This document shows, piece by piece, positions 1 through 64,000 of a DNA stretch of 64,000 nt. Origin of the DNA: Ianthella basta. Lineage: Eukaryota > Porifera > Demospongiae > Verongiida > Ianthellidae. Within the stretch, counting starts at the first letter, position 1, and every line of letters begins with the position of its first letter. The notes below the pieces were generated by a model. It saw nothing but the letters and a program-made list of their open reading frames with translations. It ran no database searches and was not told the DNA's origin. The stretch covers positions 6,286,288 through 6,350,287 of the forward strand of contig OZ025883.1 of the NCBI GenBank assembly GCA_964019415.1. Reading direction: 5' to 3'. The position numbers were made by a program, and so were the translations under genes.

Positions 1-783
1 GGGGTGTGTGTGGGTGGGTGTGTGGGTGTGTGAGTGTGGGTATGGGTGTGGGTGTGTACTTTACCAGTGGATAAGGCAATAGCGTCAATTCCCAGATGCG
101 ACCCTTCGGGAGACACAAAGCAGTCAGCCCATACCATGTGGCCTGACTAACACCTTTGTATCTCTTTTCTCTGTCGCAAACACTGACCCACACGTCCAGC
201 CAGCTGTCCTGGGTTGGCTGGACAATGGAACCACTGCTCCTCTGGCTGTGGTATTGGGGGTAGACCACTGGTCACCACTCAGCATAGATGGGCTGTGTGG
301 CTGGGTGGCAGGTCTGCACAGGTCTATTGGTGCATTTGGATTGGGTGGTGTTGTAACCATAGCAACACCAATTGCCTGATATGTACTATAAGTAGTACAT
401 ATGTAAGTATCACTCTTCTCCCTTCCTTTTTATTCCTCTCCCTCTCCATTTATTTCCTTTTCTCACCCCTTCCCTCTCCCTCTCCCCCACCCTCTCCCTC
501 TTTCTCCCCCTTTCCCACACTCTCCCTCTCCTCCCTCCCCCTCCCCCTCCTCCACCCTTTCCCTTTCACTCTCCCCCCCACCCTCTCCTTTTCCTCCCTC
601 CCCCTCCCTCTCCCTCTCCCTCTCTCTCCCCCTCCCCCACCCTCTCCCTCTCTCTCCCTCACCCTCCCTCTCCCTCTCCCTCTCTCTCCCTCACCCTCCC
701 CCACCCTCTCCCTCTCTCTCCCTCACCCTCCCTCTCCCTCTCCCTCTCTCTCCCTTTCCCCCACCCTCTCCCTCTGTCCCCAG
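1..783. other. 5' flank or intron of the Eph-like gene, no assigned exon
   Basis: Bases 1-58 are GT-rich simple sequence and 411-783 are a CT-rich tract that serves as the polypyrimidine run of the acceptor at 782-783. Between them, 61-400 is complex sequence with open frames on both strands. One plus-strand frame runs from about 214 to a possible donor (gtaagt) near 404 and would join in phase with the exon at 784, but its product does not look like a fibronectin III domain. The minus strand has an equally plausible short exon at about 66-147. I assign none of them. Confidence 0.4.
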
Positions 784-1024
784 GTGCGAGCCGTGTCTGC
801 TCAGGGAGCTGGCAACTTTAGTGAATCCATACGATTCGTGGTGGAGTCATTCCCACTGGCCTACATTGGTGCCATAGTCGGTGGAGCTGTTGGGCTGGCC
901 TTTCTTGTTGCCATCATCTTTGTAGTAGTCTGTTTCATTCGATACTGCTGTCAGATAAGAAAGTGAGTAGCTCTACTTTATGTGCTGCGTGTATGTGTGT
1001 TGTACCACTCTAACTCTCTCCCCT

Positions 1025-1055
<31 letters not shown>

Positions 1056-2387
1056 GTGTGTCGTGTGTAAAGATGTTTGTGTTGTATGTATAATGATTAT
1101 GTATGTACAGTATGTGATATACGTACATGTGTGTTGTGTGTACAGTGTGATGTGTGTGTGGGTGTGTGACCCACCAATCATCTTCAAAGTAATGCACCCC
1201 ATATATACAGTACCTACACTTATTACTTCCATAGCATTTCAGACAGTTTACATAATACAATGAACTAGTAAACTGAACCACTAGCTAACAATGCAAGGAT
1301 TCTTACAAAGTTATGAACAACAGAGCAAGTACGATAACTGATAACAAACTGTGACAAGATCTATTACATGATATCAAAGTGTGGTTGAAGCAGACACTTA
1401 CTTCTGCACTGTTCTCAGCCTACCAGTGGTATCTCTCTAGTGAGGCGATACTGATTATCTCAGCAATGTTGTCATGGAGAAGACAATGTACAGTATGACA
1501 ATGCACTTAGTATTGTATGTGTATGTACCTTAACTATAATACAGTAGTAGGGATTATGTATGTATATTAATGTAATGTACAAGGAATATTGAACTGTGTG
1601 ACCTGTTGTCATGGCAACAGTATAGAATTTTGCAACACGAACCACAGAAAGCTGCACATAGACTGATTTCTTATTTTAGTCATTATAGTATCAAATATTT
1701 GGTTGTATACTGGCTTGATAGACTAATTAATTGTCTGATTAACTGATTGATTGTCTGAGTAATTGGTTGATTCATGAATTGACTGATTGGTTGGTCCATG
1801 GAGAATGAGTTCCCCAGTGGGACTCGGATTATTGGAATTTGAACTACAATATAATATTATTACAGAAATACAGATAAATGAAAATGTAAAAGTAGACTGA
1901 TTCAGAATTTAAGTGTTGTAACCTGTATATAACACTATTATTTTTACTACGTAGTACCCAATTGTTTGTTGATTTGCTTACAAGTGTGGTACACACTACA
2001 GATGGTACACTGCACAGTGTGTGTGCATATGTGTGGAGTATTGTGTGTGTGTAGAGCAGTACTGTTCACTGTATCTAATGGTGAGTCCGTCTTCAGCAAT
2101 TATTCATGTTTCTGTTCTGTTTTCAGGCAGTACAAGTCTACCCGGAGGTTGGATGAAGAAGTGACGGAGGGAGCGGAGCTGGTCTCCTTCGCTCCAAATG
2201 GTAAGATGTTGCTAAAGTAGCATGTGTCAGTGCCTGTCTCATAGTGGGGATGTGCTGTAGTGTGCTCTGTACTACTGGTCATGTTGTAGCTGGTCTTGTC
2301 CTTCTTGTCTCTCTCTGCGTTCTCATATGTCTCTTTGTGTGTGTGTGTGTGTGTCTGTATGTGTTGTGATGTGTGGGCGTGTGTGTG

Positions 2388-2420
<33 letters not shown>

Positions 2421-2421
2421 T

Positions 2422-2461
<40 letters not shown>

Positions 2462-4460
2462 GTGTGTGTGTGTGTGTGTGGTTTGTATGGTGCGCGTTGT
2501 GTGTGTATGTGTACTGTGTGTATGTAATGTGTGGTACTGTGTTTGTGTGTATGTGTATGTGTGTGCTGTGCATTGTGTGTGTGTATGTTTGTATGTATTT
2601 TGTGTACACACAGTGGTATGCATATGTATGTTTCCTTGGTCTCTCTTCTCCCCCAGTAGGTGTGCCAAAGAAGAGAAACTATGTGGACCCTCGTAACTAT
2701 GCCTCGACAGATGATGCGCTGGTGGATTTTGCTAAAGAGATCCCACAGCATGAAATTAACATGCGGAAAGTCATTGGAAGTGGTTAGTGGCATTTGTGTA
2801 GTTCACAAGTTGAATGACAATTGCTTTGATGTCGCTGGTATGTCTGTGGGTTTACATGTGCACTGCTCTGTCTCTTTCCTGCCTTCTCCCCTTTCCCTCC
2901 CCCGTCCTCTTCCTTTCCCCTCTCTCCCATCCTCTTCCCTTCCCCCTCTGCTTGGGCCTCTCCCATCCTCTCCACTCCCCCTGTCCTCTCCTCCCCTACC
3001 CTCCCCTCCCCACTCCCCACAGGTGAATTTGGTGACGTTGTGGAGGGATTTTGGTACAGTTCAAGATCAAGCAAGCCTATCAAAGTAGCTGTCAAGACCC
3101 TGAAGGTGGGCTTTCCTCTTACCAGATGGTGGGTGCAAGGATGCTTACATTAGATCTCTCCCCTCTCTCTCCCCTCAGGATGGCTCTCCTAACAAAGCTC
3201 GTGAAGACTTCCTCACGGAGGCTACCATAATGGGACAGTTTGACGATGAGAATGTCATTCGTTTGCATGGAGTGGTGTCCAAGTGTGAGTGGAAGGGGCT
3301 GGTGGGAGGGGTCAGTCAATGGGGTCGGTGGGTGGGGCAGGTGGGTGGGGTTGGTGGGTGTGACTAGTAGGTAGGGTGGTAGGCGGGGCCAGATGGGCGA
3401 GACATAGGAGCTATTACATACAAGCGTAATTCACCAATCTATTGTAGACCACAGAGTTCTACTGACTGAGAAGTAAGAGGGTACTATGCCGCATGGAAAT
3501 AGTGCCATGCCGGGTGGCTGGCAGCAGCACTGTTGTTACTCTGCTCCCTCCGTCCCTCCCCCTCAGCACGGCCTGTAATGATTGTGATGGAGTTTATGGA
3601 AAATGGATCTCTAGAGAGCTACCTCAAGGTGGGCGGGACTAGTGGGCGGGGCTAGTGGGTAAAGATGGGTTAATTTATATACCAATATGTGTCACGTTTC
3701 ATCATTGGCAGCATGGATAGCACTGTAGACATGGTATTATGTATCTGTTTATGCAAGATCAACAGACGTTTGTTGTTTTCGATTTCAACCCGGCAGTATT
3801 AGCATGCTTTAGAAGCTTAGTTTGGTACCCCCTCCCCCCCCCCCCCCCTCAATATCCCAGCTTCTCCACAAACTGATTACCAATTACATTGAAAAATTAC
3901 CTAAAATGTCATAGCTGCGGGCGTCTCAGATTGCATCAAATCCATCTCAGAGGGTATTAAATCCAAACGCTTCTTTAGGAGGCATTATCCCAGACCCTCT
4001 TGTAGGTATAATACATACTCTTGGTCACTATGTACAGTTGTACACCTTCCCTCTGTATCTACTCTATGTCCTGGATAGATGTACCTGGCTGTCCAATGTT
4101 GCGACACTGTTGATTTGATTGGTCATTTCTGTACTCACCTACTGCCCATGCTTCATAGGCCGGTTGTCACAGCTACCATTTCTTGCTATTCTCTATTCTT
4201 ATTTATTTCCCTTCTTTATTGCTTTTCTTGTTACCTGTATGCACACCTCTTGTTTCTTCACCTGCAGCAAAATGATGGCCTCTTTGAAACGAATCGCCTA
4301 GTCAGAATGGCTGCCGGTGTTGCATCTGGGATGAAATACCTCGCTGGGATAGGATTCGTGCACAGGGTGAGGTTGAGGAGAATGTGGTTATAGAATGGTT
4401 CCGCATGGTTCCTTTTGTGAGCTTGTATTATGTTGTGTGTATGCATGTGTTGTGAGTGTG

Positions 4461-4516
<56 letters not shown>

Positions 4517-7399
4517 CGTGTTTGTACTGTATGTAATCTGTGGAGTGCTGTATTGATCTCCTTCTGTTGCCTTCTGCATGCTGTTAGGACTTGGCTGCTC
4601 GAAATGTGCTAGTCGACTCCAAAGAGACATGTAAGATCTCGGACTTTGGGCTCTCAAGAGAAACTGAAGAAAACGCATACAATGTCAAAACAGTGAGCCC
4701 CACATCGCACCACATACACGTATGTATGTACACGTATATGTACCCACTTCAACACACTACGTACTGTACATATACATAGCACAGTATATGTGTAGTGACA
4801 GTGGGACAGCAGCACTTGTGCTACACAAACTTTACTGCATTGTCATCATCACCTCCAATGTAGGGAGGGAAGATCCCTGTGAGATGGACTCCCCCTGAGG
4901 CCATTCACTACCGCAAGTTCACGGAGAAGAGTGACGTGTGGAGCTTCGGTGTCCTTCTCTGGGAGGTGATGAGCTATGGGGCTCAGCCGTATGCCGACTG
5001 GGGCAACCAACAGGTCTTGAGGGAGGTAGACAAGGGCTATCGGCTGCCCTGCCCCGAGGTGAGAAGAGGTGGGGGGAGGGGGAAGGATTGTGGGCGGGCG
5101 GAGAGTGAGATGAGGGTTTAGCTAGGAGTGGACAAGGGGGGTTGGTGGAAGTGGACAGGTTTACACGGCAGTGTAACCTTGAGTGGGGAGGGTATGATGG
5201 GTGGGTGAGGTGTGAAGTGTGACTGTGAGGGTGATATGCAAAGGTGGGGGGTGGTCTGAAGAGTGACGGTGATGTGTGACAATGAAAAGTGCAGGTGAGG
5301 CGTGGGATGATCTTGTGCTATGAGTGAGCTGTATGTCCTTCAGTGGCACTTAAGTACCTCCACACTCCCTTCCTCCTGCAGGCCACACCGGACTCTTTGT
5401 ACCAGGTGATGCTGAACTGCTGGGAGAAGGAAAGCACAAGGAGGCCTACTTTTGCACAGAACAAGGCTGACCTAGAAGACCTCTTGAGAAACAACTTTGT
5501 GGGCAGGTAAACACAGAGAATTGACTTGGGTTTAGCACCAACACACACACCTCAGACGATAGAGAGTTCTTGGCACACACACAAAGCCTACGTCTGTGTG
5601 GCATGTATTACTGAATGCTATAGAAGTAGTGCCATTGCTTGCAACTGTACCATGTAAAGTGCATTACTGCATTTCGTGATTCTGTAATTAGAAGAGATAT
5701 GGTAAGTGCAGACTGCTGACTCAGCTAGCATGCTGGCTACCCCCACCAGTGCTGTTTTTATCTAACTCATGTTGGTGCTACAGTATGTGACAATATGATG
5801 TTAACGCTTCGTTTTGTTTCGTTCCGTTTCATTTATTACACCATTTTCTATTCCGTTCTGTTCCGTCCCCTACCGTTTTTTTGGAGAAGAAAACGATTCT
5901 AACGTACGCAAAATGAACACATGCGTTGGAACGGTTTTGGAACGAAATGATTCGAGGACGTACGGAGCGATTATATAGAAACAATGAAGTGAGGGCTTCT
6001 CAGCTGGCTCAGGCATCAGGCATCAGAAAGGGTTGGTTCTCTAATACCAGCTTCACAACAGGGTTGAAAACCTTGCCGACGTTTCGACCAGAGCATCTGG
6101 TCGAAACGTCGGCAAGGTTTTCAACCCTGTTGTGAAGCTGGTATTAGAGAACCAACCCTTTCTATATAGAAACAGTCGAAACGGTTTGGCACGAATTCGT
6201 TGTATTAGACAAGTGGCTGAATTATGCAGCAGTTATAAGAGGCAGTGGATTCTGCACTATGAAAGTATGGGCCAACATATGAACTGTCTCGCTATCAGTT
6301 NNNNNNNNNNNNNNNNNNNNNNNNNNNNNNNNNNNNNNNNNNNNNNNNNNNNNNNNNNNNNNNNNNNNNNNNNNNNNNNNNNNNNNNNNNNNNNNNNNNN
6401 NNNNNNNNNNNNNNNNNNNNNNNNNNNNNNNNNNNNNNNNNNNNNNNNNNNNNNNNNNNNNNNNNNNNNNNNNNNNNNNNNNNNNNNNNNNNNNNNNNNN
6501 TTGCTGCGAAATCGTCTCTCAATCATTTATTCCCCTGCCGAATTGTTCCGGAGAAGTTGCGCAATGATACAGACTTTTTTGAACCGCTTGTCCACACCGT
6601 GCACCAGTATCCGGGAAACGCTCGCACGATATTATACGGATTTATACACATACTTACATTATAATTGCAAAATCTAGTGTTGACATAGATTGTGAGCTAG
6701 AGATTTTATACAGCAATACTGCTTATGTTTATGTATATAATACCATGATTTTATCCGGTACCCAGTGCATGTGTGGACAACCAACCCGAAACGTCTGTAA
6801 TGCTACCGTTCCGTATCGTTTTATTAATCGTTCTCTTCCGTTCCACAAGACGGGACGCGCCGTTTTTCAAGCATTTTTAAAAGGAAACATTAATATTATA
6901 TTGTCACATATTGTGTGTACTTTAGTGACATCTGATAGCATTGTATAGCCTTCAACACAGCAGACATGCATAACGCCATAAATGAGGTTTGAAAATGCTA
7001 GACCCTAACCAAGCATGGGCTAATGTTTGCAGTTCATATTTTCAGCGTTTACTGTAAGTAATATATAGCACATTACTAGCTGATTCATCTGTCCGTGAAT
7101 GATTCATCTGTAATGTGTTCATTCGTCTCATCTCTTTCTGCAGGAGCAAGCCACCTCGTGTTCGGAGGGAGGTTAAGAGCCCGCTGGCTTACAACAGCAT
7201 TCAGGAATGGTTGGTAGATCTGAAGATGGAACAGTACACGCAAAACTTCATAGACCTAGCACTGACACTGAAGGAGTGCTGCCGGTTGACGGAGGAGGAC
7301 ATGGACACCCTTAGTATCACTGTTCCTGGCCATCGACACAAGATCTTAGCCAGCATTCAGTGTGCCTATGAGAATGGAGAAACGACTGCTACGCAGTAG
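784..7399 (+). CDS. Eph-type receptor tyrosine kinase, 3' part (end of FN3, TM, kinase, SAM)
   Basis: Eleven exons join in phase: 784-962, 2127-2200, 2657-2782, 3023-3105, 3179-3284, 3567-3628, 4268-4366, 4588-4692, 4864-5058, 5382-5506, 7144-7399, giving 469 codons plus stop. The product starts in the last FN3 strands ([14 protein letters not shown]), then has one hydrophobic transmembrane helix and an Eph-like juxtamembrane motif (YVDPRNY). A full kinase follows: glycine loop GSGEFGDV, lysine in VAVKTLK, HRDLAARN, DFGLSR, the Eph-typical GGKIPVRW and APE-like PPEAI, and [14 protein letters not shown]. It ends with a SAM domain ([14 protein letters not shown]). All catalytic residues are present, so it should be an active membrane receptor kinase signalling from ephrin-like ligands. 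The ligand-binding ectodomain exons lie upstream of the window. The last intron (5507-7143) carries a transposon and an assembly gap. A truncated second copy lies at 24.1-25.7 kb. Family assignment is firm; orthology to one vertebrate Eph is not. Confidence 0.93.
1027..1061. repeat. (GT)n microsatellite in Eph-like intron
   Basis: Nearly pure GT dinucleotide run in the first visible intron, producing spurious Val/Cys open frames on both strands. Confidence 0.9.
2334..2480. repeat. (GT)n microsatellite in Eph-like intron
   Basis: About 150 bases of mostly GT repeats with short interruptions, in the intron before the juxtamembrane exon at 2657. All Cys-Val or His-Thr reading frames here are simple-sequence artefacts. 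Confidence 0.92.
4463..4514. repeat. (GT)n microsatellite in Eph-like intron
   Basis: Pure GT run of about 50 bases between the catalytic-loop exons 4268-4366 and 4588-4692. Confidence 0.92.
6025..6163. repeat. 67-bp perfect palindrome, Penelope-like terminal fragment
   Basis: Arms 6025-6091 and 6097-6163 are exact inverted copies around a 5-base loop. Each arm carries the CGAAACGTCGGC string found in terminal repeats of Penelope-like elements and at the 3' half of their hammerhead ribozyme cores. The CTGATGA half is missing, so a working ribozyme is not expected. It is nested in the DNA transposon at 5786-6908. Confidence 0.6.
6301..6500. other. assembly gap (200 N)
   Basis: Exactly 200 undetermined bases, a scaffold gap placeholder. 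Frames that run through it have no meaning. Confidence 0.99.
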
Positions 7400-9476
7400 A
7401 ACTTGAGCCCAGCCCCTTTTCCCTCACTCTATCATCTTTATCAATTTGAACCAGGTTTGATAACAACAATGCTCAATTTATACTGTATGTACTGCATGAG
7501 TTAGTATATTATCAAACACACACATGTATTCCTGTGTATGAGTCCAAATAAGGTACTCCCTGTAATGCTATAGTGTGTGCATGTGTTACTGTTTTATGTA
7601 ATAATCAGTTATGCAGTGTTACTTTAAAGGGTTTCAGCAGCTATTCTGTTGCATAATATCATTTGCAATATTTAGGACAATGACAGGTGTATCGATGTGG
7701 AAATGTACCAGACATAAGCCTTATAGTTAAAGGTTGCTTTTGTGCATTGAATGTGGATACACAAACGTATAGAGCATGCTATTCTGTACGTGCAATACAT
7801 GTCCAGTGACTCTCTCTATCTGGCTAAGGCAGCTGTTTTGTACATGTAGAAATGCTGTATTGCACCAAATACAAGCACAGATGTGTAGAGAGATACACGT
7901 CATCATAACATCTGCATAGTCACACGTAGCCGACCACTTTCACCCCTCCTTTTTTATTTGATGACAAGAAAGTGGTCGGCTATGCAAGATTAACATCTGC
8001 ATGCATTGACCTAAAAACTGGATGGTTGCCAATGTGCAATGTATATGTTACGCACATACCTCCAACCTTATATAATAATTATAACATGTACAGCAAGTAT
8101 ATCAGCTGATGCATGGCATACATGAAGTAATGGTGTTGCATGCATATGTATGTATGGGGGTTCAATACAGCACAATAATTTTAAAACAATTATTTTGAAT
8201 AATAGTGCGGACATGATCAAATGTGCATTCAATGCATTGTCCAGAGCAAGTCTGATAGAGATCTAGAGCTTGAATGAAGGTCGACCATGCACCCAAGTGC
8301 AATAAGTATGGATAATATAATGCATGGAATGTGCATGATGGTTATGCATGTTTCGTCCTTGGAATTTGAATGTGCATGAACGACACATGGAAATGCATGT
8401 GAATGGATCATGCAACGAGTATGCAATATGAATACATGCATGAAACATGCTTGAGTTGCGCATGCATGGAGCACATTTTCATGCCTAGAAAACCATGTAT
8501 GGAATCTGCATGGAAAGTACCTGAAATTAAAATGCCCCAAATTCTTGCATGCTACATGCATGTTAACGTTACAGGTTTGATGCATGGAAATTGCATGGTT
8601 CTACCTATTACAGGCCATTCCATGACCATGCATGATAAATTTACACCTGAAATTGTGTCAGATGCATGTAACAGGTGTATCTTTTTGAGTAGGGATTGCA
8701 CATAGAGGTCTGTAAGTTGAGACATGCCTGTCAATATACATTCCATAGTGCAGAAGAGTATGATCAAATGTAATCCTGAATACAGTTCACTATAAACAGC
8801 TATTAATGGACATCTCAACAAATATTTACACTGGAAGCTCACATTTCAGCTGCACTGTGTTCACAACATATGAATTTTCTCACAACATGCAAGAATCAAG
8901 AATTATACCATGCAACAGCCTGCAATATCAAGAACAGAGCTAGCTAGTGGCCTTCAATGGCACTATAGTGTCTGACCTATTGTCAATGAGATGCAAGCAT
9001 TACTGTAGCAGTGTATTGCTATAGTCATTTCACTGCATGCTCATGTATGTAGCTAGGGGAAATGCAGTTATGATGTTATAGGAACATGTACGGTAACCGT
9101 AAATATTCAAAAAAATTTAAACTCTAATTTTTGCAAACTTTCCACAGTTTTGCATGTAAGCTAACAAGGCCATTCTTGGCATAACCTTGATGCCTGCAGC
9201 TGCAGTGCGTGACAGCTGGCAAAGGTTCAGCAGTACACAAAATTCCACCCAGAATTCACATGGGAAGGCTGATATAGAACAAGATAAAGGAAGAGTCAAC
9301 AGTTTCAACTTGCACTAAGGCATTAATGGTGACATCCTTTAACATCAAGAACAGAGCTGTCAAATTTCACTATATAGTGCGACCTATTGTCAATGAGATA
9401 CCTACCCACAATAATCTGATGTACCATAGTCGTTTGGATATGCAAAAACTGTACAAACTAGTGTATAAAATTTCTT
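7400..9476. other. 3' UTR and flank of the Eph-like gene, duplicated sequence
   Basis: No gene is visible. The whole stretch is paralogous to 25715-28070 and pieces recur at 15450-15660 and 36210-36500, so it belongs to the duplicated block. It is rich in ATGCATG-type motifs, and all reading frames are short. Confidence 0.75.
7927..7982. repeat. short inverted repeat (hairpin)
   Basis: The arm TAGCCGACCACTTTC (7927-7941) is the reverse complement of 7968-7982, with a 26-base T-rich loop. The same hairpin is kept in the paralogous block at 26235-26286. Confidence 0.8.
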
Positions 9477-9770
9477 TTAGAATTAAAGGGGATTTATATA
9501 GAAATGGCCAGCAGAAAAAGCATAGAAACAAGCAACAGTAACTCAACACCATGATGAACCACGTTGCCATGAAGGTCGCTATGCATTCCTAATTTCCTTG
9601 TATCTACGTGGACTAGCTAGCTAGACATTTGGGCCCATGTAGCTGCACAAGGAAATTAGGAATGCATAGCAACCTTCATAGCAACGTGGTTCATCATGGT
9701 GTTGAGTTACTGTAGCTTGTTTCTATGCTTTTTCTGCTGGCCATTCCTAAATCCCTTTTAATTCTAAAGG
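9477..9770. repeat. foldback MITE-like element
   Basis: Two arms of about 115-120 bp, running from 9477 and from about 9650, are inverted copies (both contain the GGCCAGCAGAAAAAGCATAG motif or its complement). They surround a short centre with the GCTAGCTAGC palindrome. Related copies with shorter right arms occur at about 15240-15450 and 18390-18620. There is no coding capacity. Confidence 0.75.
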
Positions 9771-10586
9771 AATTTTTATACACTATATACATATATAGTT
9801 GATGTGTGCACCAGTGTGCTGTGATGGTGGTGTGCTGTGTGATGGTGGTGTGCTGTGTGAGGGTGGTGTGCTGTGTGAAGATGGTGTGCTGTGTGAGGGT
9901 GGTGCACATCACTACCCCTCCCTCTTCCCCCACACACTGGACTGTCCTCTCTTCCCTCCCCTCCCTCAGGCATTGTGGACAGTGTCCTTGAAGGTGTCAA
10001 CTGTTCTGTGTTTGCTTATGGAGCCACTGGTGCTGGCAAGACTCACACTAAATATGAAAGCTGATATAGAACACGTACGCTAAAGGAAGAGTCAACAGTT
10101 TCAACTTGGCATTAATGTGGAACCCTTTAACATCAAGAACAGAGCTGTCAAATTCACTATAATAATATTATACGCATATATATGGTGTGACTTACTGTCA
10201 ATGAGATACCCACCCACAAATTCTATAATTGATGTGTGCACCAGTGTGTGCAATAAGAACTATGCCAGCTGGTGCGTGAGCGTGAGGTAACTGCAGTACA
10301 CAGAATTCCATGGATACACACCACACAATGTAAGAATGCATGTACTTGTACTTGTAATAACATCCATTTAGAAAGTACTTTAGTAATATATCATGCATGC
10401 TTTGAAGGGCACTACACCCACGTACATACCAAGTACACAATGGCATGAAACCAAATGACTGTATAAGCTGCATATTATATTGTGAGCTATGAGTATAGTA
10501 CTATATTTTCATGCATACACATGATATGCGTACAATATACATTATTGGCTATTATACCATTTCATTGTGAATGTGAACAAGAAAGA
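9771..10586. other. spacer with kinesin remnant and collagen-like upstream block
   Basis: This holds a degenerate GTGTGCTGTGTGA tandem stretch (9820-9905), the orphan kinesin exon (9970-10049), and from about 10290 the ~300-bp upstream block shared with other collagen-like copies (AGAATTCCATGGATACAC, TTGAAGGGCACTACACCCAC). Confidence 0.7.
9970..10049 (+). pseudogene. orphan kinesin motor P-loop exon, first copy
   Basis: After a perfect pyrimidine tract and AG, one frame reads [20 protein letters not shown] followed by AGKTHT. This is the kinesin ATP-binding strand and P-loop in the form typical of kinesin-8 (KIF18/19) motors. No donor follows THT: the sequence runs into the array's repeat (AAATATGAAAGCTGATATAG) and no other motor exon is in the window. 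I read it as a single exon carried along by duplication. The P-loop is still intact in this copy but altered in the second (28372-28450). Confidence 0.75.
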
Positions 10587-10594
10587 TATAAAAA
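10587..10594 (+). promoter_or_regulatory. TATA box, collagen-like copy 1
   Basis: TATAAAAA lies 74 bp before the ATG at 10661. Element and spacing are repeated in the other copies. Confidence 0.8.
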
Positions 10595-10660
10595 GGACAT
10601 GTGAACTGAGGGAGAACACAATAGCACTCCAGCCAGTTCTGAAGTTCTGAAGTTCTCAAC

Positions 10661-11670
10661 ATGCCCACTACCCTCTTGCTGCTGCTGCTGTGTGCCTTTA
10701 ACACTATCTGGCTGAGTGCAGCCAACACTTGTTCAAGTCGTAAGCTTCCTGGACTTCCAGGAAGAGACGGCAGAGATGGCAGAGGTGGCATGCCTGGACC
10801 AGCAGGGCCACCTGGTCCAAGTGGGTCTCCTGGCCAGTGTGAGGTATGTAAGTGAGTAAGCAGTGTTCATTGGGTTAGGTTATATGCTATAGGGCCATGT
10901 GACATACACTCAGCACAAGTTAATACTGGATAATATATAAGTTAGCTATTATATTTAATGGACAACTTCTAACTTTGTTTATATGATATGACAAGCAACT
11001 ATCGCCTTCCCACTTTATGTTCCAGTGTGATAAAATTGGTTCAGTCTTAGAGCGAAGTTACGGTTCTCCAGTTGTCATCAAGAGGTTACTGACACCAAGA
11101 AAGCTCCAGAGTGTTGCCTCTCTGCAGGACCTCACCAGTGCATCTGACACAGAACTGCATTTTACAGCAAGTGCAAACGCTGTTCGTCTTCTCAGATTCA
11201 CTTTGGACTCATTGGGCACAATACCACCAGGAGCACTCAATAACCTCACCATCTACATCCAGGTGCACTTCCATCAATCACCAACCACTGACACAGATTC
11301 ACATGTTGCCCTCTGTGATAACACAACTTGCAATGGAATTCTTATTAATGATGCCACCAACTATCCTAACTCCCCTTGTTGTTATAAAACATTTGCACCT
11401 GGTCCAACAATAGATCTCAGCTGCCCTAGTAACTGTGGTGAGATTGTAGCTACAAATGCAGTAGACCCTAAGACGGCGTCTCTCACTTTCGTCCCCTCTG
11501 AACGCTGGGGGTCCTTCAGTATCCCAGAAGGAAATGGATTCACATATTCGCACATCTTTGGCACTCAGCTGGATCCCACTCAGGGACTGAGTGTGGAGAT
11601 GTACGGTCATGACAGGGGTGAGCAGTACAAGTTGGGATACATCATTGTGGAAGTTATCAGAGAGGAGTGA
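10661..11670 (+). CDS. collagen-like secreted protein, copy 1
   Basis: Two exons, 10661-10843 and 11026-11670, joined phase 0 across a GT-AG intron, give 275 residues. Residues 1-21 are a signal peptide (leucine run, likely cut after LSA). Then comes NTC, about nine Gly-X-Y triplets (GLPGRDGRDGRGGMPGPAG and on), and a Cys pair spanning the splice (QCE|CDK). Exon 2 is a ~210-residue domain beginning near VVIKRLLTPRKLQS, with alternating hydrophobic strands, Cys pairs (ALCDNTTC, PCCY, CPSNC), NxS/T sites, and a conserved end (SERWGSFSIPEG, then EVIREE). The short helix flanked by cysteines suggests a disulphide-linked trimer, as in collectins and C1q, but the head resembles neither C1q nor a C-type lectin by eye. 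It carries the three-residue RKL insert before the collagen, as in copy 3. Confidence 0.9.
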
Positions 11671-12091
11671 ACAGCAGTATACTTACCATAGCTAACTCAT
11701 CTCACGTAGTACTGTAGCAGAAGTTACTAATAGCTTTATAGGTAGTTTATAGGCATATTTACCATAGCTAAATTGTCTCAATGTAGTACACAGAATTCCA
11801 TGGATACACATCACACAACATACGAGTGCATGTACTTGTAATAGCAACTAGCTTAGAAGGTGCTATACATATATGTATAATACATGCTTTGAAGGGCACT
11901 ACACCCACATACCACTAACACAATGGCATGAAACCAAATGACTGTATAAGCTGCATATTATATTGTGGGCTATGAGTATAGTACTATATTTTCTATACAT
12001 GAATTTAAATGCATACATACACATGCTATACATACAGTATAAATGTATTGGCTATTATACCATTTCATTGTTGCCATGTGAATGAGAAAGA
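11671..12091. other. spacer and shared upstream block of copy 2
   Basis: No gene. From about 11790 it repeats the ~300-bp upstream block of the array, including TTTGAAGGGCACTACACCCAC and the AAATGACTGTATAAGCTGCA segment. Confidence 0.75.
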
Positions 12092-12099
12092 TATAAATA
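12092..12099 (+). promoter_or_regulatory. TATA box, collagen-like copy 2 (broken gene)
   Basis: TATAAATA lies 72 bp before the ATG at 12164. The promoter is intact although the gene is not. Confidence 0.7.
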
Positions 12100-12163
12100 G
12101 GACATGTGGACTGAGGGAGAACAATAGCACTCCAGCCAGTTCTGAAGTTTTAAAGCTCTCAAC

Positions 12164-12345
12164 ATGCCCACTACCCTCTTGCTGCTGCTGCTGCTGGTGT
12201 GTGCCTTTAACACCATCTGGCTGAGTGCAGCCAACACTTGTTCAAGTCATAAGCTTCCTGGACTTCCAGGAAAAGATGGCAGAGAGATGGCATGCCTGGA
12301 CCAGCAGGGCCACCTGGTCCATGTGGGTCTCCTGGCCAGTGTGAG
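12164..12345 (+). pseudogene. collagen-like copy 2, exon 1 only, frameshifted
   Basis: The signal peptide is intact (MPTTLLLLLLLVCAF and on) and the donor GTAAGT follows 12345, but a deletion in the GRDGRD codons shifts the frame (GKDGRE then MACLDQQ). No exon 2 follows: the sequence passes into an inverted copy of a TIR element and then into the upstream region of copy 3. It is a truncated, frameshifted pseudogene. Confidence 0.85.
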
Positions 12346-12375
12346 GTAAGTGAACTGCCATTCCCACAATCCCAC

Positions 12376-12921
12376 TGTGGTGTGATCGTCACACCACTCA
12401 TTGCTCACACCAATGGTGTGATCAGCCACATTATTAACGTTTCTTCAGTGTCACATTCACACTGACACCAGCATCCACATTGTTGTTCACATTATTTCTG
12501 ATGGAATAAAAGACTTTGAAGTAATTCATATGCAAAAATGAGAGTTTACTTAGAATCTTAAGAGCTATCAAAGTACATATGTGGCTATCCCCTGGACGCA
12601 TGCACAGCTTAGCCATGTTGTGTACAGTGGGAGGACCTCCTCAAACTAAGTATGCTATTTGTGCAATTTAATGCACCATTAGGTACATTGTTGCACCCAC
12701 AAACAATCCCACCAGATGGTATGCTGTGTACCATATCTGTAGTGAAATGTACCGTGTAGTGCTTACTGAACTCTTACAAACTGTTCACATAAATGGTATA
12801 TGTTGTGTACTGCATGGTTGAAGTGAACATCACAAGCACACTAGTACTGCAAATGGGTGTGCTCACTGTGGCAACCAATTCGTACCAATATTGGGTGTAA
12901 TCATCACTACCTATTTTTAAC
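12376..12921 (-). mobile_element. TIR element (same family as 45861-46793), reverse orientation
   Basis: The sequence is the reverse complement of parts of the elements at 18660-19394 and 45861-46793 (shared: bases around GGAGGACCTCCTCAAACTAA and CTATTTTTAAC at the right end). It has CACACC/GGTGTG palindromes near one end. It lacks the 57-bp minisatellite core and a clean left terminus, and shows no open frame. Confidence 0.6.
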
Positions 12922-13603
12922 AGTAATATATGTAAGAACACGTACACATGCTTTTGCCTGTAAGCTATATAATAAGTCCATTCTTGGCATTTCCTTGATG
13001 CCTGCAGTTGCAGTGCGTGACAGCTGGCAAAGGATCAGCAGTACACATAATTCCACTCAGAATTCACATGGGAAGGCTGATACAGAACAAGCCAAAGGAA
13101 GAGTCAACAGTTTCAACTTGGCATTAATGTGGACACCCTTTAACATCAAGAAAAGAGCTGTCAAATTCCCTATATACGTATAGTGTGACTTACTGTCAAT
13201 GAGATACCCATGCACCCACCAGGACTATAATTGATGTGTGCACCAGTGTGTGTAATAAGAACTATGCCAGCTGGTGCGTGAGCGTGAGGTAACTGCAGTA
13301 CACAGAATTTAATGGATACACACCACACAACATAAGAATGCACGTACTTGTAATAACAGCCATTTAGAAAGTACTATAGAAATATGTCATGCATGCTTTG
13401 AAGGGCACTACACCCACGTACATACCAAGTACACAATGGCATGAAACCAAATGACTGTATAAGCTGCATATTATATTGTGGCCCATGGGAATAGTACTAT
13501 ATTTTCTATACATGAACTTAAATGCATGCATACACATGATATGCGTACAATATACATTATTGGCTATTATACCATTTCATTGTTGCCATGTGAATGAGAA
13601 AGA
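12922..13603. other. spacer and shared upstream block of copy 3
   Basis: It starts with a repeat also present near 9143 and 27830 (CTTTGATGCCTGCAGCTGCAG type), then the array's upstream block from about 13290. No gene. Confidence 0.7.
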
Positions 13604-13611
13604 TATAAAAA
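13604..13611 (+). promoter_or_regulatory. TATA box, collagen-like copy 3
   Basis: TATAAAAA lies 72 bp before the ATG at 13676. Confidence 0.8.
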
Positions 13612-13675
13612 GGACATGTGGACTGAGGGAGAACAATAGCACTCCAGCCAGTTCTGAAGTTCTGAAGTTCTCAAC

Positions 13676-14810
13676 ATGCCCACTACCCTCTTGCTGCTGC
13701 TGGTGTGTGCCTTTAACACCATCTGGTTGAGTGCAGCCAACACTTGTTCAAGTCGTAAGCTTCCTGGACTTCCAGGAAGAGATGGCAAAGATGGCAGAGA
13801 TGGCATGCCTGGACCAGCAGGGCCACCTGGTCCAAGTGGGTCTCCTGGCCAGTGTGAGGTATGTAAGTGAGTAAGCAGTGCTCATTGGGTTAGGTTATAT
13901 GCTATAGGGCCATGTGACATACACTCAGCACAAATTTATACTGTATAATATATAAGTCAATAGCTACATATATCAATTAAATACAATATACTGGGCAACA
14001 TACATGTGGTAATAGTAACATTTGGTCTGTACATTGGGGGGAGGAGTGAATGTGTTATGAGGGTAATGGATAATATATAAGTTAGCTATTATATTTAATG
14101 GACAACTTCTAAATTTGTTTATATGATATCACAAGCAACTTTCGCCTTCCCACTTTATGTTCCAGTGTGGTAAACATGGCTCAGTCTTAGAACAAAGTTA
14201 CAGTTCTCCAGTTGTCATCAAGAGGTTACTGACACCAAGAAAGCTCCAGAGTGTTGCCTCTCTGCAGGACCTCACAAGTGCATCTGACACAGAACTGCAG
14301 TTTACAGCCAGTGCAAGCAATGTTCGTCTTCTCAGATTCACTTTGGACTCATTGGGCACAATACCACCAGGGGCACTCAATAACCTCACCATCTACATCC
14401 AGGTGTACTTCCTTCAGTCACCAACTAATGACTCTGATCCACAAGTTGCCCTCTGTGATAACACAATCTGTAATGGAATTTTTATTAATGATGATGGCAA
14501 CTACCCTAACCTCCCTTGTTGCTATACAACATTTACACCTGGTCCAACAACAGATCCCAGCTGCCCTAGTAACTGTGGTGAGATTGTAGCAGCAAATGTG
14601 GTAGACCCTAAGACAGTGTCTCTCACTTTCGTCCCTTCTGAACGCTGGGGGTCCTTCAGTATCCCAGAAGGAAATGGATTCACATCATCGTACATCTTTG
14701 GCACTCAGCTAGATCCCACTCAGGGACTGAGCGTGGAGATGTATAGTGATAACAGTGGTGAGCAGTACAAGTTGGGATACATCATTGTGGAGGTTATCAG
14801 AGAGGAGTGA
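13676..14810 (+). CDS. collagen-like secreted protein, copy 3
   Basis: Exons 13676-13858 and 14166-14810 give 275 residues. Signal peptide, the NTCSSRKLPG form of the pre-collagen segment, nine Gly-X-Y triplets ending GSPGQCE, then the C-terminal domain starting CGKHGSVLEQSY. It differs from copy 1 mainly in the middle of exon 2 (YFLQSPTNDSDPQ, ICNGIFINDDGNYPNLP), while SERWGSFSIPEGNGFT and EVIREE are identical. The intron is about 120 bp longer than in copy 1. Likely secreted and disulphide-linked; function unknown. Confidence 0.9.
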
Positions 14811-16721
14811 ACAGCAGTATACCTGCCATAGCTAACTCGTCTCACGTAGTTTTGAAACAGAATTTGCTATTAGCTTTATAGGTAGTTGCTGTTGTGTACA
14901 ACAACCAGTGCATGTGTGTCGTGATTCAGTTATATGTAGTGGTACAAGCTGACAGCATCATATTTATGCCAAAGAGCATTTGTGACAGATTAGTATTAAT
15001 GAGATCTCTTGAAAGTGAGTTGATATAATTTGTACAAGGGAGAGAATTCCCTTAAAGGTAACCATGATGCATATACATGTACTGCACACCATCCATGTGC
15101 ACATATGCTAAAGTTGCATGCTCCAGATCTTGCACATTTGGATGCACATACACATACAGACATGTCTCTGCTGTATTGAAATGCATAGAGACCCTATCTA
15201 CATATCTGGCTATAATTATAAACTAGTGTGCAATAAATCCTTTAGAAGTAAAAGGGATTTAGGAATGACCAGCAGAAAAAGCATAGAAGCAAGCTAGAGT
15301 AACTCAACACCTGATAAACTGCATTTCTTTGAAGTTCACTCTGCATTCCTAATTTCCTTGTAGCTGTATGGACCCAAATGTCCAGCAGCTATTAGTCCCA
15401 TGTAGCTGCAAGGAAATAGGAATGCAGAGTGAATTTCACAGAAATGTGGTTCATTATCAAACATGCACGTGTATTCCTGTCTATGAGTTCAAATAAGGTA
15501 CTCCCTGTAATGCTATAGTGTGTGCATGTGTTACTGTTTTATGCAACAATCAGTTACGTAGTGTTACTTCAAAGCTAAGGGTTTCAGCAGCTATATATTC
15601 TGTTGTATATATAATATCATTAATTTTGCAATATTTATGACAATGACAGGTGCATCGGTGTATAGAATAATTATTGTGCATAGAAATATTAATGTGCATC
15701 TGCAAGGAAATTTTGATTTCCTGTATCTTCATGCAATGAAGGCATACAGTGGAACCTGTCTAAGATGGTCACTGTGTTAGGCAACCGCCTCTCCAAAACA
15801 GCCAGCCTCCCTGGCCCCAAATGGCACTGCAGTCTTTCTCTATCGAGCTCTAGCTGACCTCTCTACAAAGGTCAGTTAGAACTGCCCCATGCACAGGCAG
15901 TTGTCTTAGACAGGTTTCACTAGCTACCATGCACTGTCATGCATTACACTCACTATATATAGCTAGGATGCATCTCACATGAGTACAGCAATTCTTCAGC
16001 ACATCACTACTGTGACAGACATGCACGCATGTCATTGTATAGAAGGAAAGGGAGTACATGTATATGTTCCCCAACATATCTAGTACATACGTAAGCTTAA
16101 TTGTGCACATTGCAATTTCTTGGATATAATATAGGTTTGTGCTGAATGTAACTCACTCTAGAGATTGAAGTGCCAATTGCAACCAGCCACATAATCCACC
16201 ATAACTTATAATAGCAAGCATGATGGAATCTTGACAACGATAATTATTCCAAATAACAATATAGGACAAGTGTGGACACTGACTGATATTCTTGTACAAC
16301 ATTTGAACTTGTTCTGATCACACTGTGCAGTATACATGCACTGCTACAAGAGAACAATGTTATATTATGATAACACAGAAACTCAGTTGGTGCATGATCA
16401 TATGAGGAAGTGTTGGAGTACACAAAATTCCACACACACCTCACACACCACACACACCACACAGTGCAAAATACAGTCATAATAACTAGTTTATAGGGTT
16501 TACTAATAGAATACTAATTATATAACATATAACTTGAAGGGCATCACACCCACCTACTTAATTATATTATGGCTTAAATCCGTACAACATATAATACAAT
16601 TAAATTACAGAATATTATATTTGTGAACTATAGGTATACATGTGTACGCTAGTATATGCATGCTATACATACTGTAGCTATTACGTATTACCAGATCACT
16701 GTTGCCAAGACAACTGGAAGG
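14811..16721. other. intergenic spacer built of array repeats
   Basis: No gene. In order: a repeat shared with 18080-18360 (GACAGCATC, GAGATCTCTTGAAAGTGAG), a foldback copy (15240-15450), a fragment of the Eph 3' flank (15450-15660, matching 7495-7690), a pogo-like MITE (15747-15920), then sequence shared with 35700-36200 and 41780-42500. The last part is the second class of upstream block, used by copies 4 and 10. Confidence 0.7.
15747..15920. mobile_element. pogo/Tigger-like MITE
   Basis: The termini CAGTGGAACCTGTCTAAGA and the inverted TCTTAGACAGGTTTCAC are flanked by TA on both sides, with internal short inverted segments. Related copies or fragments lie at 35600-35665, 36707-36830, 44112-44280 and 49163-49332. 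No coding capacity. Confidence 0.6.
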
Positions 16722-16729
16722 TATAAAAA
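16722..16729 (+). promoter_or_regulatory. TATA box, collagen-like copy 4
   Basis: TATAAAAA lies 66 bp before the ATG at 16788, just after a GTTGCCAAGACAAC motif also found upstream of copy 10. Confidence 0.8.
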
Positions 16730-16787
16730 CATGCAGTCATGCAGACTGAGAGAGGAGATTCGCTTCTGAAGCTCTGAAGTTCTCAAC

Positions 16788-17787
16788 ATGCCCACTATCC
16801 TCTTGCTGCTGCTGGTGTGTGCCTTTAACACCATCCGGCTGAGTGCAGCCAACACTTGTCCAAGTCCTCCTGGACTTCCAGGAAGAGACGGCAGAGATGG
16901 CAGAGATGGCATGCCTGGACCAGCAGGGCCACCTGGTCCGAGTGGGTCTCCTGGCCAGTGTGAGGTATGTAAGTGAGCAAGCAGTGTTCATTGCGTTAGG
17001 TTATATGCTATAGGGCCATGTTAATACACTCAGCACAAATTTATACTGGATAATATTATAAGTTAGCTATTATATTTAATGGACATCTTTTGTTCATATA
17101 TGGTATCACAAGCAACTGTCGCCTTCCCACTTTATGTTCCAGTGTGATAAAAATGGCTCAGTCTTAGAACGAAGTTACGGATCTCCAGTTGTCATCAAGA
17201 GGTTACTGACACCAAGAAAGCTGCAGAGTGTTGCCTCTCTGCAGCACCTCACCAGTGCATCTGACACAGAACTGCATTTCACAGCAAGTGCAAATGACGT
17301 TCGTTTTCTCAGATTCACTTTGGACTCATTGGGCACAATACCTCCAGGGGCACTCAATAACCTCACTATCAACATCCAGGTGCACTTCCATCAATCACCA
17401 AGAGCTGACACTGATCCACAAGTTGCCCTCTGTGATAGCACAACCTGCAATGGAATTGTCATTACCGATTCTGGTAACTACCCTAACACCCCTTGTTGCT
17501 ATAAAACATTTGCACCTGGTCCAACTACAGATCGCAACTGCCCTAGTAACTGTGGTAAGATTGTAGCAACAAATGCAGTACACCCCAAAACAGTATCTCT
17601 CACTTTCGTCCCCTCTGAACGCTGGGGGTCCTTTGGTATCCCGGAAGGAAATGGGTTCACCACATCGCACATCTTTGGCACTCAGCTGGATCCCACTCAG
17701 GGACTGAGTGTGGAGATGTATGGTCATGACAGTGGTGAGCAGTACAAGTTGGGATACATCATTGTGGAAGTTATCAGAGAGGAGTGA
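16788..17787 (+). CDS. collagen-like secreted protein, copy 4
   Basis: Exons 16788-16964 and 17143-17787 give 273 residues. Signal peptide, the shorter pre-collagen form NTCPSPPGLPG, then GRDGRDGRDGMPG and on to GQCE, then CDKNGSVLERSYGSP and the C-terminal domain. Middle-region differences include HQSPRADTDPQ, STTCNGIVITDSG and CGKIVATNAVHPK. The end of exon 2 matches the other copies except for SFGIPEG. No broken sites. Function unknown; see copy 1 for domain reasoning. Confidence 0.9.
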
Positions 17788-18659
17788 ACAGCAGTATATA
17801 CCATAACTCATTGCCCGTAGTTTGTAGCAGAATTTACTATAATAGGCAGCTGCTGTATAAATATATCCATCAATCAGTGTGTATCATGATTTAGCTATTT
17901 GTAGTGGTACACTGACAGCATCTTATTCATGCCATGAGGAAAGCTATCCATGCTATACTGTATACCATTCCTGTGCATGTTAAAGTTGCTCTTGCGCATT
18001 CAGATGCACACACACACATACAGACACGTCATTGCTATACTTGAAATGCATTGTGACCCCTCTATCTGGTTAATTTTAGGCATCTGCATGTTTGTGATAC
18101 AAGGTGACAGCATCTTATTTATGCCAAAGAGTATTTGTGACAGATTAATATTAATGAGATCTCTTGAAAGTGAGTAGATATGATTTGTACAAGGGAGAGA
18201 ATTCCCTTAAAGGTAACCATGATGCATATACATGTACTGCACACCATCCATGTGCACATATGCTAAAGTTGCATGCTCCAGATCTTGCACATTTGGATGC
18301 ACATACACATACAGACATGTCTCTGCTGTATTGAATGCATAGAGACCCTATCTACATATCTGGCTATAATTATAAGCTAGTGTGTAATATAATAAATCCT
18401 TTAGAAGTAAAAGGAATTTAGGAATGGCCAGCAGAAAAAGCATAGAAGCAAGCTAGAGTAACTCAACACCTGATGAACCGCATATCTTTGAAGTTCACTC
18501 TGCATTCCATATATTTCCTTGTAGCTCCTGGACCCAAATGTCCAGCAGCTATATAGTCCCATGTAGCTGCAAGGAAATTGTATGCAGAGTGAATTTTGCA
18601 GATATGGTTCAATATCAAACATACAAGTGTATTCCTGTCTATGGGTTCAAATAAGGTAA
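17788..18659. other. intergenic spacer with array repeats and foldback copy
   Basis: No gene. It holds the GACAGCATCTTATT repeat twice, a foldback MITE copy (about 18390-18620), and a short piece of the Eph 3' flank (about 18615-18659) cut off by the next element. Confidence 0.7.
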
Positions 18660-19394
18660 TCCCTGCAAACATTGAGCATCTGAGCCCCAGTGAACTACAC
18701 CGGGGAATACGGCATCCCCTGCAAACATTGGGCATCTGGTGCCCCAGTGAACTTCACCGAGAATACGGCATCCCCTGCAAACATTTGGCATCTGGTGCCC
18801 CATTGAATTTCACCGGGGAATACGGCATCCCCTACAAACATTGGGCATCTGGTGCCCCAGTGAACTTCACCGAGAATACGGCATCCCCTGCAAACATTGG
18901 ACATCTGGTGCCCCAGTGAAATTCACCGGGGAATACGGCATCCCCTGCAAACATTGGGCATCTGGTGCCCCATTGTACGTCACCAGGGAATATGGCATTC
19001 CCTGCAAACATTGGGCATCTGGTGCCTCGATGAACTTCACCAAGGAATGCGGCATCTTCAACAACACAAAGTGCCTAACGGTGAATTTTAACTGCACAAA
19101 TGGCATACTTGGTTTGAGGAGGTCCTCCCACTGTACACAACATATATACCATCAGGCTTAGCTGTGTCCTGGGTAGCTATGTACTTAGATAGCTTCTATA
19201 GGATTCCAAATAAACTCTTGACATCATTAATTTTGGTTATGAATTAATTCAAAGTCTCTTAATCTATCAGAACTGACATGACAGTGTGGATACTGGTGTC
19301 AGTGTGAACGTCACACTAAAGTAATGGTGTGACTGATCACACCCTTGGTGTGAGCACTGACTGCATGGTGTGATGATCACACCATATGTTTAAC
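18660..19394. mobile_element. TIR element with 57-bp minisatellite, left-truncated
   Basis: About seven copies of a 57-bp unit (CCCCAGTGAACTTCACCG, GGAATACGGCATCCCCTGC, AAACATTGGGCATCTGG) occupy 18665-19060. They are followed by unique sequence matching the element inside the copy 2 locus and a right end with GGTGTGATGATCACACC and TTTAAC. The right end falls exactly two bases before exon 2 of broken copy 5. Minisatellite frames are open because 57 is a multiple of three; they are not genes. Confidence 0.65.
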
Positions 19395-19396
19395 AG

Positions 19397-20035
19397 TGTG
19401 ATGGTTCTGACCAAGAGTCTGGCTACCCAGTTATGATCAAGATGTTATTGACACCACGGAAGCTGCAGAGTGTTGCCTCTTTGTGACGCCTCACCAGTCC
19501 ATCTGACACAGCACTGCATTTTACAGTTGGTGCAAGCAGAGAGGTTCATCTTCTCAGATTCACTTTGGACTCATTGGGCACAATACCACCAAGGGCACTC
19601 AATACCCTCACCATCTACATCCAAGTGCACTAGCTTCCTCCAATCACCAGTTGGTGACACTGATCAAACATTGGGCCTCTGTGATGAAACAACCTGCGAT
19701 GTAATTTGCAATTTTGATGGTAGAAATTACTATGACACACTTTGTGGTTATTGCACATTGTCACCAGGTTCAACTGCAATGCATTCCACGTGCTCCTCTT
19801 GTGGTGGAGAGACTGTAAAACACCACTCATCCTAAGATAGTATCTCTCACTTTTGTCCCCTTTGAACACGGGGGTCCTTCAGCATCCCAGAAGGAAAGGA
19901 GTTCACAACATCACACATCTTTGGCACTCAGCTAAATACTACTCGTGAACTGAGTGTGGAGGTGTATGGTGAAGATATGGCCATGAGCAATGCAAGCTTA
20001 GTTACAGTCTTGTGGAAATTGTTACTGAGGGCTAA
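19397..20035 (+). pseudogene. collagen-like copy 5, exon 2 only, broken
   Basis: Starts after an AG with TGTGATGGTTCTGACCAAGA, closest to exon 2 of copy 9. A TGA falls where others have CTGCAG (around 19483), and several frameshifts follow, although the readable end (about 19840-20030) still resembles SERWGSF and EGNGFT. No exon 1 lies upstream; a TIR element abuts it. A decayed copy. Confidence 0.85.
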
Positions 20036-21338
20036 CAGCAACATGTAGCTGTATGCATACATAGCTACACATCATATACAGTAGTATTGTAGGCTAAGTA
20101 TAACGTATTATACTAGACCACTGCTGTTTGTATGCATATATACAATAGTGGTAGTGTAACAGTGAGCTCAGTGAGCATAATGACTAATAGTTTCATTCAT
20201 TCTTTTTGGTTTGATGTAACCTTCACTAGATAGTACATTTTAATGATTGGTGTATAACTACATGTCAACACTCAGCCCCCCCCCCCCCCCCAGCTAAAGG
20301 TGTCTTTAGAGTGCGAATGCGCCGTCATGGGGCGAACCCCATGTTTCTTCAGACTAAGAGTGTGAAGTTTTTTGTGACGTCACAATGAAATGTCACTGTC
20401 TCATGACGTCACACAAAATGATCTTCTTTCTAATTGGATGACAGAAATCTTAATTTAGTATTCCTGCTGAGTGCATAACCACCTTGAGTGCCTACACTTT
20501 CCTACAGAGACATCTTTTTCAATTGTTTTATTTAATTTCGTAGGTGTGAAAAGTGGTATATACTGTTGCTTGCACCATATTTATTACATATATATTACGT
20601 ATTTATTACAACACCCACTAGCACCATAGTGGTATGGTGCTATGGTATTTCATATTAGAAATTTGGTGACCCCTTGAATGGGAACAAATGCTAAGTATCA
20701 CATTTGGCCATATTGAAAAAACTTAAATTTCCCTTCAGTTTGCCATCTTATATACAAATAGTCTGTGCTGCAGGGAACTACAGTTCCTTGCACTGTAGCT
20801 ATATACAGTAGTTAAACACTCCATTAAATTGTAGGTTGTGCCATCACAAATGGCAACATGCAGATGCATATGCACACACCCTACCAATACTACTTGGCTG
20901 CATGTTGATGTGTACTTTGGTGGTAGACCTACTTACCTGGTATATACACATTAGCTTGACTAGTACTGGCTATGAAAGAATATACATGCAATGTATGTAC
21001 ATTCATTCCAAGTGGATCTCTTATATACACATTGCATGCATGTATAGATATGTATTATAATGCCTTACTTTGAGCATGAATATGCTCCCATGCACAAGTG
21101 CACAGATGAGTTGCACGCTTCACAACATTGAATGCATGCACCATGCATGCTCCCTCTTCCATTCTTAGAAATGGAAAATTATATATACAATGTAGCTAGA
21201 ACATGTAGCAAGTTGGATATTGTGCCATGCATAACAAAATTAATTATACAGCCATGTAAATATGCCGCTTGCACTTGCATACAATCGATAGAAGTATATA
21301 GCTTAGCTATAGCTATGTAGTTCATTCTGATCTGTTAT

Positions 21339-21469
<131 letters not shown>

Positions 21470-22100
21470 GTCCCCCATTGTTGCTCACATGAATACTTGT
21501 GTGCATTACAAACCGCTAATACACAAGTGAAGTCGTACGTAGGTGGTTTCCTGGTCGAAACTAAAATGACATAGGTTGCTGTAGCTATATTGATTAGGCT
21601 GTTTCCTAAACTGGAACTGAAGTCTCAATTTGTTGTTTTGGAAACATATTCCGTGAGAGTTAACAGTTTTGTTTACCAGTGCAGGTGAGCACTTATGCAT
21701 GTTTCTCATTCAAGTTGCCGAGAGAGTCTTCGAAACACTTAAAACAACAGGTCCACATTGCATGCACACAATACAGTGTATATGGCAGACATGGTATTTT
21801 AAATTTAGGAGTGGCAGTCACACCGTGTAACATGGTGTGACAATCACACTGGAACCTGGTGCATGTGCTCCCTGTAGTCTTCAATTCATAGTAGTGTGAT
21901 TATCACTCCAAGTTTCTAGCAGTGTACAAAAGTATCTACAGATGAAATTTTCCAATTCACTGAAACTTTGCCCATAACCCTAAGCTTGCAACTGCATATC
22001 ACTCCTGCACTCCTTCACTGATGTTCTATTTATGTTATCACTTTAACTGATTCTTCTGCAACATGGCCATGTACAATAGCTAAATGGAGAGTACACATGC

Positions 22101-22255
22101 AGATGGAAAAACCCTGTGAGAAGGCCTCCCCCTTAAAGATGTTCACTATACAACTTCTCGGAGAACAGCAACATGTACGTAGCCATGTGGAGCTTGCATG
22201 GTGTCCTCCTCTGGAAGGTGAGGACAAGCTGCTAACAGCACAAAGTTTGGACAAC
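22101..22255 (+). pseudogene. decayed third copy of the Eph kinase exon
   Basis: It aligns by eye with the exon at 4864-5058: CCCTGTGAGAAGG for CCCTGTGAGATGG, TTCACTATACAACTTCTCGGAG for the HYRKFTEK codons, GTGGAGCTTGCATGGTGTCCTCCTCTGG for the WSFGVLLW codons. The frame is broken by indels. It sits just upstream of copy 6, the same order (Eph then collagen-like) as in the other two blocks. Confidence 0.75.
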
Positions 22256-22654
22256 TGTCCAACTAACCTGTAAGGCCTACCCACAAGGTCTAGTTGCATG
22301 CACAGGTGTGCAAGAATCATGCCAGCTGGTGCATGATTGTGAGGAAACTGCAGTACACAGAATTCCATACATAACACTCAACACAAGAATGCATCTATAC
22401 TTGTAACAACATCTAGCTTAAGCAGGTACTATGATACTGATAAACAGCATACATTGAAGGGCACCACACCCACATACCAAAAACACATTGTCCTGAACAT
22501 TAATGTAAGCTGCATAACTATTATATTATGGCCTATGAGTATAGTACTATATTTTTCTATACATGAATTTAAATGCATGCATACACATGCTATCCGTATG
22601 GTATACAGTATTGGCTATTATACCATTTCACTGTTGCCATGTGAACTTGAATGG

Positions 22655-22662
22655 CATAAATA
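22655..22662 (+). promoter_or_regulatory. TATA-like box, collagen-like copy 6
   Basis: CATAAATA, one change from TATAAATA, lies 85 bp before the ATG at 22740. It is the only intact copy whose TATA is mutated. Confidence 0.6.
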
Positions 22663-22739
22663 GAACATGTGGACTGAGAGAGAACACAATAGCATTCCAG
22701 CCAGTTCTGAACTAAGTCTTCTGAATTGAAGTTCTCAAC

Positions 22740-23745
22740 ATGCCCACTACCCTCTTGCTGCTGCTGGCGTGTGCCTTTAACACTATCTGGCTGAGTGCAG
22801 CCAACACTTGTCCAAGTCCTCCTGGACTTCCAGGAAGAGACGGCAGAGATGGCAGAGATGGCATGCCTGGACCAGCAGGGCCACCTGGTCCAAGTGGGTC
22901 TAATGGGAGCTGTGAAGTAAGTGCATGCCATTGAGCAGTGTTCTTTCACTGGGATAAGTTTGATTCATGTAGCTTCAAGTACACGGACTCTGGTGTATTA
23001 TATGCAAGTTGTTGAAACACTGTAATACTCATTGGATATACTTTAAGCAAATAATTTGGAATATTTTGCCATGACACGTACAAGCAACTGTTGCCTTCCC
23101 ATTTTATGCTCCATGCAGTGTGAGGAAAATAACTCAGGATGGGAGTATGTCTGTCCAGTCCTGATCAAGAGGTTACTGACACCAAGAAAGCTGCAGAATG
23201 TTGCCTCTCTGCAGGACCTCACCAGTGCATCTGACACAGAACTGCATTTTACAGTCGGTGAAAATGGTGTTCGTTTTCTCAGATTCACTTTAGAATCATT
23301 GGGCACAATATATCCAGGGGCACTCAATATCCTCACCATCTACATCCAGGTGCACTTCCATCAATCACCAACTAATGACTCTGATCCACAAGTTGCCCTC
23401 TGTGATAACACAACCTGCAATGGAATTCTTATTACTGATGTTGGGAACTCTAAGCCTTGCTGTTATAGAACATTTTCACCTGGTCCAACAACAGATCTCC
23501 ACTGCCCTAATAACTGTGGTGAGATTGTTAATGCAGTAAACCCCAAGACAGCCACTCTCTCTTTCGTCCCCTCTGAACGCTGGGGGTCCTTCAGTATCCC
23601 AGAAGGAAATGGGTTCACATCATCACACATCTTTGGCACTCAGCTCGATCCCACTCAGGGACTGAGTGTGGAGATGTACGGTCATAACAGTGGTGAGCAG
23701 TACAAGTTGGGATACATGATTGTGGAAGTTATCAGAGAGGAGTGA
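22740..23745 (+). CDS. collagen-like secreted protein, copy 6
   Basis: Exons 22740-22916 and 23119-23745 give 267 residues, the shortest intact copy. Signal peptide and NTCPSPPGLPG collagen; the helix ends GSNGSCE rather than GSPGQCE. Exon 2 starts CEENNSGWEYVCPVLIKRLL, with an extra Cys just before the conserved VLIKRLL. The variable middle is shortened (DVGNSKPCCYRTFSPG; EIVNAVNPKTATLSF). Downstream it is followed by the truncated Eph duplicate. Confidence 0.9.
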
Positions 23746-24138
23746 ACAGCAGTGTATTATTAATGAACATAACTCATTAGTTTACAAATAGTTTTGTAGC
23801 TGAATTCATAGCCTTAGGTATAGCTGCTATTCTGTACAACAATCGATGTGTATCATGATTTAGCTATTTGTAGTGGTACACTGACAGCATCTTATTCATG
23901 CCATGGAGCATACATTATGTTGTGACAGATTTATGGGATCTCCTGAAAGGCAGTATATGATTCGTGCAAGGTAGAGAGATTTTCCCTTAAAGGCAACCGT
24001 GATGTACATGTACTGTACCATTCTGTGTATATATGAAGTTGCTCTAGATCTTGCGCTGCGATGTCTCTGCTGTATTGAAATGCATAGATACCCTATCTAC
24101 ACATCTGGCTACATGGTACGTATATGGTATACAAGTAC

Positions 24139-25714
24139 TAAAAGAATTAGAAGAAACGTGTACAATGTCAAAACAGTGAGCCCCACACCTCACCAAGTAC
24201 ATGCACGTATGCACACGTACATATACCCAATTCAATACACTGGATTTGTATGTATACATAGCACAGTACATGTGTAGTAATGGTAGGGCTGCAGCATTTG
24301 TGCTACACACACTTTACTGCATTGTCATCATCACCTCCAATGTAGGGAGGGAAGATCCCTGTGAGATGGACTCCCCCTGAGGCCATTCACTACCGCAAGT
24401 TAGCGGAGAAGAGTGATGTGTGGAGCTTCGGTGTCCTCCTCTGGGAGGTGATGAGCTATGGGGCTCAGTCGTATGCCGACTGGGGCAACCAACAGGTCTT
24501 GAGGGAAGTGGACAAGGGCTATCGGCTGCCCTGCCCCGAGGTGAGGAGAGGTGGGGGGAAAGAAAAGGATTGTGGGTAGGTGGGGTGTGAGATGAGAGGT
24601 TAGTTAAGAGTGGACAAAGGGGTTTGGTGGAAGTGGACACGGCAGTCTAACATGATGGGTGGGTGAGGTGTGAAGTGTGACTGTGAGAGTGAAATGCAAA
24701 GGTGGGGGATGAGGTGAGGTGTGACAATGAAAAGTGCAGGTGAGGAGTGGGATGATTTTGTGCTATGAGTGAGCTGTATGTCTTTCAGTGGCACTTAAGT
24801 ACCTCCTGACTCCCTTCCTCTTGCAGGCCACATCAGACTCTTTGTACCAGGTGATGCTGAACTGCTGGGAGAAGGAAAGCACAAGAAGGCCTACTTTTGC
24901 ACAGAACAAGGCTGACCTAGAAGACCTCTTGAGAAACAACTTTGTGGGCAGGTAAACACAGAGAATTGACTTGGGTTTAGCACCAACATACGCACCTCAG
25001 ACGATAGAGAGTTCTTGGCACACACACAAAGCCTACGTCTGTGTGGCATGTGTCACTAAATGCTATAGAAGTAGTGCCATTGCTTGCAACTGTACCATGT
25101 AAAGTGCATTACTGCATTTTGTGATTCTGTAATTGGAAGAGATATGGTATGTGCAGACTGCTGACTCAGCTAGCATGCTGGCTACCCGCACCACTGCTGT
25201 TTTTATCTAACCCATGTTGGTGCTAAAGTATGTACTTTAGTGTCATCTGATAGCATTTAATAGCCTTCAACACAGCAGACATGCATAACGCCATGCATGG
25301 GGTTTGAAAATGCTAGACCCTATCCAAGCATGGGCTAATATTTGCAGTTCATATTTGCAGCATTTACTGTAAGTAATATATAGCACGTTACTAGCTGATT
25401 CATCTGTCCATGAATGATTCATTTGTAATGTGTTCATTCGTCTCATTTCTTTCTGCAGGAGCAAGCCACCTCGTGTTCGGAGGGAGGTTATAAGCCCGCT
25501 GGCTTACAACAGCATTCAGGAATGGTTGGTAGATCTGAAGATGGAACAGTACACGCAAAACTTCATAGACCTAGCACTGACACTGAAGGAGTGCTGCCGG
25601 TTGACGGAGGAGGACATGGACACCCTCGGTATCACTGTTCCTGGCCATCGACACAAGATCTTAGCCAGCATTCAGTGTGCCTATGAGAATGGAGAAACGA
25701 CTGCTACGCAGTAG
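24139..25714 (+). pseudogene. truncated duplicate of the Eph-like gene (kinase C-lobe and SAM)
   Basis: A remnant of the activation-loop exon (about 24139-24175, ending YNVKT-like before GTGAGC) is followed by three exons with intact splice sites and frame: 24346-24540, 24827-24951 and 25459-25714, the same lengths as their partners at 4864, 5382 and 7144. Only a few residues differ (KFTEK to KLAEK, QPYAD to QSYAD, TPDSL to TSDSL, KSPLA to ISPLA, LSITV to LGITV). The N-lobe, catalytic loop and DFG are gone, and the sequence left of about 24139 is unrelated array repeat, so a kinase cannot be made. A transcript encoding C-lobe plus SAM is conceivable, but no promoter or start is evident. Confidence 0.85.
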
Positions 25715-28371
25715 AACTTGAGCCCCTTTTCCCTCACTCTATCATCTTTATCAATTTGAACCAGGTTTGGTAACAAATGCTCAATTTATACTGTATGTAC
25801 TGCATGAGTTAGTATATTATCAACCACACACATGTATTCCTGTGTATGAGTCCAAATAAGGTACTCCCTGTAATGCTATAGTGTGTGCATGTGTTACTGT
25901 TTTATGTAATGATCAGTTATGCAGTGTTACTTTAAAGGGTTTCAGCAGCTATTCTGTTGTATAATATCATTTGCAATATTTAGGACAATGACAGGTGTAT
26001 CGATGTGGAAATGTACCAAACGTGAGCCTTATAGTTGAAGGTTGCTTTCGTGCATTGAATGTGGATACACAAACGTGTAGAGCATGCTGTTCTGTACGTG
26101 CAATACATGTCCAGTGACTCTCTCTATCTGGCTAAGGCAACTGCTTTGTACATGTAGAAATGCTACATTGCTTGCACCAAATACGTACAAGCACAGATGC
26201 GTAGAGAGATATGTCATAACATCTGCATAGTCTCGCCGACCACTTTCTCCCCTCCATTTTTATTTGATGACAAGAAAGTGGTCGGCTACACGAGACTAAC
26301 ATCTGCATGCATCGACCTAAAAACTGGATGGTTGCCAATGTACAATGTATATAATTATAACATGTACAGCAAGTATGGCGTACATGAAGTATTGGTGTTG
26401 CATGCATACATGTATGTATGTATGGGGTTTCAATACAGCACAATATTCCCAATTATAGTGTAGTCATGTTTTACTGGTGCCTACGCCTTGTAGTAGTAAG
26501 TATAATTATATGTATATGGTCATGACTACTACAATACTAATTCCTCATTATTGCATGTCACATAGCCAGCCACACACTGCACATGCATGTGTAATTGTCA
26601 AGAACGCCTCTGGACACACACACAGTGCGGACATGATCAAATGTGCATTCAATGCATTGTCCAGAGCAAGTCTGATAGAGATCTAGAGCTTGAAGGAAGG
26701 TCGACCATGCACCCAAGTGCAATAAGTGTATAATATTATTATATATAATGCATGGAATGTGCATGATGGCTATGCATGTTTCGTCCATGGAATTTGAATG
26801 TGCATGAACGACACATGGAAATGCATGTACAGGGATCATGCAACGAGTATGCAATATGAATACTTGCTTGAGTTGCGCATGCATGGAGCACATTTTCATG
26901 CCTAGAAACCCATGTATGGAATCTGCATGGAATTAAGTACCTGAAATTAAAACACCCCAAATTCTTGCATGCTACATGCATGTTAACGTTACAGGTTTCA
27001 TGCATGGAAATTGCAGGGTTCTACCTATTGCAGACTAGGGCATGCATAGTCATACATGCCATTCCATGACCATGCATGAAAGATTTACACCTGAAATTGT
27101 GTCAGATGCATGTAACAGGTGCATCTTTTTGAGTAAGGATTGCACATAGAGGGGTGCTGGTGGTCAGGAGCTGAAGCACACGATTCAAGATCCATGATTA
27201 TGGGATGTTTCCGGTTCAAGCTCAAGCCCAGGCCATGGCAGAGAAGTTTTCAGTGGCAGCACCCCCCTGACAACAAGCAGCCCCACTGAACAAATAACAA
27301 ACTGATTTACTGTATGCGTGTCTGTGTTGTTTGTACTATGTATGTGTTGTGCATGGGTACCTGGAAGAGTAGCCTTCTGGCTAAAGGTTACCCACATTAA
27401 ATAAGATCAATTATAATTATTATTATAGAGGTCTGTAAATTGAGACATGCTTGTCAATATACATTCCATAGTGCAGAAGAGTATGATCAAATGTAATCCT
27501 GAATACAGTTCACTATAAACAGCTATTAATGGACATCTCAACAAATATTTACACTTGAAGCTCACATTTCAGCTGCACTGTGTTCACAACACATGAATTT
27601 TCTCGCAACATGCAAGAATCAAGAATTACCATGCAACATACAGCATGCAGTATCAAGAACAGAGCTAGCTAGTGGCCTTCAATGGCACTATAGTGTCTGA
27701 CCTATTGTCAATGAGATGCAAGCATTACTGTAGCAGTGTATTGCTGTAGTCATTTCACTGCATGCTCATGTACGTAGCTAGGGGAAATGCAGCTATGATG
27801 TTATAGGAACATGTATTTGCATGTAAGCTAACAAGCCCTCTTTGGCATTTCTTTGATGCCTGCAGCTGCAGTGCGTGACAGATGGCAAAGGTTCGGCAGT
27901 ACACAAAATACAACTCAGAATTCACATGGGAAGGCAATACAGAACAGGCTAAAGGAAGAGTCAACAGTTTCAACTTGGCATTAATGTTGACACCCTTTAA
28001 CATCAAGAACAGAGCTGTCAAATTCACTATTGCGACCTATTGTCAATGAGATACCTACCCACAAGTTCTTTAATATATATACATAATTATAGTTGATGTG
28101 TGCCAGTGTGCTGTGATGGTGGCATGCTGTGTGAAGGGTGGTGTGCTGTGTGAGGGGTGGAGTGCTGTGTGAGGGTGGAGTGCTGTGTGAGGGGTGGAGT
28201 GCTGTGTGAGGGTGGAGTGCTGTGTGAAGATAGTGTGCTGTGTGAAGATGGTGTGCTGTGTGAAGAAAGTGTACTATGTGAGGGTGGCATGCTGTGTGAA
28301 GGTGGTGCACATCACTACCCCTCCCACTTCCCCCCCACACTGGACTGTCCTCTCTTCCTCCCCTCCCTCAG
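25715..28371. other. duplicated flank of the Eph-like gene with SINE
   Basis: Paralogous to 7400-9969. The hairpin (26235-26286) is conserved. Private differences are a ~150-base segment near 26450-26620 and the SINE at 27153-27424. A GTGTGCTGTGTGA tandem stretch (28130-28300) precedes the second kinesin remnant. No gene. Confidence 0.75.
27153..27424 (+). mobile_element. tRNA-derived SINE with 7-bp target duplication
   Basis: The insert is flanked by ATAGAGG (27146-27152 and 27425-27431), and the paralogous site near 8700 reads straight through one ATAGAGG. The first part has a plausible pol III A box (TGGTGGTCAGG) and a B box (GGTTCAAGCTC). It ends in an AT-rich ATTATTATT-type tail. The length of 272 bp fits a tRNA SINE. 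Confidence 0.8.
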
Positions 28372-28450
28372 GCATCGTGGACAGTGTCCTTGAAGGTGTC
28401 AACTGTTCTGTGTTTGCTTATGGAGCCCCTGGTGCTGGTAAACCTCACAC
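28372..28450 (+). pseudogene. orphan kinesin motor P-loop exon, second copy
   Basis: Same as 9970-10049 but with P-loop changes: FAYGAPGAGKPHT in place of [13 protein letters not shown]. The Thr of GKT is lost, so this copy could not bind nucleotide normally. The splice acceptor is kept and no partner exons are present. Confidence 0.75.
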
Positions 28451-28559
28451 CAAATATAAAAGCTGATATAGAACACGTACGCTAAAGGAAGAGTCAACAG
28501 TTTCAACTTGGCATTAATGTGGACACCCTTTCTATTAACATCAAGAGCAGAACTATCAA

Positions 28560-31500
28560 TCAATCAATCAATCAATCAATCATACACAGCTTTGTCTCCA
28601 ATGCTGGAGGTCGCTGGAATTATTTTCTAACAGTTCTGTGCAAGAAATAGTTCACATCATGCTGTACTAAATAGTTCAATAATTAACTGTTCAATTTACT
28701 TTCAGATCATCAGCCCATCTTTTCCTTGGTCTTCCCCTCGGTCGCTTTCCGGGCACATTCTCCATATACACCTTCTTTATCATCCTGTCATCTGTCATTT
28801 CTTCCATCTTCTTTAACCATTCTGTCTTCTTGTTCTCTACTCTTGATACCACTGCCACCTGTCCCAGTCTTGATCTAATATCAACATTCCTCACTTTGTC
28901 CAACATAGTCACTCCTTCCACTCTCCTCAGGCATCTCATTTCAAGGGCTTGTATTCTGCTCTTGTGTCTCTCTAGCAGGGTCCAGGTCTCACATGCATAC
29001 AACAGAGTTGGCATCACCGTGGCATTGATCACTCTAAGTTTTGTTGCCTTGCTCAGTTCTCTTCGATCAATTATCTCTTTTCTCATAGCTCCAATCACTT
29101 TGGATGCTGCTCCTATTCTGTGGTCTACCTCTGCTTCACATGATCCCTCTTCATCTAACATGGCTCCTAGATACTTCATTGTCTTCACATTTTCTATCTC
29201 CACTCCATTTACTGTAATGTTGCATGTGCCTCCTCCTCTCTTCACCACCATTACCTTTGTCTTTCCCCAATTGATTGTCATTCTCCATTTCATCATCACT
29301 TCATCCAGCACCTTCACATTTCTTTCTGCATCCTCATCTCTTTCTGTCACTAACATTAGGTCATCGGCAAACAAGAGAAGCTGTATTATGCCTGTTTCCA
29401 TCTCAACTCCTCCTTCAAACCTCTGTTTTGCCTCCCTCACAATGTTGTCCATAAAGATGTTAAATAGCCATGGTGACATAGTGCATCCCTGTCTCACTCC
29501 TTGTCCTACTCCAAACCAGTCTGATTTCTGACCTTGAACCCTGACACATGCCTTACCATCATCATATAGTGACCTCACTGCTCTTATCAGCTCACCATTC
29601 ACTCCATATGCCCTAAGCACTCTCCACAATAACTCCCTGTCTACCCTGTCGTATGCTTTCTCTAAGTCCACACAAACCATCAGCATCCTCTTGTTCTTTT
29701 CAATAATCTTCTCTCCTAACTGCCTGACAGTAAACAACTGGTCTACACAGCTCCTCCCTCTTCGGAATGCCCCCTGCTCTTCCAACACTTTCCCTTCGGT
29801 GATTGTCCTCATCCTCTTCTCCAACACACTGGCATACACCTTGCCAGGTATACTCAGCAAGCTGATGCCCCGGTAATTCTCGCATTGGGTTCTGCTTCCT
29901 TTCTTGTGGATCGGGACAATCAGTGCCCTTCGCCAGTCCATTGGGACACTCCCACTCCTCCATGCCAGGTCCATGATTTTGTGCAGCCACTCTACCACTA
30001 CCCCTCCACCTGCTTTCAGCATTTCTCCAGTGACCCCACATACTCCAGGTGCTTTCCTATTCTTCAGTCTCAAGATGCTTGAGCACACTTCCTCCATACT
30101 TATCCTCTCATGTCTAGTCCCCTCTACTCGTTCTTCTTCTCTGCTTGCAATTTTGCATTCATTCTGTTGAACTCCTTCACCCTGTAACAGTGATGCAAAG
30201 TACTCTTTCCACCTATTCCTAACCTCTTCCTCCTCACACAGCACCTGTCCACTTTCATCACATACTCTTCCCACTTCACTGCTACCCTTTGTCCTATCTC
30301 TTATCTTCGCCCAAAACCTCCTCTGATTGTGTTGGAAATCTCCCTGCAATGTCTCGCCAATTTTCTTCCATTCCTCATTTTTCGCTTTCCTCACTGTATG
30401 ACTTGCTGCCCTTTTGGCCTTCAGGTAAACTTCCTTTGCATTCTCAGTCTTCACTTGTAGCCACCTCTTATATGCCTCCTTCTTGCTTTTCACTGCCACT
30501 TCAACCTCCTTGCTCCACCATGCAGTCCTCTTCTCTTTTCTGACTTTCTTTCTTCCACACACTACTTCAGCTACCTCCTTAACGTCACTCTTAAATTCAT
30601 TCCATGCCGCTTCCACATCATCCCCATTCACACACTTTGCTTCCCTCATTTTTTGGCTCAGTTTTGCACAATATTTCGTCTTTCCCTCTTTAGTTCGCAG
30701 TCTCTCACTTCTCAGCTGACTCTTCTTTTCTGTCTTCTTAGTCTGCTTTCTACCCCTCACTTTCATCTTCATCAGCACCAGGTGGTGATCGCTACCAATC
30801 TCAGCCCCGCGTACCACTCTCACATCATTCACATCTTTTCTCAGATCTGATCTTACTAAAAAGTAGTCTATGATGGACCGAAGTTGTCTTCCTGGACACT
30901 TCCAGGTGAACTTATGAATTTCTTTGTGCTCAAAGTGGGTATTCATTATGCTGAATTCATTTTCTGCACTAAACCTGAGTAACCTGCTTCCACTATCATT
31001 CTTCACCCTTTCACCATGCTTCCCAATCACACCAATCCATTCTTCCACATCATTGCCGACCCTTGCATTAAAATCTCCCAGTACTACCACCTTGTCCCCT
31101 CTAGGTACTCTATCTACCACTTCTTGAAGTTGTGCATAGAACCCATCTTTGGTTTCGTTGTCCCTGTCATCCGTTGGGGCATACACCTGCACGAGCGTCA
31201 TCCACACTCCCGCGACCCGTAGCCTAACCATTACACACCTTTCACTTACGCACCTCCAGCTTCTGACGCAGTCCGCCAAGCGCTCTGCTACAATTATCCC
31301 CACACCGCACTTCGCTCGCCCTTCTGTCACTCCAGCGTAGACATACCTCGCTCCATCTATTTCTGTCATGCCATTTCCTCTCGCTTTAGTTTCACTGAGA
31401 CCGAGGACATCGATGTTGTAACGCGCCATTTCCCGAACCACTTCTTCTTCTCTCGATCTTAATGTTCTAACGTTCCAGGTACCTATTCTATAGATATTAC

Positions 31501-31588
31501 TTGCCTCCTCAGTTGGCGATACCATCATTGGTGCTTCGGTGGGTTGTCAAATCGTAGACAAGGAGCCCGACGCGAAGGCTAATCTGCC
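28560..31588 (-). mobile_element. full-length APE-type LINE (RTE-like) with target duplication
   Basis: The ~3.03 kb element is flanked by GAACTATCAA on both sides (28550-28559 and 31589-31598). On the minus strand it runs from a ~60-base leader through one long frame to a ~110-base 3' end that stops in TGATTGATTG repeats. The same spot in the paralogous block (near 10150) has no insert. A perfect target duplication and an unbroken frame mark a recent insertion. Confidence 0.88.
28691..31528 (-). CDS. LINE ORF: endonuclease-reverse transcriptase (RTE-like)
   Basis: 945 residues, unbroken. The N-terminal part (about 15-250) is an APE-type endonuclease: GTWNVRTL, LSETKARG, VYAPTDD, VLGDFNARVG, SIIDYFLV, GSDHHLVL. 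The reverse transcriptase follows, with NYRGISLLSIPGKVYA, CVDLEKAYDRVDRELLW, GVRQGCTMSPWLFNIF and the catalytic LLLFADDLML near residue 720, then YLGAMLDEEG and a C-terminal segment with ACETW and RPRGRPRKRWADD. Motifs and layout fit the RTE/BovB group; the clade needs a tree. The start at 31528 (MMVSP) is the first Met, and the second Met is equally possible. Confidence 0.9.
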   Translation of the reverse strand: MMVSPTEEASNIYRIGTWNVRTLRSREEEVVREMARYNIDVLGLSETKARGNGMTEIDGARYVYAGVTEGRAKCGVGIIVAERLADCVRSWRCVSERCVMVRLRVAGVWMTLVQVYAPTDDRDNETKDGFYAQLQEVVDRVPRGDKVVVLGDFNARVGNDVEEWIGVIGKHGERVKNDSGSRLLRFSAENEFSIMNTHFEHKEIHKFTWKCPGRQLRSIIDYFLVRSDLRKDVNDVRVVRGAEIGSDHHLVLMKMKVRGRKQTKKTEKKSQLRSERLRTKEGKTKYCAKLSQKMREAKCVNGDDVEAAWNEFKSDVKEVAEVVCGRKKVRKEKRTAWWSKEVEVAVKSKKEAYKRWLQVKTENAKEVYLKAKRAASHTVRKAKNEEWKKIGETLQGDFQHNQRRFWAKIRDRTKGSSEVGRVCDESGQVLCEEEEVRNRWKEYFASLLQGEGVQQNECKIASREEERVEGTRHERISMEEVCSSILRLKNRKAPGVCGVTGEMLKAGGGVVVEWLHKIMDLAWRSGSVPMDWRRALIVPIHKKGSRTQCENYRGISLLSIPGKVYASVLEKRMRTITEGKVLEEQGAFRRGRSCVDQLFTVRQLGEKIIEKNKRMLMVCVDLEKAYDRVDRELLWRVLRAYGVNGELIRAVRSLYDDGKACVRVQGQKSDWFGVGQGVRQGCTMSPWLFNIFMDNIVREAKQRFEGGVEMETGIIQLLLFADDLMLVTERDEDAERNVKVLDEVMMKWRMTINWGKTKVMVVKRGGGTCNITVNGVEIENVKTMKYLGAMLDEEGSCEAEVDHRIGAASKVIGAMRKEIIDRRELSKATKLRVINATVMPTLLYACETWTLLERHKSRIQALEMRCLRRVEGVTMLDKVRNVDIRSRLGQVAVVSRVENKKTEWLKKMEEMTDDRMIKKVYMENVPGKRPRGRPRKRWADDLKVN

Positions 31589-31598
31589 GAACTATCAA

Positions 31599-32038
31599 AT
31601 TCACTATATACGTATAGTGTGACTTACTGTCGATGAGATACCCACCCACAATTGCAAAGTTTATAGTTGATGGGTTCACTAGTGTGTGCAATAAGAACTA
31701 TGCCAGCTGATGCGTGAGCGTGAGGTAACTGCAGTACACAGAATTCCATGGATACACATCACACAACATATGAATGCACGTACTTGTAATAACAGCTAGT
31801 TAGGAAGTACTATAGAAATATGTCATGCATGCTTTGAAGGGCACTACACCCACGTACATACCAAGTACACAATGGCATGAAACCAATTGCAAATGACTGT
31901 ATAAGCTGCATATTATATTGTGGCCCATGAGAATAGTACTATATATATATGAATTTAAATGCATGCATACACATGATATGCGTACAATATACATTATTGG
32001 CTATTATACCATTTCATTGTGAATGTGAACGAGAAGGA
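31599..32038. other. spacer and shared upstream block of copy 7
   Basis: Continues the duplicated block after the LINE, then the ~300-bp upstream block (from about 31730). No gene. Confidence 0.7.
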
Positions 32039-32046
32039 TATAAATA
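32039..32046 (+). promoter_or_regulatory. TATA box, collagen-like copy 7
   Basis: TATAAATA lies 71 bp before the ATG at 32110. Confidence 0.8.
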
Positions 32047-32109
32047 GGACATGGGACTAAGGGAGAACAATAGCACTCCAGCCAGTTCTGAGGTTCAGAA
32101 GCTCTCAAC

Positions 32110-33112
32110 ATGCCCACTACTCTCCTGCTGCTGGTGTGTGCCTTTAACACCATCTGGCTGAGTGCAGCCAACACTTGTTCAAGTCATAAGCTTCCTGGAC
32201 TTCCAGGAAGAGATGGCAGAGATGGCAGAGATGGCATGCCTGGACCAGCAGGGCCACCTGGCCCAAGTGGGTCTCCTGGTCAGTGTGAGGTAAATGAGCA
32301 TACAGTGTTCATTGCGTTAGGTTATATGCTATAGGGCCATGTGACATACACTCAGCACAAATTAATACTGGAAAATATATAAGTTAGCTATTATATTTAA
32401 TGTACAAATTCTAAATTTGTTTATATGATATGACAAGCAACTATCGCCTTCCCACTTCGTGTTCCAGTGTGATAAAAATGGCTCAGTCTTAGAGCGAAGT
32501 TACAGTTCTCCAGTTGTCATCAAGAGGTTACTGACACCAAGAAAGCTCCAGAGTGTTGCCTCTCTGCAGGACCTCACCAGTGCATCTGACACAGAACTGC
32601 ATTTTACAGCAAGTGCAACCGCTGTTCGGCTTCTCAGATTCACTTTGGACTCATTGGGCACAATACCACCAGGGGCACTCAATAACCTCACCATCTACAT
32701 CCAGGTGCGCTTCCATCAATCACCAACCTCTGACACTGATCCACAAGTTGCCCTCTGTGATAACACAACCTGCAATGGAATTGTCATTACTGATGCTGCC
32801 AACTATCCTAACACCCCTTGTTGTTATAATACATTTGCACCTGGTCCAACAATAGATCGCAGCTGCCCTAGTAACTGTGGTGAGATTGTAGCAACAAATG
32901 CGGTAGACCCTAAGACAGTGTCTCTCACTTTCATCCCCTCTGAACGCTGGGGGTCCTTCAGTATCCCAGAAGGAAATGGATTCACATCATCATACATCTT
33001 TGGCTCTCAGCTCAATCCCACTCAGGGACTGAGTGTGGAGATGTACGGTGATCACAGTGGTGAGCAGTACAAGTTGGGATACATCATTGTGGAAGTTATC
33101 AGAGAGGAGTGA
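32110..33112 (+). CDS. collagen-like secreted protein, copy 7
   Basis: Exons 32110-32289 and 32468-33112 give 274 residues. Signal peptide, NTCSSHKLPG pre-collagen form, GRDGRDGRDGMPG collagen, QCE|CDKNGSVLERSYSSP. Exon 2 is close to copy 1, as expected for its partner in the duplicated block; differences cluster in FHQSPTSDTDPQ, NGIVITDAANYPNTPC and SYIFGSQLNPTQG. No defects. It lies downstream of the LINE insertion, about 160 bp before which the kinesin remnant sits, mirroring the order at copy 1. Confidence 0.9.
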
Positions 33113-33748
33113 ACAGCAGTATATACCATAACTCATTGCCGTAGATTTGTAACAGAATTTACTATGTAGGCAGCTGTTGTATAAGTATATGCATCAATCA
33201 GTGTGTATCATGATTTAGCTATTTGTAGTGGTACTCTGACAGCATCTTATTCATGCCATGAGCATATGTACAATATGTATGTTGTGACAGACTTATGGGA
33301 TCTCTTGAAAGGGGCTATACTAGTATGTGATTTATTAAAAGAAGGGAGAGATATCCCCTATGATTGATGTAGTTGGACCAGGTCTATAATTGATGTGTGC
33401 ACTAGTGTGTGTAATAAGAACTATGCCAGCTGGTGCTTGAGCGTGAGGTAACTGCAGTGCACAGAATTCCATGGATATACACCACACATGCAACATAAAA
33501 ATGCACGTATTTGTAATAACAGCTAACTTAGAAGGTACTATATACTAATAATTATGTCATACATTGAAGGTAACTACACCCAAATACCAATAACAATACA
33601 ATGGCATGAAGCGAAATGACAGTATAAGCTGCACATTATATTGTGGGCTATGAGTATAGTACTATATTTTCTAAACATGAATTTAAATGCATGCATACAC
33701 ATTATTGGCTATATTATACCATTTCATTGTGAATGGGAACGAGAAAGA
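33113..33748. other. spacer and shared upstream block of copy 8
   Basis: Downstream repeat (GACAGCATCTTATTCATGCC) shared with copies 4, 6 and 10, then the upstream block from about 33455. No gene. Confidence 0.7.
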
Positions 33749-33756
33749 TATAAATA
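33749..33756 (+). promoter_or_regulatory. TATA box, collagen-like copy 8 (broken gene)
   Basis: TATAAATA lies 74 bp before the ATG at 33823. Confidence 0.7.
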
Positions 33757-33822
33757 GAACGTGTGGACTGAGAGAGAACACAATAGCACTCCAGCCCGTT
33801 CTGAAGTTCTGAAGCTCTCAAC

Positions 33823-34445
33823 ATGCCCATTACCCTCTTGCTGCTGCTGCTGTGTGCCTTTAACACCATCTGGCTGAGTGCAGCCAACACTTGTCCAAGT
33901 CCTCCTGGACTTCCAGGAAGAGATGGCAGAGATGGCAGAGATGGCATGCCTGGACCAGCAGGGCCACCTGGTCCAAGTGGGTCTCCTAGGTGCTGTGAAG
34001 TAAGTGCATATCATTGCTGCAGTGTTCTTGCAATGAGATAATTTAGATTTATGTAGCTACAAGTACATATATACGTAGACTCTGGTGCATTCTGCAAGTT
34101 GTTGATGAAACACTAATACTCAGTGGATAAGCAAATAATTAGGGAATCCAATATTTTACTGTAACACGTACAAGCAGCTGTTGCCTCCTTTTCTCTGCTG
34201 GTCACTGTGGCAGTGAGACTGTTGAAACAAACTTCACTCACCCTAAGACAGTGTCTCTCACTTTCGTCCCCTCTGAACGCTGGGGGTCCTTCAGTATCCC
34301 AGAAGGAAATGGGTTCACAACAGCTAGCACCTTTGGCGCTCAGCTGGATCCCACTCAGGGACTGAGTGTGGAGATGTATAGTTCTGACACTGGAGAGCAG
34401 TACAGACTGGCATACATGATTGTGGAAGTTATCAGTGAGGAGTGA
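33823..34445 (+). pseudogene. collagen-like copy 8, exon 2 truncated
   Basis: Exon 1 (33823-33999) is intact: MPITLLLLLLCAF, NTCPSPPGLPG, ending SPRCCE before GTAAGT. Exon 2 lacks its first ~390 bases. The frame resumes at about 34200 with the C-terminal part (ETVETNFTHPK, SERWGSFSIPEG, EVISEE), matching copy 9 almost exactly. The nearest AG (34213) would give an immediate TGA in phase, so I treat it as broken. The deletion joins an intron like that of copy 6 to exon 2 of a copy 9 type. Confidence 0.8.
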
Positions 34446-37400
34446 ACATCATGCATGCAGTATCTAATAACTCCACATTATTGGAATACACTATGGACCA
34501 CTGCACTTAGCATGACATAGGGACACTAACTAGCTGTTATATGCAATGTATCATTTGTATACACATACCTACACAGTATAGGTAGATACGGACATTCATG
34601 TTACTTGATAGAATATAGGAGCAGTATAAAATTATATGTTCACTTCACAGGTGTCTTGATCTGAACTTGCCACAGATGTGAATATATCAGGCGAAACATT
34701 GGAGTGCTTTCATAGTTCAGATGTTTGCAAAGTGATTTTTGTGAATGGTCTTTAACTCATGATCATGGCTCACCTCTGAACTCATTTTGGTGCGCTAAAT
34801 ACCAGTTTATAAGGTCGATCTCCTGCTGGTGTGCACCAAGTGAGATCGAAGTTCAGAGGTGAGTTTTGAGTCAAAAGAATAATTCACAGCAATCATTTTG
34901 CACAACGCTGCACATTCCACTACAGCTAGCTAAGTATAATGATGATGCATATACACATACATATTCAGACTCCTTTGGCTACATTTAGGTATACATATAA
35001 GATATCGATGCCAAGTAAAATTTATATATGTGCTTGCACATAGCTAAGTACAGAGCAAGTTGATTAATTGTATATATGAGAATTTTAATGGTATGGTGAT
35101 TGCGAGTAATCACGTGTTTTGGTCAGTGGTTGAAACCATTATGTTCATTATTAATCCTGCTTCTAATGGACACCTATAGGAAATTAATTTTGAAGTTATA
35201 GGAATTAAATGTGAATCCAGCTCTTTGGCCGAAAGCATTATGCTATCATGTAGAATGCATGGTTGTGCATATAGCTGTCCTTACTCAGAGCCATCAATGA
35301 TTTGGTAGAGGCTCATAGCTAGCTGTGATGGTTGTATCAACATAAACTTCATTGAGCAATAAGCAGCTTTTACACAGGGGAGGTGAGAGCAGGACATTTT
35401 GAACCGGGGGTGTTAGTCAGCTGCTTACAGGGTGAGAGATGTAGTGAGTGGCGGCTTATATGAATGAAAAGATGACAGGTGGTGACAGGTGTTGATGATT
35501 GAACATAATGTGTTTTAAAAATTAATTGAATAAGCATGCAACACTTAATAGTCTAAGAGCATTAATTGAATAAAGGGTAATAAACGATTTCTAACTGACC
35601 TCTCTATAAAGGTCAATTAGAACTGACCCATGCACAGACAATTGTCTTAGACAGGTTTCACTAGCAATATACGTATACCATGTACTGTCATGCATTATAC
35701 TCACTATATATAGATAGGATCAATGCATGCCTCACACACGAGTGCAGCAATCCTTCAGCATATTACTACTGTGACAAACATGCATGCATGTCATTGCAGA
35801 GAGGAAAAGGGAGTACATGTACATGTTCCCCAATTAACATAACTAGTAACTACTTAAGCATAATTATTTGTACACATTATCTGGATATCTTCATATAGGT
35901 TTGTGCCGAGCATAACTCTAGAGACTGAAGTGCCACATGACTCACTAGTACTGTAACTTGTAGTACTGGTAGCATGTTGAAATTTTGGCAATGATAATCA
36001 TTCCAAAATTAATAATAATTATAATATTATAGGACATTTGCAGACTGCATGATATGTGTTCCTGTACACAATTTGAATTTGTTCTGGTCACACTAGTACA
36101 GTGCAATGTGCATGCACTTCTACAAGAAAAACAACAGTTACTGTTTTATTATGATAGCACAGAAAGCTCAGTTGGTGCATGATCATTTGAGGAAGTGTTG
36201 GAGTACGCACAAACATGTACAGCATGCTATTCTGTACGTGTAATACATGGCCAGTGACTACCTCTCTCTATTCAGCTAGGGCAGCCGGTTCGTAGATGCA
36301 GAAATGCTAACTTGCACCAAGTAGAAGCACAAATGTGTAGAGATACACAATGTTGTAACATATACTTGCATGCTTTTGACCTAAAGACTGGATGGTTGCC
36401 AGTGTGCACTATAACATGTGCGTACAGCAAGTTTTAGCAGATGCATGGCATAAGTGGGGCATTGGTGTTGCATGCATGGGGTTTCAGTGCGTGCTGTACA
36501 CATTTAAATGCACTGTTACAGTATATCAAGATACGTACATTATTAACTAGTACTGAATATCACAGTTTGGGAACACTGCCAGACACACACACATGTTTAC
36601 ATGTGTTTCCTAGCAGTACAATAATAGCTGAAGACATATAGGATCTTTATTTTGTTTTTACAAGGAAATTTTGATGTCCTGTATCTGCATGCAATGAAAG
36701 CATACAGTGGAACCTGTGTTAGGCAGCCACCTCTCCAAAATAGCCAGCCTCCCTGGCCCCAAATGGCACTGCAATGTTCCTCTGTAGAGTTCTAACTGAC
36801 CTCTCTATAAAGTTCAAGTAAACAAAGTGGACAGGTCCCACATGTGCAGACAAGATTGCATCAATTTGTAATAACAATTAGCATAAGATATAGGCACTAA
36901 TTAAATAAGCATACTTTGAAGGGCACTACGCCCACATGCCAATAACAACATAAGCTGCCTTTCATTTAAATATGCCTGGCTTGTGAGTATAAACATGTAT
37001 GCACATTTATACGCATACATGAGCATGCTATGTGTATTACTACCAATTACCACCTCATTGTTGTCATGTCAACTCCATTGGAAGTGCAGCACTCCTGATC
37101 ACTCAATATGATGGCATATATGAGAATTGCACGGCATGTGATCACACCATGCTTGTGCACATGCATGTAGCATATATATATAGCAATGTAGTAGTGTTAT
37201 ACAAATTTGTACTATAGCGAGTAGGAGAAAACTTTTATCGCACTCTTACTTTGTTTTCAACTGGCTGTATTCCTTTGTATGTTAGAAAGACGCTGCAACC
37301 AAGTTTCACTCTTTGGAGTTAACAGGTCTTTCGGGAGACGTTGCTACGCACAAGACGCCATTTTAAGATGGCGTAGAAGAAGCAGTTTTCTGCCTACTGT

Positions 37401-39017
37401 TCCTTCTATTACTGTTCAAAAGCCAGCCGACACTGTCCGCTTGAGGTATATACAAGACAAGGGCTTCGGCCGAAGTTAGCTTGCGCGTCGTTTCAAAGAT
37501 ATCCGTGGTTAAGATCCGTCGCTGTTCTAGCTCTTAGACGGATAGCGAGGAATTAAGCTAGGTTCTGCTGACACCTCGAGCTCCAGGATTACAGAAATGA
37601 GGTCTTATACCTGCATGGATGTTCTCTAGTTGCACTTAGCATGTGCAGCTTGCACACCATAAAAAGTACAGAAACTAAAAATAATAAGAATCTTCTACAA
37701 AAATAGCACGGATGTAGGGATGGCATAAAAAGTACAGAAAAAAGTAAAGGCATGAAGTGAAGCATTAACATCTATTCCTGTCTGTGAGTCCAAATATGAT
37801 GGTATAATGTGCTACAGTACAGGTGACACATGTGTAAAACGTTAACATTATTTTGCTCTGAGCATGACTCAAGAATGAAGTACCGGCCAACTGCTTGACA
37901 TCCCCATACACCATCTTCCAGAACTAGCTACTATATATACTGACACCTTGGCAACTATGCAAACTTTGGTTAACAGCAGAAGTTTCTTGTAGCTACAAAT
38001 TTGTAGCTACTTGTCCTCTGTTACACTGTGCGATATACATTTCTGAGAGAAACAACTGCTGATAGATAGCTAAATGTTCGAATAAACATGTACAATTCAC
38101 ACACACACACACACACACGCACGCACCCACGCATGCACGCACGCACACACAAACAAGGTCTGCAGTCGATGGCTACACCCAATGTGAACAAAGCCAGCTA
38201 GAAAATTGTATTTGCAAACTGATCAATGAATGAATACTGCAAAGAAACAGCAGTACACAAAATTCCTCGCACACCACACAGACAAGATTGCATCACTTCG
38301 TAATAACAATTAGCATAAGATATAGGCACTAATTAAATAAGCACAGTTTGAAGGGCACTATACGCCCACATGCCAATAACAACATAAGCTGCCTTTCATT
38401 TAAATATGTATGTCTTGTGAGTATAACCATGTATGCCTATATAATATACATGCATGTGCATGCTATGTGTATTACTACCCATTACCACCTGACTGTTGCT
38501 ATGTCAACCAATGGTGGCTGCAGAATTCTTCAACAACCCGGGCATGACTATAGCTAGCTAGCTAGTCCACCTTGTAAAGCATGCATGTGTACACCCCTAG
38601 CAGAAGATCCCTGGTTATCATTTACACAGATTTACACAGATTTGTACTGGAAACAGTATAATAATTATAATAATAATAATTAGTAGTAGTGAAGTGTAAC
38701 TTGAACTTTGACCTTGATGTCATATGTGATGTCATAAGTCTAGATTGAAAAATGGCGCCCTGTGGGAAACAGTTCTCCCAAACATCTTTCTGATTACAAA
38801 CCAGCAGGATGAAATAATGTAAGTGTAAGGCAGGTGCTCTGGACTATTTATTAGTTACCCTGTAGCTAACTTACCCAGGCAAAGGAGGTAACTGGAGACC
38901 TTATAGCTAGCTAGTTATAAAGCTAAACAAATTTACAAGGCCCTACAGGTATAGCCCGGGCATTGCCCGGACATGCCCGGGCCTGCAGCCACCTCTGATG
39001 TCAACTCCATGGGAAGG
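34446..39017. other. long intergenic spacer, no gene recognised
   Basis: 34446-36190 is nearly identical to 40531-42220. 34770-34870 is a hairpin (CTCACCTCTGAAC against GTTCAGAGGTGAG). 36210-36500 is a decayed third copy of the Eph 3' flank (compare 7760-8160). 36707-36830 is a pogo-like MITE fragment. 36850-37090 and 38270-38520 are near-identical orphan copies of a collagen-type upstream block. 37200-37580 is an unfamiliar insert richer in GC than its surroundings. 38098-38150 is a CA/CG repeat. Frames are short. Confidence 0.6.
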
Positions 39018-39024
39018 TATAAAA
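39018..39024 (+). promoter_or_regulatory. TATA box, collagen-like copy 9
   Basis: TATAAAA lies 91 bp before the ATG at 39109, the longest leader of the family. Confidence 0.75.
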
Positions 39025-39108
39025 CAGGACATACTGACTGAGAAGAACAATATTGTACCAGCCAGCGCCAGCAAATACAACTGCTTCTGAAGTTCTGAAG
39101 TTCTCAAC

Positions 39109-40530
39109 ATGCCCACTACCCTCTTGCTGCTACTGGTGTGTGCATTTAACACCATCTGGTTGAGTGCAGCCAACACTTGTTCAAGTCCTCCTGGACTTCC
39201 AGGAAGAGATGGCAGAGATGGCAGAGATGGCATGCCTGGACCAGCAGGGCCACCTGGTCCAAGTGGCTCTCCTGGCCAGTGTGAAGTAAGTAGTCATGAA
39301 CTATCATTCCTTTCATAATTCAAGCTACTGGTGTTAATTTTTGTATTTAGCTAGCTATGGTGATGTGGGAAGCGTTATTATCTATATCTATATTTAAAAT
39401 TCAGTTTGTTTGTTTGTTTGTTCACCTTTGGCACAATAACTACGGAACAGAACGTCACCAAACTCTCAGGGATTATGAAGTAGAACTCCAGAAGTGTCCT
39501 CCGCGGGTTGAAATTCCCCGTTTTGCAGTTCTTGATGCGATTTTCTTCAATTTCCGGGTTTCGTTCGCGGCTGACGACCATTGCTCCCATGATTTCCGGT
39601 TGACGGACGGTTTGATCGCTGTCGTCGAACGATCGATTAAACTTGGCCGTCATTATAGCAGCTATCCTCCGTTGCTAACAGCGCAGATTCTTCGAAACAG
39701 CCTGGGCCAGACTCGCTGTCGTGCGACTCGCCGAAGCAAAAGCCCACCGAAGGCGGGCGCCCTGCTAGTATAATTGCATAATTACAAAGCTACTGGATAC
39801 ATAGTAATTGGCCAGAATGCAGTTTATTTACATTTAATCTACGGTAACCATAATTATATGGATGATTGTTGCTTTCTCATATGTATTACAGTGTGATGGC
39901 TCTGACCAAGAGTCTGTCTCCCCAGTTTTGATCAAGAGGTTACTGACACCGAGGAAGCTGCAGAATATTGCCTATTTGGGGCACCTCTCCAATGCAAATG
40001 TTACAGTACTGCATTTTACAGCTATTGCAAGCCGCGCTCGTCTTCTCAGATTCACTTTGAACTCATTGGGCACAATACCACCAGGAGCACTCAGCAACCT
40101 CGCCATCTCAATCCAGGCGCACTTCCTCGAATCACCAACTTCTGACACCGATCCTCTTGTGGCCATCTGTGATGGCACAACTTGCAATGGAATTGACTTT
40201 AATGATCGTGGAAACTACCCTAACCCTTGTGCATATTATGCAATGACACCAGGTCCAACTGCAACTAACTATGTGCGTTCTCCTGGTCACTGTGGCGGTG
40301 AGACTGTTGAAACAAACTTCACTCACCCTAAGACAGTGTCTCTCACTTTCGTCCCCTCTGAACGCTGGGGGTCCTTCAGTATCCCAGAAGGAAATGGGTT
40401 CACAACAGCTAGCACCTTTGGCGCTCAGCTGGATCCCACTCAGGGACTGAGCGTGGAGATGTATGGTTCTGACACTGGAGAGCAGTACAGACTGGCATAC
40501 ATGATTGTGGAAGTTATCAGTGAGGAGTGA
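39109..40530 (+). CDS. collagen-like secreted protein, copy 9
   Basis: Exons 39109-39285 and 39892-40530 give 271 residues. Signal peptide, NTCSSPPGLPG, the usual collagen ending GSPGQCE, then CDGSDQESVSPVLIKRLL. This is a divergent subgroup: exon 2 reads NIAYLGHLSNANVTVLHFTA, CDGTTCNGIDFNDRGNYPNPC, AYYAMTPGPTATNYVRSPG, HCGGETVETNFTHPK, ending EVISEE. Fewer Cys remain in the middle (the CCY pair is lost). The intron is lengthened by a 388-bp Helitron-like insert, but the splice sites are intact. Confidence 0.88.
39381..39768 (+). mobile_element. short non-autonomous Helitron-like element
   Basis: It begins TCTATATCTATATTTAAAA after an A and ends CTAG before a T, the A|T target context expected of Helitrons, without target duplication. 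A hairpin (GCCCACC GAA GGCGGGC, 39742-39758) sits six bases before the CTAG. It lies inside the copy 9 intron. A frame runs through it by chance; no Rep/helicase is present. The hairpin spacing is a little short for the class. Confidence 0.72.
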
Positions 40531-42525
40531 ACATCATGCATGCAGTATCTAATAACTCCACGTTATTGGAATACACTATGGACCACTGCGCTTAGCATGA
40601 CATAGGGACACTAACTAGCTGTTATATGCAATGTATCATTTGTATACACATACCTACACAGTATAGGTAGATACGGACATTCATGTTACTTGATAGAATA
40701 TAGGAGCAGTATAAAATTATATGTTCACTTCACAGGTGTCTTGATCTGAACTTGCCACAGATGTGAATATATCAGGCGAAACATTGGAGTGCTTTCATAG
40801 TTCAGATGTTTGCAAAGTGATTTTTGTGAATGGTCTTTAACTCATAATCATGGCTCACCTCTGAACTCATTTTGGTGCGCTAAATACCAGTTTATAAGGT
40901 CAATCTCCTGCTGGTGTGCACCAAGTGAGATCGAATTTCAGAGGTGAGTTTTGAGTCAAAAGAATAATTCACAGCAATCATTTTGCACAACGCTGCACAT
41001 TCCACTACAGCTAGCTAAGTATAATGATGATGCATATACACATACATATTCAGACTCCTTTGGCTACATTTAGGTATACATATAAGATATCGATGCCAAG
41101 TAAAATTTATATATGTACTTGCACATAGCTAAGTACAGAGCAAGTTGATTAATTGTATATATGAGAATTTTAATGGTATGGTGATTGCGAGTAATCACGT
41201 GTTTTGGTCAGTGGTTGAAACCATTATGTTCATTATTAATCCTGCTTCTAATGGACACCTATAGGAAATTAATTTTGAAGTTATAGGAATTAAATGTGAA
41301 TCCAGCTCTTTGGCCGAAAGCATTATGCTATCATGTAGAATGCATGGTTGTGCATATAGCTGTCCTTACTCAGAGCCATCAATGATTTGGTAGAGGCTCA
41401 TAGCTAGCTGTGATGGTTGTATCAACATAAACTTCATTGAGCAATAAGCAGCTTTTACACAGGGGAGGTGAGAGCAGGACATTTTGAACCGGGGGTGTTA
41501 GTCAGCTGCTTACAGGGTGAGAGATGTAGTGAGTGGCTGGCTTATATGAATGAAAAGATGACAGGTGGTGACAGGTGTTGATGATTGAACATAATGTGTT
41601 TTAAAAATTCATTGAATAAGCATGCAACACTTAATAGTCTAAGAGCATTAATTGAATAAAGGGTAATAAACGATTTCTAACTGACCTCTCTATAAAGGTC
41701 AATTAGAACTGACCCATGCACAGACAATTGTCTTAGACAGGTTTCACTAGCAATATACGTATACCATGTACTGTCATGCATTACACTCACTATATATAGA
41801 TAGGATCAATGCATGCCTCACACACGAGTGCAGCAATCCTTCAGCATATTACTACTGTGACAAACATGCATGCATGTCATTGTAGAGAAGAAAAGGGAGT
41901 ACATGTACATGTTCCCCAATTAACATAACTAGTAACTACTTAAGCATAATTATTTGTACACATTATCTGGATATCTTCATATAGGTTTGTGCCAAGCATA
42001 ACTCTAGAGACTGAAGTGCCACATGACTCACTAGTACTGTAACTTATAGTACTGGTAGCATGGTGAAATCTTGGCAATGATAATTATTTCAAAATTAATA
42101 ACAATTATAATATTATAGGACATTTGCAGACTGCATGATATGTGTTCCTGTACACAATTTGAATTTGTTCTGGTCACACTAGTACAGTGCAATGTGCATG
42201 CACTTCTACAAGAAAACAACTGTTATAGCTACTATTATGATAACACAGAAATTCAGGTGCATGGTGCATGATCATATGAGGAAGAGCTGGAGTACACAAA
42301 ATACCACACACACCTTACAGTGCAAAATGCAGTCATAATAACTAGCTTACAGGGTTTACTAATAGAATACTAATTATATAACATATAACTTGAAGGCCAT
42401 CACACCCACCTACTTAATTATATTATGGCTTAGTCTGCATATATATGTGTACACATGTATATGCAGACTGTACATTGCTATTACGTATTGCCAGATCACT
42501 GTTGCCAAGACAACCACATGGAAGC
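40531..42525. other. intergenic spacer, near-identical to 34446-36190
   Basis: 40531-42220 repeats the spacer after copy 8 with only scattered substitutions. 42230-42525 is the upstream block shared with copy 4. No gene. Confidence 0.75.
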
Positions 42526-42533
42526 TATAAAAA
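42526..42533 (+). promoter_or_regulatory. TATA box, collagen-like copy 10
   Basis: TATAAAAA lies 66 bp before the ATG at 42592, with the same GTTGCCAAGACAAC motif as copy 4. Confidence 0.8.
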
Positions 42534-42591
42534 CATGCAGTCATACAGACTAAGAGAGGAGAATCACTTTTGAAGCTCTGAAGTTCTCAAC

Positions 42592-43593
42592 ATGCCCACT
42601 ATCCTCTTGCTGCTGGTGGTGGTGTGTGCCTTTAACGCCATCTGGTTGAGTGCAGCCAACACTTGTCCAAGTCCTCCTGGACTTCCAGGAAGAGACGGCA
42701 GAGATGGCAGAGATGGCATGCCTGGACCAGCAGGGCCACCTGGTCCAAGTGGGTCTCCTGGCCAGTGTGAGGTACGTAAATGAGAATACAGTGTTCATTG
42801 GGTTAGGTTATATGCTATAGGGCCATGTGACATACACTCAGCACAAATCAACACTGGATAATATTGTAAGTTAGCTATTACATTTAATGGACATCTTTTG
42901 TTTATATGATATCACAAGCAACTGTCGCCTTCCCACTTCATGTTCCAGTGTGATAAAAATGGCTCAGTCTTGGAACGAAGTTTTGGATCTCCAGTTGTGA
43001 TCAAACAATTACTGACACCAAGAAAGCTCCAGAGTGTTGCCTCTCTGCAGGACCTCACCAATGCATCTGACACAGAACTGCATTTTACAGCCAGTGCAAA
43101 CGCTGTTCGTCTTCTCAGGTTCACTTTAGACTCATTGGGCACAATGCTACCAGGAGCACTCAATAACCTCACCATCAGCATACAGGTGCACTTTCATCAA
43201 TCACCAACTAATGACTCTGATCCACAAGTTGCCCTCTGTGATAACACAACCTGCAATGGAATTCTTATTACTGATGCTGCCAACTCCCCTAACCTCCCTT
43301 GTTGCTATAAAACATTTACACCTGGTCCAACTGCAGATCTTAGCTGCCCTAGTAACTGTGGTGAGATTGTAGCTACAAATGCGGTAGACCCTAAAACAGT
43401 ATCTCTCACTTTCATCCCCTCTGAACGCTGGGGGTCCTTCAGTATTCCGGAAGGAAATGGGTTCACCACATCACACATCTTTGGCTCTCAGCTGGATCCC
43501 ACTCAGGGACTGAGTGTGGAGATGTACAGTCATGACAGTGGTGAGCAGTACAAGTTGGGATACATCATTGTGGAAGTTATCAGAGAGGAGTGA
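42592..43593 (+). CDS. collagen-like secreted protein, copy 10
   Basis: Exons 42592-42771 and 42949-43593 give 274 residues. Signal peptide MPTILLLLVVVCAF, NTCPSPPGLPG, collagen to GQCE, then CDKNGSVLERSFGSPVVIKQ (Gln where others have Arg). Exon 2 is close to copies 4 and 7; middle differences are NDSDPQ, NGILITDAANSPNLPC and PTADLSCPSNC. Promoter and upstream region pair with copy 4. No defects seen. Confidence 0.9.
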
Positions 43594-44510
43594 ACAGCAG
43601 TATATACCATAACTCATTGCCGTAGTTTTGTAACAGAATTTACTATGTAGGCAGCTGTTGTATAAGTATATGCATCAATCAATGTACGTGTGTCATGATG
43701 TAGCTATATTTAGGAGGTACACTGACAGCATCTTATTCATGCCATGGAGCATAATTAAGTACATATATATGTTGCGACAGACTTATGGGATCTCTACTAG
43801 TATGTGATTTATTAAAGCAAGGGAGAGAAGCCCTTAAAGCAAACATGCATACAGAAATGTCTCTGCTCTACTGCAAATGATCCCCTCCATATATCTGGCT
43901 AATTATAAGCACCTGTATATGTTTTTTGTATAGAAACATTTGCTGCATGATACAAGGAATAATACACTATACTGAATAACAAATTTGTATAGAGTTTCAA
44001 GAACTGCCTGCCCGTATGCATGCAAACGGTCAGTGAGTTCAGGTATTTGCTGATTATATGCACAATGATTGATACATCTCAGAGACATTTTCGAAGGAAA
44101 TGGAATACACTGTCAGTTAAACCTGTCTAAAACAGCCACTTTAAGTTTTGGGCCAGTTCTGACCACCCTTTATAGGTGGCTGCTCTATAAACTTTAAGGT
44201 ACATTACAATGCATGCTTCACTGTTATTTGGGGCCAGGGAGACTGGCTATTTTAGAGAGGTGGCTGCCCAACACAGTGACCATAGGAAAGGGAAGGGGAG
44301 GAGAGCACATGCTCAAAATAAAGGCAAGGGAACTTCCTGCAGACACTGCAGAATAGTCAGCTGTGCATGCATATCATTATGGCATGCATAGCTGCCACTC
44401 CACTAGTACAGAGCTGCATGATCACGAGCAACACTACAACAATAGCCGCCATGCTCCCACAATGCCCTATTCACCTATTAACTTCACTGTTGCCATGCCA
44501 ACAAGGCAGC
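43594..44510. other. intergenic spacer, no gene
   Basis: It contains the shared downstream repeat (to about 43850) and a pogo-like MITE (about 44112-44280). The proximal promoter region after 44350 is unlike the other copies apart from the TTGCCATG motif and the TATA box. Confidence 0.65.
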
Positions 44511-44518
44511 TATATAAA
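44511..44518 (+). promoter_or_regulatory. TATA box, collagen-like copy 11
   Basis: TATATAAA lies 80 bp before the ATG at 44591. Confidence 0.75.
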
Positions 44519-44590
44519 GCAGACATATAGAGGAGAGCAGTCTCTCCAATTAAGGCAGTTGTTTTCATACTCATAATATAACTTCTGAGC

Positions 44591-45607
44591 ATGCCCGCTA
44601 CCCTCTTGCTGCTGCTGCTGTGTGCCTTTAACACCATCTGGTTGAGTGCAGCCAACACTTGTCCAAGTCCTCCTGGACTTCCAGGAAGAGACGGCAGAGA
44701 TGGCAGAGATGGCATACCTGGACCAGTAGGGCCACCTGGTCCAAGTGGGTCTAATGGGAACTGTGAAGTAAGTGAACAGAATTTGTTGGGTATGGGTGGA
44801 GTTAGATTAATGCAGGTACTTTTTTCAAACTTATTTCTCTAGCCAAAATATTCAGTGAATAGCTGCATAGTAAAGCTAATTTAATGGTATGGGATGATTC
44901 TTACATATTAGCCATGAAAGCAACATACTGTTGCTTTCCCATGCATGCTCTTTCTGCTCCAGAGTGATGAAAATAACTCTAAACAAAATTACAGCTCCCC
45001 GGTCCTGATCAAGAGGTTACTGACACCAAGAAGGCTCCAGAGTGTTGCCTCTCTGCAGCACCTCACCAGTGCATCTGACACAGAACTGCAGTTTACAGCC
45101 ATTTCCAGTGGTGATCGTCTTCTCAGAGTCACTTTAGATTCACTGGGTACAATACCGCCAGAGACCCTCACCAACCTCACCATCTACATCCAGGTGCACT
45201 TCCTTCAATCACAAACTTCTGACACTGATCCACACGTAGCCCTCTGTGACGGCACAACCTGCAATGGAGTGTCTATTAGTGACGGTAGGAACTATCCTGG
45301 TAACCCTTGTGTATATTTCACGGCAACACCGGGTCTAACTGCAACAAATTACATGAGCACCGCTAACTGTAATGGAGAGACTGTGGAAACAAACACTGCA
45401 CATCCTAAGACAGTATCTCTCTCTCTTGTCCCCTCTGAACGCTGGGGGTCCTTCAGTATCCCAGAAGGAAATGGGTTCACATCATCACACATCTTTGGCT
45501 CTCAGCTGGATCCCACTCAGGGACTGAGTGTGGAGATGTACGGTTATGACACTGGTGAGCAGTACAGACTGGCTTACATGATTGTGGAAGTTGTCAGAGA
45601 AGAGTAA
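44591..45607 (+). CDS. collagen-like secreted protein, copy 11
   Basis: Exons 44591-44767 and 44963-45607 give 273 residues. Signal peptide, NTCPSPPGLPG, collagen with two changes (GIPGPVG), ending GSNGNCE. Exon 2 begins with Ser (AGT) where every other intact copy has Cys, so the Cys pair at the helix/head junction is reduced to one. The middle is of the divergent subgroup (ALCDGTTCNGVSISDGRNY, PCVYFTATPGLTATNYMS, NCNGETVETNTAHPK), and it ends EVVREE. Stop is TAA rather than TGA. Confidence 0.88.
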
Positions 45608-45860
45608 ACAGCAGAACTATAACTGTAATGCAAGGAATGCATTATATAGACCACTTGGTTTATCATAACACTAGCTGCACGCACAATTGCAATGAACACT
45701 TTTCATGCATCCACACATGCACACATATACATACACAAACATACATGCATTCATTCCTAACAGGGCAGATCAGATGCAGAAATCTGAACATGCGCAGGAC
45801 ATATTGCTGTGCATGTATTTTCACATCTTGTATGTCAATACATTTATTGTATGCAGCACT

Positions 45861-46793
45861 GTTAAAAATAGGGAATGACAATCACACCCAAAATTGATGT
45901 GAATTGGTTGTCACAGTGAGCACATTCTTTTGCATTGTGATGGTCACTCTAACCATGCAGTACACAACATACCATTATGGGAACAGTTTGTAAGAGAGTA
46001 AGCACTTAATGGTACATTTCGTATTCACTACAGATATGGACATTGGTACACTACTTTAAGGATTTTGAGTATACGTAATACACAGCATACCAACTGGCAG
46101 GATAGTTTGTGAGACTCAGTGATGGCATTCGGATCCCCTGCAAACACTGGGCATCTGGGGCCTTAATGCATTTCACCAGGGAATACGGCATCCCCTGCAA
46201 ACATTGGGCATTTGGTGCCCCAGTGAATTTCACCGGGGAATATGGCATCCCTTGCAAACATTGGGCATCTGTGCCCCAGTGAACTTCACCGGGGAATATG
46301 GCATCCCCTGCAAACATTGGGCATCCGGTGCCCCAGTGAACGTCACCGGGGAATATGGCATCCCCTGCAAACATTGGGCATCTGTGCCCCAGTGAACTTC
46401 ACCGGGGAATATGGCATCCCCTGCAAACATTGGGCATCTGGTGCCCCAGTGAACGTCACCGGGGAATACGGCATCCCCTGCAAACATTGGGCATCTGTGC
46501 CCCGGTGAACTTCACCGGGGAATATGGCATCCCCTGCAAACATTGGGCATCTGGTGCCCCAGTGAACTTCACCGGGGAATACGGCATCCCTTGCAAACAT
46601 TGGGCATCTGGTGCCCCAGTGAACTTCACCGGGGAATACGGCATCCCCTGCAAACATTGGGCATCTGGTGCCCCAGTGAACTTCACCGGGGAATACGGCA
46701 TCCCTTGCAAACATTGGGCATCTGTGCCCCAGTGAACTTCACCGGGGAATACGGCATCCCTGACTGGTGTGATGGTCACACCATATTTTTAAC
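45861..46793 (+). mobile_element. TIR element carrying a 57-bp minisatellite, most complete copy
   Basis: The ends are inverted: GTTAAAAATAGGGAATGA at the left, and GTTAAAAATATGGTGTGACC read from the right. The core (about 46130-46765) is about eleven tandem copies of a 57-bp unit; the outer parts match 12376-12921 and 18660-19394. There is no transposase. Long Ile/Pro/His frames on both strands come from the 19-codon unit. Non-autonomous elements with a tandem-repeat core are known in invertebrates, but this family's class is unclear. Confidence 0.65.
46130..46765. repeat. 57-bp minisatellite
   Basis: About eleven near-identical units of 54-57 bp; some lack three bases (GGCATCTGTGCCCC against GGCATCTGGTGCCCC). 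The same unit is repeated about seven times at 18665-19060. Confidence 0.9.
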
Positions 46794-49741
46794 AATGAGC
46801 TATTATAGAGGTATAGGTTATATCCTGTCAAGGCATAATAGCCATAACAGCTATGTTATGCGGATTGATCATGTTGGTTTGATTGAGTCTGTGGCTATAC
46901 AATAGTCTTCTTTGGTGTACATCCCCATTACTCACTGGGTGCACTCCACATGCAGGCATGCAGCACTATATAGCACAATGCATGTATAATTATACTATAA
47001 TTATATGACTTGTACGTATGAATGCATGGTTTGAGAGCTTTCTAGCTATATACGCATATTATAGCTTCCATTCTCTATGAACAATGCATTTGTGAACAAT
47101 GTATCCATCTAGTCTAAGAGAAGCCTATACGTATAACATTGTATTAACTATAGTTTATTTGTCTGTCTAGTTTGAAAGTGTGTTATGTGTTTTACATCCT
47201 TATTCCCATTTCCCACATATTTTTGTATGGAGTGAGTGCACTCTGTGCTGTGTCACTATTTCACTTTAGCTTTCCATATACACGCACACACAATGCATCT
47301 ATTGTGTGCGCTATCTGTCTAATGTGAATTATCCTACAACATCAATACATGCTGGTGAACATCTACATAGCTGTACAGTTTAGTGCAGGCTGAGAGTAAA
47401 CAGCAGAACTATAGCTCATTATGCATGCTTGCATCCTGTTGTATACTGCAACACATTGACATTATACTATTCATAAGCCACTGTTGCTGTATTATATAGC
47501 ACCTTGTATCACTGTGTTATATAATAGTGCAGAATATTCTGCATACAAGCTCACAATTAATACAATGATTCAAAGTTGCAATTGGCTTTATGTTCATGAA
47601 GTTGATGAAGTTGGCTGTAGTTTGTCCACATCATGACATAATGTTACATTTCTGAGTGAAGATGGCATTGTACAAACACATAGTATGGCCTATGTATGTA
47701 TACACAAGCATGCATTGTGTATTAATGAAGCATGCTATATATTGACCTTGATGTGGTATAATATTGCAATTTGCACATAGAGGTCTGTAATTGAGACATG
47801 CACATCACTGTACATTCTTCTACATGCAATGAGAAGTGTGTGATTGTATGCTATCCTGAATGTAGTTCACTAAACAGCTATAATTACATTATATGAATGG
47901 ACAGCTCAACAGACATTCAAACTGAATGCTCACGCACAGCCATTCTACAAGCTACATGATGACATAATTATAACTACGCAGCCTGCCAAAATGGTCGAAT
48001 CATATTCCTAGGTCCATTTTCAGTTTCATCCAATACACATTCTCATACTAAATATAAATTTAAGCTGTCCTGTATATATATCGTTCAAACAAGCGTTGTA
48101 CTGTTCTTCACTGAGACCGCAGCTGTGCAGACAATAATACATAGTCACTCTGGCATAAAATGAGGTAGACGCTGTACTATATACATAGCATACATTGCAT
48201 GGCCAGTCAGGTACATGCCACCTCTGACATGTCAGAGATCAAACTGATTACATAAGGAATAGTTCATCAGAATGGGATGAAAGAGAGTCAACTGATTATC
48301 TAGTATGAGAATGCGTATCGGATGAAACTGAAAATTCTATAGGCCTTCTTAGTGTAAACACAAGTAGATTACATGAGAAACTGAAAATTCCTTTGTCAAT
48401 TTCATAGGAGCGATGTGCAGTGTCAGTGAATCTGAAAATTCCATCTGTATAGATATTATTGTATACAAATAATACATGAAACTGTGCAATGCCATTATAC
48501 AGTCTGCATGTGTTGCACAAGATGTGATACCATACGAATGTATGTGTACATTCCACAAGTATAATGCCAGTTGCATCATGCATGGTTACCATGCTAACTG
48601 GATCGATCCCGGATGTTATATCACAGATATATAGGTATTATAAATTACACGTAAGACGCCAAGCAATATGCTTGTACATAGCTATTTGTGTAATTATTAG
48701 TGCATGACCTGGTGGTGGTGTAGTGTGGCGTTCATTCACATGCAATCATGTGCTTTTGGCCAGCTAGTATAGTTGAAACCATTATGTGTATGCTTAATCC
48801 TGCTTCGAATGGACACCTAGGAATTAATATGATTCAACCATATAGGCAGGATGCATAATTATAATTATGCCATCATGTAGCTTGTAGAATGGCTGTACAA
48901 AGCTGTCCTTGTATATTTCGTTCAAACAAGCATAGTACAGTTCTTCACTGAGACCGCAGCTGTGCTCACAATAATACGTAGTCGCTCTGGCTTAAATGTT
49001 GTAGACGCTGTTCTATATTTATACATGTACATATAAACTTCACTGCACACTAAGCGCATGCATGCCTACGTGCCTCTCAAACTGCTGTTTCACCACAAAT
49101 GCCTAATTGTGTATGTATCCATGTGTATGTATTATAACATTCACACAACACAATGGAGAGGTTCGGTGAAACCTGTGTATAAGATGGTCACTGTCTCTAA
49201 ATTAAAGCAGCCAGCCTCCCTGGCCCCAAATAGCACTAAGACATTGCAATCTACCTCTGTAGAGCAGCCACCTCACTATAGAGGTCAGTTAGAACTGGCC
49301 CACAGGTGGCTGTCTTATACAGGCTCCATTGCATATAGGTACTGCCAAGGCTGAATGCATAGTAGCCTATACGTGGTTACATTTATGTACAAATGGTTTA
49401 CATTGTGCTATTTAAATCAATCAATCCATCAGTCATTATTAGAGTGCATCGCACCAGAAGGTGCTAGGACACAGATATGTCCAGTGTAGCACTATCACAA
49501 AGGTACATAGACTAAGCATGGACATGTGAAGGAGGTTACTACATGAATGATAGAGTTATAGACCAAAACGAGCACACCACACATGTGCTATATAGTCTGT
49601 ATACATGTACATGTACACCTTACTTGTCCCTAACTACATAGCAGTATGGTGCCATGTGTTGTAGCTAGGTGCCCGTGTTTGGTGCCTATGTAAAGTGCAA
49701 GTGTGCGTGTGTTGTATATAAGTGAATGAGCTTGGTGCATC

Positions 49742-51376
49742 TGTGCTAGGTGCCTATGTGCTAGGTGCCCATGTGCTAGGTGCCCATGTGTTAGGTGCCC
49801 ATGTGTTAGGTGCCCATGTGTTAGGTGCCCATGTGTTAGGTGCCCATGTGTTACTTGCCCATGTGTTAGGTGCCCATGTGTTACTTGCCCATGTGTTAGG
49901 TGCCCATGTGTTGGGTGCCCATGTGTTGGGTGCCCATGTGTTGGGTGCCCATGTGTTGGGTGCCCATGTGTTGGGTGCCCATGTGTTAGGTGCCCGTGTG
50001 TTAGGTGCCCATGTGCTAGTTGCCCATGTGTTAGGTGCCCATGTGCTAGTTGCCCATGTGTTAGGTGCCCGTGTGTTAGGTGCCCATGTGTTAGGTGCCC
50101 ATGTGTTAGGTGCCCGTGTGTTAGGTGCCCATGTGTTAGGTGCCCGTGTGTGTTAGGTGCCCATGTGTTAGGTGCCCATGTGCTAGGTGCCCATGTGTTA
50201 GGTGCCCGTGTGTTAGGTGCCCATGTGTTAGGTGCCCATGTGCTAGTTGCCCATGTGTTAGGTGCCCATGTGCTAGTTGCCCATGTGTTAGGTGCCCATG
50301 TGTTAGGTGCCCATGTGTTAGGTGCCCGTGTGTTAGGTGCCCATGTGTTAGGTGCCCGTGTGTTAGGTGCCCGTGTGTTAGGTGCCCATGTGCTAGTTGC
50401 CCATGTGTTAGGTGCCCATGTGTTAGGTGCCCGTGTGTTAGGTGCCCATGTGTTAGGTGCCCATGTGTTAGGTGCCCGTGTGTTAGGTGCCCATGTGCTA
50501 GTTGCCCATGTGTTAGGTGCCCATGTGTTAGGTGCCCATGTGTTAGGTGCCCGTGTGTTAGGTGCCCATGTGTTAGGTGCCCGTGTGTTAGGTGCCCATG
50601 TGCTAGTTGCCCATGTGTTAGGTGCCCATGTGTTAGGTGCCCATGTGTTAGGTGCCCATGTGTTAGGTGCCCATGTGTTAGGTGCCCATGTGTTAGGTGC
50701 CCATGTGTTACTTGCCCATGTGTTAGGTGCCCATGTGTTACTTGCCCATGTGTTAGGTGCCCATGTGTTGGGTGCCCATGTGTTGGGTGCCCATGTGTTG
50801 GGTGCCCATGTGTTAGGTGCCCATGTGTTGGGTGCCCATGTGTTGGGTGCCCATGTGTTAGGTGCCCGTGTGTTAGGTGCCCATGTGCTAGTTGCCCATG
50901 TGTTAGGTGCCCATGTGCTAGTTGCCCATGTGTTAGGTGCCCGTGTGTTAGGTGCCCATGTGTTAGGTGCCCATGTGTTAGGTGCCCGTGTGTTAGGTGC
51001 CCATGTGTTAGGTGCCCATGTGTTAGGTGCCCGTGTGTTAGGTGCCCATGTGTTAGGTGCCCATGTGCTAGGTGCCCATGTGTTAGGTGCCCGTGTGTTA
51101 GGTGCCCATGTGTTAGGTGCCCATGTGCTAGTTGCCCATGTGTTAGGTGCCCATGTGCTAGTTGCCCATGTGTTAGGTGCCCATGTGTTAGGTGCCCATG
51201 TGTTAGGTGCCCATGTGTTAGGTGTCCATGTGTTAGGTGCCCATGTGTTAGGTGCCCATTTGTTGGGTGCCCATGTGTTAGGTGCCCATGTGTTAGGTGC
51301 CCATGTGTTAGGTGCCCATTTGTTAGGTGCCCATGTGTTAGGTGCCCATGTGTTACTTGCCCATGTGTTAGGTGCC
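49742..51376. repeat. 15-bp minisatellite, about 109 units
   Basis: Head-to-tail copies of GTGTTAGGTGCCCAT with point variants (GTGCTAGTTGCCC, GTTACTTGCCC, GTTGGGTGCCC, GCCCGTG). Variants recur in blocks: the TTACTTGCC/TTGGGTGCC cluster at about 49850-49980 recurs at 50705-50850, showing larger-scale duplication. The unit is five codons, so frames of several hundred residues stay open on both strands (APNTW, HGHLT, CVRCP, VLGAH); these are not genes. A few further units lie at 53960-54012. Confidence 0.97.
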
Positions 51377-51761
51377 CTAGCATAAGACAATGATCCAATG
51401 GAATGCATGGGATGAAAGGGAATCCATTGATATATCTAGTAGGAGAATGCGTATTGAATGAAACTGAAAATTCTATAGGCCTTTTTAGTGTAAGCACATG
51501 TAGATTATGTGAGGAACTGAAAATTCCTTTGTCAATTTCATATAGGAGTGATGTGCAGTGTCAGTGAATCTGAAAATTCCATCTGTATAGATACTATTGT
51601 ATACAAATAATACATGAAACTGTGCAATATCATTATACAGTCTGCATGTGTTGCACAAGATGTACATGTGATAACATACAAGTGTATGTGTACATTCCAC
51701 AAGTATAATGCCAGTTGCATCGTGCATGGTTACCATGCTAATATAACTGGATCCCAGATGT
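51377..51761. other. upstream region of copy 12, duplicated at 48290-48600
   Basis: Matches 48290-48600 with few differences. It contains a series of CTGAAAATTCC motifs (around 51460, 51515 and 51570). Confidence 0.7.
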
Positions 51762-51769
51762 TATAAAAG
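51762..51769 (+). promoter_or_regulatory. TATA box, collagen-like copy 12
   Basis: TATAAAAG lies 70 bp before the ATG at 51832. Confidence 0.75.
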
Positions 51770-51831
51770 TAGCTGGAGAGAGAGGAGAACAGCATTCTAA
51801 GAAGTTGCCACTGAAATTGCAAGTTCTCAAC

Positions 51832-53037
51832 ATGCCTGCTACCCTCTTGCTGCTGCTGCTGTGTGCCTCTAACACCATCTGGTTGAGTGCAGCCAACACC
51901 TGTCCAAGTCCTCCTGGTCTTCCAGGAAGAGATGGCAGAGATGGCAGAGATGGCATGCCTGGACCAGCAGGGCCACCTGGTCCAAGTGGGTCTCCTGGCC
52001 AGTGTGAGGTACGTGAACAGTGTTCGTTGCTCTCATCACAGTTATACTAATATTCTGATAGAGCAGACATGGCCTTGTGTGGTGGCATATGAACCAAGCA
52101 AATGTGGTTGAATGGGGGGGATGGGGGAGAGGGGCTGTAGCCCACCCATTAATTCTTGTTCGAGAGAACAGTGGATATTTTGGTCTGGCTGGCTTATAGC
52201 CACCAAGCAGCTCCCCCCACCCACCCACCTGTGCACCTCCATAACTGTGTCATGCTTTGCCACCACTGGAACCAAGGGTTATTGGATTGAGGGACTATGT
52301 ATGTATGCAACAATATTAACCACATAGTTATTTACTACCAATGAAAATGATGTACTGTTATCTCTCCACTTTAGTCTCAGTGTGTTGGCAGCAGCCCACA
52401 GCAAGAGACTCAGTGTGACTGCCCTGTTGTCATCAAGAGGTTACTGACACCAAGAAGGCTCCAGAGTGTTGCCTCTCTGCAACACCTCACCAGTGCATCT
52501 GATACAGAGCTGCATTTTACAAGTGGGACCTCTGGAACTCGTGACCGTATTATCAGCTTTCCTTTGAACTCATTGGGCACAATACCACCAGAGACCCTCA
52601 ATAACCTCACCATCTACATCCAGATGCACTTCCTTCAATCACCAATAGCTGACAGTGATCCACTTGTGGCCCTCTGTGATGGCACAACCTGCAATGGAGT
52701 GTCTATTACTGATGCTACAAACTACCCTTCACTCCCCTGCAAATATTGCACATTTTCACCTGGCACATCTTTGACTGATTTGGGTTGCACTTCTACATGT
52801 GGTGGAGAAACTGTAGCAACAAGCTTCACTCATCCCAAGACAGCAACTCTCTCTTTCATCCCCTCTGAACGCTGGGGGTCCTTCACCATTCCAGAAGGAA
52901 ATGGGTTTACAGCATCAAACATTTTCAGCACCCAACTGGATCCTACTCAGGGACTGAGTGTGGAAGTGTACGGTGAGAATGAAGTGGAGGAGTACAGACT
53001 GGCTTACATGATTGTGGAAGTTATCGGTGAGGAGTGA
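51832..53037 (+). CDS. collagen-like secreted protein, copy 12
   Basis: Exons 51832-52008 and 52381-53037 (or 52375 by the alternative AG of a TTAGTCTCAG pair) give 277 or 279 residues. An in-frame Met at 51805 exists, but 51832 matches all other copies. Signal peptide, NTCPSPPGLPG, standard collagen to GQCE. It is the most divergent head: exon 2 opens CVGSSPQQETQCDCPVVIKR with two added Cys, then TSGTSGTRDRIISFPLN, CDGTTCNGVSITDATNY, PCKYCTFSPGTS, CTSTCGGETVATSFTHPK, and ends EVIGEE with GENEVEEYRLAY. Open frame and splice sites are intact. Confidence 0.87.
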
Positions 53038-54028
53038 ACAGCATCTCCAAGTGCCATTACATAACAGAATGAACTAGGCCACTAGCTGTTATATAAACAG
53101 TTCATTAGATTGCATTATATACATACAGAACTAGGCCACTGTTACTGTACATTAGATTGCACCGTGCTCTAGTATGCCGGTGTATGATCAATTTTGTAAT
53201 GGCACATGTACTGTAGCTATCCGACTTGTTTCATAATCTGCATCGTGTAAAGAATTATTGCCCTTTATACCAAATAACAACTCAAGGAACAAATGCATGC
53301 AACTGCTGTGAAACACATAGCTACCCCATGCAAGCACTGAACACATGCAAAATTAAGTAAACCAAGCAATAATATATAACCATGGGCAGTAATAAGCATA
53401 TTAATTAACACGTATTGTCAAGAAGATCAATGGAACTGTCTGACAGGTTCATTCTTTTTGGATGGTGCAAATTGGATCTGGCACCTTGCAGACTATGCAG
53501 TACAACTATGGCTGCATATATACCCTACAACCATTCCAAAGCAAGTGGGCTCCATCTGCTGTCATGCCTTTTCACTATCAGCTACATTAGGTACACAAAA
53601 TGCCCTCCATTCTGTTCTGTTCTGTGTATGCTGCACTCCAGTGTGTGTTTTAAGGGTAAATACCTACTGTGTATACATGCACACTCTTGTGAAGTAGGAT
53701 CTACTTGGAATGTACGATGTGTTGCACATACATTAAATTATACCTGTTCAAACTATAATAATTGTAACAGCTATAGTTATAGGTCTATAATTATACCATC
53801 AAAGTGCATATTGGCCTACAGCCCTTCAATAAAAGTATATATAGACGTACATATACCCACATTTCTTGTATGGCAAAGTGTACACATGCATCTACAGTAC
53901 ATGTACATATTGTATATGTATATTGCACCTCTTACATAAAGTGCGTTAATATTTGTGTTAAGTACCCTTGTGTTAGGTGCCCATGTATTAGGCGCCCATG
54001 TGTGTTAGGTGCAGGGTGATATATAATA
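53038..54028. other. spacer with repeat shared at 63.2 kb
   Basis: About 53331-53645 is a diverged copy of 63170-63470 in the same orientation. A few 15-bp minisatellite units occur at 53960-54012. The longest frame is unconvincing. Confidence 0.6.
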
Positions 54029-54073
54029 TGTTGATATTTCTAAAAGACACTAGCCAAAGGGGATCAGGTATCA

Positions 54074-54107
54074 GACGTTTCGGCAGCACTACGGCTGCCT
54101 TCATCAG
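54074..54107 (-). ncRNA. hammerhead-ribozyme-like core, left arm
   Basis: On the minus strand: CTGATGA, a 6-bp stem GGCAGC/GCTGCC with a 6-base loop, then GAAAC and GTC, in the sense of the Penelope coding strand. Helix III would be only two pairs with no loop. An extra A after CTGATGA departs from the standard core, so activity would need dimers if it exists. Confidence 0.6.
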
Positions 54108-54313
54108 TGATTATAATGACACTTACAAGCAGGTGTATAAATAGGGGGGTGGTCACGTGAGGCATTGGTGTTTACTGGAAAAGCATACATCATGTAATGT
54201 CTCTAGTGTTTACAGAATTAAGCATACATCATGCAATGTCTTTAACCGGAACAGGGGTTAAAATAATAAGCGAAAATGAAATAATACTAATAACGGATGG
54301 ACGGTTACATAAA

Positions 54314-54613
54314 TCAATCTAGAAGGGTTGCATAGAGCCCTGGCATGGGGCCCCTCTCTCTGTTGAGAGGGGCTTGCTGGTGTTGAATGTGCCAAGACTC
54401 TAGCAAGCACCGGGTCTGGGTGTGCGGATGGTAGTCAATCACCGATGCCTTCGACAGGTCAACCTGGTGGCCAGCTGTAAACACATGCTCAGCAACAGCC
54501 GAAGCAGTAACATCTCCATTCTTCAGGGCCCGACGATGCTCCTGCAGGCGCAGGTCCAGTGACCTCCCAGTCTGTCGGGTGTAGATGCTTAATTCTGTAA
54601 ACACTAGAGACAT
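54314..54613 (-). pseudogene. Penelope GIY-YIG endonuclease fragment
   Basis: The frame gives the GIY-YIG domain C-terminal to a Penelope reverse transcriptase: IYTRQTGRSLDLRLQEH, then a charged helix, HVFTAGHQVDLSKASVID and the ending GLYATLLD. The canonical YIG reads YTR here. The first residues (MSLVFTEL) derive from the terminal arm, so there is no true start. A fragment of a larger ORF. Confidence 0.8.
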
Positions 54614-54703
54614 TACATGATGTATGCTTTTCCAGTAAACACCAATGCCTCACGTGACCACCCCCCCTATTTATACACCTGCTTGTAAGTGTCATTATAA
54701 TCA

Positions 54704-54737
54704 CTGATGAAGGCAGCCGTAGTGCTGCCGAAACGTC
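54704..54737 (+). ncRNA. hammerhead-ribozyme-like core, right arm
   Basis: Inverted copy of the left core: CTGATGA 54704-54710, stem II 54712-54729, GAAAC 54730-54734, GTC 54735-54737. A 4-bp helix I (ATCA with TGAT) could form. Same reservations as for the left core. Confidence 0.6.
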
Positions 54738-54830
54738 TGATACCTGATCCCCTTTGGCTAGTGTCTTTTAGAAATATCAACATGAATCTGCCTAGCCACT
54801 CAGGCCTTTACAGCATCGTGATATATAATA

Positions 54831-55373
54831 GGTGAGTAAAGTACCAGTCCGTATCCTAGGTAACAACTGCCCATGGTGTGGGAACTGTTGCAAGGTTGCA
54901 TAAATCCGCTGTACATGACTGAAGCGCTACCGTGCTGTCTGATTTTGCAGGGCGATCGCGATCGATTAACACACCATTCTACGCATAAGAAAATGACAAA
55001 AAAAACGTCATGCGACATCCGTAAAATGGCTGCCGCCGTTAAGATTGGTTAGAGGACTAAGTATCTTACTATTCCTTGTTCAAACTAAGTCCTGCAACAC
55101 TGTAACAAGACAACTCTGCTTTTAGAAGGCTGTTTAACCTTAGGCCAGTACCCCCCTCCCAGTTTGAAAGTGTGATTAAAATGCATATCTTCAATATTTA
55201 GAATTTTTGTTCCAGCAGCAAAAACCGGTCCGGCCGGACTGGGTGCTACGGCCCTGTTATATATATTCAATGCCATTCCACGATTTCTGCAGTCAGTGAA
55301 TATTTCTAAGCGCGAATTTCGAAGGTCCTGGAACACATTAATTGCGCTCAGGAGGGCTATAGCTACATACGAA
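54831..55373. other. upstream region of the LigB-type gene
   Basis: No further gene. It contains an AT-rich stretch and GCGATCGCGATCGAT (about 54952). An in-frame upstream Met at 55296 extends the downstream ORF by 26 residues. Confidence 0.5.
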
Positions 55374-56384
55374 ATGCCGATCGTCAGCAGCTTGGTAGTT
55401 TCTCACGCACCCGCACTTTTCGATGGAGGAGACGGATGTTCAGCAAAGGCTGCTGTTCGGCAACATGATCTCGCAGATCTGAAAGCACTAAAAGAAGAGT
55501 TCCGTACAGCCTTCAAAGGAACTTACGACGCGGCTGAAATGGCCAAAGCGACCAAACCAGAAATCATCTTCCTTCTTACGCCACACGGAATGTTAACTCC
55601 GAACAGTTATGGTGTTTACCTCAATTCAAGAGCTAAAGGAAACGCGGAATGGATCAGCCAGTGGTCGGAGTATGAGGTAGACGTTGCCTTGGACGTGGAC
55701 ATTGCGAATAAGTTTATTGAACATCTGCAGGGCGACAGCATCCCTGCAGTAGGGATCGCGCCATTTGACTTGGAATTGGTAGCACCGCTTCGATGGGGCG
55801 AGGTCGTACCTCTATGGTTCTTCAGCGATATCACCTTGGCTGGAGTGAAGGTAGTCATTTTCACCTGGCCCCTGAATGGCCAGAATCCATCAGAAACTTC
55901 CAAAGCGGGAGCGTCAATTGTAAAATTCCTGCATCAGTTGCCCAAGCGCGTGCTGTTCGTTACATCTGGCGAACTGTCGCACAACCATAAGACGGAGTGC
56001 AAACTGCCGATTTACCTCCCTGATCCCAAATGGCACTTGCCAAAATCTCCGGAAGCACTCCATTTTGATCTGTACCTTGAGCACTGGGTGCTATGCACTC
56101 CTATCACTTCAGAAGATGAGAAGAAGCCAGTCAAAATTGCAAAAGTGAACCCAGCCAAATGGGACAAGAGCACTTACAAATTTGCTCAGCAGTGGCTGGC
56201 GAGAGCACGCAAGTTGCAGGATACCTATGACTTATATTCCTGTGGAATCCATGGGATTGGTGTCGTCAATGCTATACTGGTGGCTGAGGTCGAAGCAGGT
56301 GCTTCTTATGACGCTCATGTTCTTTACCGAGTTGCACCCACGTATTATGGAATGATGGCGGCTGCATTCATCAAGAACAATTAA
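55374..56384 (+). CDS. LigB-type class III extradiol dioxygenase-like protein, intronless
   Basis: 336 residues from the Met at 55374 (MPIVSSLVVSHAPALF), the usual LigB start; an upstream in-frame Met at 55296 would add 26 residues unlike the family. LigB-fold enzymes cleave catechol-type rings using Fe(II) bound by His/His/Glu. Candidate ligands here are His in VSHAP (near residue 11), His in LLTPHG (near 73) and the acidic/His cluster SGELSHNH (about 200). The end (GIHGIGVVNAILVAEV, APTYYGMMAAAF) also fits. It is a single uninterrupted exon while the other host genes here are split, and it lies among transposons, so transfer from bacteria or a retrocopy are both possible. Substrate unknown. 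Confidence 0.8.
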   Translation: MPIVSSLVVSHAPALFDGGDGCSAKAAVRQHDLADLKALKEEFRTAFKGTYDAAEMAKATKPEIIFLLTPHGMLTPNSYGVYLNSRAKGNAEWISQWSEYEVDVALDVDIANKFIEHLQGDSIPAVGIAPFDLELVAPLRWGEVVPLWFFSDITLAGVKVVIFTWPLNGQNPSETSKAGASIVKFLHQLPKRVLFVTSGELSHNHKTECKLPIYLPDPKWHLPKSPEALHFDLYLEHWVLCTPITSEDEKKPVKIAKVNPAKWDKSTYKFAQQWLARARKLQDTYDLYSCGIHGIGVVNAILVAEVEAGASYDAHVLYRVAPTYYGMMAAAFIKNN

Positions 56385-56559
56385 CCCACAGTATATCTGA
56401 AATCTTGCTGTAACTGCGCGCTGTTAAAGAAGAATTTGCTTAGTTTGAGGATATATTATTATTATTATTATTATGTGTAAAGGGTCACTTTATTATAATA
56501 GTAGTAATAAATGATAATAATGATAATTATTATTATAAGACAAAGAGACACAGATACGC
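56385..56559. other. ATT-rich microsatellite region
   Basis: (ATT)n near 56452-56475 and an AT-rich stretch to 56540. It borders the 3' end of the next LINE, whose 5' side (59642-59657) is also an ATT run. Confidence 0.7.
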
Positions 56560-59500
56560 ATTACATTAATTGAACAATCATACTGATGAATTAAATCAAA
56601 TAAAATCAATCAAATCAATTCAATTAAATCAATCAATCAATCAATAGACTGGAGTCCTGGCAGCTCCAAAGTGCTCTGCACAGAGGCAGAGTTCCCCATC
56701 TGGATAGCCACAGATAGTCGCTGGAGCAGGTAGGCGAAAGACTGAGGCTCCCCTGTGGTTGCCTTCAGCCTGCGGCCTAGGTTTCGGAGGAAACTCAATG
56801 AATCTGGACCTATTGTGCCGCAGGTTTCCACTGCAATAGGCTGGAATACATAGGACCTGTCAAGGTGGGCGTACTTGCTCTGCTTGTTCTTCTCTGCTGC
56901 AGCTGCAGCCCCTCCCGCTTCCCTGGACGACCCCCGAATGCGGGAGTCACAAAAGGAGTCCACGCATGTTGCGTCCCACACGAGGAACTTTCCCTCCGTC
57001 CATGGGATGAGGGTAACACCATCTGGGCGCTTCCCATCAGCTCTGTGAAGGCCAGATGGTTCAAGTCTGCTGGGGATGTTGGCTGAAGCTAACGAGTGGT
57101 AGATGGTGTTATTCAGCATCTGATGGCGAGGGATTCTGCCTTGGCTCATCCTGCAGCTCAGACCATGAAGGCCGAGCTTGTCGACAGGTCCTCCGCAGAA
57201 GCTGCAGGAGTGGGGTAGGCATATGGAGGCGCCCACTCTGAGACCAATGGCAATACGGATAGCCTCGTTGGGCATGCGAAGACCCAGTGAGGAGATAGGT
57301 GGTGCGTTCAACCATGCCCCAGACTCGAATGAGCCGGCACCAAGCAGCCGTGATGTTGAGATCTCATTGGTGCAGTGCTCCAGAAGGGTGTCGAATGTGT
57401 GCTGGACTACAGGCCCGTCCCAGGATTTCTGGCGATTTACGGCAGAAGGGACCGGTGTGTCTTCAGGCAGTGCCTGTTTCCATTTAGACAGAGCCAGGTC
57501 CCTGTCAATGTATGGGGTAGACGACAGGTGGTCGGGGAGAAGCTCCTGCATTAGGTCTGAGGCCCCACCAGCAGATGCCAAAAAGGCAGATGGTGCAAGA
57601 GTGGAGGCACTTCGAAACCCAAGGCCACCTGATTTCACAGGGAGGGTTGCCTGGAGCCATGAGTCTCCCTGATCAAAATCAATGTTGGTGATCCTCGAAA
57701 CAATGGACTCCAGAAGGTGGTCCCAAGACTCAAGGAGTGGGGACAAAAAGGCTGGTGACGTTCGTAAGATGTGCAAGAGCTTTGGGATGGAAAGGGAGTG
57801 TCGCAGGATAGTGATGGCATCGTGCATTTGGAGGTGGCAAAGTCGTTCCCCCATCACTTTCAACTGGCGACATTGTTCCTCAATGCAAGCCTGCAGTGCC
57901 TCCTTCCCTAGGGGAGAACCCAACAAGATGGCATGGGAGGCATGAACATACTGCAGACCTGGAAAAGCCGACAGAACAGGGCTGACTGAGGACTCACTGT
58001 GAGACAGCACTTCAGACTTGTCTACATTTAGGAATAGCCCTAATGCCTTCCCCTGATTCTCAATTTTCAATAGGTCTGATTCGATGTCCTCAAAACTCCC
58101 GCCAATTGTGCCGTCATCAAGGTAGAACACTGTGAATTCCGATGACAGGCTGGATACCAGGTTGTGAATACCCAGGCAAAACAGCATTGGGCCCAGGGGG
58201 TCCCCCTGCTGTATGCCCTCAGCAGACGACACTTGCACATCGTTCCACAAAAGGATGGAAGGAGAACTGTATGCTGAGTGGACGAAAGGCAGCAGATCTG
58301 GGATGTGGTCCTTGACAGCTCTCAGCATTTTGTCCCGACGAAGAGAGTTGAATGCATTCTTAAAATCCACTTTTACCATGGCTTGGTGGGGAGGTAGGTG
58401 ATTCAAGTAAATTCGGCTGGCATGGACAGCTGCCTCGATGCCGCCCGCGACTCCAAAACCCAGCTGGCGGGGTGCCAGCATCTGGGGAATGGATTCGAGG
58501 GCATGTAGGCTGGCACATTTTGAGGCAAGTCTTCTCAGAGTGCAACCTACTGCAATTGGGCGAATACCACCACTTTTCTTAGTTAGGGCAGTCAGATTTG
58601 CTCCAAAGAAGAGGGGGCAGATAGAGGTGGGGGTTCTGCCTTCAAGAATCAGTGTGGTAAGGCCTACTAGAGCTGTTAAGAGGGATGCGCCCCCATCACC
58701 TGCTGATGGACTTGTAAGGTCTTTGAGATGTTGAGGGAGTAGGCCATCAAAGCCTCCACTCGATCCTTTGGGGAAGGATGAGATTACCTTCATGATGACT
58801 TGGGTATCAACGGTGAAAGCGAGTGGTGATGTGTGTTCCAAGGAAGGGATGTCAGAGTCAGGCGGTGGCAGAGGATGCTTAGCTTTGAGGGCTTGTAGGG
58901 TCTCACTACTGGGTTCTGCAATAGCATCCTCGCTGCAAGCCAGCCGGACAGCCCCTCGGTAATCACCCTCTTCCAGTTTACTGGAGACCCTGGAGGCCAG
59001 TTGCTCCATCTGGTTGTGCTTTTTGGGTGGTCTCACTCGCTGGGGAGGCCGAGTAGCAGGTGTCTCCGTGGACGGTTCCTGGGTCACTTGCTTGTTGATC
59101 AGGGTTGCCAAACTCCAGCGCTTACCCCCTCTGGCAGGTGTTTGCAGACATTTCTTGGAAAAGGAGAGCAATCCCACCCAAGAGGACACATCGTTTCTAG
59201 AGACGACCTGCTTAATCACATTGGCCAGCCTTCGCGCGACAGTCACTCTAGAGAGCCGAGGTATTCGCTTCACAGTCCTAATCGGCGAGCTAAGGTGTGA
59301 AATCAGGGATTCAATTTCAGCTTGTGTAGAGATATCAAGTTGTTGATCACTGGCTAATTGATGAACGGTTTCTGGTGGTGGAACGGTGTCCGGTTGTAGA
59401 TCAACGGCAGGCTGGTGATCGATAGCGCCATTCACAGCAGATCGTTGACCCACCTCAGGCTTGTTCATACATCGATTGGGCTGGGATGTGGACGGCCAGC

Positions 59501-59640
59501 AATCTACACAAAGTCTGCCATTCTTCACGCACAGGCATCTGACACATCGTCCATTCTTCATGCAGGGGCAGCACCGTGAATTGGACTGAGATTGACAGCG
59601 CGGTGCTGCCGCCATTTTTGCCGCCATTATTCATCCGCCC
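56560..59640 (-). mobile_element. LINE of the restriction-like-endonuclease type, coding part intact
   Basis: On the minus strand a single long frame ends inside a (TGAT)n tail (about 56600-56645). ATT trinucleotide repeats lie on both sides (56452-56475 and 59642-59657), hinting at insertion into an ATT microsatellite. The exact ends are uncertain. ATTATTATTATGCCACATGCCCT occurs just 5' (59645) and again at 59875, suggesting a second related end nearby. Confidence 0.75.
56637..59627 (-). CDS. LINE ORF: Cys-rich N-terminus, reverse transcriptase, restriction-like endonuclease
   Basis: 996 residues, unbroken. The N-terminus has dense Cys (CCPCMKNGRCVRCLCVKNG and CVDCW), a likely zinc-binding segment. 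The reverse transcriptase spans roughly 270-560: GGFDGLLPQHL, MVKVDFKNAFNSLRRDKML, GIQQGDPLGPMLFCLG and the catalytic FYLDDG near residue 502. A CCHC-like knuckle (CSFCGGPVDKLGLHGLSC, about 806-823) is followed by RPDGVTLIPW and FLVWDATC, the PD-(D/E)XK-type endonuclease seen in R2/NeSL-like LINEs. The YLDDG form and layout put it among RLE-type LINEs; I cannot name the clade. The stop codon lies in the TGAT tail. Confidence 0.85.
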   Translation of the reverse strand: MAAKMAAAPRCQSQSNSRCCPCMKNGRCVRCLCVKNGRLCVDCWPSTSQPNRCMNKPEVGQRSAVNGAIDHQPAVDLQPDTVPPPETVHQLASDQQLDISTQAEIESLISHLSSPIRTVKRIPRLSRVTVARRLANVIKQVVSRNDVSSWVGLLSFSKKCLQTPARGGKRWSLATLINKQVTQEPSTETPATRPPQRVRPPKKHNQMEQLASRVSSKLEEGDYRGAVRLACSEDAIAEPSSETLQALKAKHPLPPPDSDIPSLEHTSPLAFTVDTQVIMKVISSFPKGSSGGFDGLLPQHLKDLTSPSAGDGGASLLTALVGLTTLILEGRTPTSICPLFFGANLTALTKKSGGIRPIAVGCTLRRLASKCASLHALESIPQMLAPRQLGFGVAGGIEAAVHASRIYLNHLPPHQAMVKVDFKNAFNSLRRDKMLRAVKDHIPDLLPFVHSAYSSPSILLWNDVQVSSAEGIQQGDPLGPMLFCLGIHNLVSSLSSEFTVFYLDDGTIGGSFEDIESDLLKIENQGKALGLFLNVDKSEVLSHSESSVSPVLSAFPGLQYVHASHAILLGSPLGKEALQACIEEQCRQLKVMGERLCHLQMHDAITILRHSLSIPKLLHILRTSPAFLSPLLESWDHLLESIVSRITNIDFDQGDSWLQATLPVKSGGLGFRSASTLAPSAFLASAGGASDLMQELLPDHLSSTPYIDRDLALSKWKQALPEDTPVPSAVNRQKSWDGPVVQHTFDTLLEHCTNEISTSRLLGAGSFESGAWLNAPPISSLGLRMPNEAIRIAIGLRVGASICLPHSCSFCGGPVDKLGLHGLSCRMSQGRIPRHQMLNNTIYHSLASANIPSRLEPSGLHRADGKRPDGVTLIPWTEGKFLVWDATCVDSFCDSRIRGSSREAGGAAAAAEKNKQSKYAHLDRSYVFQPIAVETCGTIGPDSLSFLRNLGRRLKATTGEPQSFAYLLQRLSVAIQMGNSASVQSTLELPGLQSID

Positions 59641-59852
59641 GATTATTATTATTATTATGCCACATGCCCTATGATATATTATATTACCTGATCAGCTATT
59701 ACATCATTGTGTAGGTTTGATAGTGGACACTGTTTCTAAGTTTATGTTATAGCACATAGTCGTCATACTTGCAGCCATATATTACATATCAGCACAGATA
59801 TATATTTCTCTTGCAATTCCATCATTGTCACAGTATATATTATAATTATTAA

Positions 59853-59884
<32 letters not shown>

Positions 59885-60046
59885 TTATGCCACATGCCCT
59901 CAGGCACTAGGGCCAAACTGCCCTGTGAGGCCAAAAGAAGCAGCAAAGTAAACATCATAATAAGCATAATTATAGTCATGTCAGTATTGTCAATTAATCA
60001 GTTCATCAGCAATCAGTCTGGACAGGTACTTGAACGGGGGCATTAG
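59641..60046. other. ATT repeats and retroelement-end fragments
   Basis: ATT/AAT trinucleotide runs, two copies of ATGCCACATGCCCT, and AT-rich sequence. No gene. Confidence 0.6.
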
Positions 60047-62820
60047 CTAATAGAATCGGGCACTCCACATCTTCATAATGGCTTTCAATATTGATGCGTG
60101 CTTACACCCCCTGTCCAATACACAAACCAACTTGTCGTCATCCTCGAGATTATCGAAATCATTGATTACTTGCCTCATGCACTGCAGGAGAGCTTGTCGT
60201 TCTGTGCCCCATGCATGACACTCCAACAACCAATGGGGCACATCCTCAATCTTCCCTGATTGACACTCCCGACACCTTCTCTCCTCTCTCAGCAGCCCTT
60301 GCCATCGTCCACTTTCAATCATAAGGGGGGCTGACCCACCTCTCAACATCATCATCATCATCCGTCTCAGAGACTTACTAGCTACTTCCAAGCATCGCGA
60401 TTCACTACCCTTTTCTTTTAGTAGCCGCAATGTTGCCAACTTACGTTTGGTACTAAGCTCACATGTCCATTCATCCTCAATCGACCTCTTTGCACAAGTT
60501 TCTAACATAACTTTGATTTCTGCACTGGATAGGCCTCGTACCTCCTCAGCTCCAACACCATCCCACCCAAATGACTTAAGACAGTCCTGTAGTTTCATCA
60601 TCCATGACCCTCCACGCACCATAGCTTCTACTGCAGCTACTCTCAAAATCCTGACATCATACAAGGGGTTAGACAGTATTCTAAACCAGAATGCAGCACA
60701 TCTGACCCTAGCTAATGCAAGCAACTGGCATAGCATCTGCTTCCATCAGCAACGATGCCTTAGGGTGATGTAGTCCAACACCAAAAAAGATGCGCAAAGC
60801 TCATAGCTGGATCTGGCTCAATCCCTTTAACTTGTGGTGGCAGCCCCAAACCTCAACTCCATACATTAACATAGATTCCACCAAAGACTGCAACAACTGT
60901 AGAAAGGATCTGCCATTCACCTCTCCAACTGACTCATGGCAGTTCCGCAGCCATTAGCCCAAAGCGTGAACCTAGCTTCACCCTATGCTCTACCATCTCA
61001 GAACAGTCTAGGAACTCATCTATCACACATTCTAAGAACTTATAGGAGGAAACCCAAGGGATTTCATTCATACCAATCTTGAAGGTAGCTGCACATCTGT
61101 CCACTCTCTTCTTCCTCATGTGCATCATAGCACTCTTCTCCACATTTATCTCCACAGACCATTCCTCACACCAAGTTTGTAGACACTGCAGGCTCCTCCT
61201 CATATCTTTTGCATTCTCAGCCAACAAGACTGTGTCATCTGCAAACAGGAGACTAGATACCAGCATTCCACCACATAGCACCCCACAATCTCTGCGCTTC
61301 AACTCTGATACTAGACTGTTTACGTACAGAGAAAACAGGAGTGGAGACAGAACACATCCTTGGCGCAGGCCTCTGGATACTGCAAATTCCTCGCCTAGAC
61401 GGTTGTTAATTTTCACCTGAGATTTACTGCCATCATACAACCCTTTCTAAAACATGAGAAAGTGCCCACCAATGCCATACTGACCTAAACAGTCCCACAA
61501 CTTCATCCTGTCCACCCTATCATAGGCTTTCCTGAAGTCAATGAAAGCAGCTACCATCCCACTAGACTTCTTGGCCACCATAGACTGTCCAATCAACAAT
61601 AGAGATAGAATTTGGTCCTTGCAACCTCTGCCCCTATGAAAGCCACCTTGCTCATCAGCCAATAGCTCTTTAGCTTCTAAAAAGTCAGCCAGCCGGTTGT
61701 TCAAGACCATACACATGATCTTTCCAACCAAGGATGTCAGGGAGATACCTCTGAAGTTACTGGTGTCACAGGCTCCCTTCACCTTCCCCTTAGGGATTGG
61801 CACAATGATAGAACGTTTCCAGAAGGAGGGGACAACTCCAAACCTCCAGCAAGCATTAAACAAATGCACCCACACATCCCTTAAAATCTCAACTTCCATC
61901 ATCTCAAGAGAAATACCATCTCTACCTGTCGACTTTCTCTTCTTTGCCTTACTCAATGCCCACATCACCTCTTCTCGAGTAATTTCACCTTCCAACTCTG
62001 GATTGTCACTGCCCTGCTCACCCTGAAGTGCCTCACTGCAAACACTACGTCCGGACTTCCCCACCAGTGGCTCCTTACTCCCCTGCAACACTTCCCTGAA
62101 GTGTGCACTCCAGACTTTCACAGTCTCTTCACCGGATTGGATCACACCATTGTTGTCAAGAATTTTGTCAAGATAAGCATCTGATACTTTCCTCTTAACA
62201 ATGCCCAGCTTCTTAACTTTCCTCCACCATCTCTTGGGGTTACCCAATAGCTTCTCCAGCCTTAACTGCTGAGACCGAAAGAACTTCCTTTTGGAACTTC
62301 TAACAGCTTTGGCATCAGCTCTTCTACTAGCAACATAATCCATTCTCTTGCACTTTCTTTCCTCTTTATCTTTAGTTCTCTACCACACGTGTTCAGATTG
62401 ATGGAATGTCTTCCTCATATTCATCAAATCCTTTGTAAACCACCTATGTTTCTAGCTGTCTAGAAGTGCTCAAAGAACACTTAACTTTATGTAGCCCACT
62501 GAACATCAACCCAATCAACTGATCATACAAACTATCCGAATGATTCTGGTCACCATCAAAACTATGCAAATTCTCCACAATGCTCTCAATATCCCTCTTC
62601 TTATCACATAGGTAGTCATCTGGGACCACATATCTGAACTCATTACCAGAACATTCCCCTGGAGTGTCCTCAGGTTCACAGCCTTGGCATCCAACATCAC
62701 CGTCCAACACTATATCCCATACCAAAGCAGAATGGTCTGGAATTCGTTCAACAATACCATCAGCATGGAATGCCTCGACAAACTCAGTCAAAGATACCAC
62801 CTTAGTAGATGCAGTGCAAG
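60047..62820 (-). mobile_element. decayed APE-type LINE (pseudogene)
   Basis: Minus-strand pieces in order: an endonuclease end (62444-62800, with IPDHSALVWDI), N-terminal and finger region of the reverse transcriptase (61447-62343: STGRDGISLEMM, NFRGISLTSLVGKIM, GFHRGRGCKDQ, FIDFRKAYDRVDRMKLW), palm (60934-61440: GLRQGCVLSPLLFSLYVNSL, LLFADDTVLLAENAKDMRR), and a C-terminal segment with a CxxC...HxxxxC knuckle (60047-60736: CRECQSGKIEDVPHWLLEC). An in-frame TAG splits the palm (61447-61449); further stops and frameshifts lie at about 60930, 62380 and 62455. The 5' part is missing. It is a different lineage from the LINE at 28.6 kb. Confidence 0.85.
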
Positions 62821-64000
62821 TTACAATGCATTTTTAAATAGCGTTGTAGTTTTATCATGGTGAACAGCCTTAACGGATACATATGTATATAGCTAGCCTA
62901 GCTAGCTTGGAAGTTAACACGTACGTATGGTACGTAGCATCCGTGTGCATACTCGCTGTGGCTTGCGGTGATGAAAGCTCCTTTGTCCTTAGCATAGTGC
63001 TCCAGTGCGACATTGCCCAAGCAGCACAGATATACATAGGACATCGTATACTGCGTGCAATGACCTGCACATGCAGCACAACTATTATTTTAGAAAAGCA
63101 CACTTACTATCAGTGATTATGAATCAGGCACACATGCTCACTGCCTGTGATAGTGTACATATATATACATGAACACATGCAAAATAAATGAAGTAAACAT
63201 GAATGCAATATAATAACCATAGGCAGTAATAAGCATATTGTCAAGAAAATCAATGGGACTGTCTGACAGGTTCATTCTCTTTGGCCGGTGCAAATTGGAT
63301 CTGGCACCTTGCAAACTATGCAGTACAACTATGGCTGCATATATACCTGAGAAGCAATATAGCTACCTTACAACCATTCCAAAGTAATTGGGCTCCATCT
63401 GCTGTCATGCCTTTTGGCTATCAGCTACAGTACACAAATGCCCTCCATTCTGTTCTCATGCCTGTAAATTGCTTGCATGACTCACATACACCATAGCTAG
63501 AACAGTACTATACCTTATATGCATAAGGTTATGTATAACTTATATACAACTGTGCATATTATATACCATGCACATGCACACAAATATACACATAGCAGTA
63601 TAGTAGCTTAATTCATGTGCTTGCATGCATGTAGTGACTGCTGCATTCTATAGTTTTGTATTCTAGTACTAGTTCTTCTACTCATTCTGTAGCATGGAGA
63701 AGTCAGCAATGTACATGATTTGTGTATGCATGCACACAGAAGCACACATGTACACCTTCCTGAAGTCTACATGCATGCATGGTGTGCATGTAGGCAACTG
63801 AATGTCCACTGTTTGATTGATGCCTGTGAGTATGTGCAAAGCAAAGTGTATATTCATCTTGCAGCATGCAAGCCAGGATAGGAGCAATGGGCACAGTCCT
63901 TCATCTTGCTCCAGGCTGAAGTGATTCCCAACACATTGTGTTCCTAGCAGGAAACCTATAGTACATTTGCACAGTTTGCATATGTTTGTGTGTAACAGTG
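62821..64000. other. intergenic spacer, no gene recognised
   Basis: 63170-63470 repeats 53331-53645. The rest is AT-rich, ATGCATG-rich sequence with only short frames. Confidence 0.6.

Follow-up and report, generated by a model that had tools for sequence, protein, structure and literature searches.

Ficolins, collectins and C1q are encoded by multigene families and share a common plan, consisting of a leader, a short Gly-X-Y stalk flanked by cysteines and a C-terminal head. The lectin and the classical complement pathways work with heads carried on such short collagen stalks. According to excerpts of one report, Cthrc1 is composed of a leader, a short collagen and a C-terminal domain which long had no named class and has been modelled as C1q-like (PMC7058181). 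The same excerpts describe tandem paralogues in cnidarians and a loss of Cthrc1 in the demosponge Amphimedon. The matrix of demosponges is said to contain spongin short-chain collagens, which, like collagen IV, are defined by the C4/NC1 domain in the excerpts of a second source (PMC5395295).

We analyzed a window of 64,000 nucleotides from Ianthella basta (bases 6286288-6350287 of the contig here named C16) and searched the genome of 209.09 Mb in 96 contigs. Within the window a two-exon gene was found in nine intact (G1 to G9) and three broken copies, all located on the plus strand between 10661 and 53037 (Table 1). BLASTN with the first copy as query yielded 11 exon-1 and 11 exon-2 stretches, exclusively on the plus strand, and together with the gene models it reproduced the copy number, the orientation and the coordinates of the original prediction. 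The products of the nine intact genes ranged in size from 267 to 277 aa with pairwise identities of 69-91%. Their introns were of phase 0 (GA[AG]|GT...AG) and 177-606 bases long. A TATA[AT]A motif was present at -66 to -91 from the ATG in 10 of the 11 exon-1 copies, and the copy at 22740 carried CATAAA at -85. The background of the motif was 6.5% of 41-nt windows in the sequence.

Table 1. Features of the collagen-stalk gene array, given as positions within the window.
Feature	Position	Strand
TATAAA of G1, -74 from ATG	10587..10592	+
G1 exon 1 (leader and Cys-flanked collagen stalk)	10661..10843	+
G1 exon 2 (head, stop)	11026..11670	+
Broken copy, exon 1 alone, frame lost inside stalk	12164..12346	+
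G2 exon 1	13676..13858	+
G2 exon 2	14166..14810	+
G3 exon 1	16788..16964	+
G3 exon 2	17143..17787	+
Broken copy, exon 2 alone, contains stops	19427..20020	+
G4 exon 1	22740..22916	+
G4 exon 2	23119..23745	+
G5 exon 1	32110..32289	+
G5 exon 2	32468..33112	+
Broken copy, part of exon 1, 9 Gly-X-Y triplets	33823..33987	+
Same broken copy as 33823, last 38% of exon 2	34198..34445	+
G6 exon 1	39109..39285	+
G6 exon 2	39892..40530	+
G7 exon 1	42592..42771	+
G7 exon 2	42949..43593	+
G8 exon 1	44591..44767	+
G8 exon 2	44963..45607	+
G9 exon 1	51832..52008	+
G9 exon 2	52381..53037	+

Exon 1 started with a leucine-rich leader, followed by Cys 24 and the collagen run. By eye the leader resembled a signal peptide, as had been proposed. 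A short collagen stalk bracketed by cysteines had been proposed as well and was found in all nine intact genes, each with ten triplets rather than the expected nine or so (GLP GRD GRD GRD GMP GPA GPP GPS GSP GQC, with slight differences among the copies). The flanking cysteines are C24, C60 at the end of the last triplet and C62 (G1 numbering). C62 is encoded by exon 2 and was present in 8 of the 9 genes, with G8 as the exception. Reading-frame runs of at least nine Gly-X-Y triplets occurred 10 times (nine genes and one broken copy) and in none of 40 first-order Markov shuffles, so that the collagen runs are not due to chance. Since the run is short, the Pfam profile Collagen (PF01391) scored under its curated cut-off in G1 (E 0.0017) and G9 (E 4.8e-05), the only two genes scanned.

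Exon 2 encoded the head of 208-218 residues. In an alignment of 17 heads (nine of the window, one of contig C5, six of C12 and one of C8, with the members on C20 left out) four cysteines were invariant at exon-2 positions 97, 102, 118 and 137, corresponding to residues 158, 163, 179 and 198 of the G1 protein. This agrees well with the predicted Cys-containing domain of about 210 residues. Two extra cysteines were located in the loop between positions 118 and 137. Both were present in G1-G5 and G7 (C180/C194 in G1), both were absent in G6 and G8, and in G9 they were shifted (182/195). Their joint presence or absence suggests a putative extra disulphide.

The head had previously been described as lacking a recognisable class, and we likewise obtained no convincing match in Pfam (17 heads), NCBIfam, PHROGs and the PDB sequences, the search of the latter with the head profile giving 0 matches. 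The sole Pfam matches were of chance level (Ependymin, E 0.094; DUF3509, E 0.24). The Ependymin-related profile (PF00811) matched 2 of 17 heads with E 0.094 at best and 0 of 10 heads rescanned singly, so that the two matching heads must belong to the seven other heads of the window. At the sequence level none of the 17 heads matched C1q (PF00386) at E<=10. Unlike ficolins, collectins and C1q, the 17 heads also had no Pfam match to Fibrinogen_C/FReD, COLFI or the C-type lectin domain. A search of the whole genome with the C1q profile gave 0 matches, but none were given by the control either. The C4 (NC1) domain (PF01413) was found neither in the 17 heads nor in the array, and its 8 matches in the genome were all located on contig C1 (41 of 41 candidates scored). 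With the head or the stalk peptide as query no match was found in the literature, and among the titles and abstract openings listed by topical searches none describes the head, or its occurrence on one stalk plan together with two other types of head. As judged from the sequence, the head represents a family missing from the searched profile libraries, within a protein plan that is already known.

Both AlphaFold models of the head were poor (pLDDT 33 and 44), and at this low confidence they are consistent with the beta-rich domain that had been expected. The better model hints at a jelly-roll beta-sandwich, below the level of proof. In the fold comparison it resembled jelly-roll domains, and 10 among the 50 matches listed were carbohydrate-binding modules or lectins by title. 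The head can be called a new type, as originally predicted, in the sense of a sequence family, but according to this low-confidence model it could adopt the fold of an ordinary jelly-roll beta-sandwich.

The neighbours of the weak model include the TNF-like lectins 9ib7 and 2wq4. The head could be a trimeric signalling domain of the C1q/TNF-like or Cthrc1-like kind, much diverged, in which case the proteins would be secreted ligands. Leader, short collagen, a C-terminal domain of no named class and tandem paralogues are indeed shared with Cthrc1 as described in the excerpts (PMC7058181). This likeness is one of description, with no sequence link seen in the Pfam and PDB sequence searches and the fold model being weak. 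However, C1q or TNF matches were found in 0 of 17 heads, the remaining Pfam matches and the profile search against PDB sequences were as given above, and CBM22, CBM16 and Eph ligand-binding domains scored equal or better in the fold comparison. We consider signalling ligands quite improbable.

The median nucleotide identity among the nine copies was 94% in exon 1, and in exon 2 it was 82% for the first half and 80% for the second. Outside the exons it was 57% at the intron end, 56% in the 200 bases upstream and 45% in the 300 bases downstream. High identity of the exons versus low identity of intron and flanks argues that the exons were selectively kept. For the heads of the C16 array the median dN/dS was 0.44 with 0 of 36 pairs above 1 (pairwise values, the pairs not being independent), and for those of a second array on contig C12 it was 0.49 with 0 of 15 pairs above 1. 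According to these ratios the heads are under purifying selection, and positive selection is not claimed. In exon 1, where sites are few, dN/dS was 0.45 and exceeded 1 in 7 of 36 pairs.

A mostly neutral tandem amplification by unequal exchange among repeats, with few copies expressed and no diversification of function, would fit the three broken copies, the at least four broken places in the C12 array and the duplicated flanks, retroelements and minisatellites within the C16 array. Nevertheless, all nine open genes have standard splice signals, the exons were kept while introns and flanks diverged, and no head pair had dN>dS. Neutral amplification therefore appears improbable to us.

Nonsynonymous change in 20-column windows peaked in both arrays in the loop that connects the third to the fourth constant cysteine. 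The values were 0.282 in C16 (neighbouring windows 0.234 and 0.231) and 0.244 in C12 (neighbouring windows 0.145 and 0.203). This peak is tempered by the linker at the N-terminus of the C16 heads, which reached 0.235, by a dN/dS ratio of just 0.54-0.81 in the C16 loop and by the highest ratios of C12 (1.68 and 0.99), which were located nearer to the N-terminus. The most conserved block of the head was found around SERWGSFSIPEGNGFT, with ratios of 0.20 in C16 and 0.05-0.17 in C12.

At fourfold sites, summed over the 36 pairs, 102 of 1166 differed in exon 1 versus 489 of 2875 in exon 2, and exon 1 was lower in 33 of the 36 pairs. The difference amounted to 0.075 in the stalk versus 0.14-0.22 in the thirds of the head. 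This low divergence of the stalk exon is not explained by protein constraint. Exon-sized gene conversion or a constraint on the nucleotides is possible.

A stalk that is nearly invariant even at fourfold sites would also fit a structural matrix or adhesive role of the gene products. The proteins would then be short-chain collagens, produced in large amounts for the mesohyl, the skeleton or attachment, the copies would serve dosage and the variation of the heads would be drift. The TATA box at a set place, which fits strong regulated expression, and the lack of positive selection are in agreement with such a role, as is the statement in the excerpts that spongin short-chain collagens occur in the demosponge matrix (PMC5395295). 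The array resembles spongin and collagen IV as a short collagen in sponges, but its heads lack the C4/NC1 domain and all C4 matches of the genome are on C1. Furthermore, the divergence of the heads exceeds the need of a dosage array, and in both arrays amino-acid change is greatest around a single loop bounded by cysteines. A matrix role is thus rather unlikely in our view, though a serious possibility.

Relatives of the head were found elsewhere by protein searches of the genome. One further copy with a collagen exon, here of nine triplets, was located on C5. The array on C12 (5079373-5105310, interrupted by a gap of 5000 N) contained six intact heads and the broken places already mentioned. 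Its exon 1 encoded no collagen, just a leader and [CY]NSCQ, and was spliced in the same phase to the same head. A single divergent and partial head was present on C8, where the upstream sequence reads N, and three divergent members were found on C20, two of them with a long acidic insert. One C20 member shared 25% identity with the C12 heads (tblastn, E 5.2e-7; reverse search, E 4.2e-6), and hhalign likewise linked the C20 set with 97.3% over 69 columns. In total, 20 open heads were counted (one partial), 10 with collagen, six without and four unclassed. Within the family, where the same head occurs with and without collagen, the collagen stalk was acquired or lost, or exon 1 was swapped. In the head tree 2 of 14 forks were well supported, one of which unites the C16 and C5 heads (97/98), although the branches of C5 and C8 were flagged as long.

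The insert of the two C20 relatives (L014, 3512-4537; L016, 3731-4765) is rich in Asp, Ser and Asn and precedes the conserved SWGS block, about at the variable loop.

Searching the genome with the exon-1 consensus and scoring 150 of 486 candidates gave at least 142 matches at E<=0.01, a count of short-collagen-like places and not of homologous stalks, since Gly-X-Y sequences match each other easily. Of these, 13 belonged to the family itself (12 array places and one on C5) and at least 129 were located elsewhere, clustered on C2, C11, C16, C20 and other contigs. Among 20 sampled stalk genes outside the family, classified by eye, 15 carried COLFI/FReD-like heads and four a head of the type WGRTxCP...CAVC. 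The frame of the remaining one (L038) was too short, and its locus contained a COLFI match.

Four of the 15 COLFI/FReD-like genes were scanned for Pfam COLFI, with E 2.9e-07 for L039, 0.0038 for the L029 head, 0.067 for L021 and no match at E<=0.1 for L026. Against PDB sequences L039 matched the C-propeptides of collagen I (E 4.7e-05) and III (E 8e-04) as well as intelectin XEEL (E 9.3e-04). Genome-wide, the scoring of 150 of 304 candidates yielded at least 88 COLFI matches at E<=0.001, of which at least 83 exceeded the curated cut-off, and none of the matches from these candidates was located at C16:6.29-6.35 Mb. The COLFI/FReD/intelectin-like genes L039, L021 and L026 resemble the array in their stalk (C...GLPGRDGRDGRDG..PG..GP.GPPG) and in forming tandem clusters. 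However, stalk and head lay in one open frame in the genes read, whereas an intron separates them in the array.

The four genes of the WGRTxCP...CAVC type (L025, L028, L032 and L036) presumably resemble short-chain collagen C4. They share with the array a short GRDGRDG collagen and a Cys-rich head, but the collagen of L025 and L028 is longer and the heads are unrelated. The hhalign probability with the array head was 0.1% for all four, and the same value was obtained for three of the 15 COLFI/FReD-like heads. One WGRT-type head was scanned against Pfam and gave no match. Since 19 of the 20 sampled stalk genes outside the family carry, as judged by eye, two other head types, the array head is, by these comparisons, a further type within a large short-collagen repertoire. 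The tandem array of the original prediction is real, but as a frame it was too narrow, given the collagen-free heads on C12 and a stalk type that is also found on at least two other head types.

Large clusters of COLFI/FReD-like genes were observed on C2 (2.59-3.27 Mb and 0.55-1.02 Mb), C10 (2.5-2.95 Mb), C19 (4.14-4.23 Mb), C20 (0.96-1.07 Mb), C23 (0.95 Mb) and C5 (9.24-9.40 Mb). A short collagen stalk was seen in the genes sampled on C2, C5, C20 and C23, and the clusters represent a ficolin-like expansion.

Leader, Cys-flanked short stalk, C-terminal head and multigene organization are common to the array proteins and to ficolins, collectins and C1q. The best reading is that they are probably ficolin/C1q-like in plan, not members of those families by sequence. 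We tentatively propose, with a probability of roughly 0.45, that they are secreted, disulphide-locked, collagen-trimerised and multivalent binding proteins. We infer secretion, disulphide pairing, trimer and binding, and likewise recognition rather than matrix as the main role. After cleavage of the leader three chains would join, and the ten triplets would wind into a short triple helix of about 9 nm. The flanking cysteines (C24, C60 and C62 of G1, the last one missing in G8) would hold the trimer together and may connect one trimer with another. The head would span about 190 residues, be rich in beta structure and contain two constant disulphides, C158-C163 and C179-C198. Displayed in threes, the heads would bind a repeated ligand by avidity, as in ficolins, collectins or C1q. 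Tandem duplication would have kept the stalk and varied the heads, chiefly around the C179-C198 loop.

The binding proteins proposed here are supported by the ten-triplet stalk between cysteines in 9 of 9 genes, by a stalk exon 94% identical versus heads of 80-82%, by the constraint on the heads, by the co-varying pair of loop cysteines, by same-stalk genes with COLFI/FReD/intelectin-like heads and by the sugar binders among the fold neighbours. Recognition is weakened by the absence of positive selection, by variation outside the loop and by the occurrence of the head without collagen. We favour it over the matrix role because in two arrays amino-acid change peaks at a single Cys-bounded loop and because of the ficolin-like company of the stalk.

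A more far-reaching proposal, which we regard as doubtful, is that perhaps more than 100 soluble 'defence collagens' exist in this animal as a combinatorial set, with one secretion-plus-stalk plan and at least three unrelated heads. The array head would then be a new lectin-like domain whose disulphide-bounded loop would set the specificity for microbes or self. A single stalk type bearing several unrelated heads, including an uncatalogued one, in a probable early-branching animal would point to recognition proteins built by module exchange. The 20 open heads, one partial, provide a concrete family for ligand testing. Even if the proteins belong to the matrix, the analysis names a domain family that none of the searched profile libraries contains.

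Several other sequences were observed in the window and in the genome. A receptor tyrosine kinase with a C-terminal SAM domain (Eph type by eye) is located upstream of the array at 1-7400, and parts of its 3' end are duplicated between G4 and G5 at 24.2-26.0 kb with 94-97% identity. Together with the many short-collagen genes, this Eph-type kinase fits a sponge as the probable source of the genome. Kinesin-motor-like fragments (by eye; FAYGA.GAGK / FAYGAPGAGK) at 9968-10050 upstream of G1 and at 28374-28460 upstream of G5 mark a duplicated segment common to both upstream regions. Retroelement sequence was present on the minus strand at 28.6-31.6 kb (LINE-like by eye), 56640-59630 and 60047-62379, with a reverse transcriptase domain in a 997-aa frame and in a 310-aa frame at 61450-62379. 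Minisatellites were found at 18661-19056, 46133-46760 and 49742-51377, one 57-bp unit occurring at two places of the array and a 15-bp unit in 109 copies between G8 and G9. In a genome search for cysteine proteases, made for silicatein, the active-site pattern was found in 11 of the 30 loci read, all with the ordinary CGSCW, and a twelfth also had CGSCW. Downstream of the array, a 402-aa open frame on the plus strand (55176-56384) carried a LigB extradiol dioxygenase domain (E 7.5e-13).
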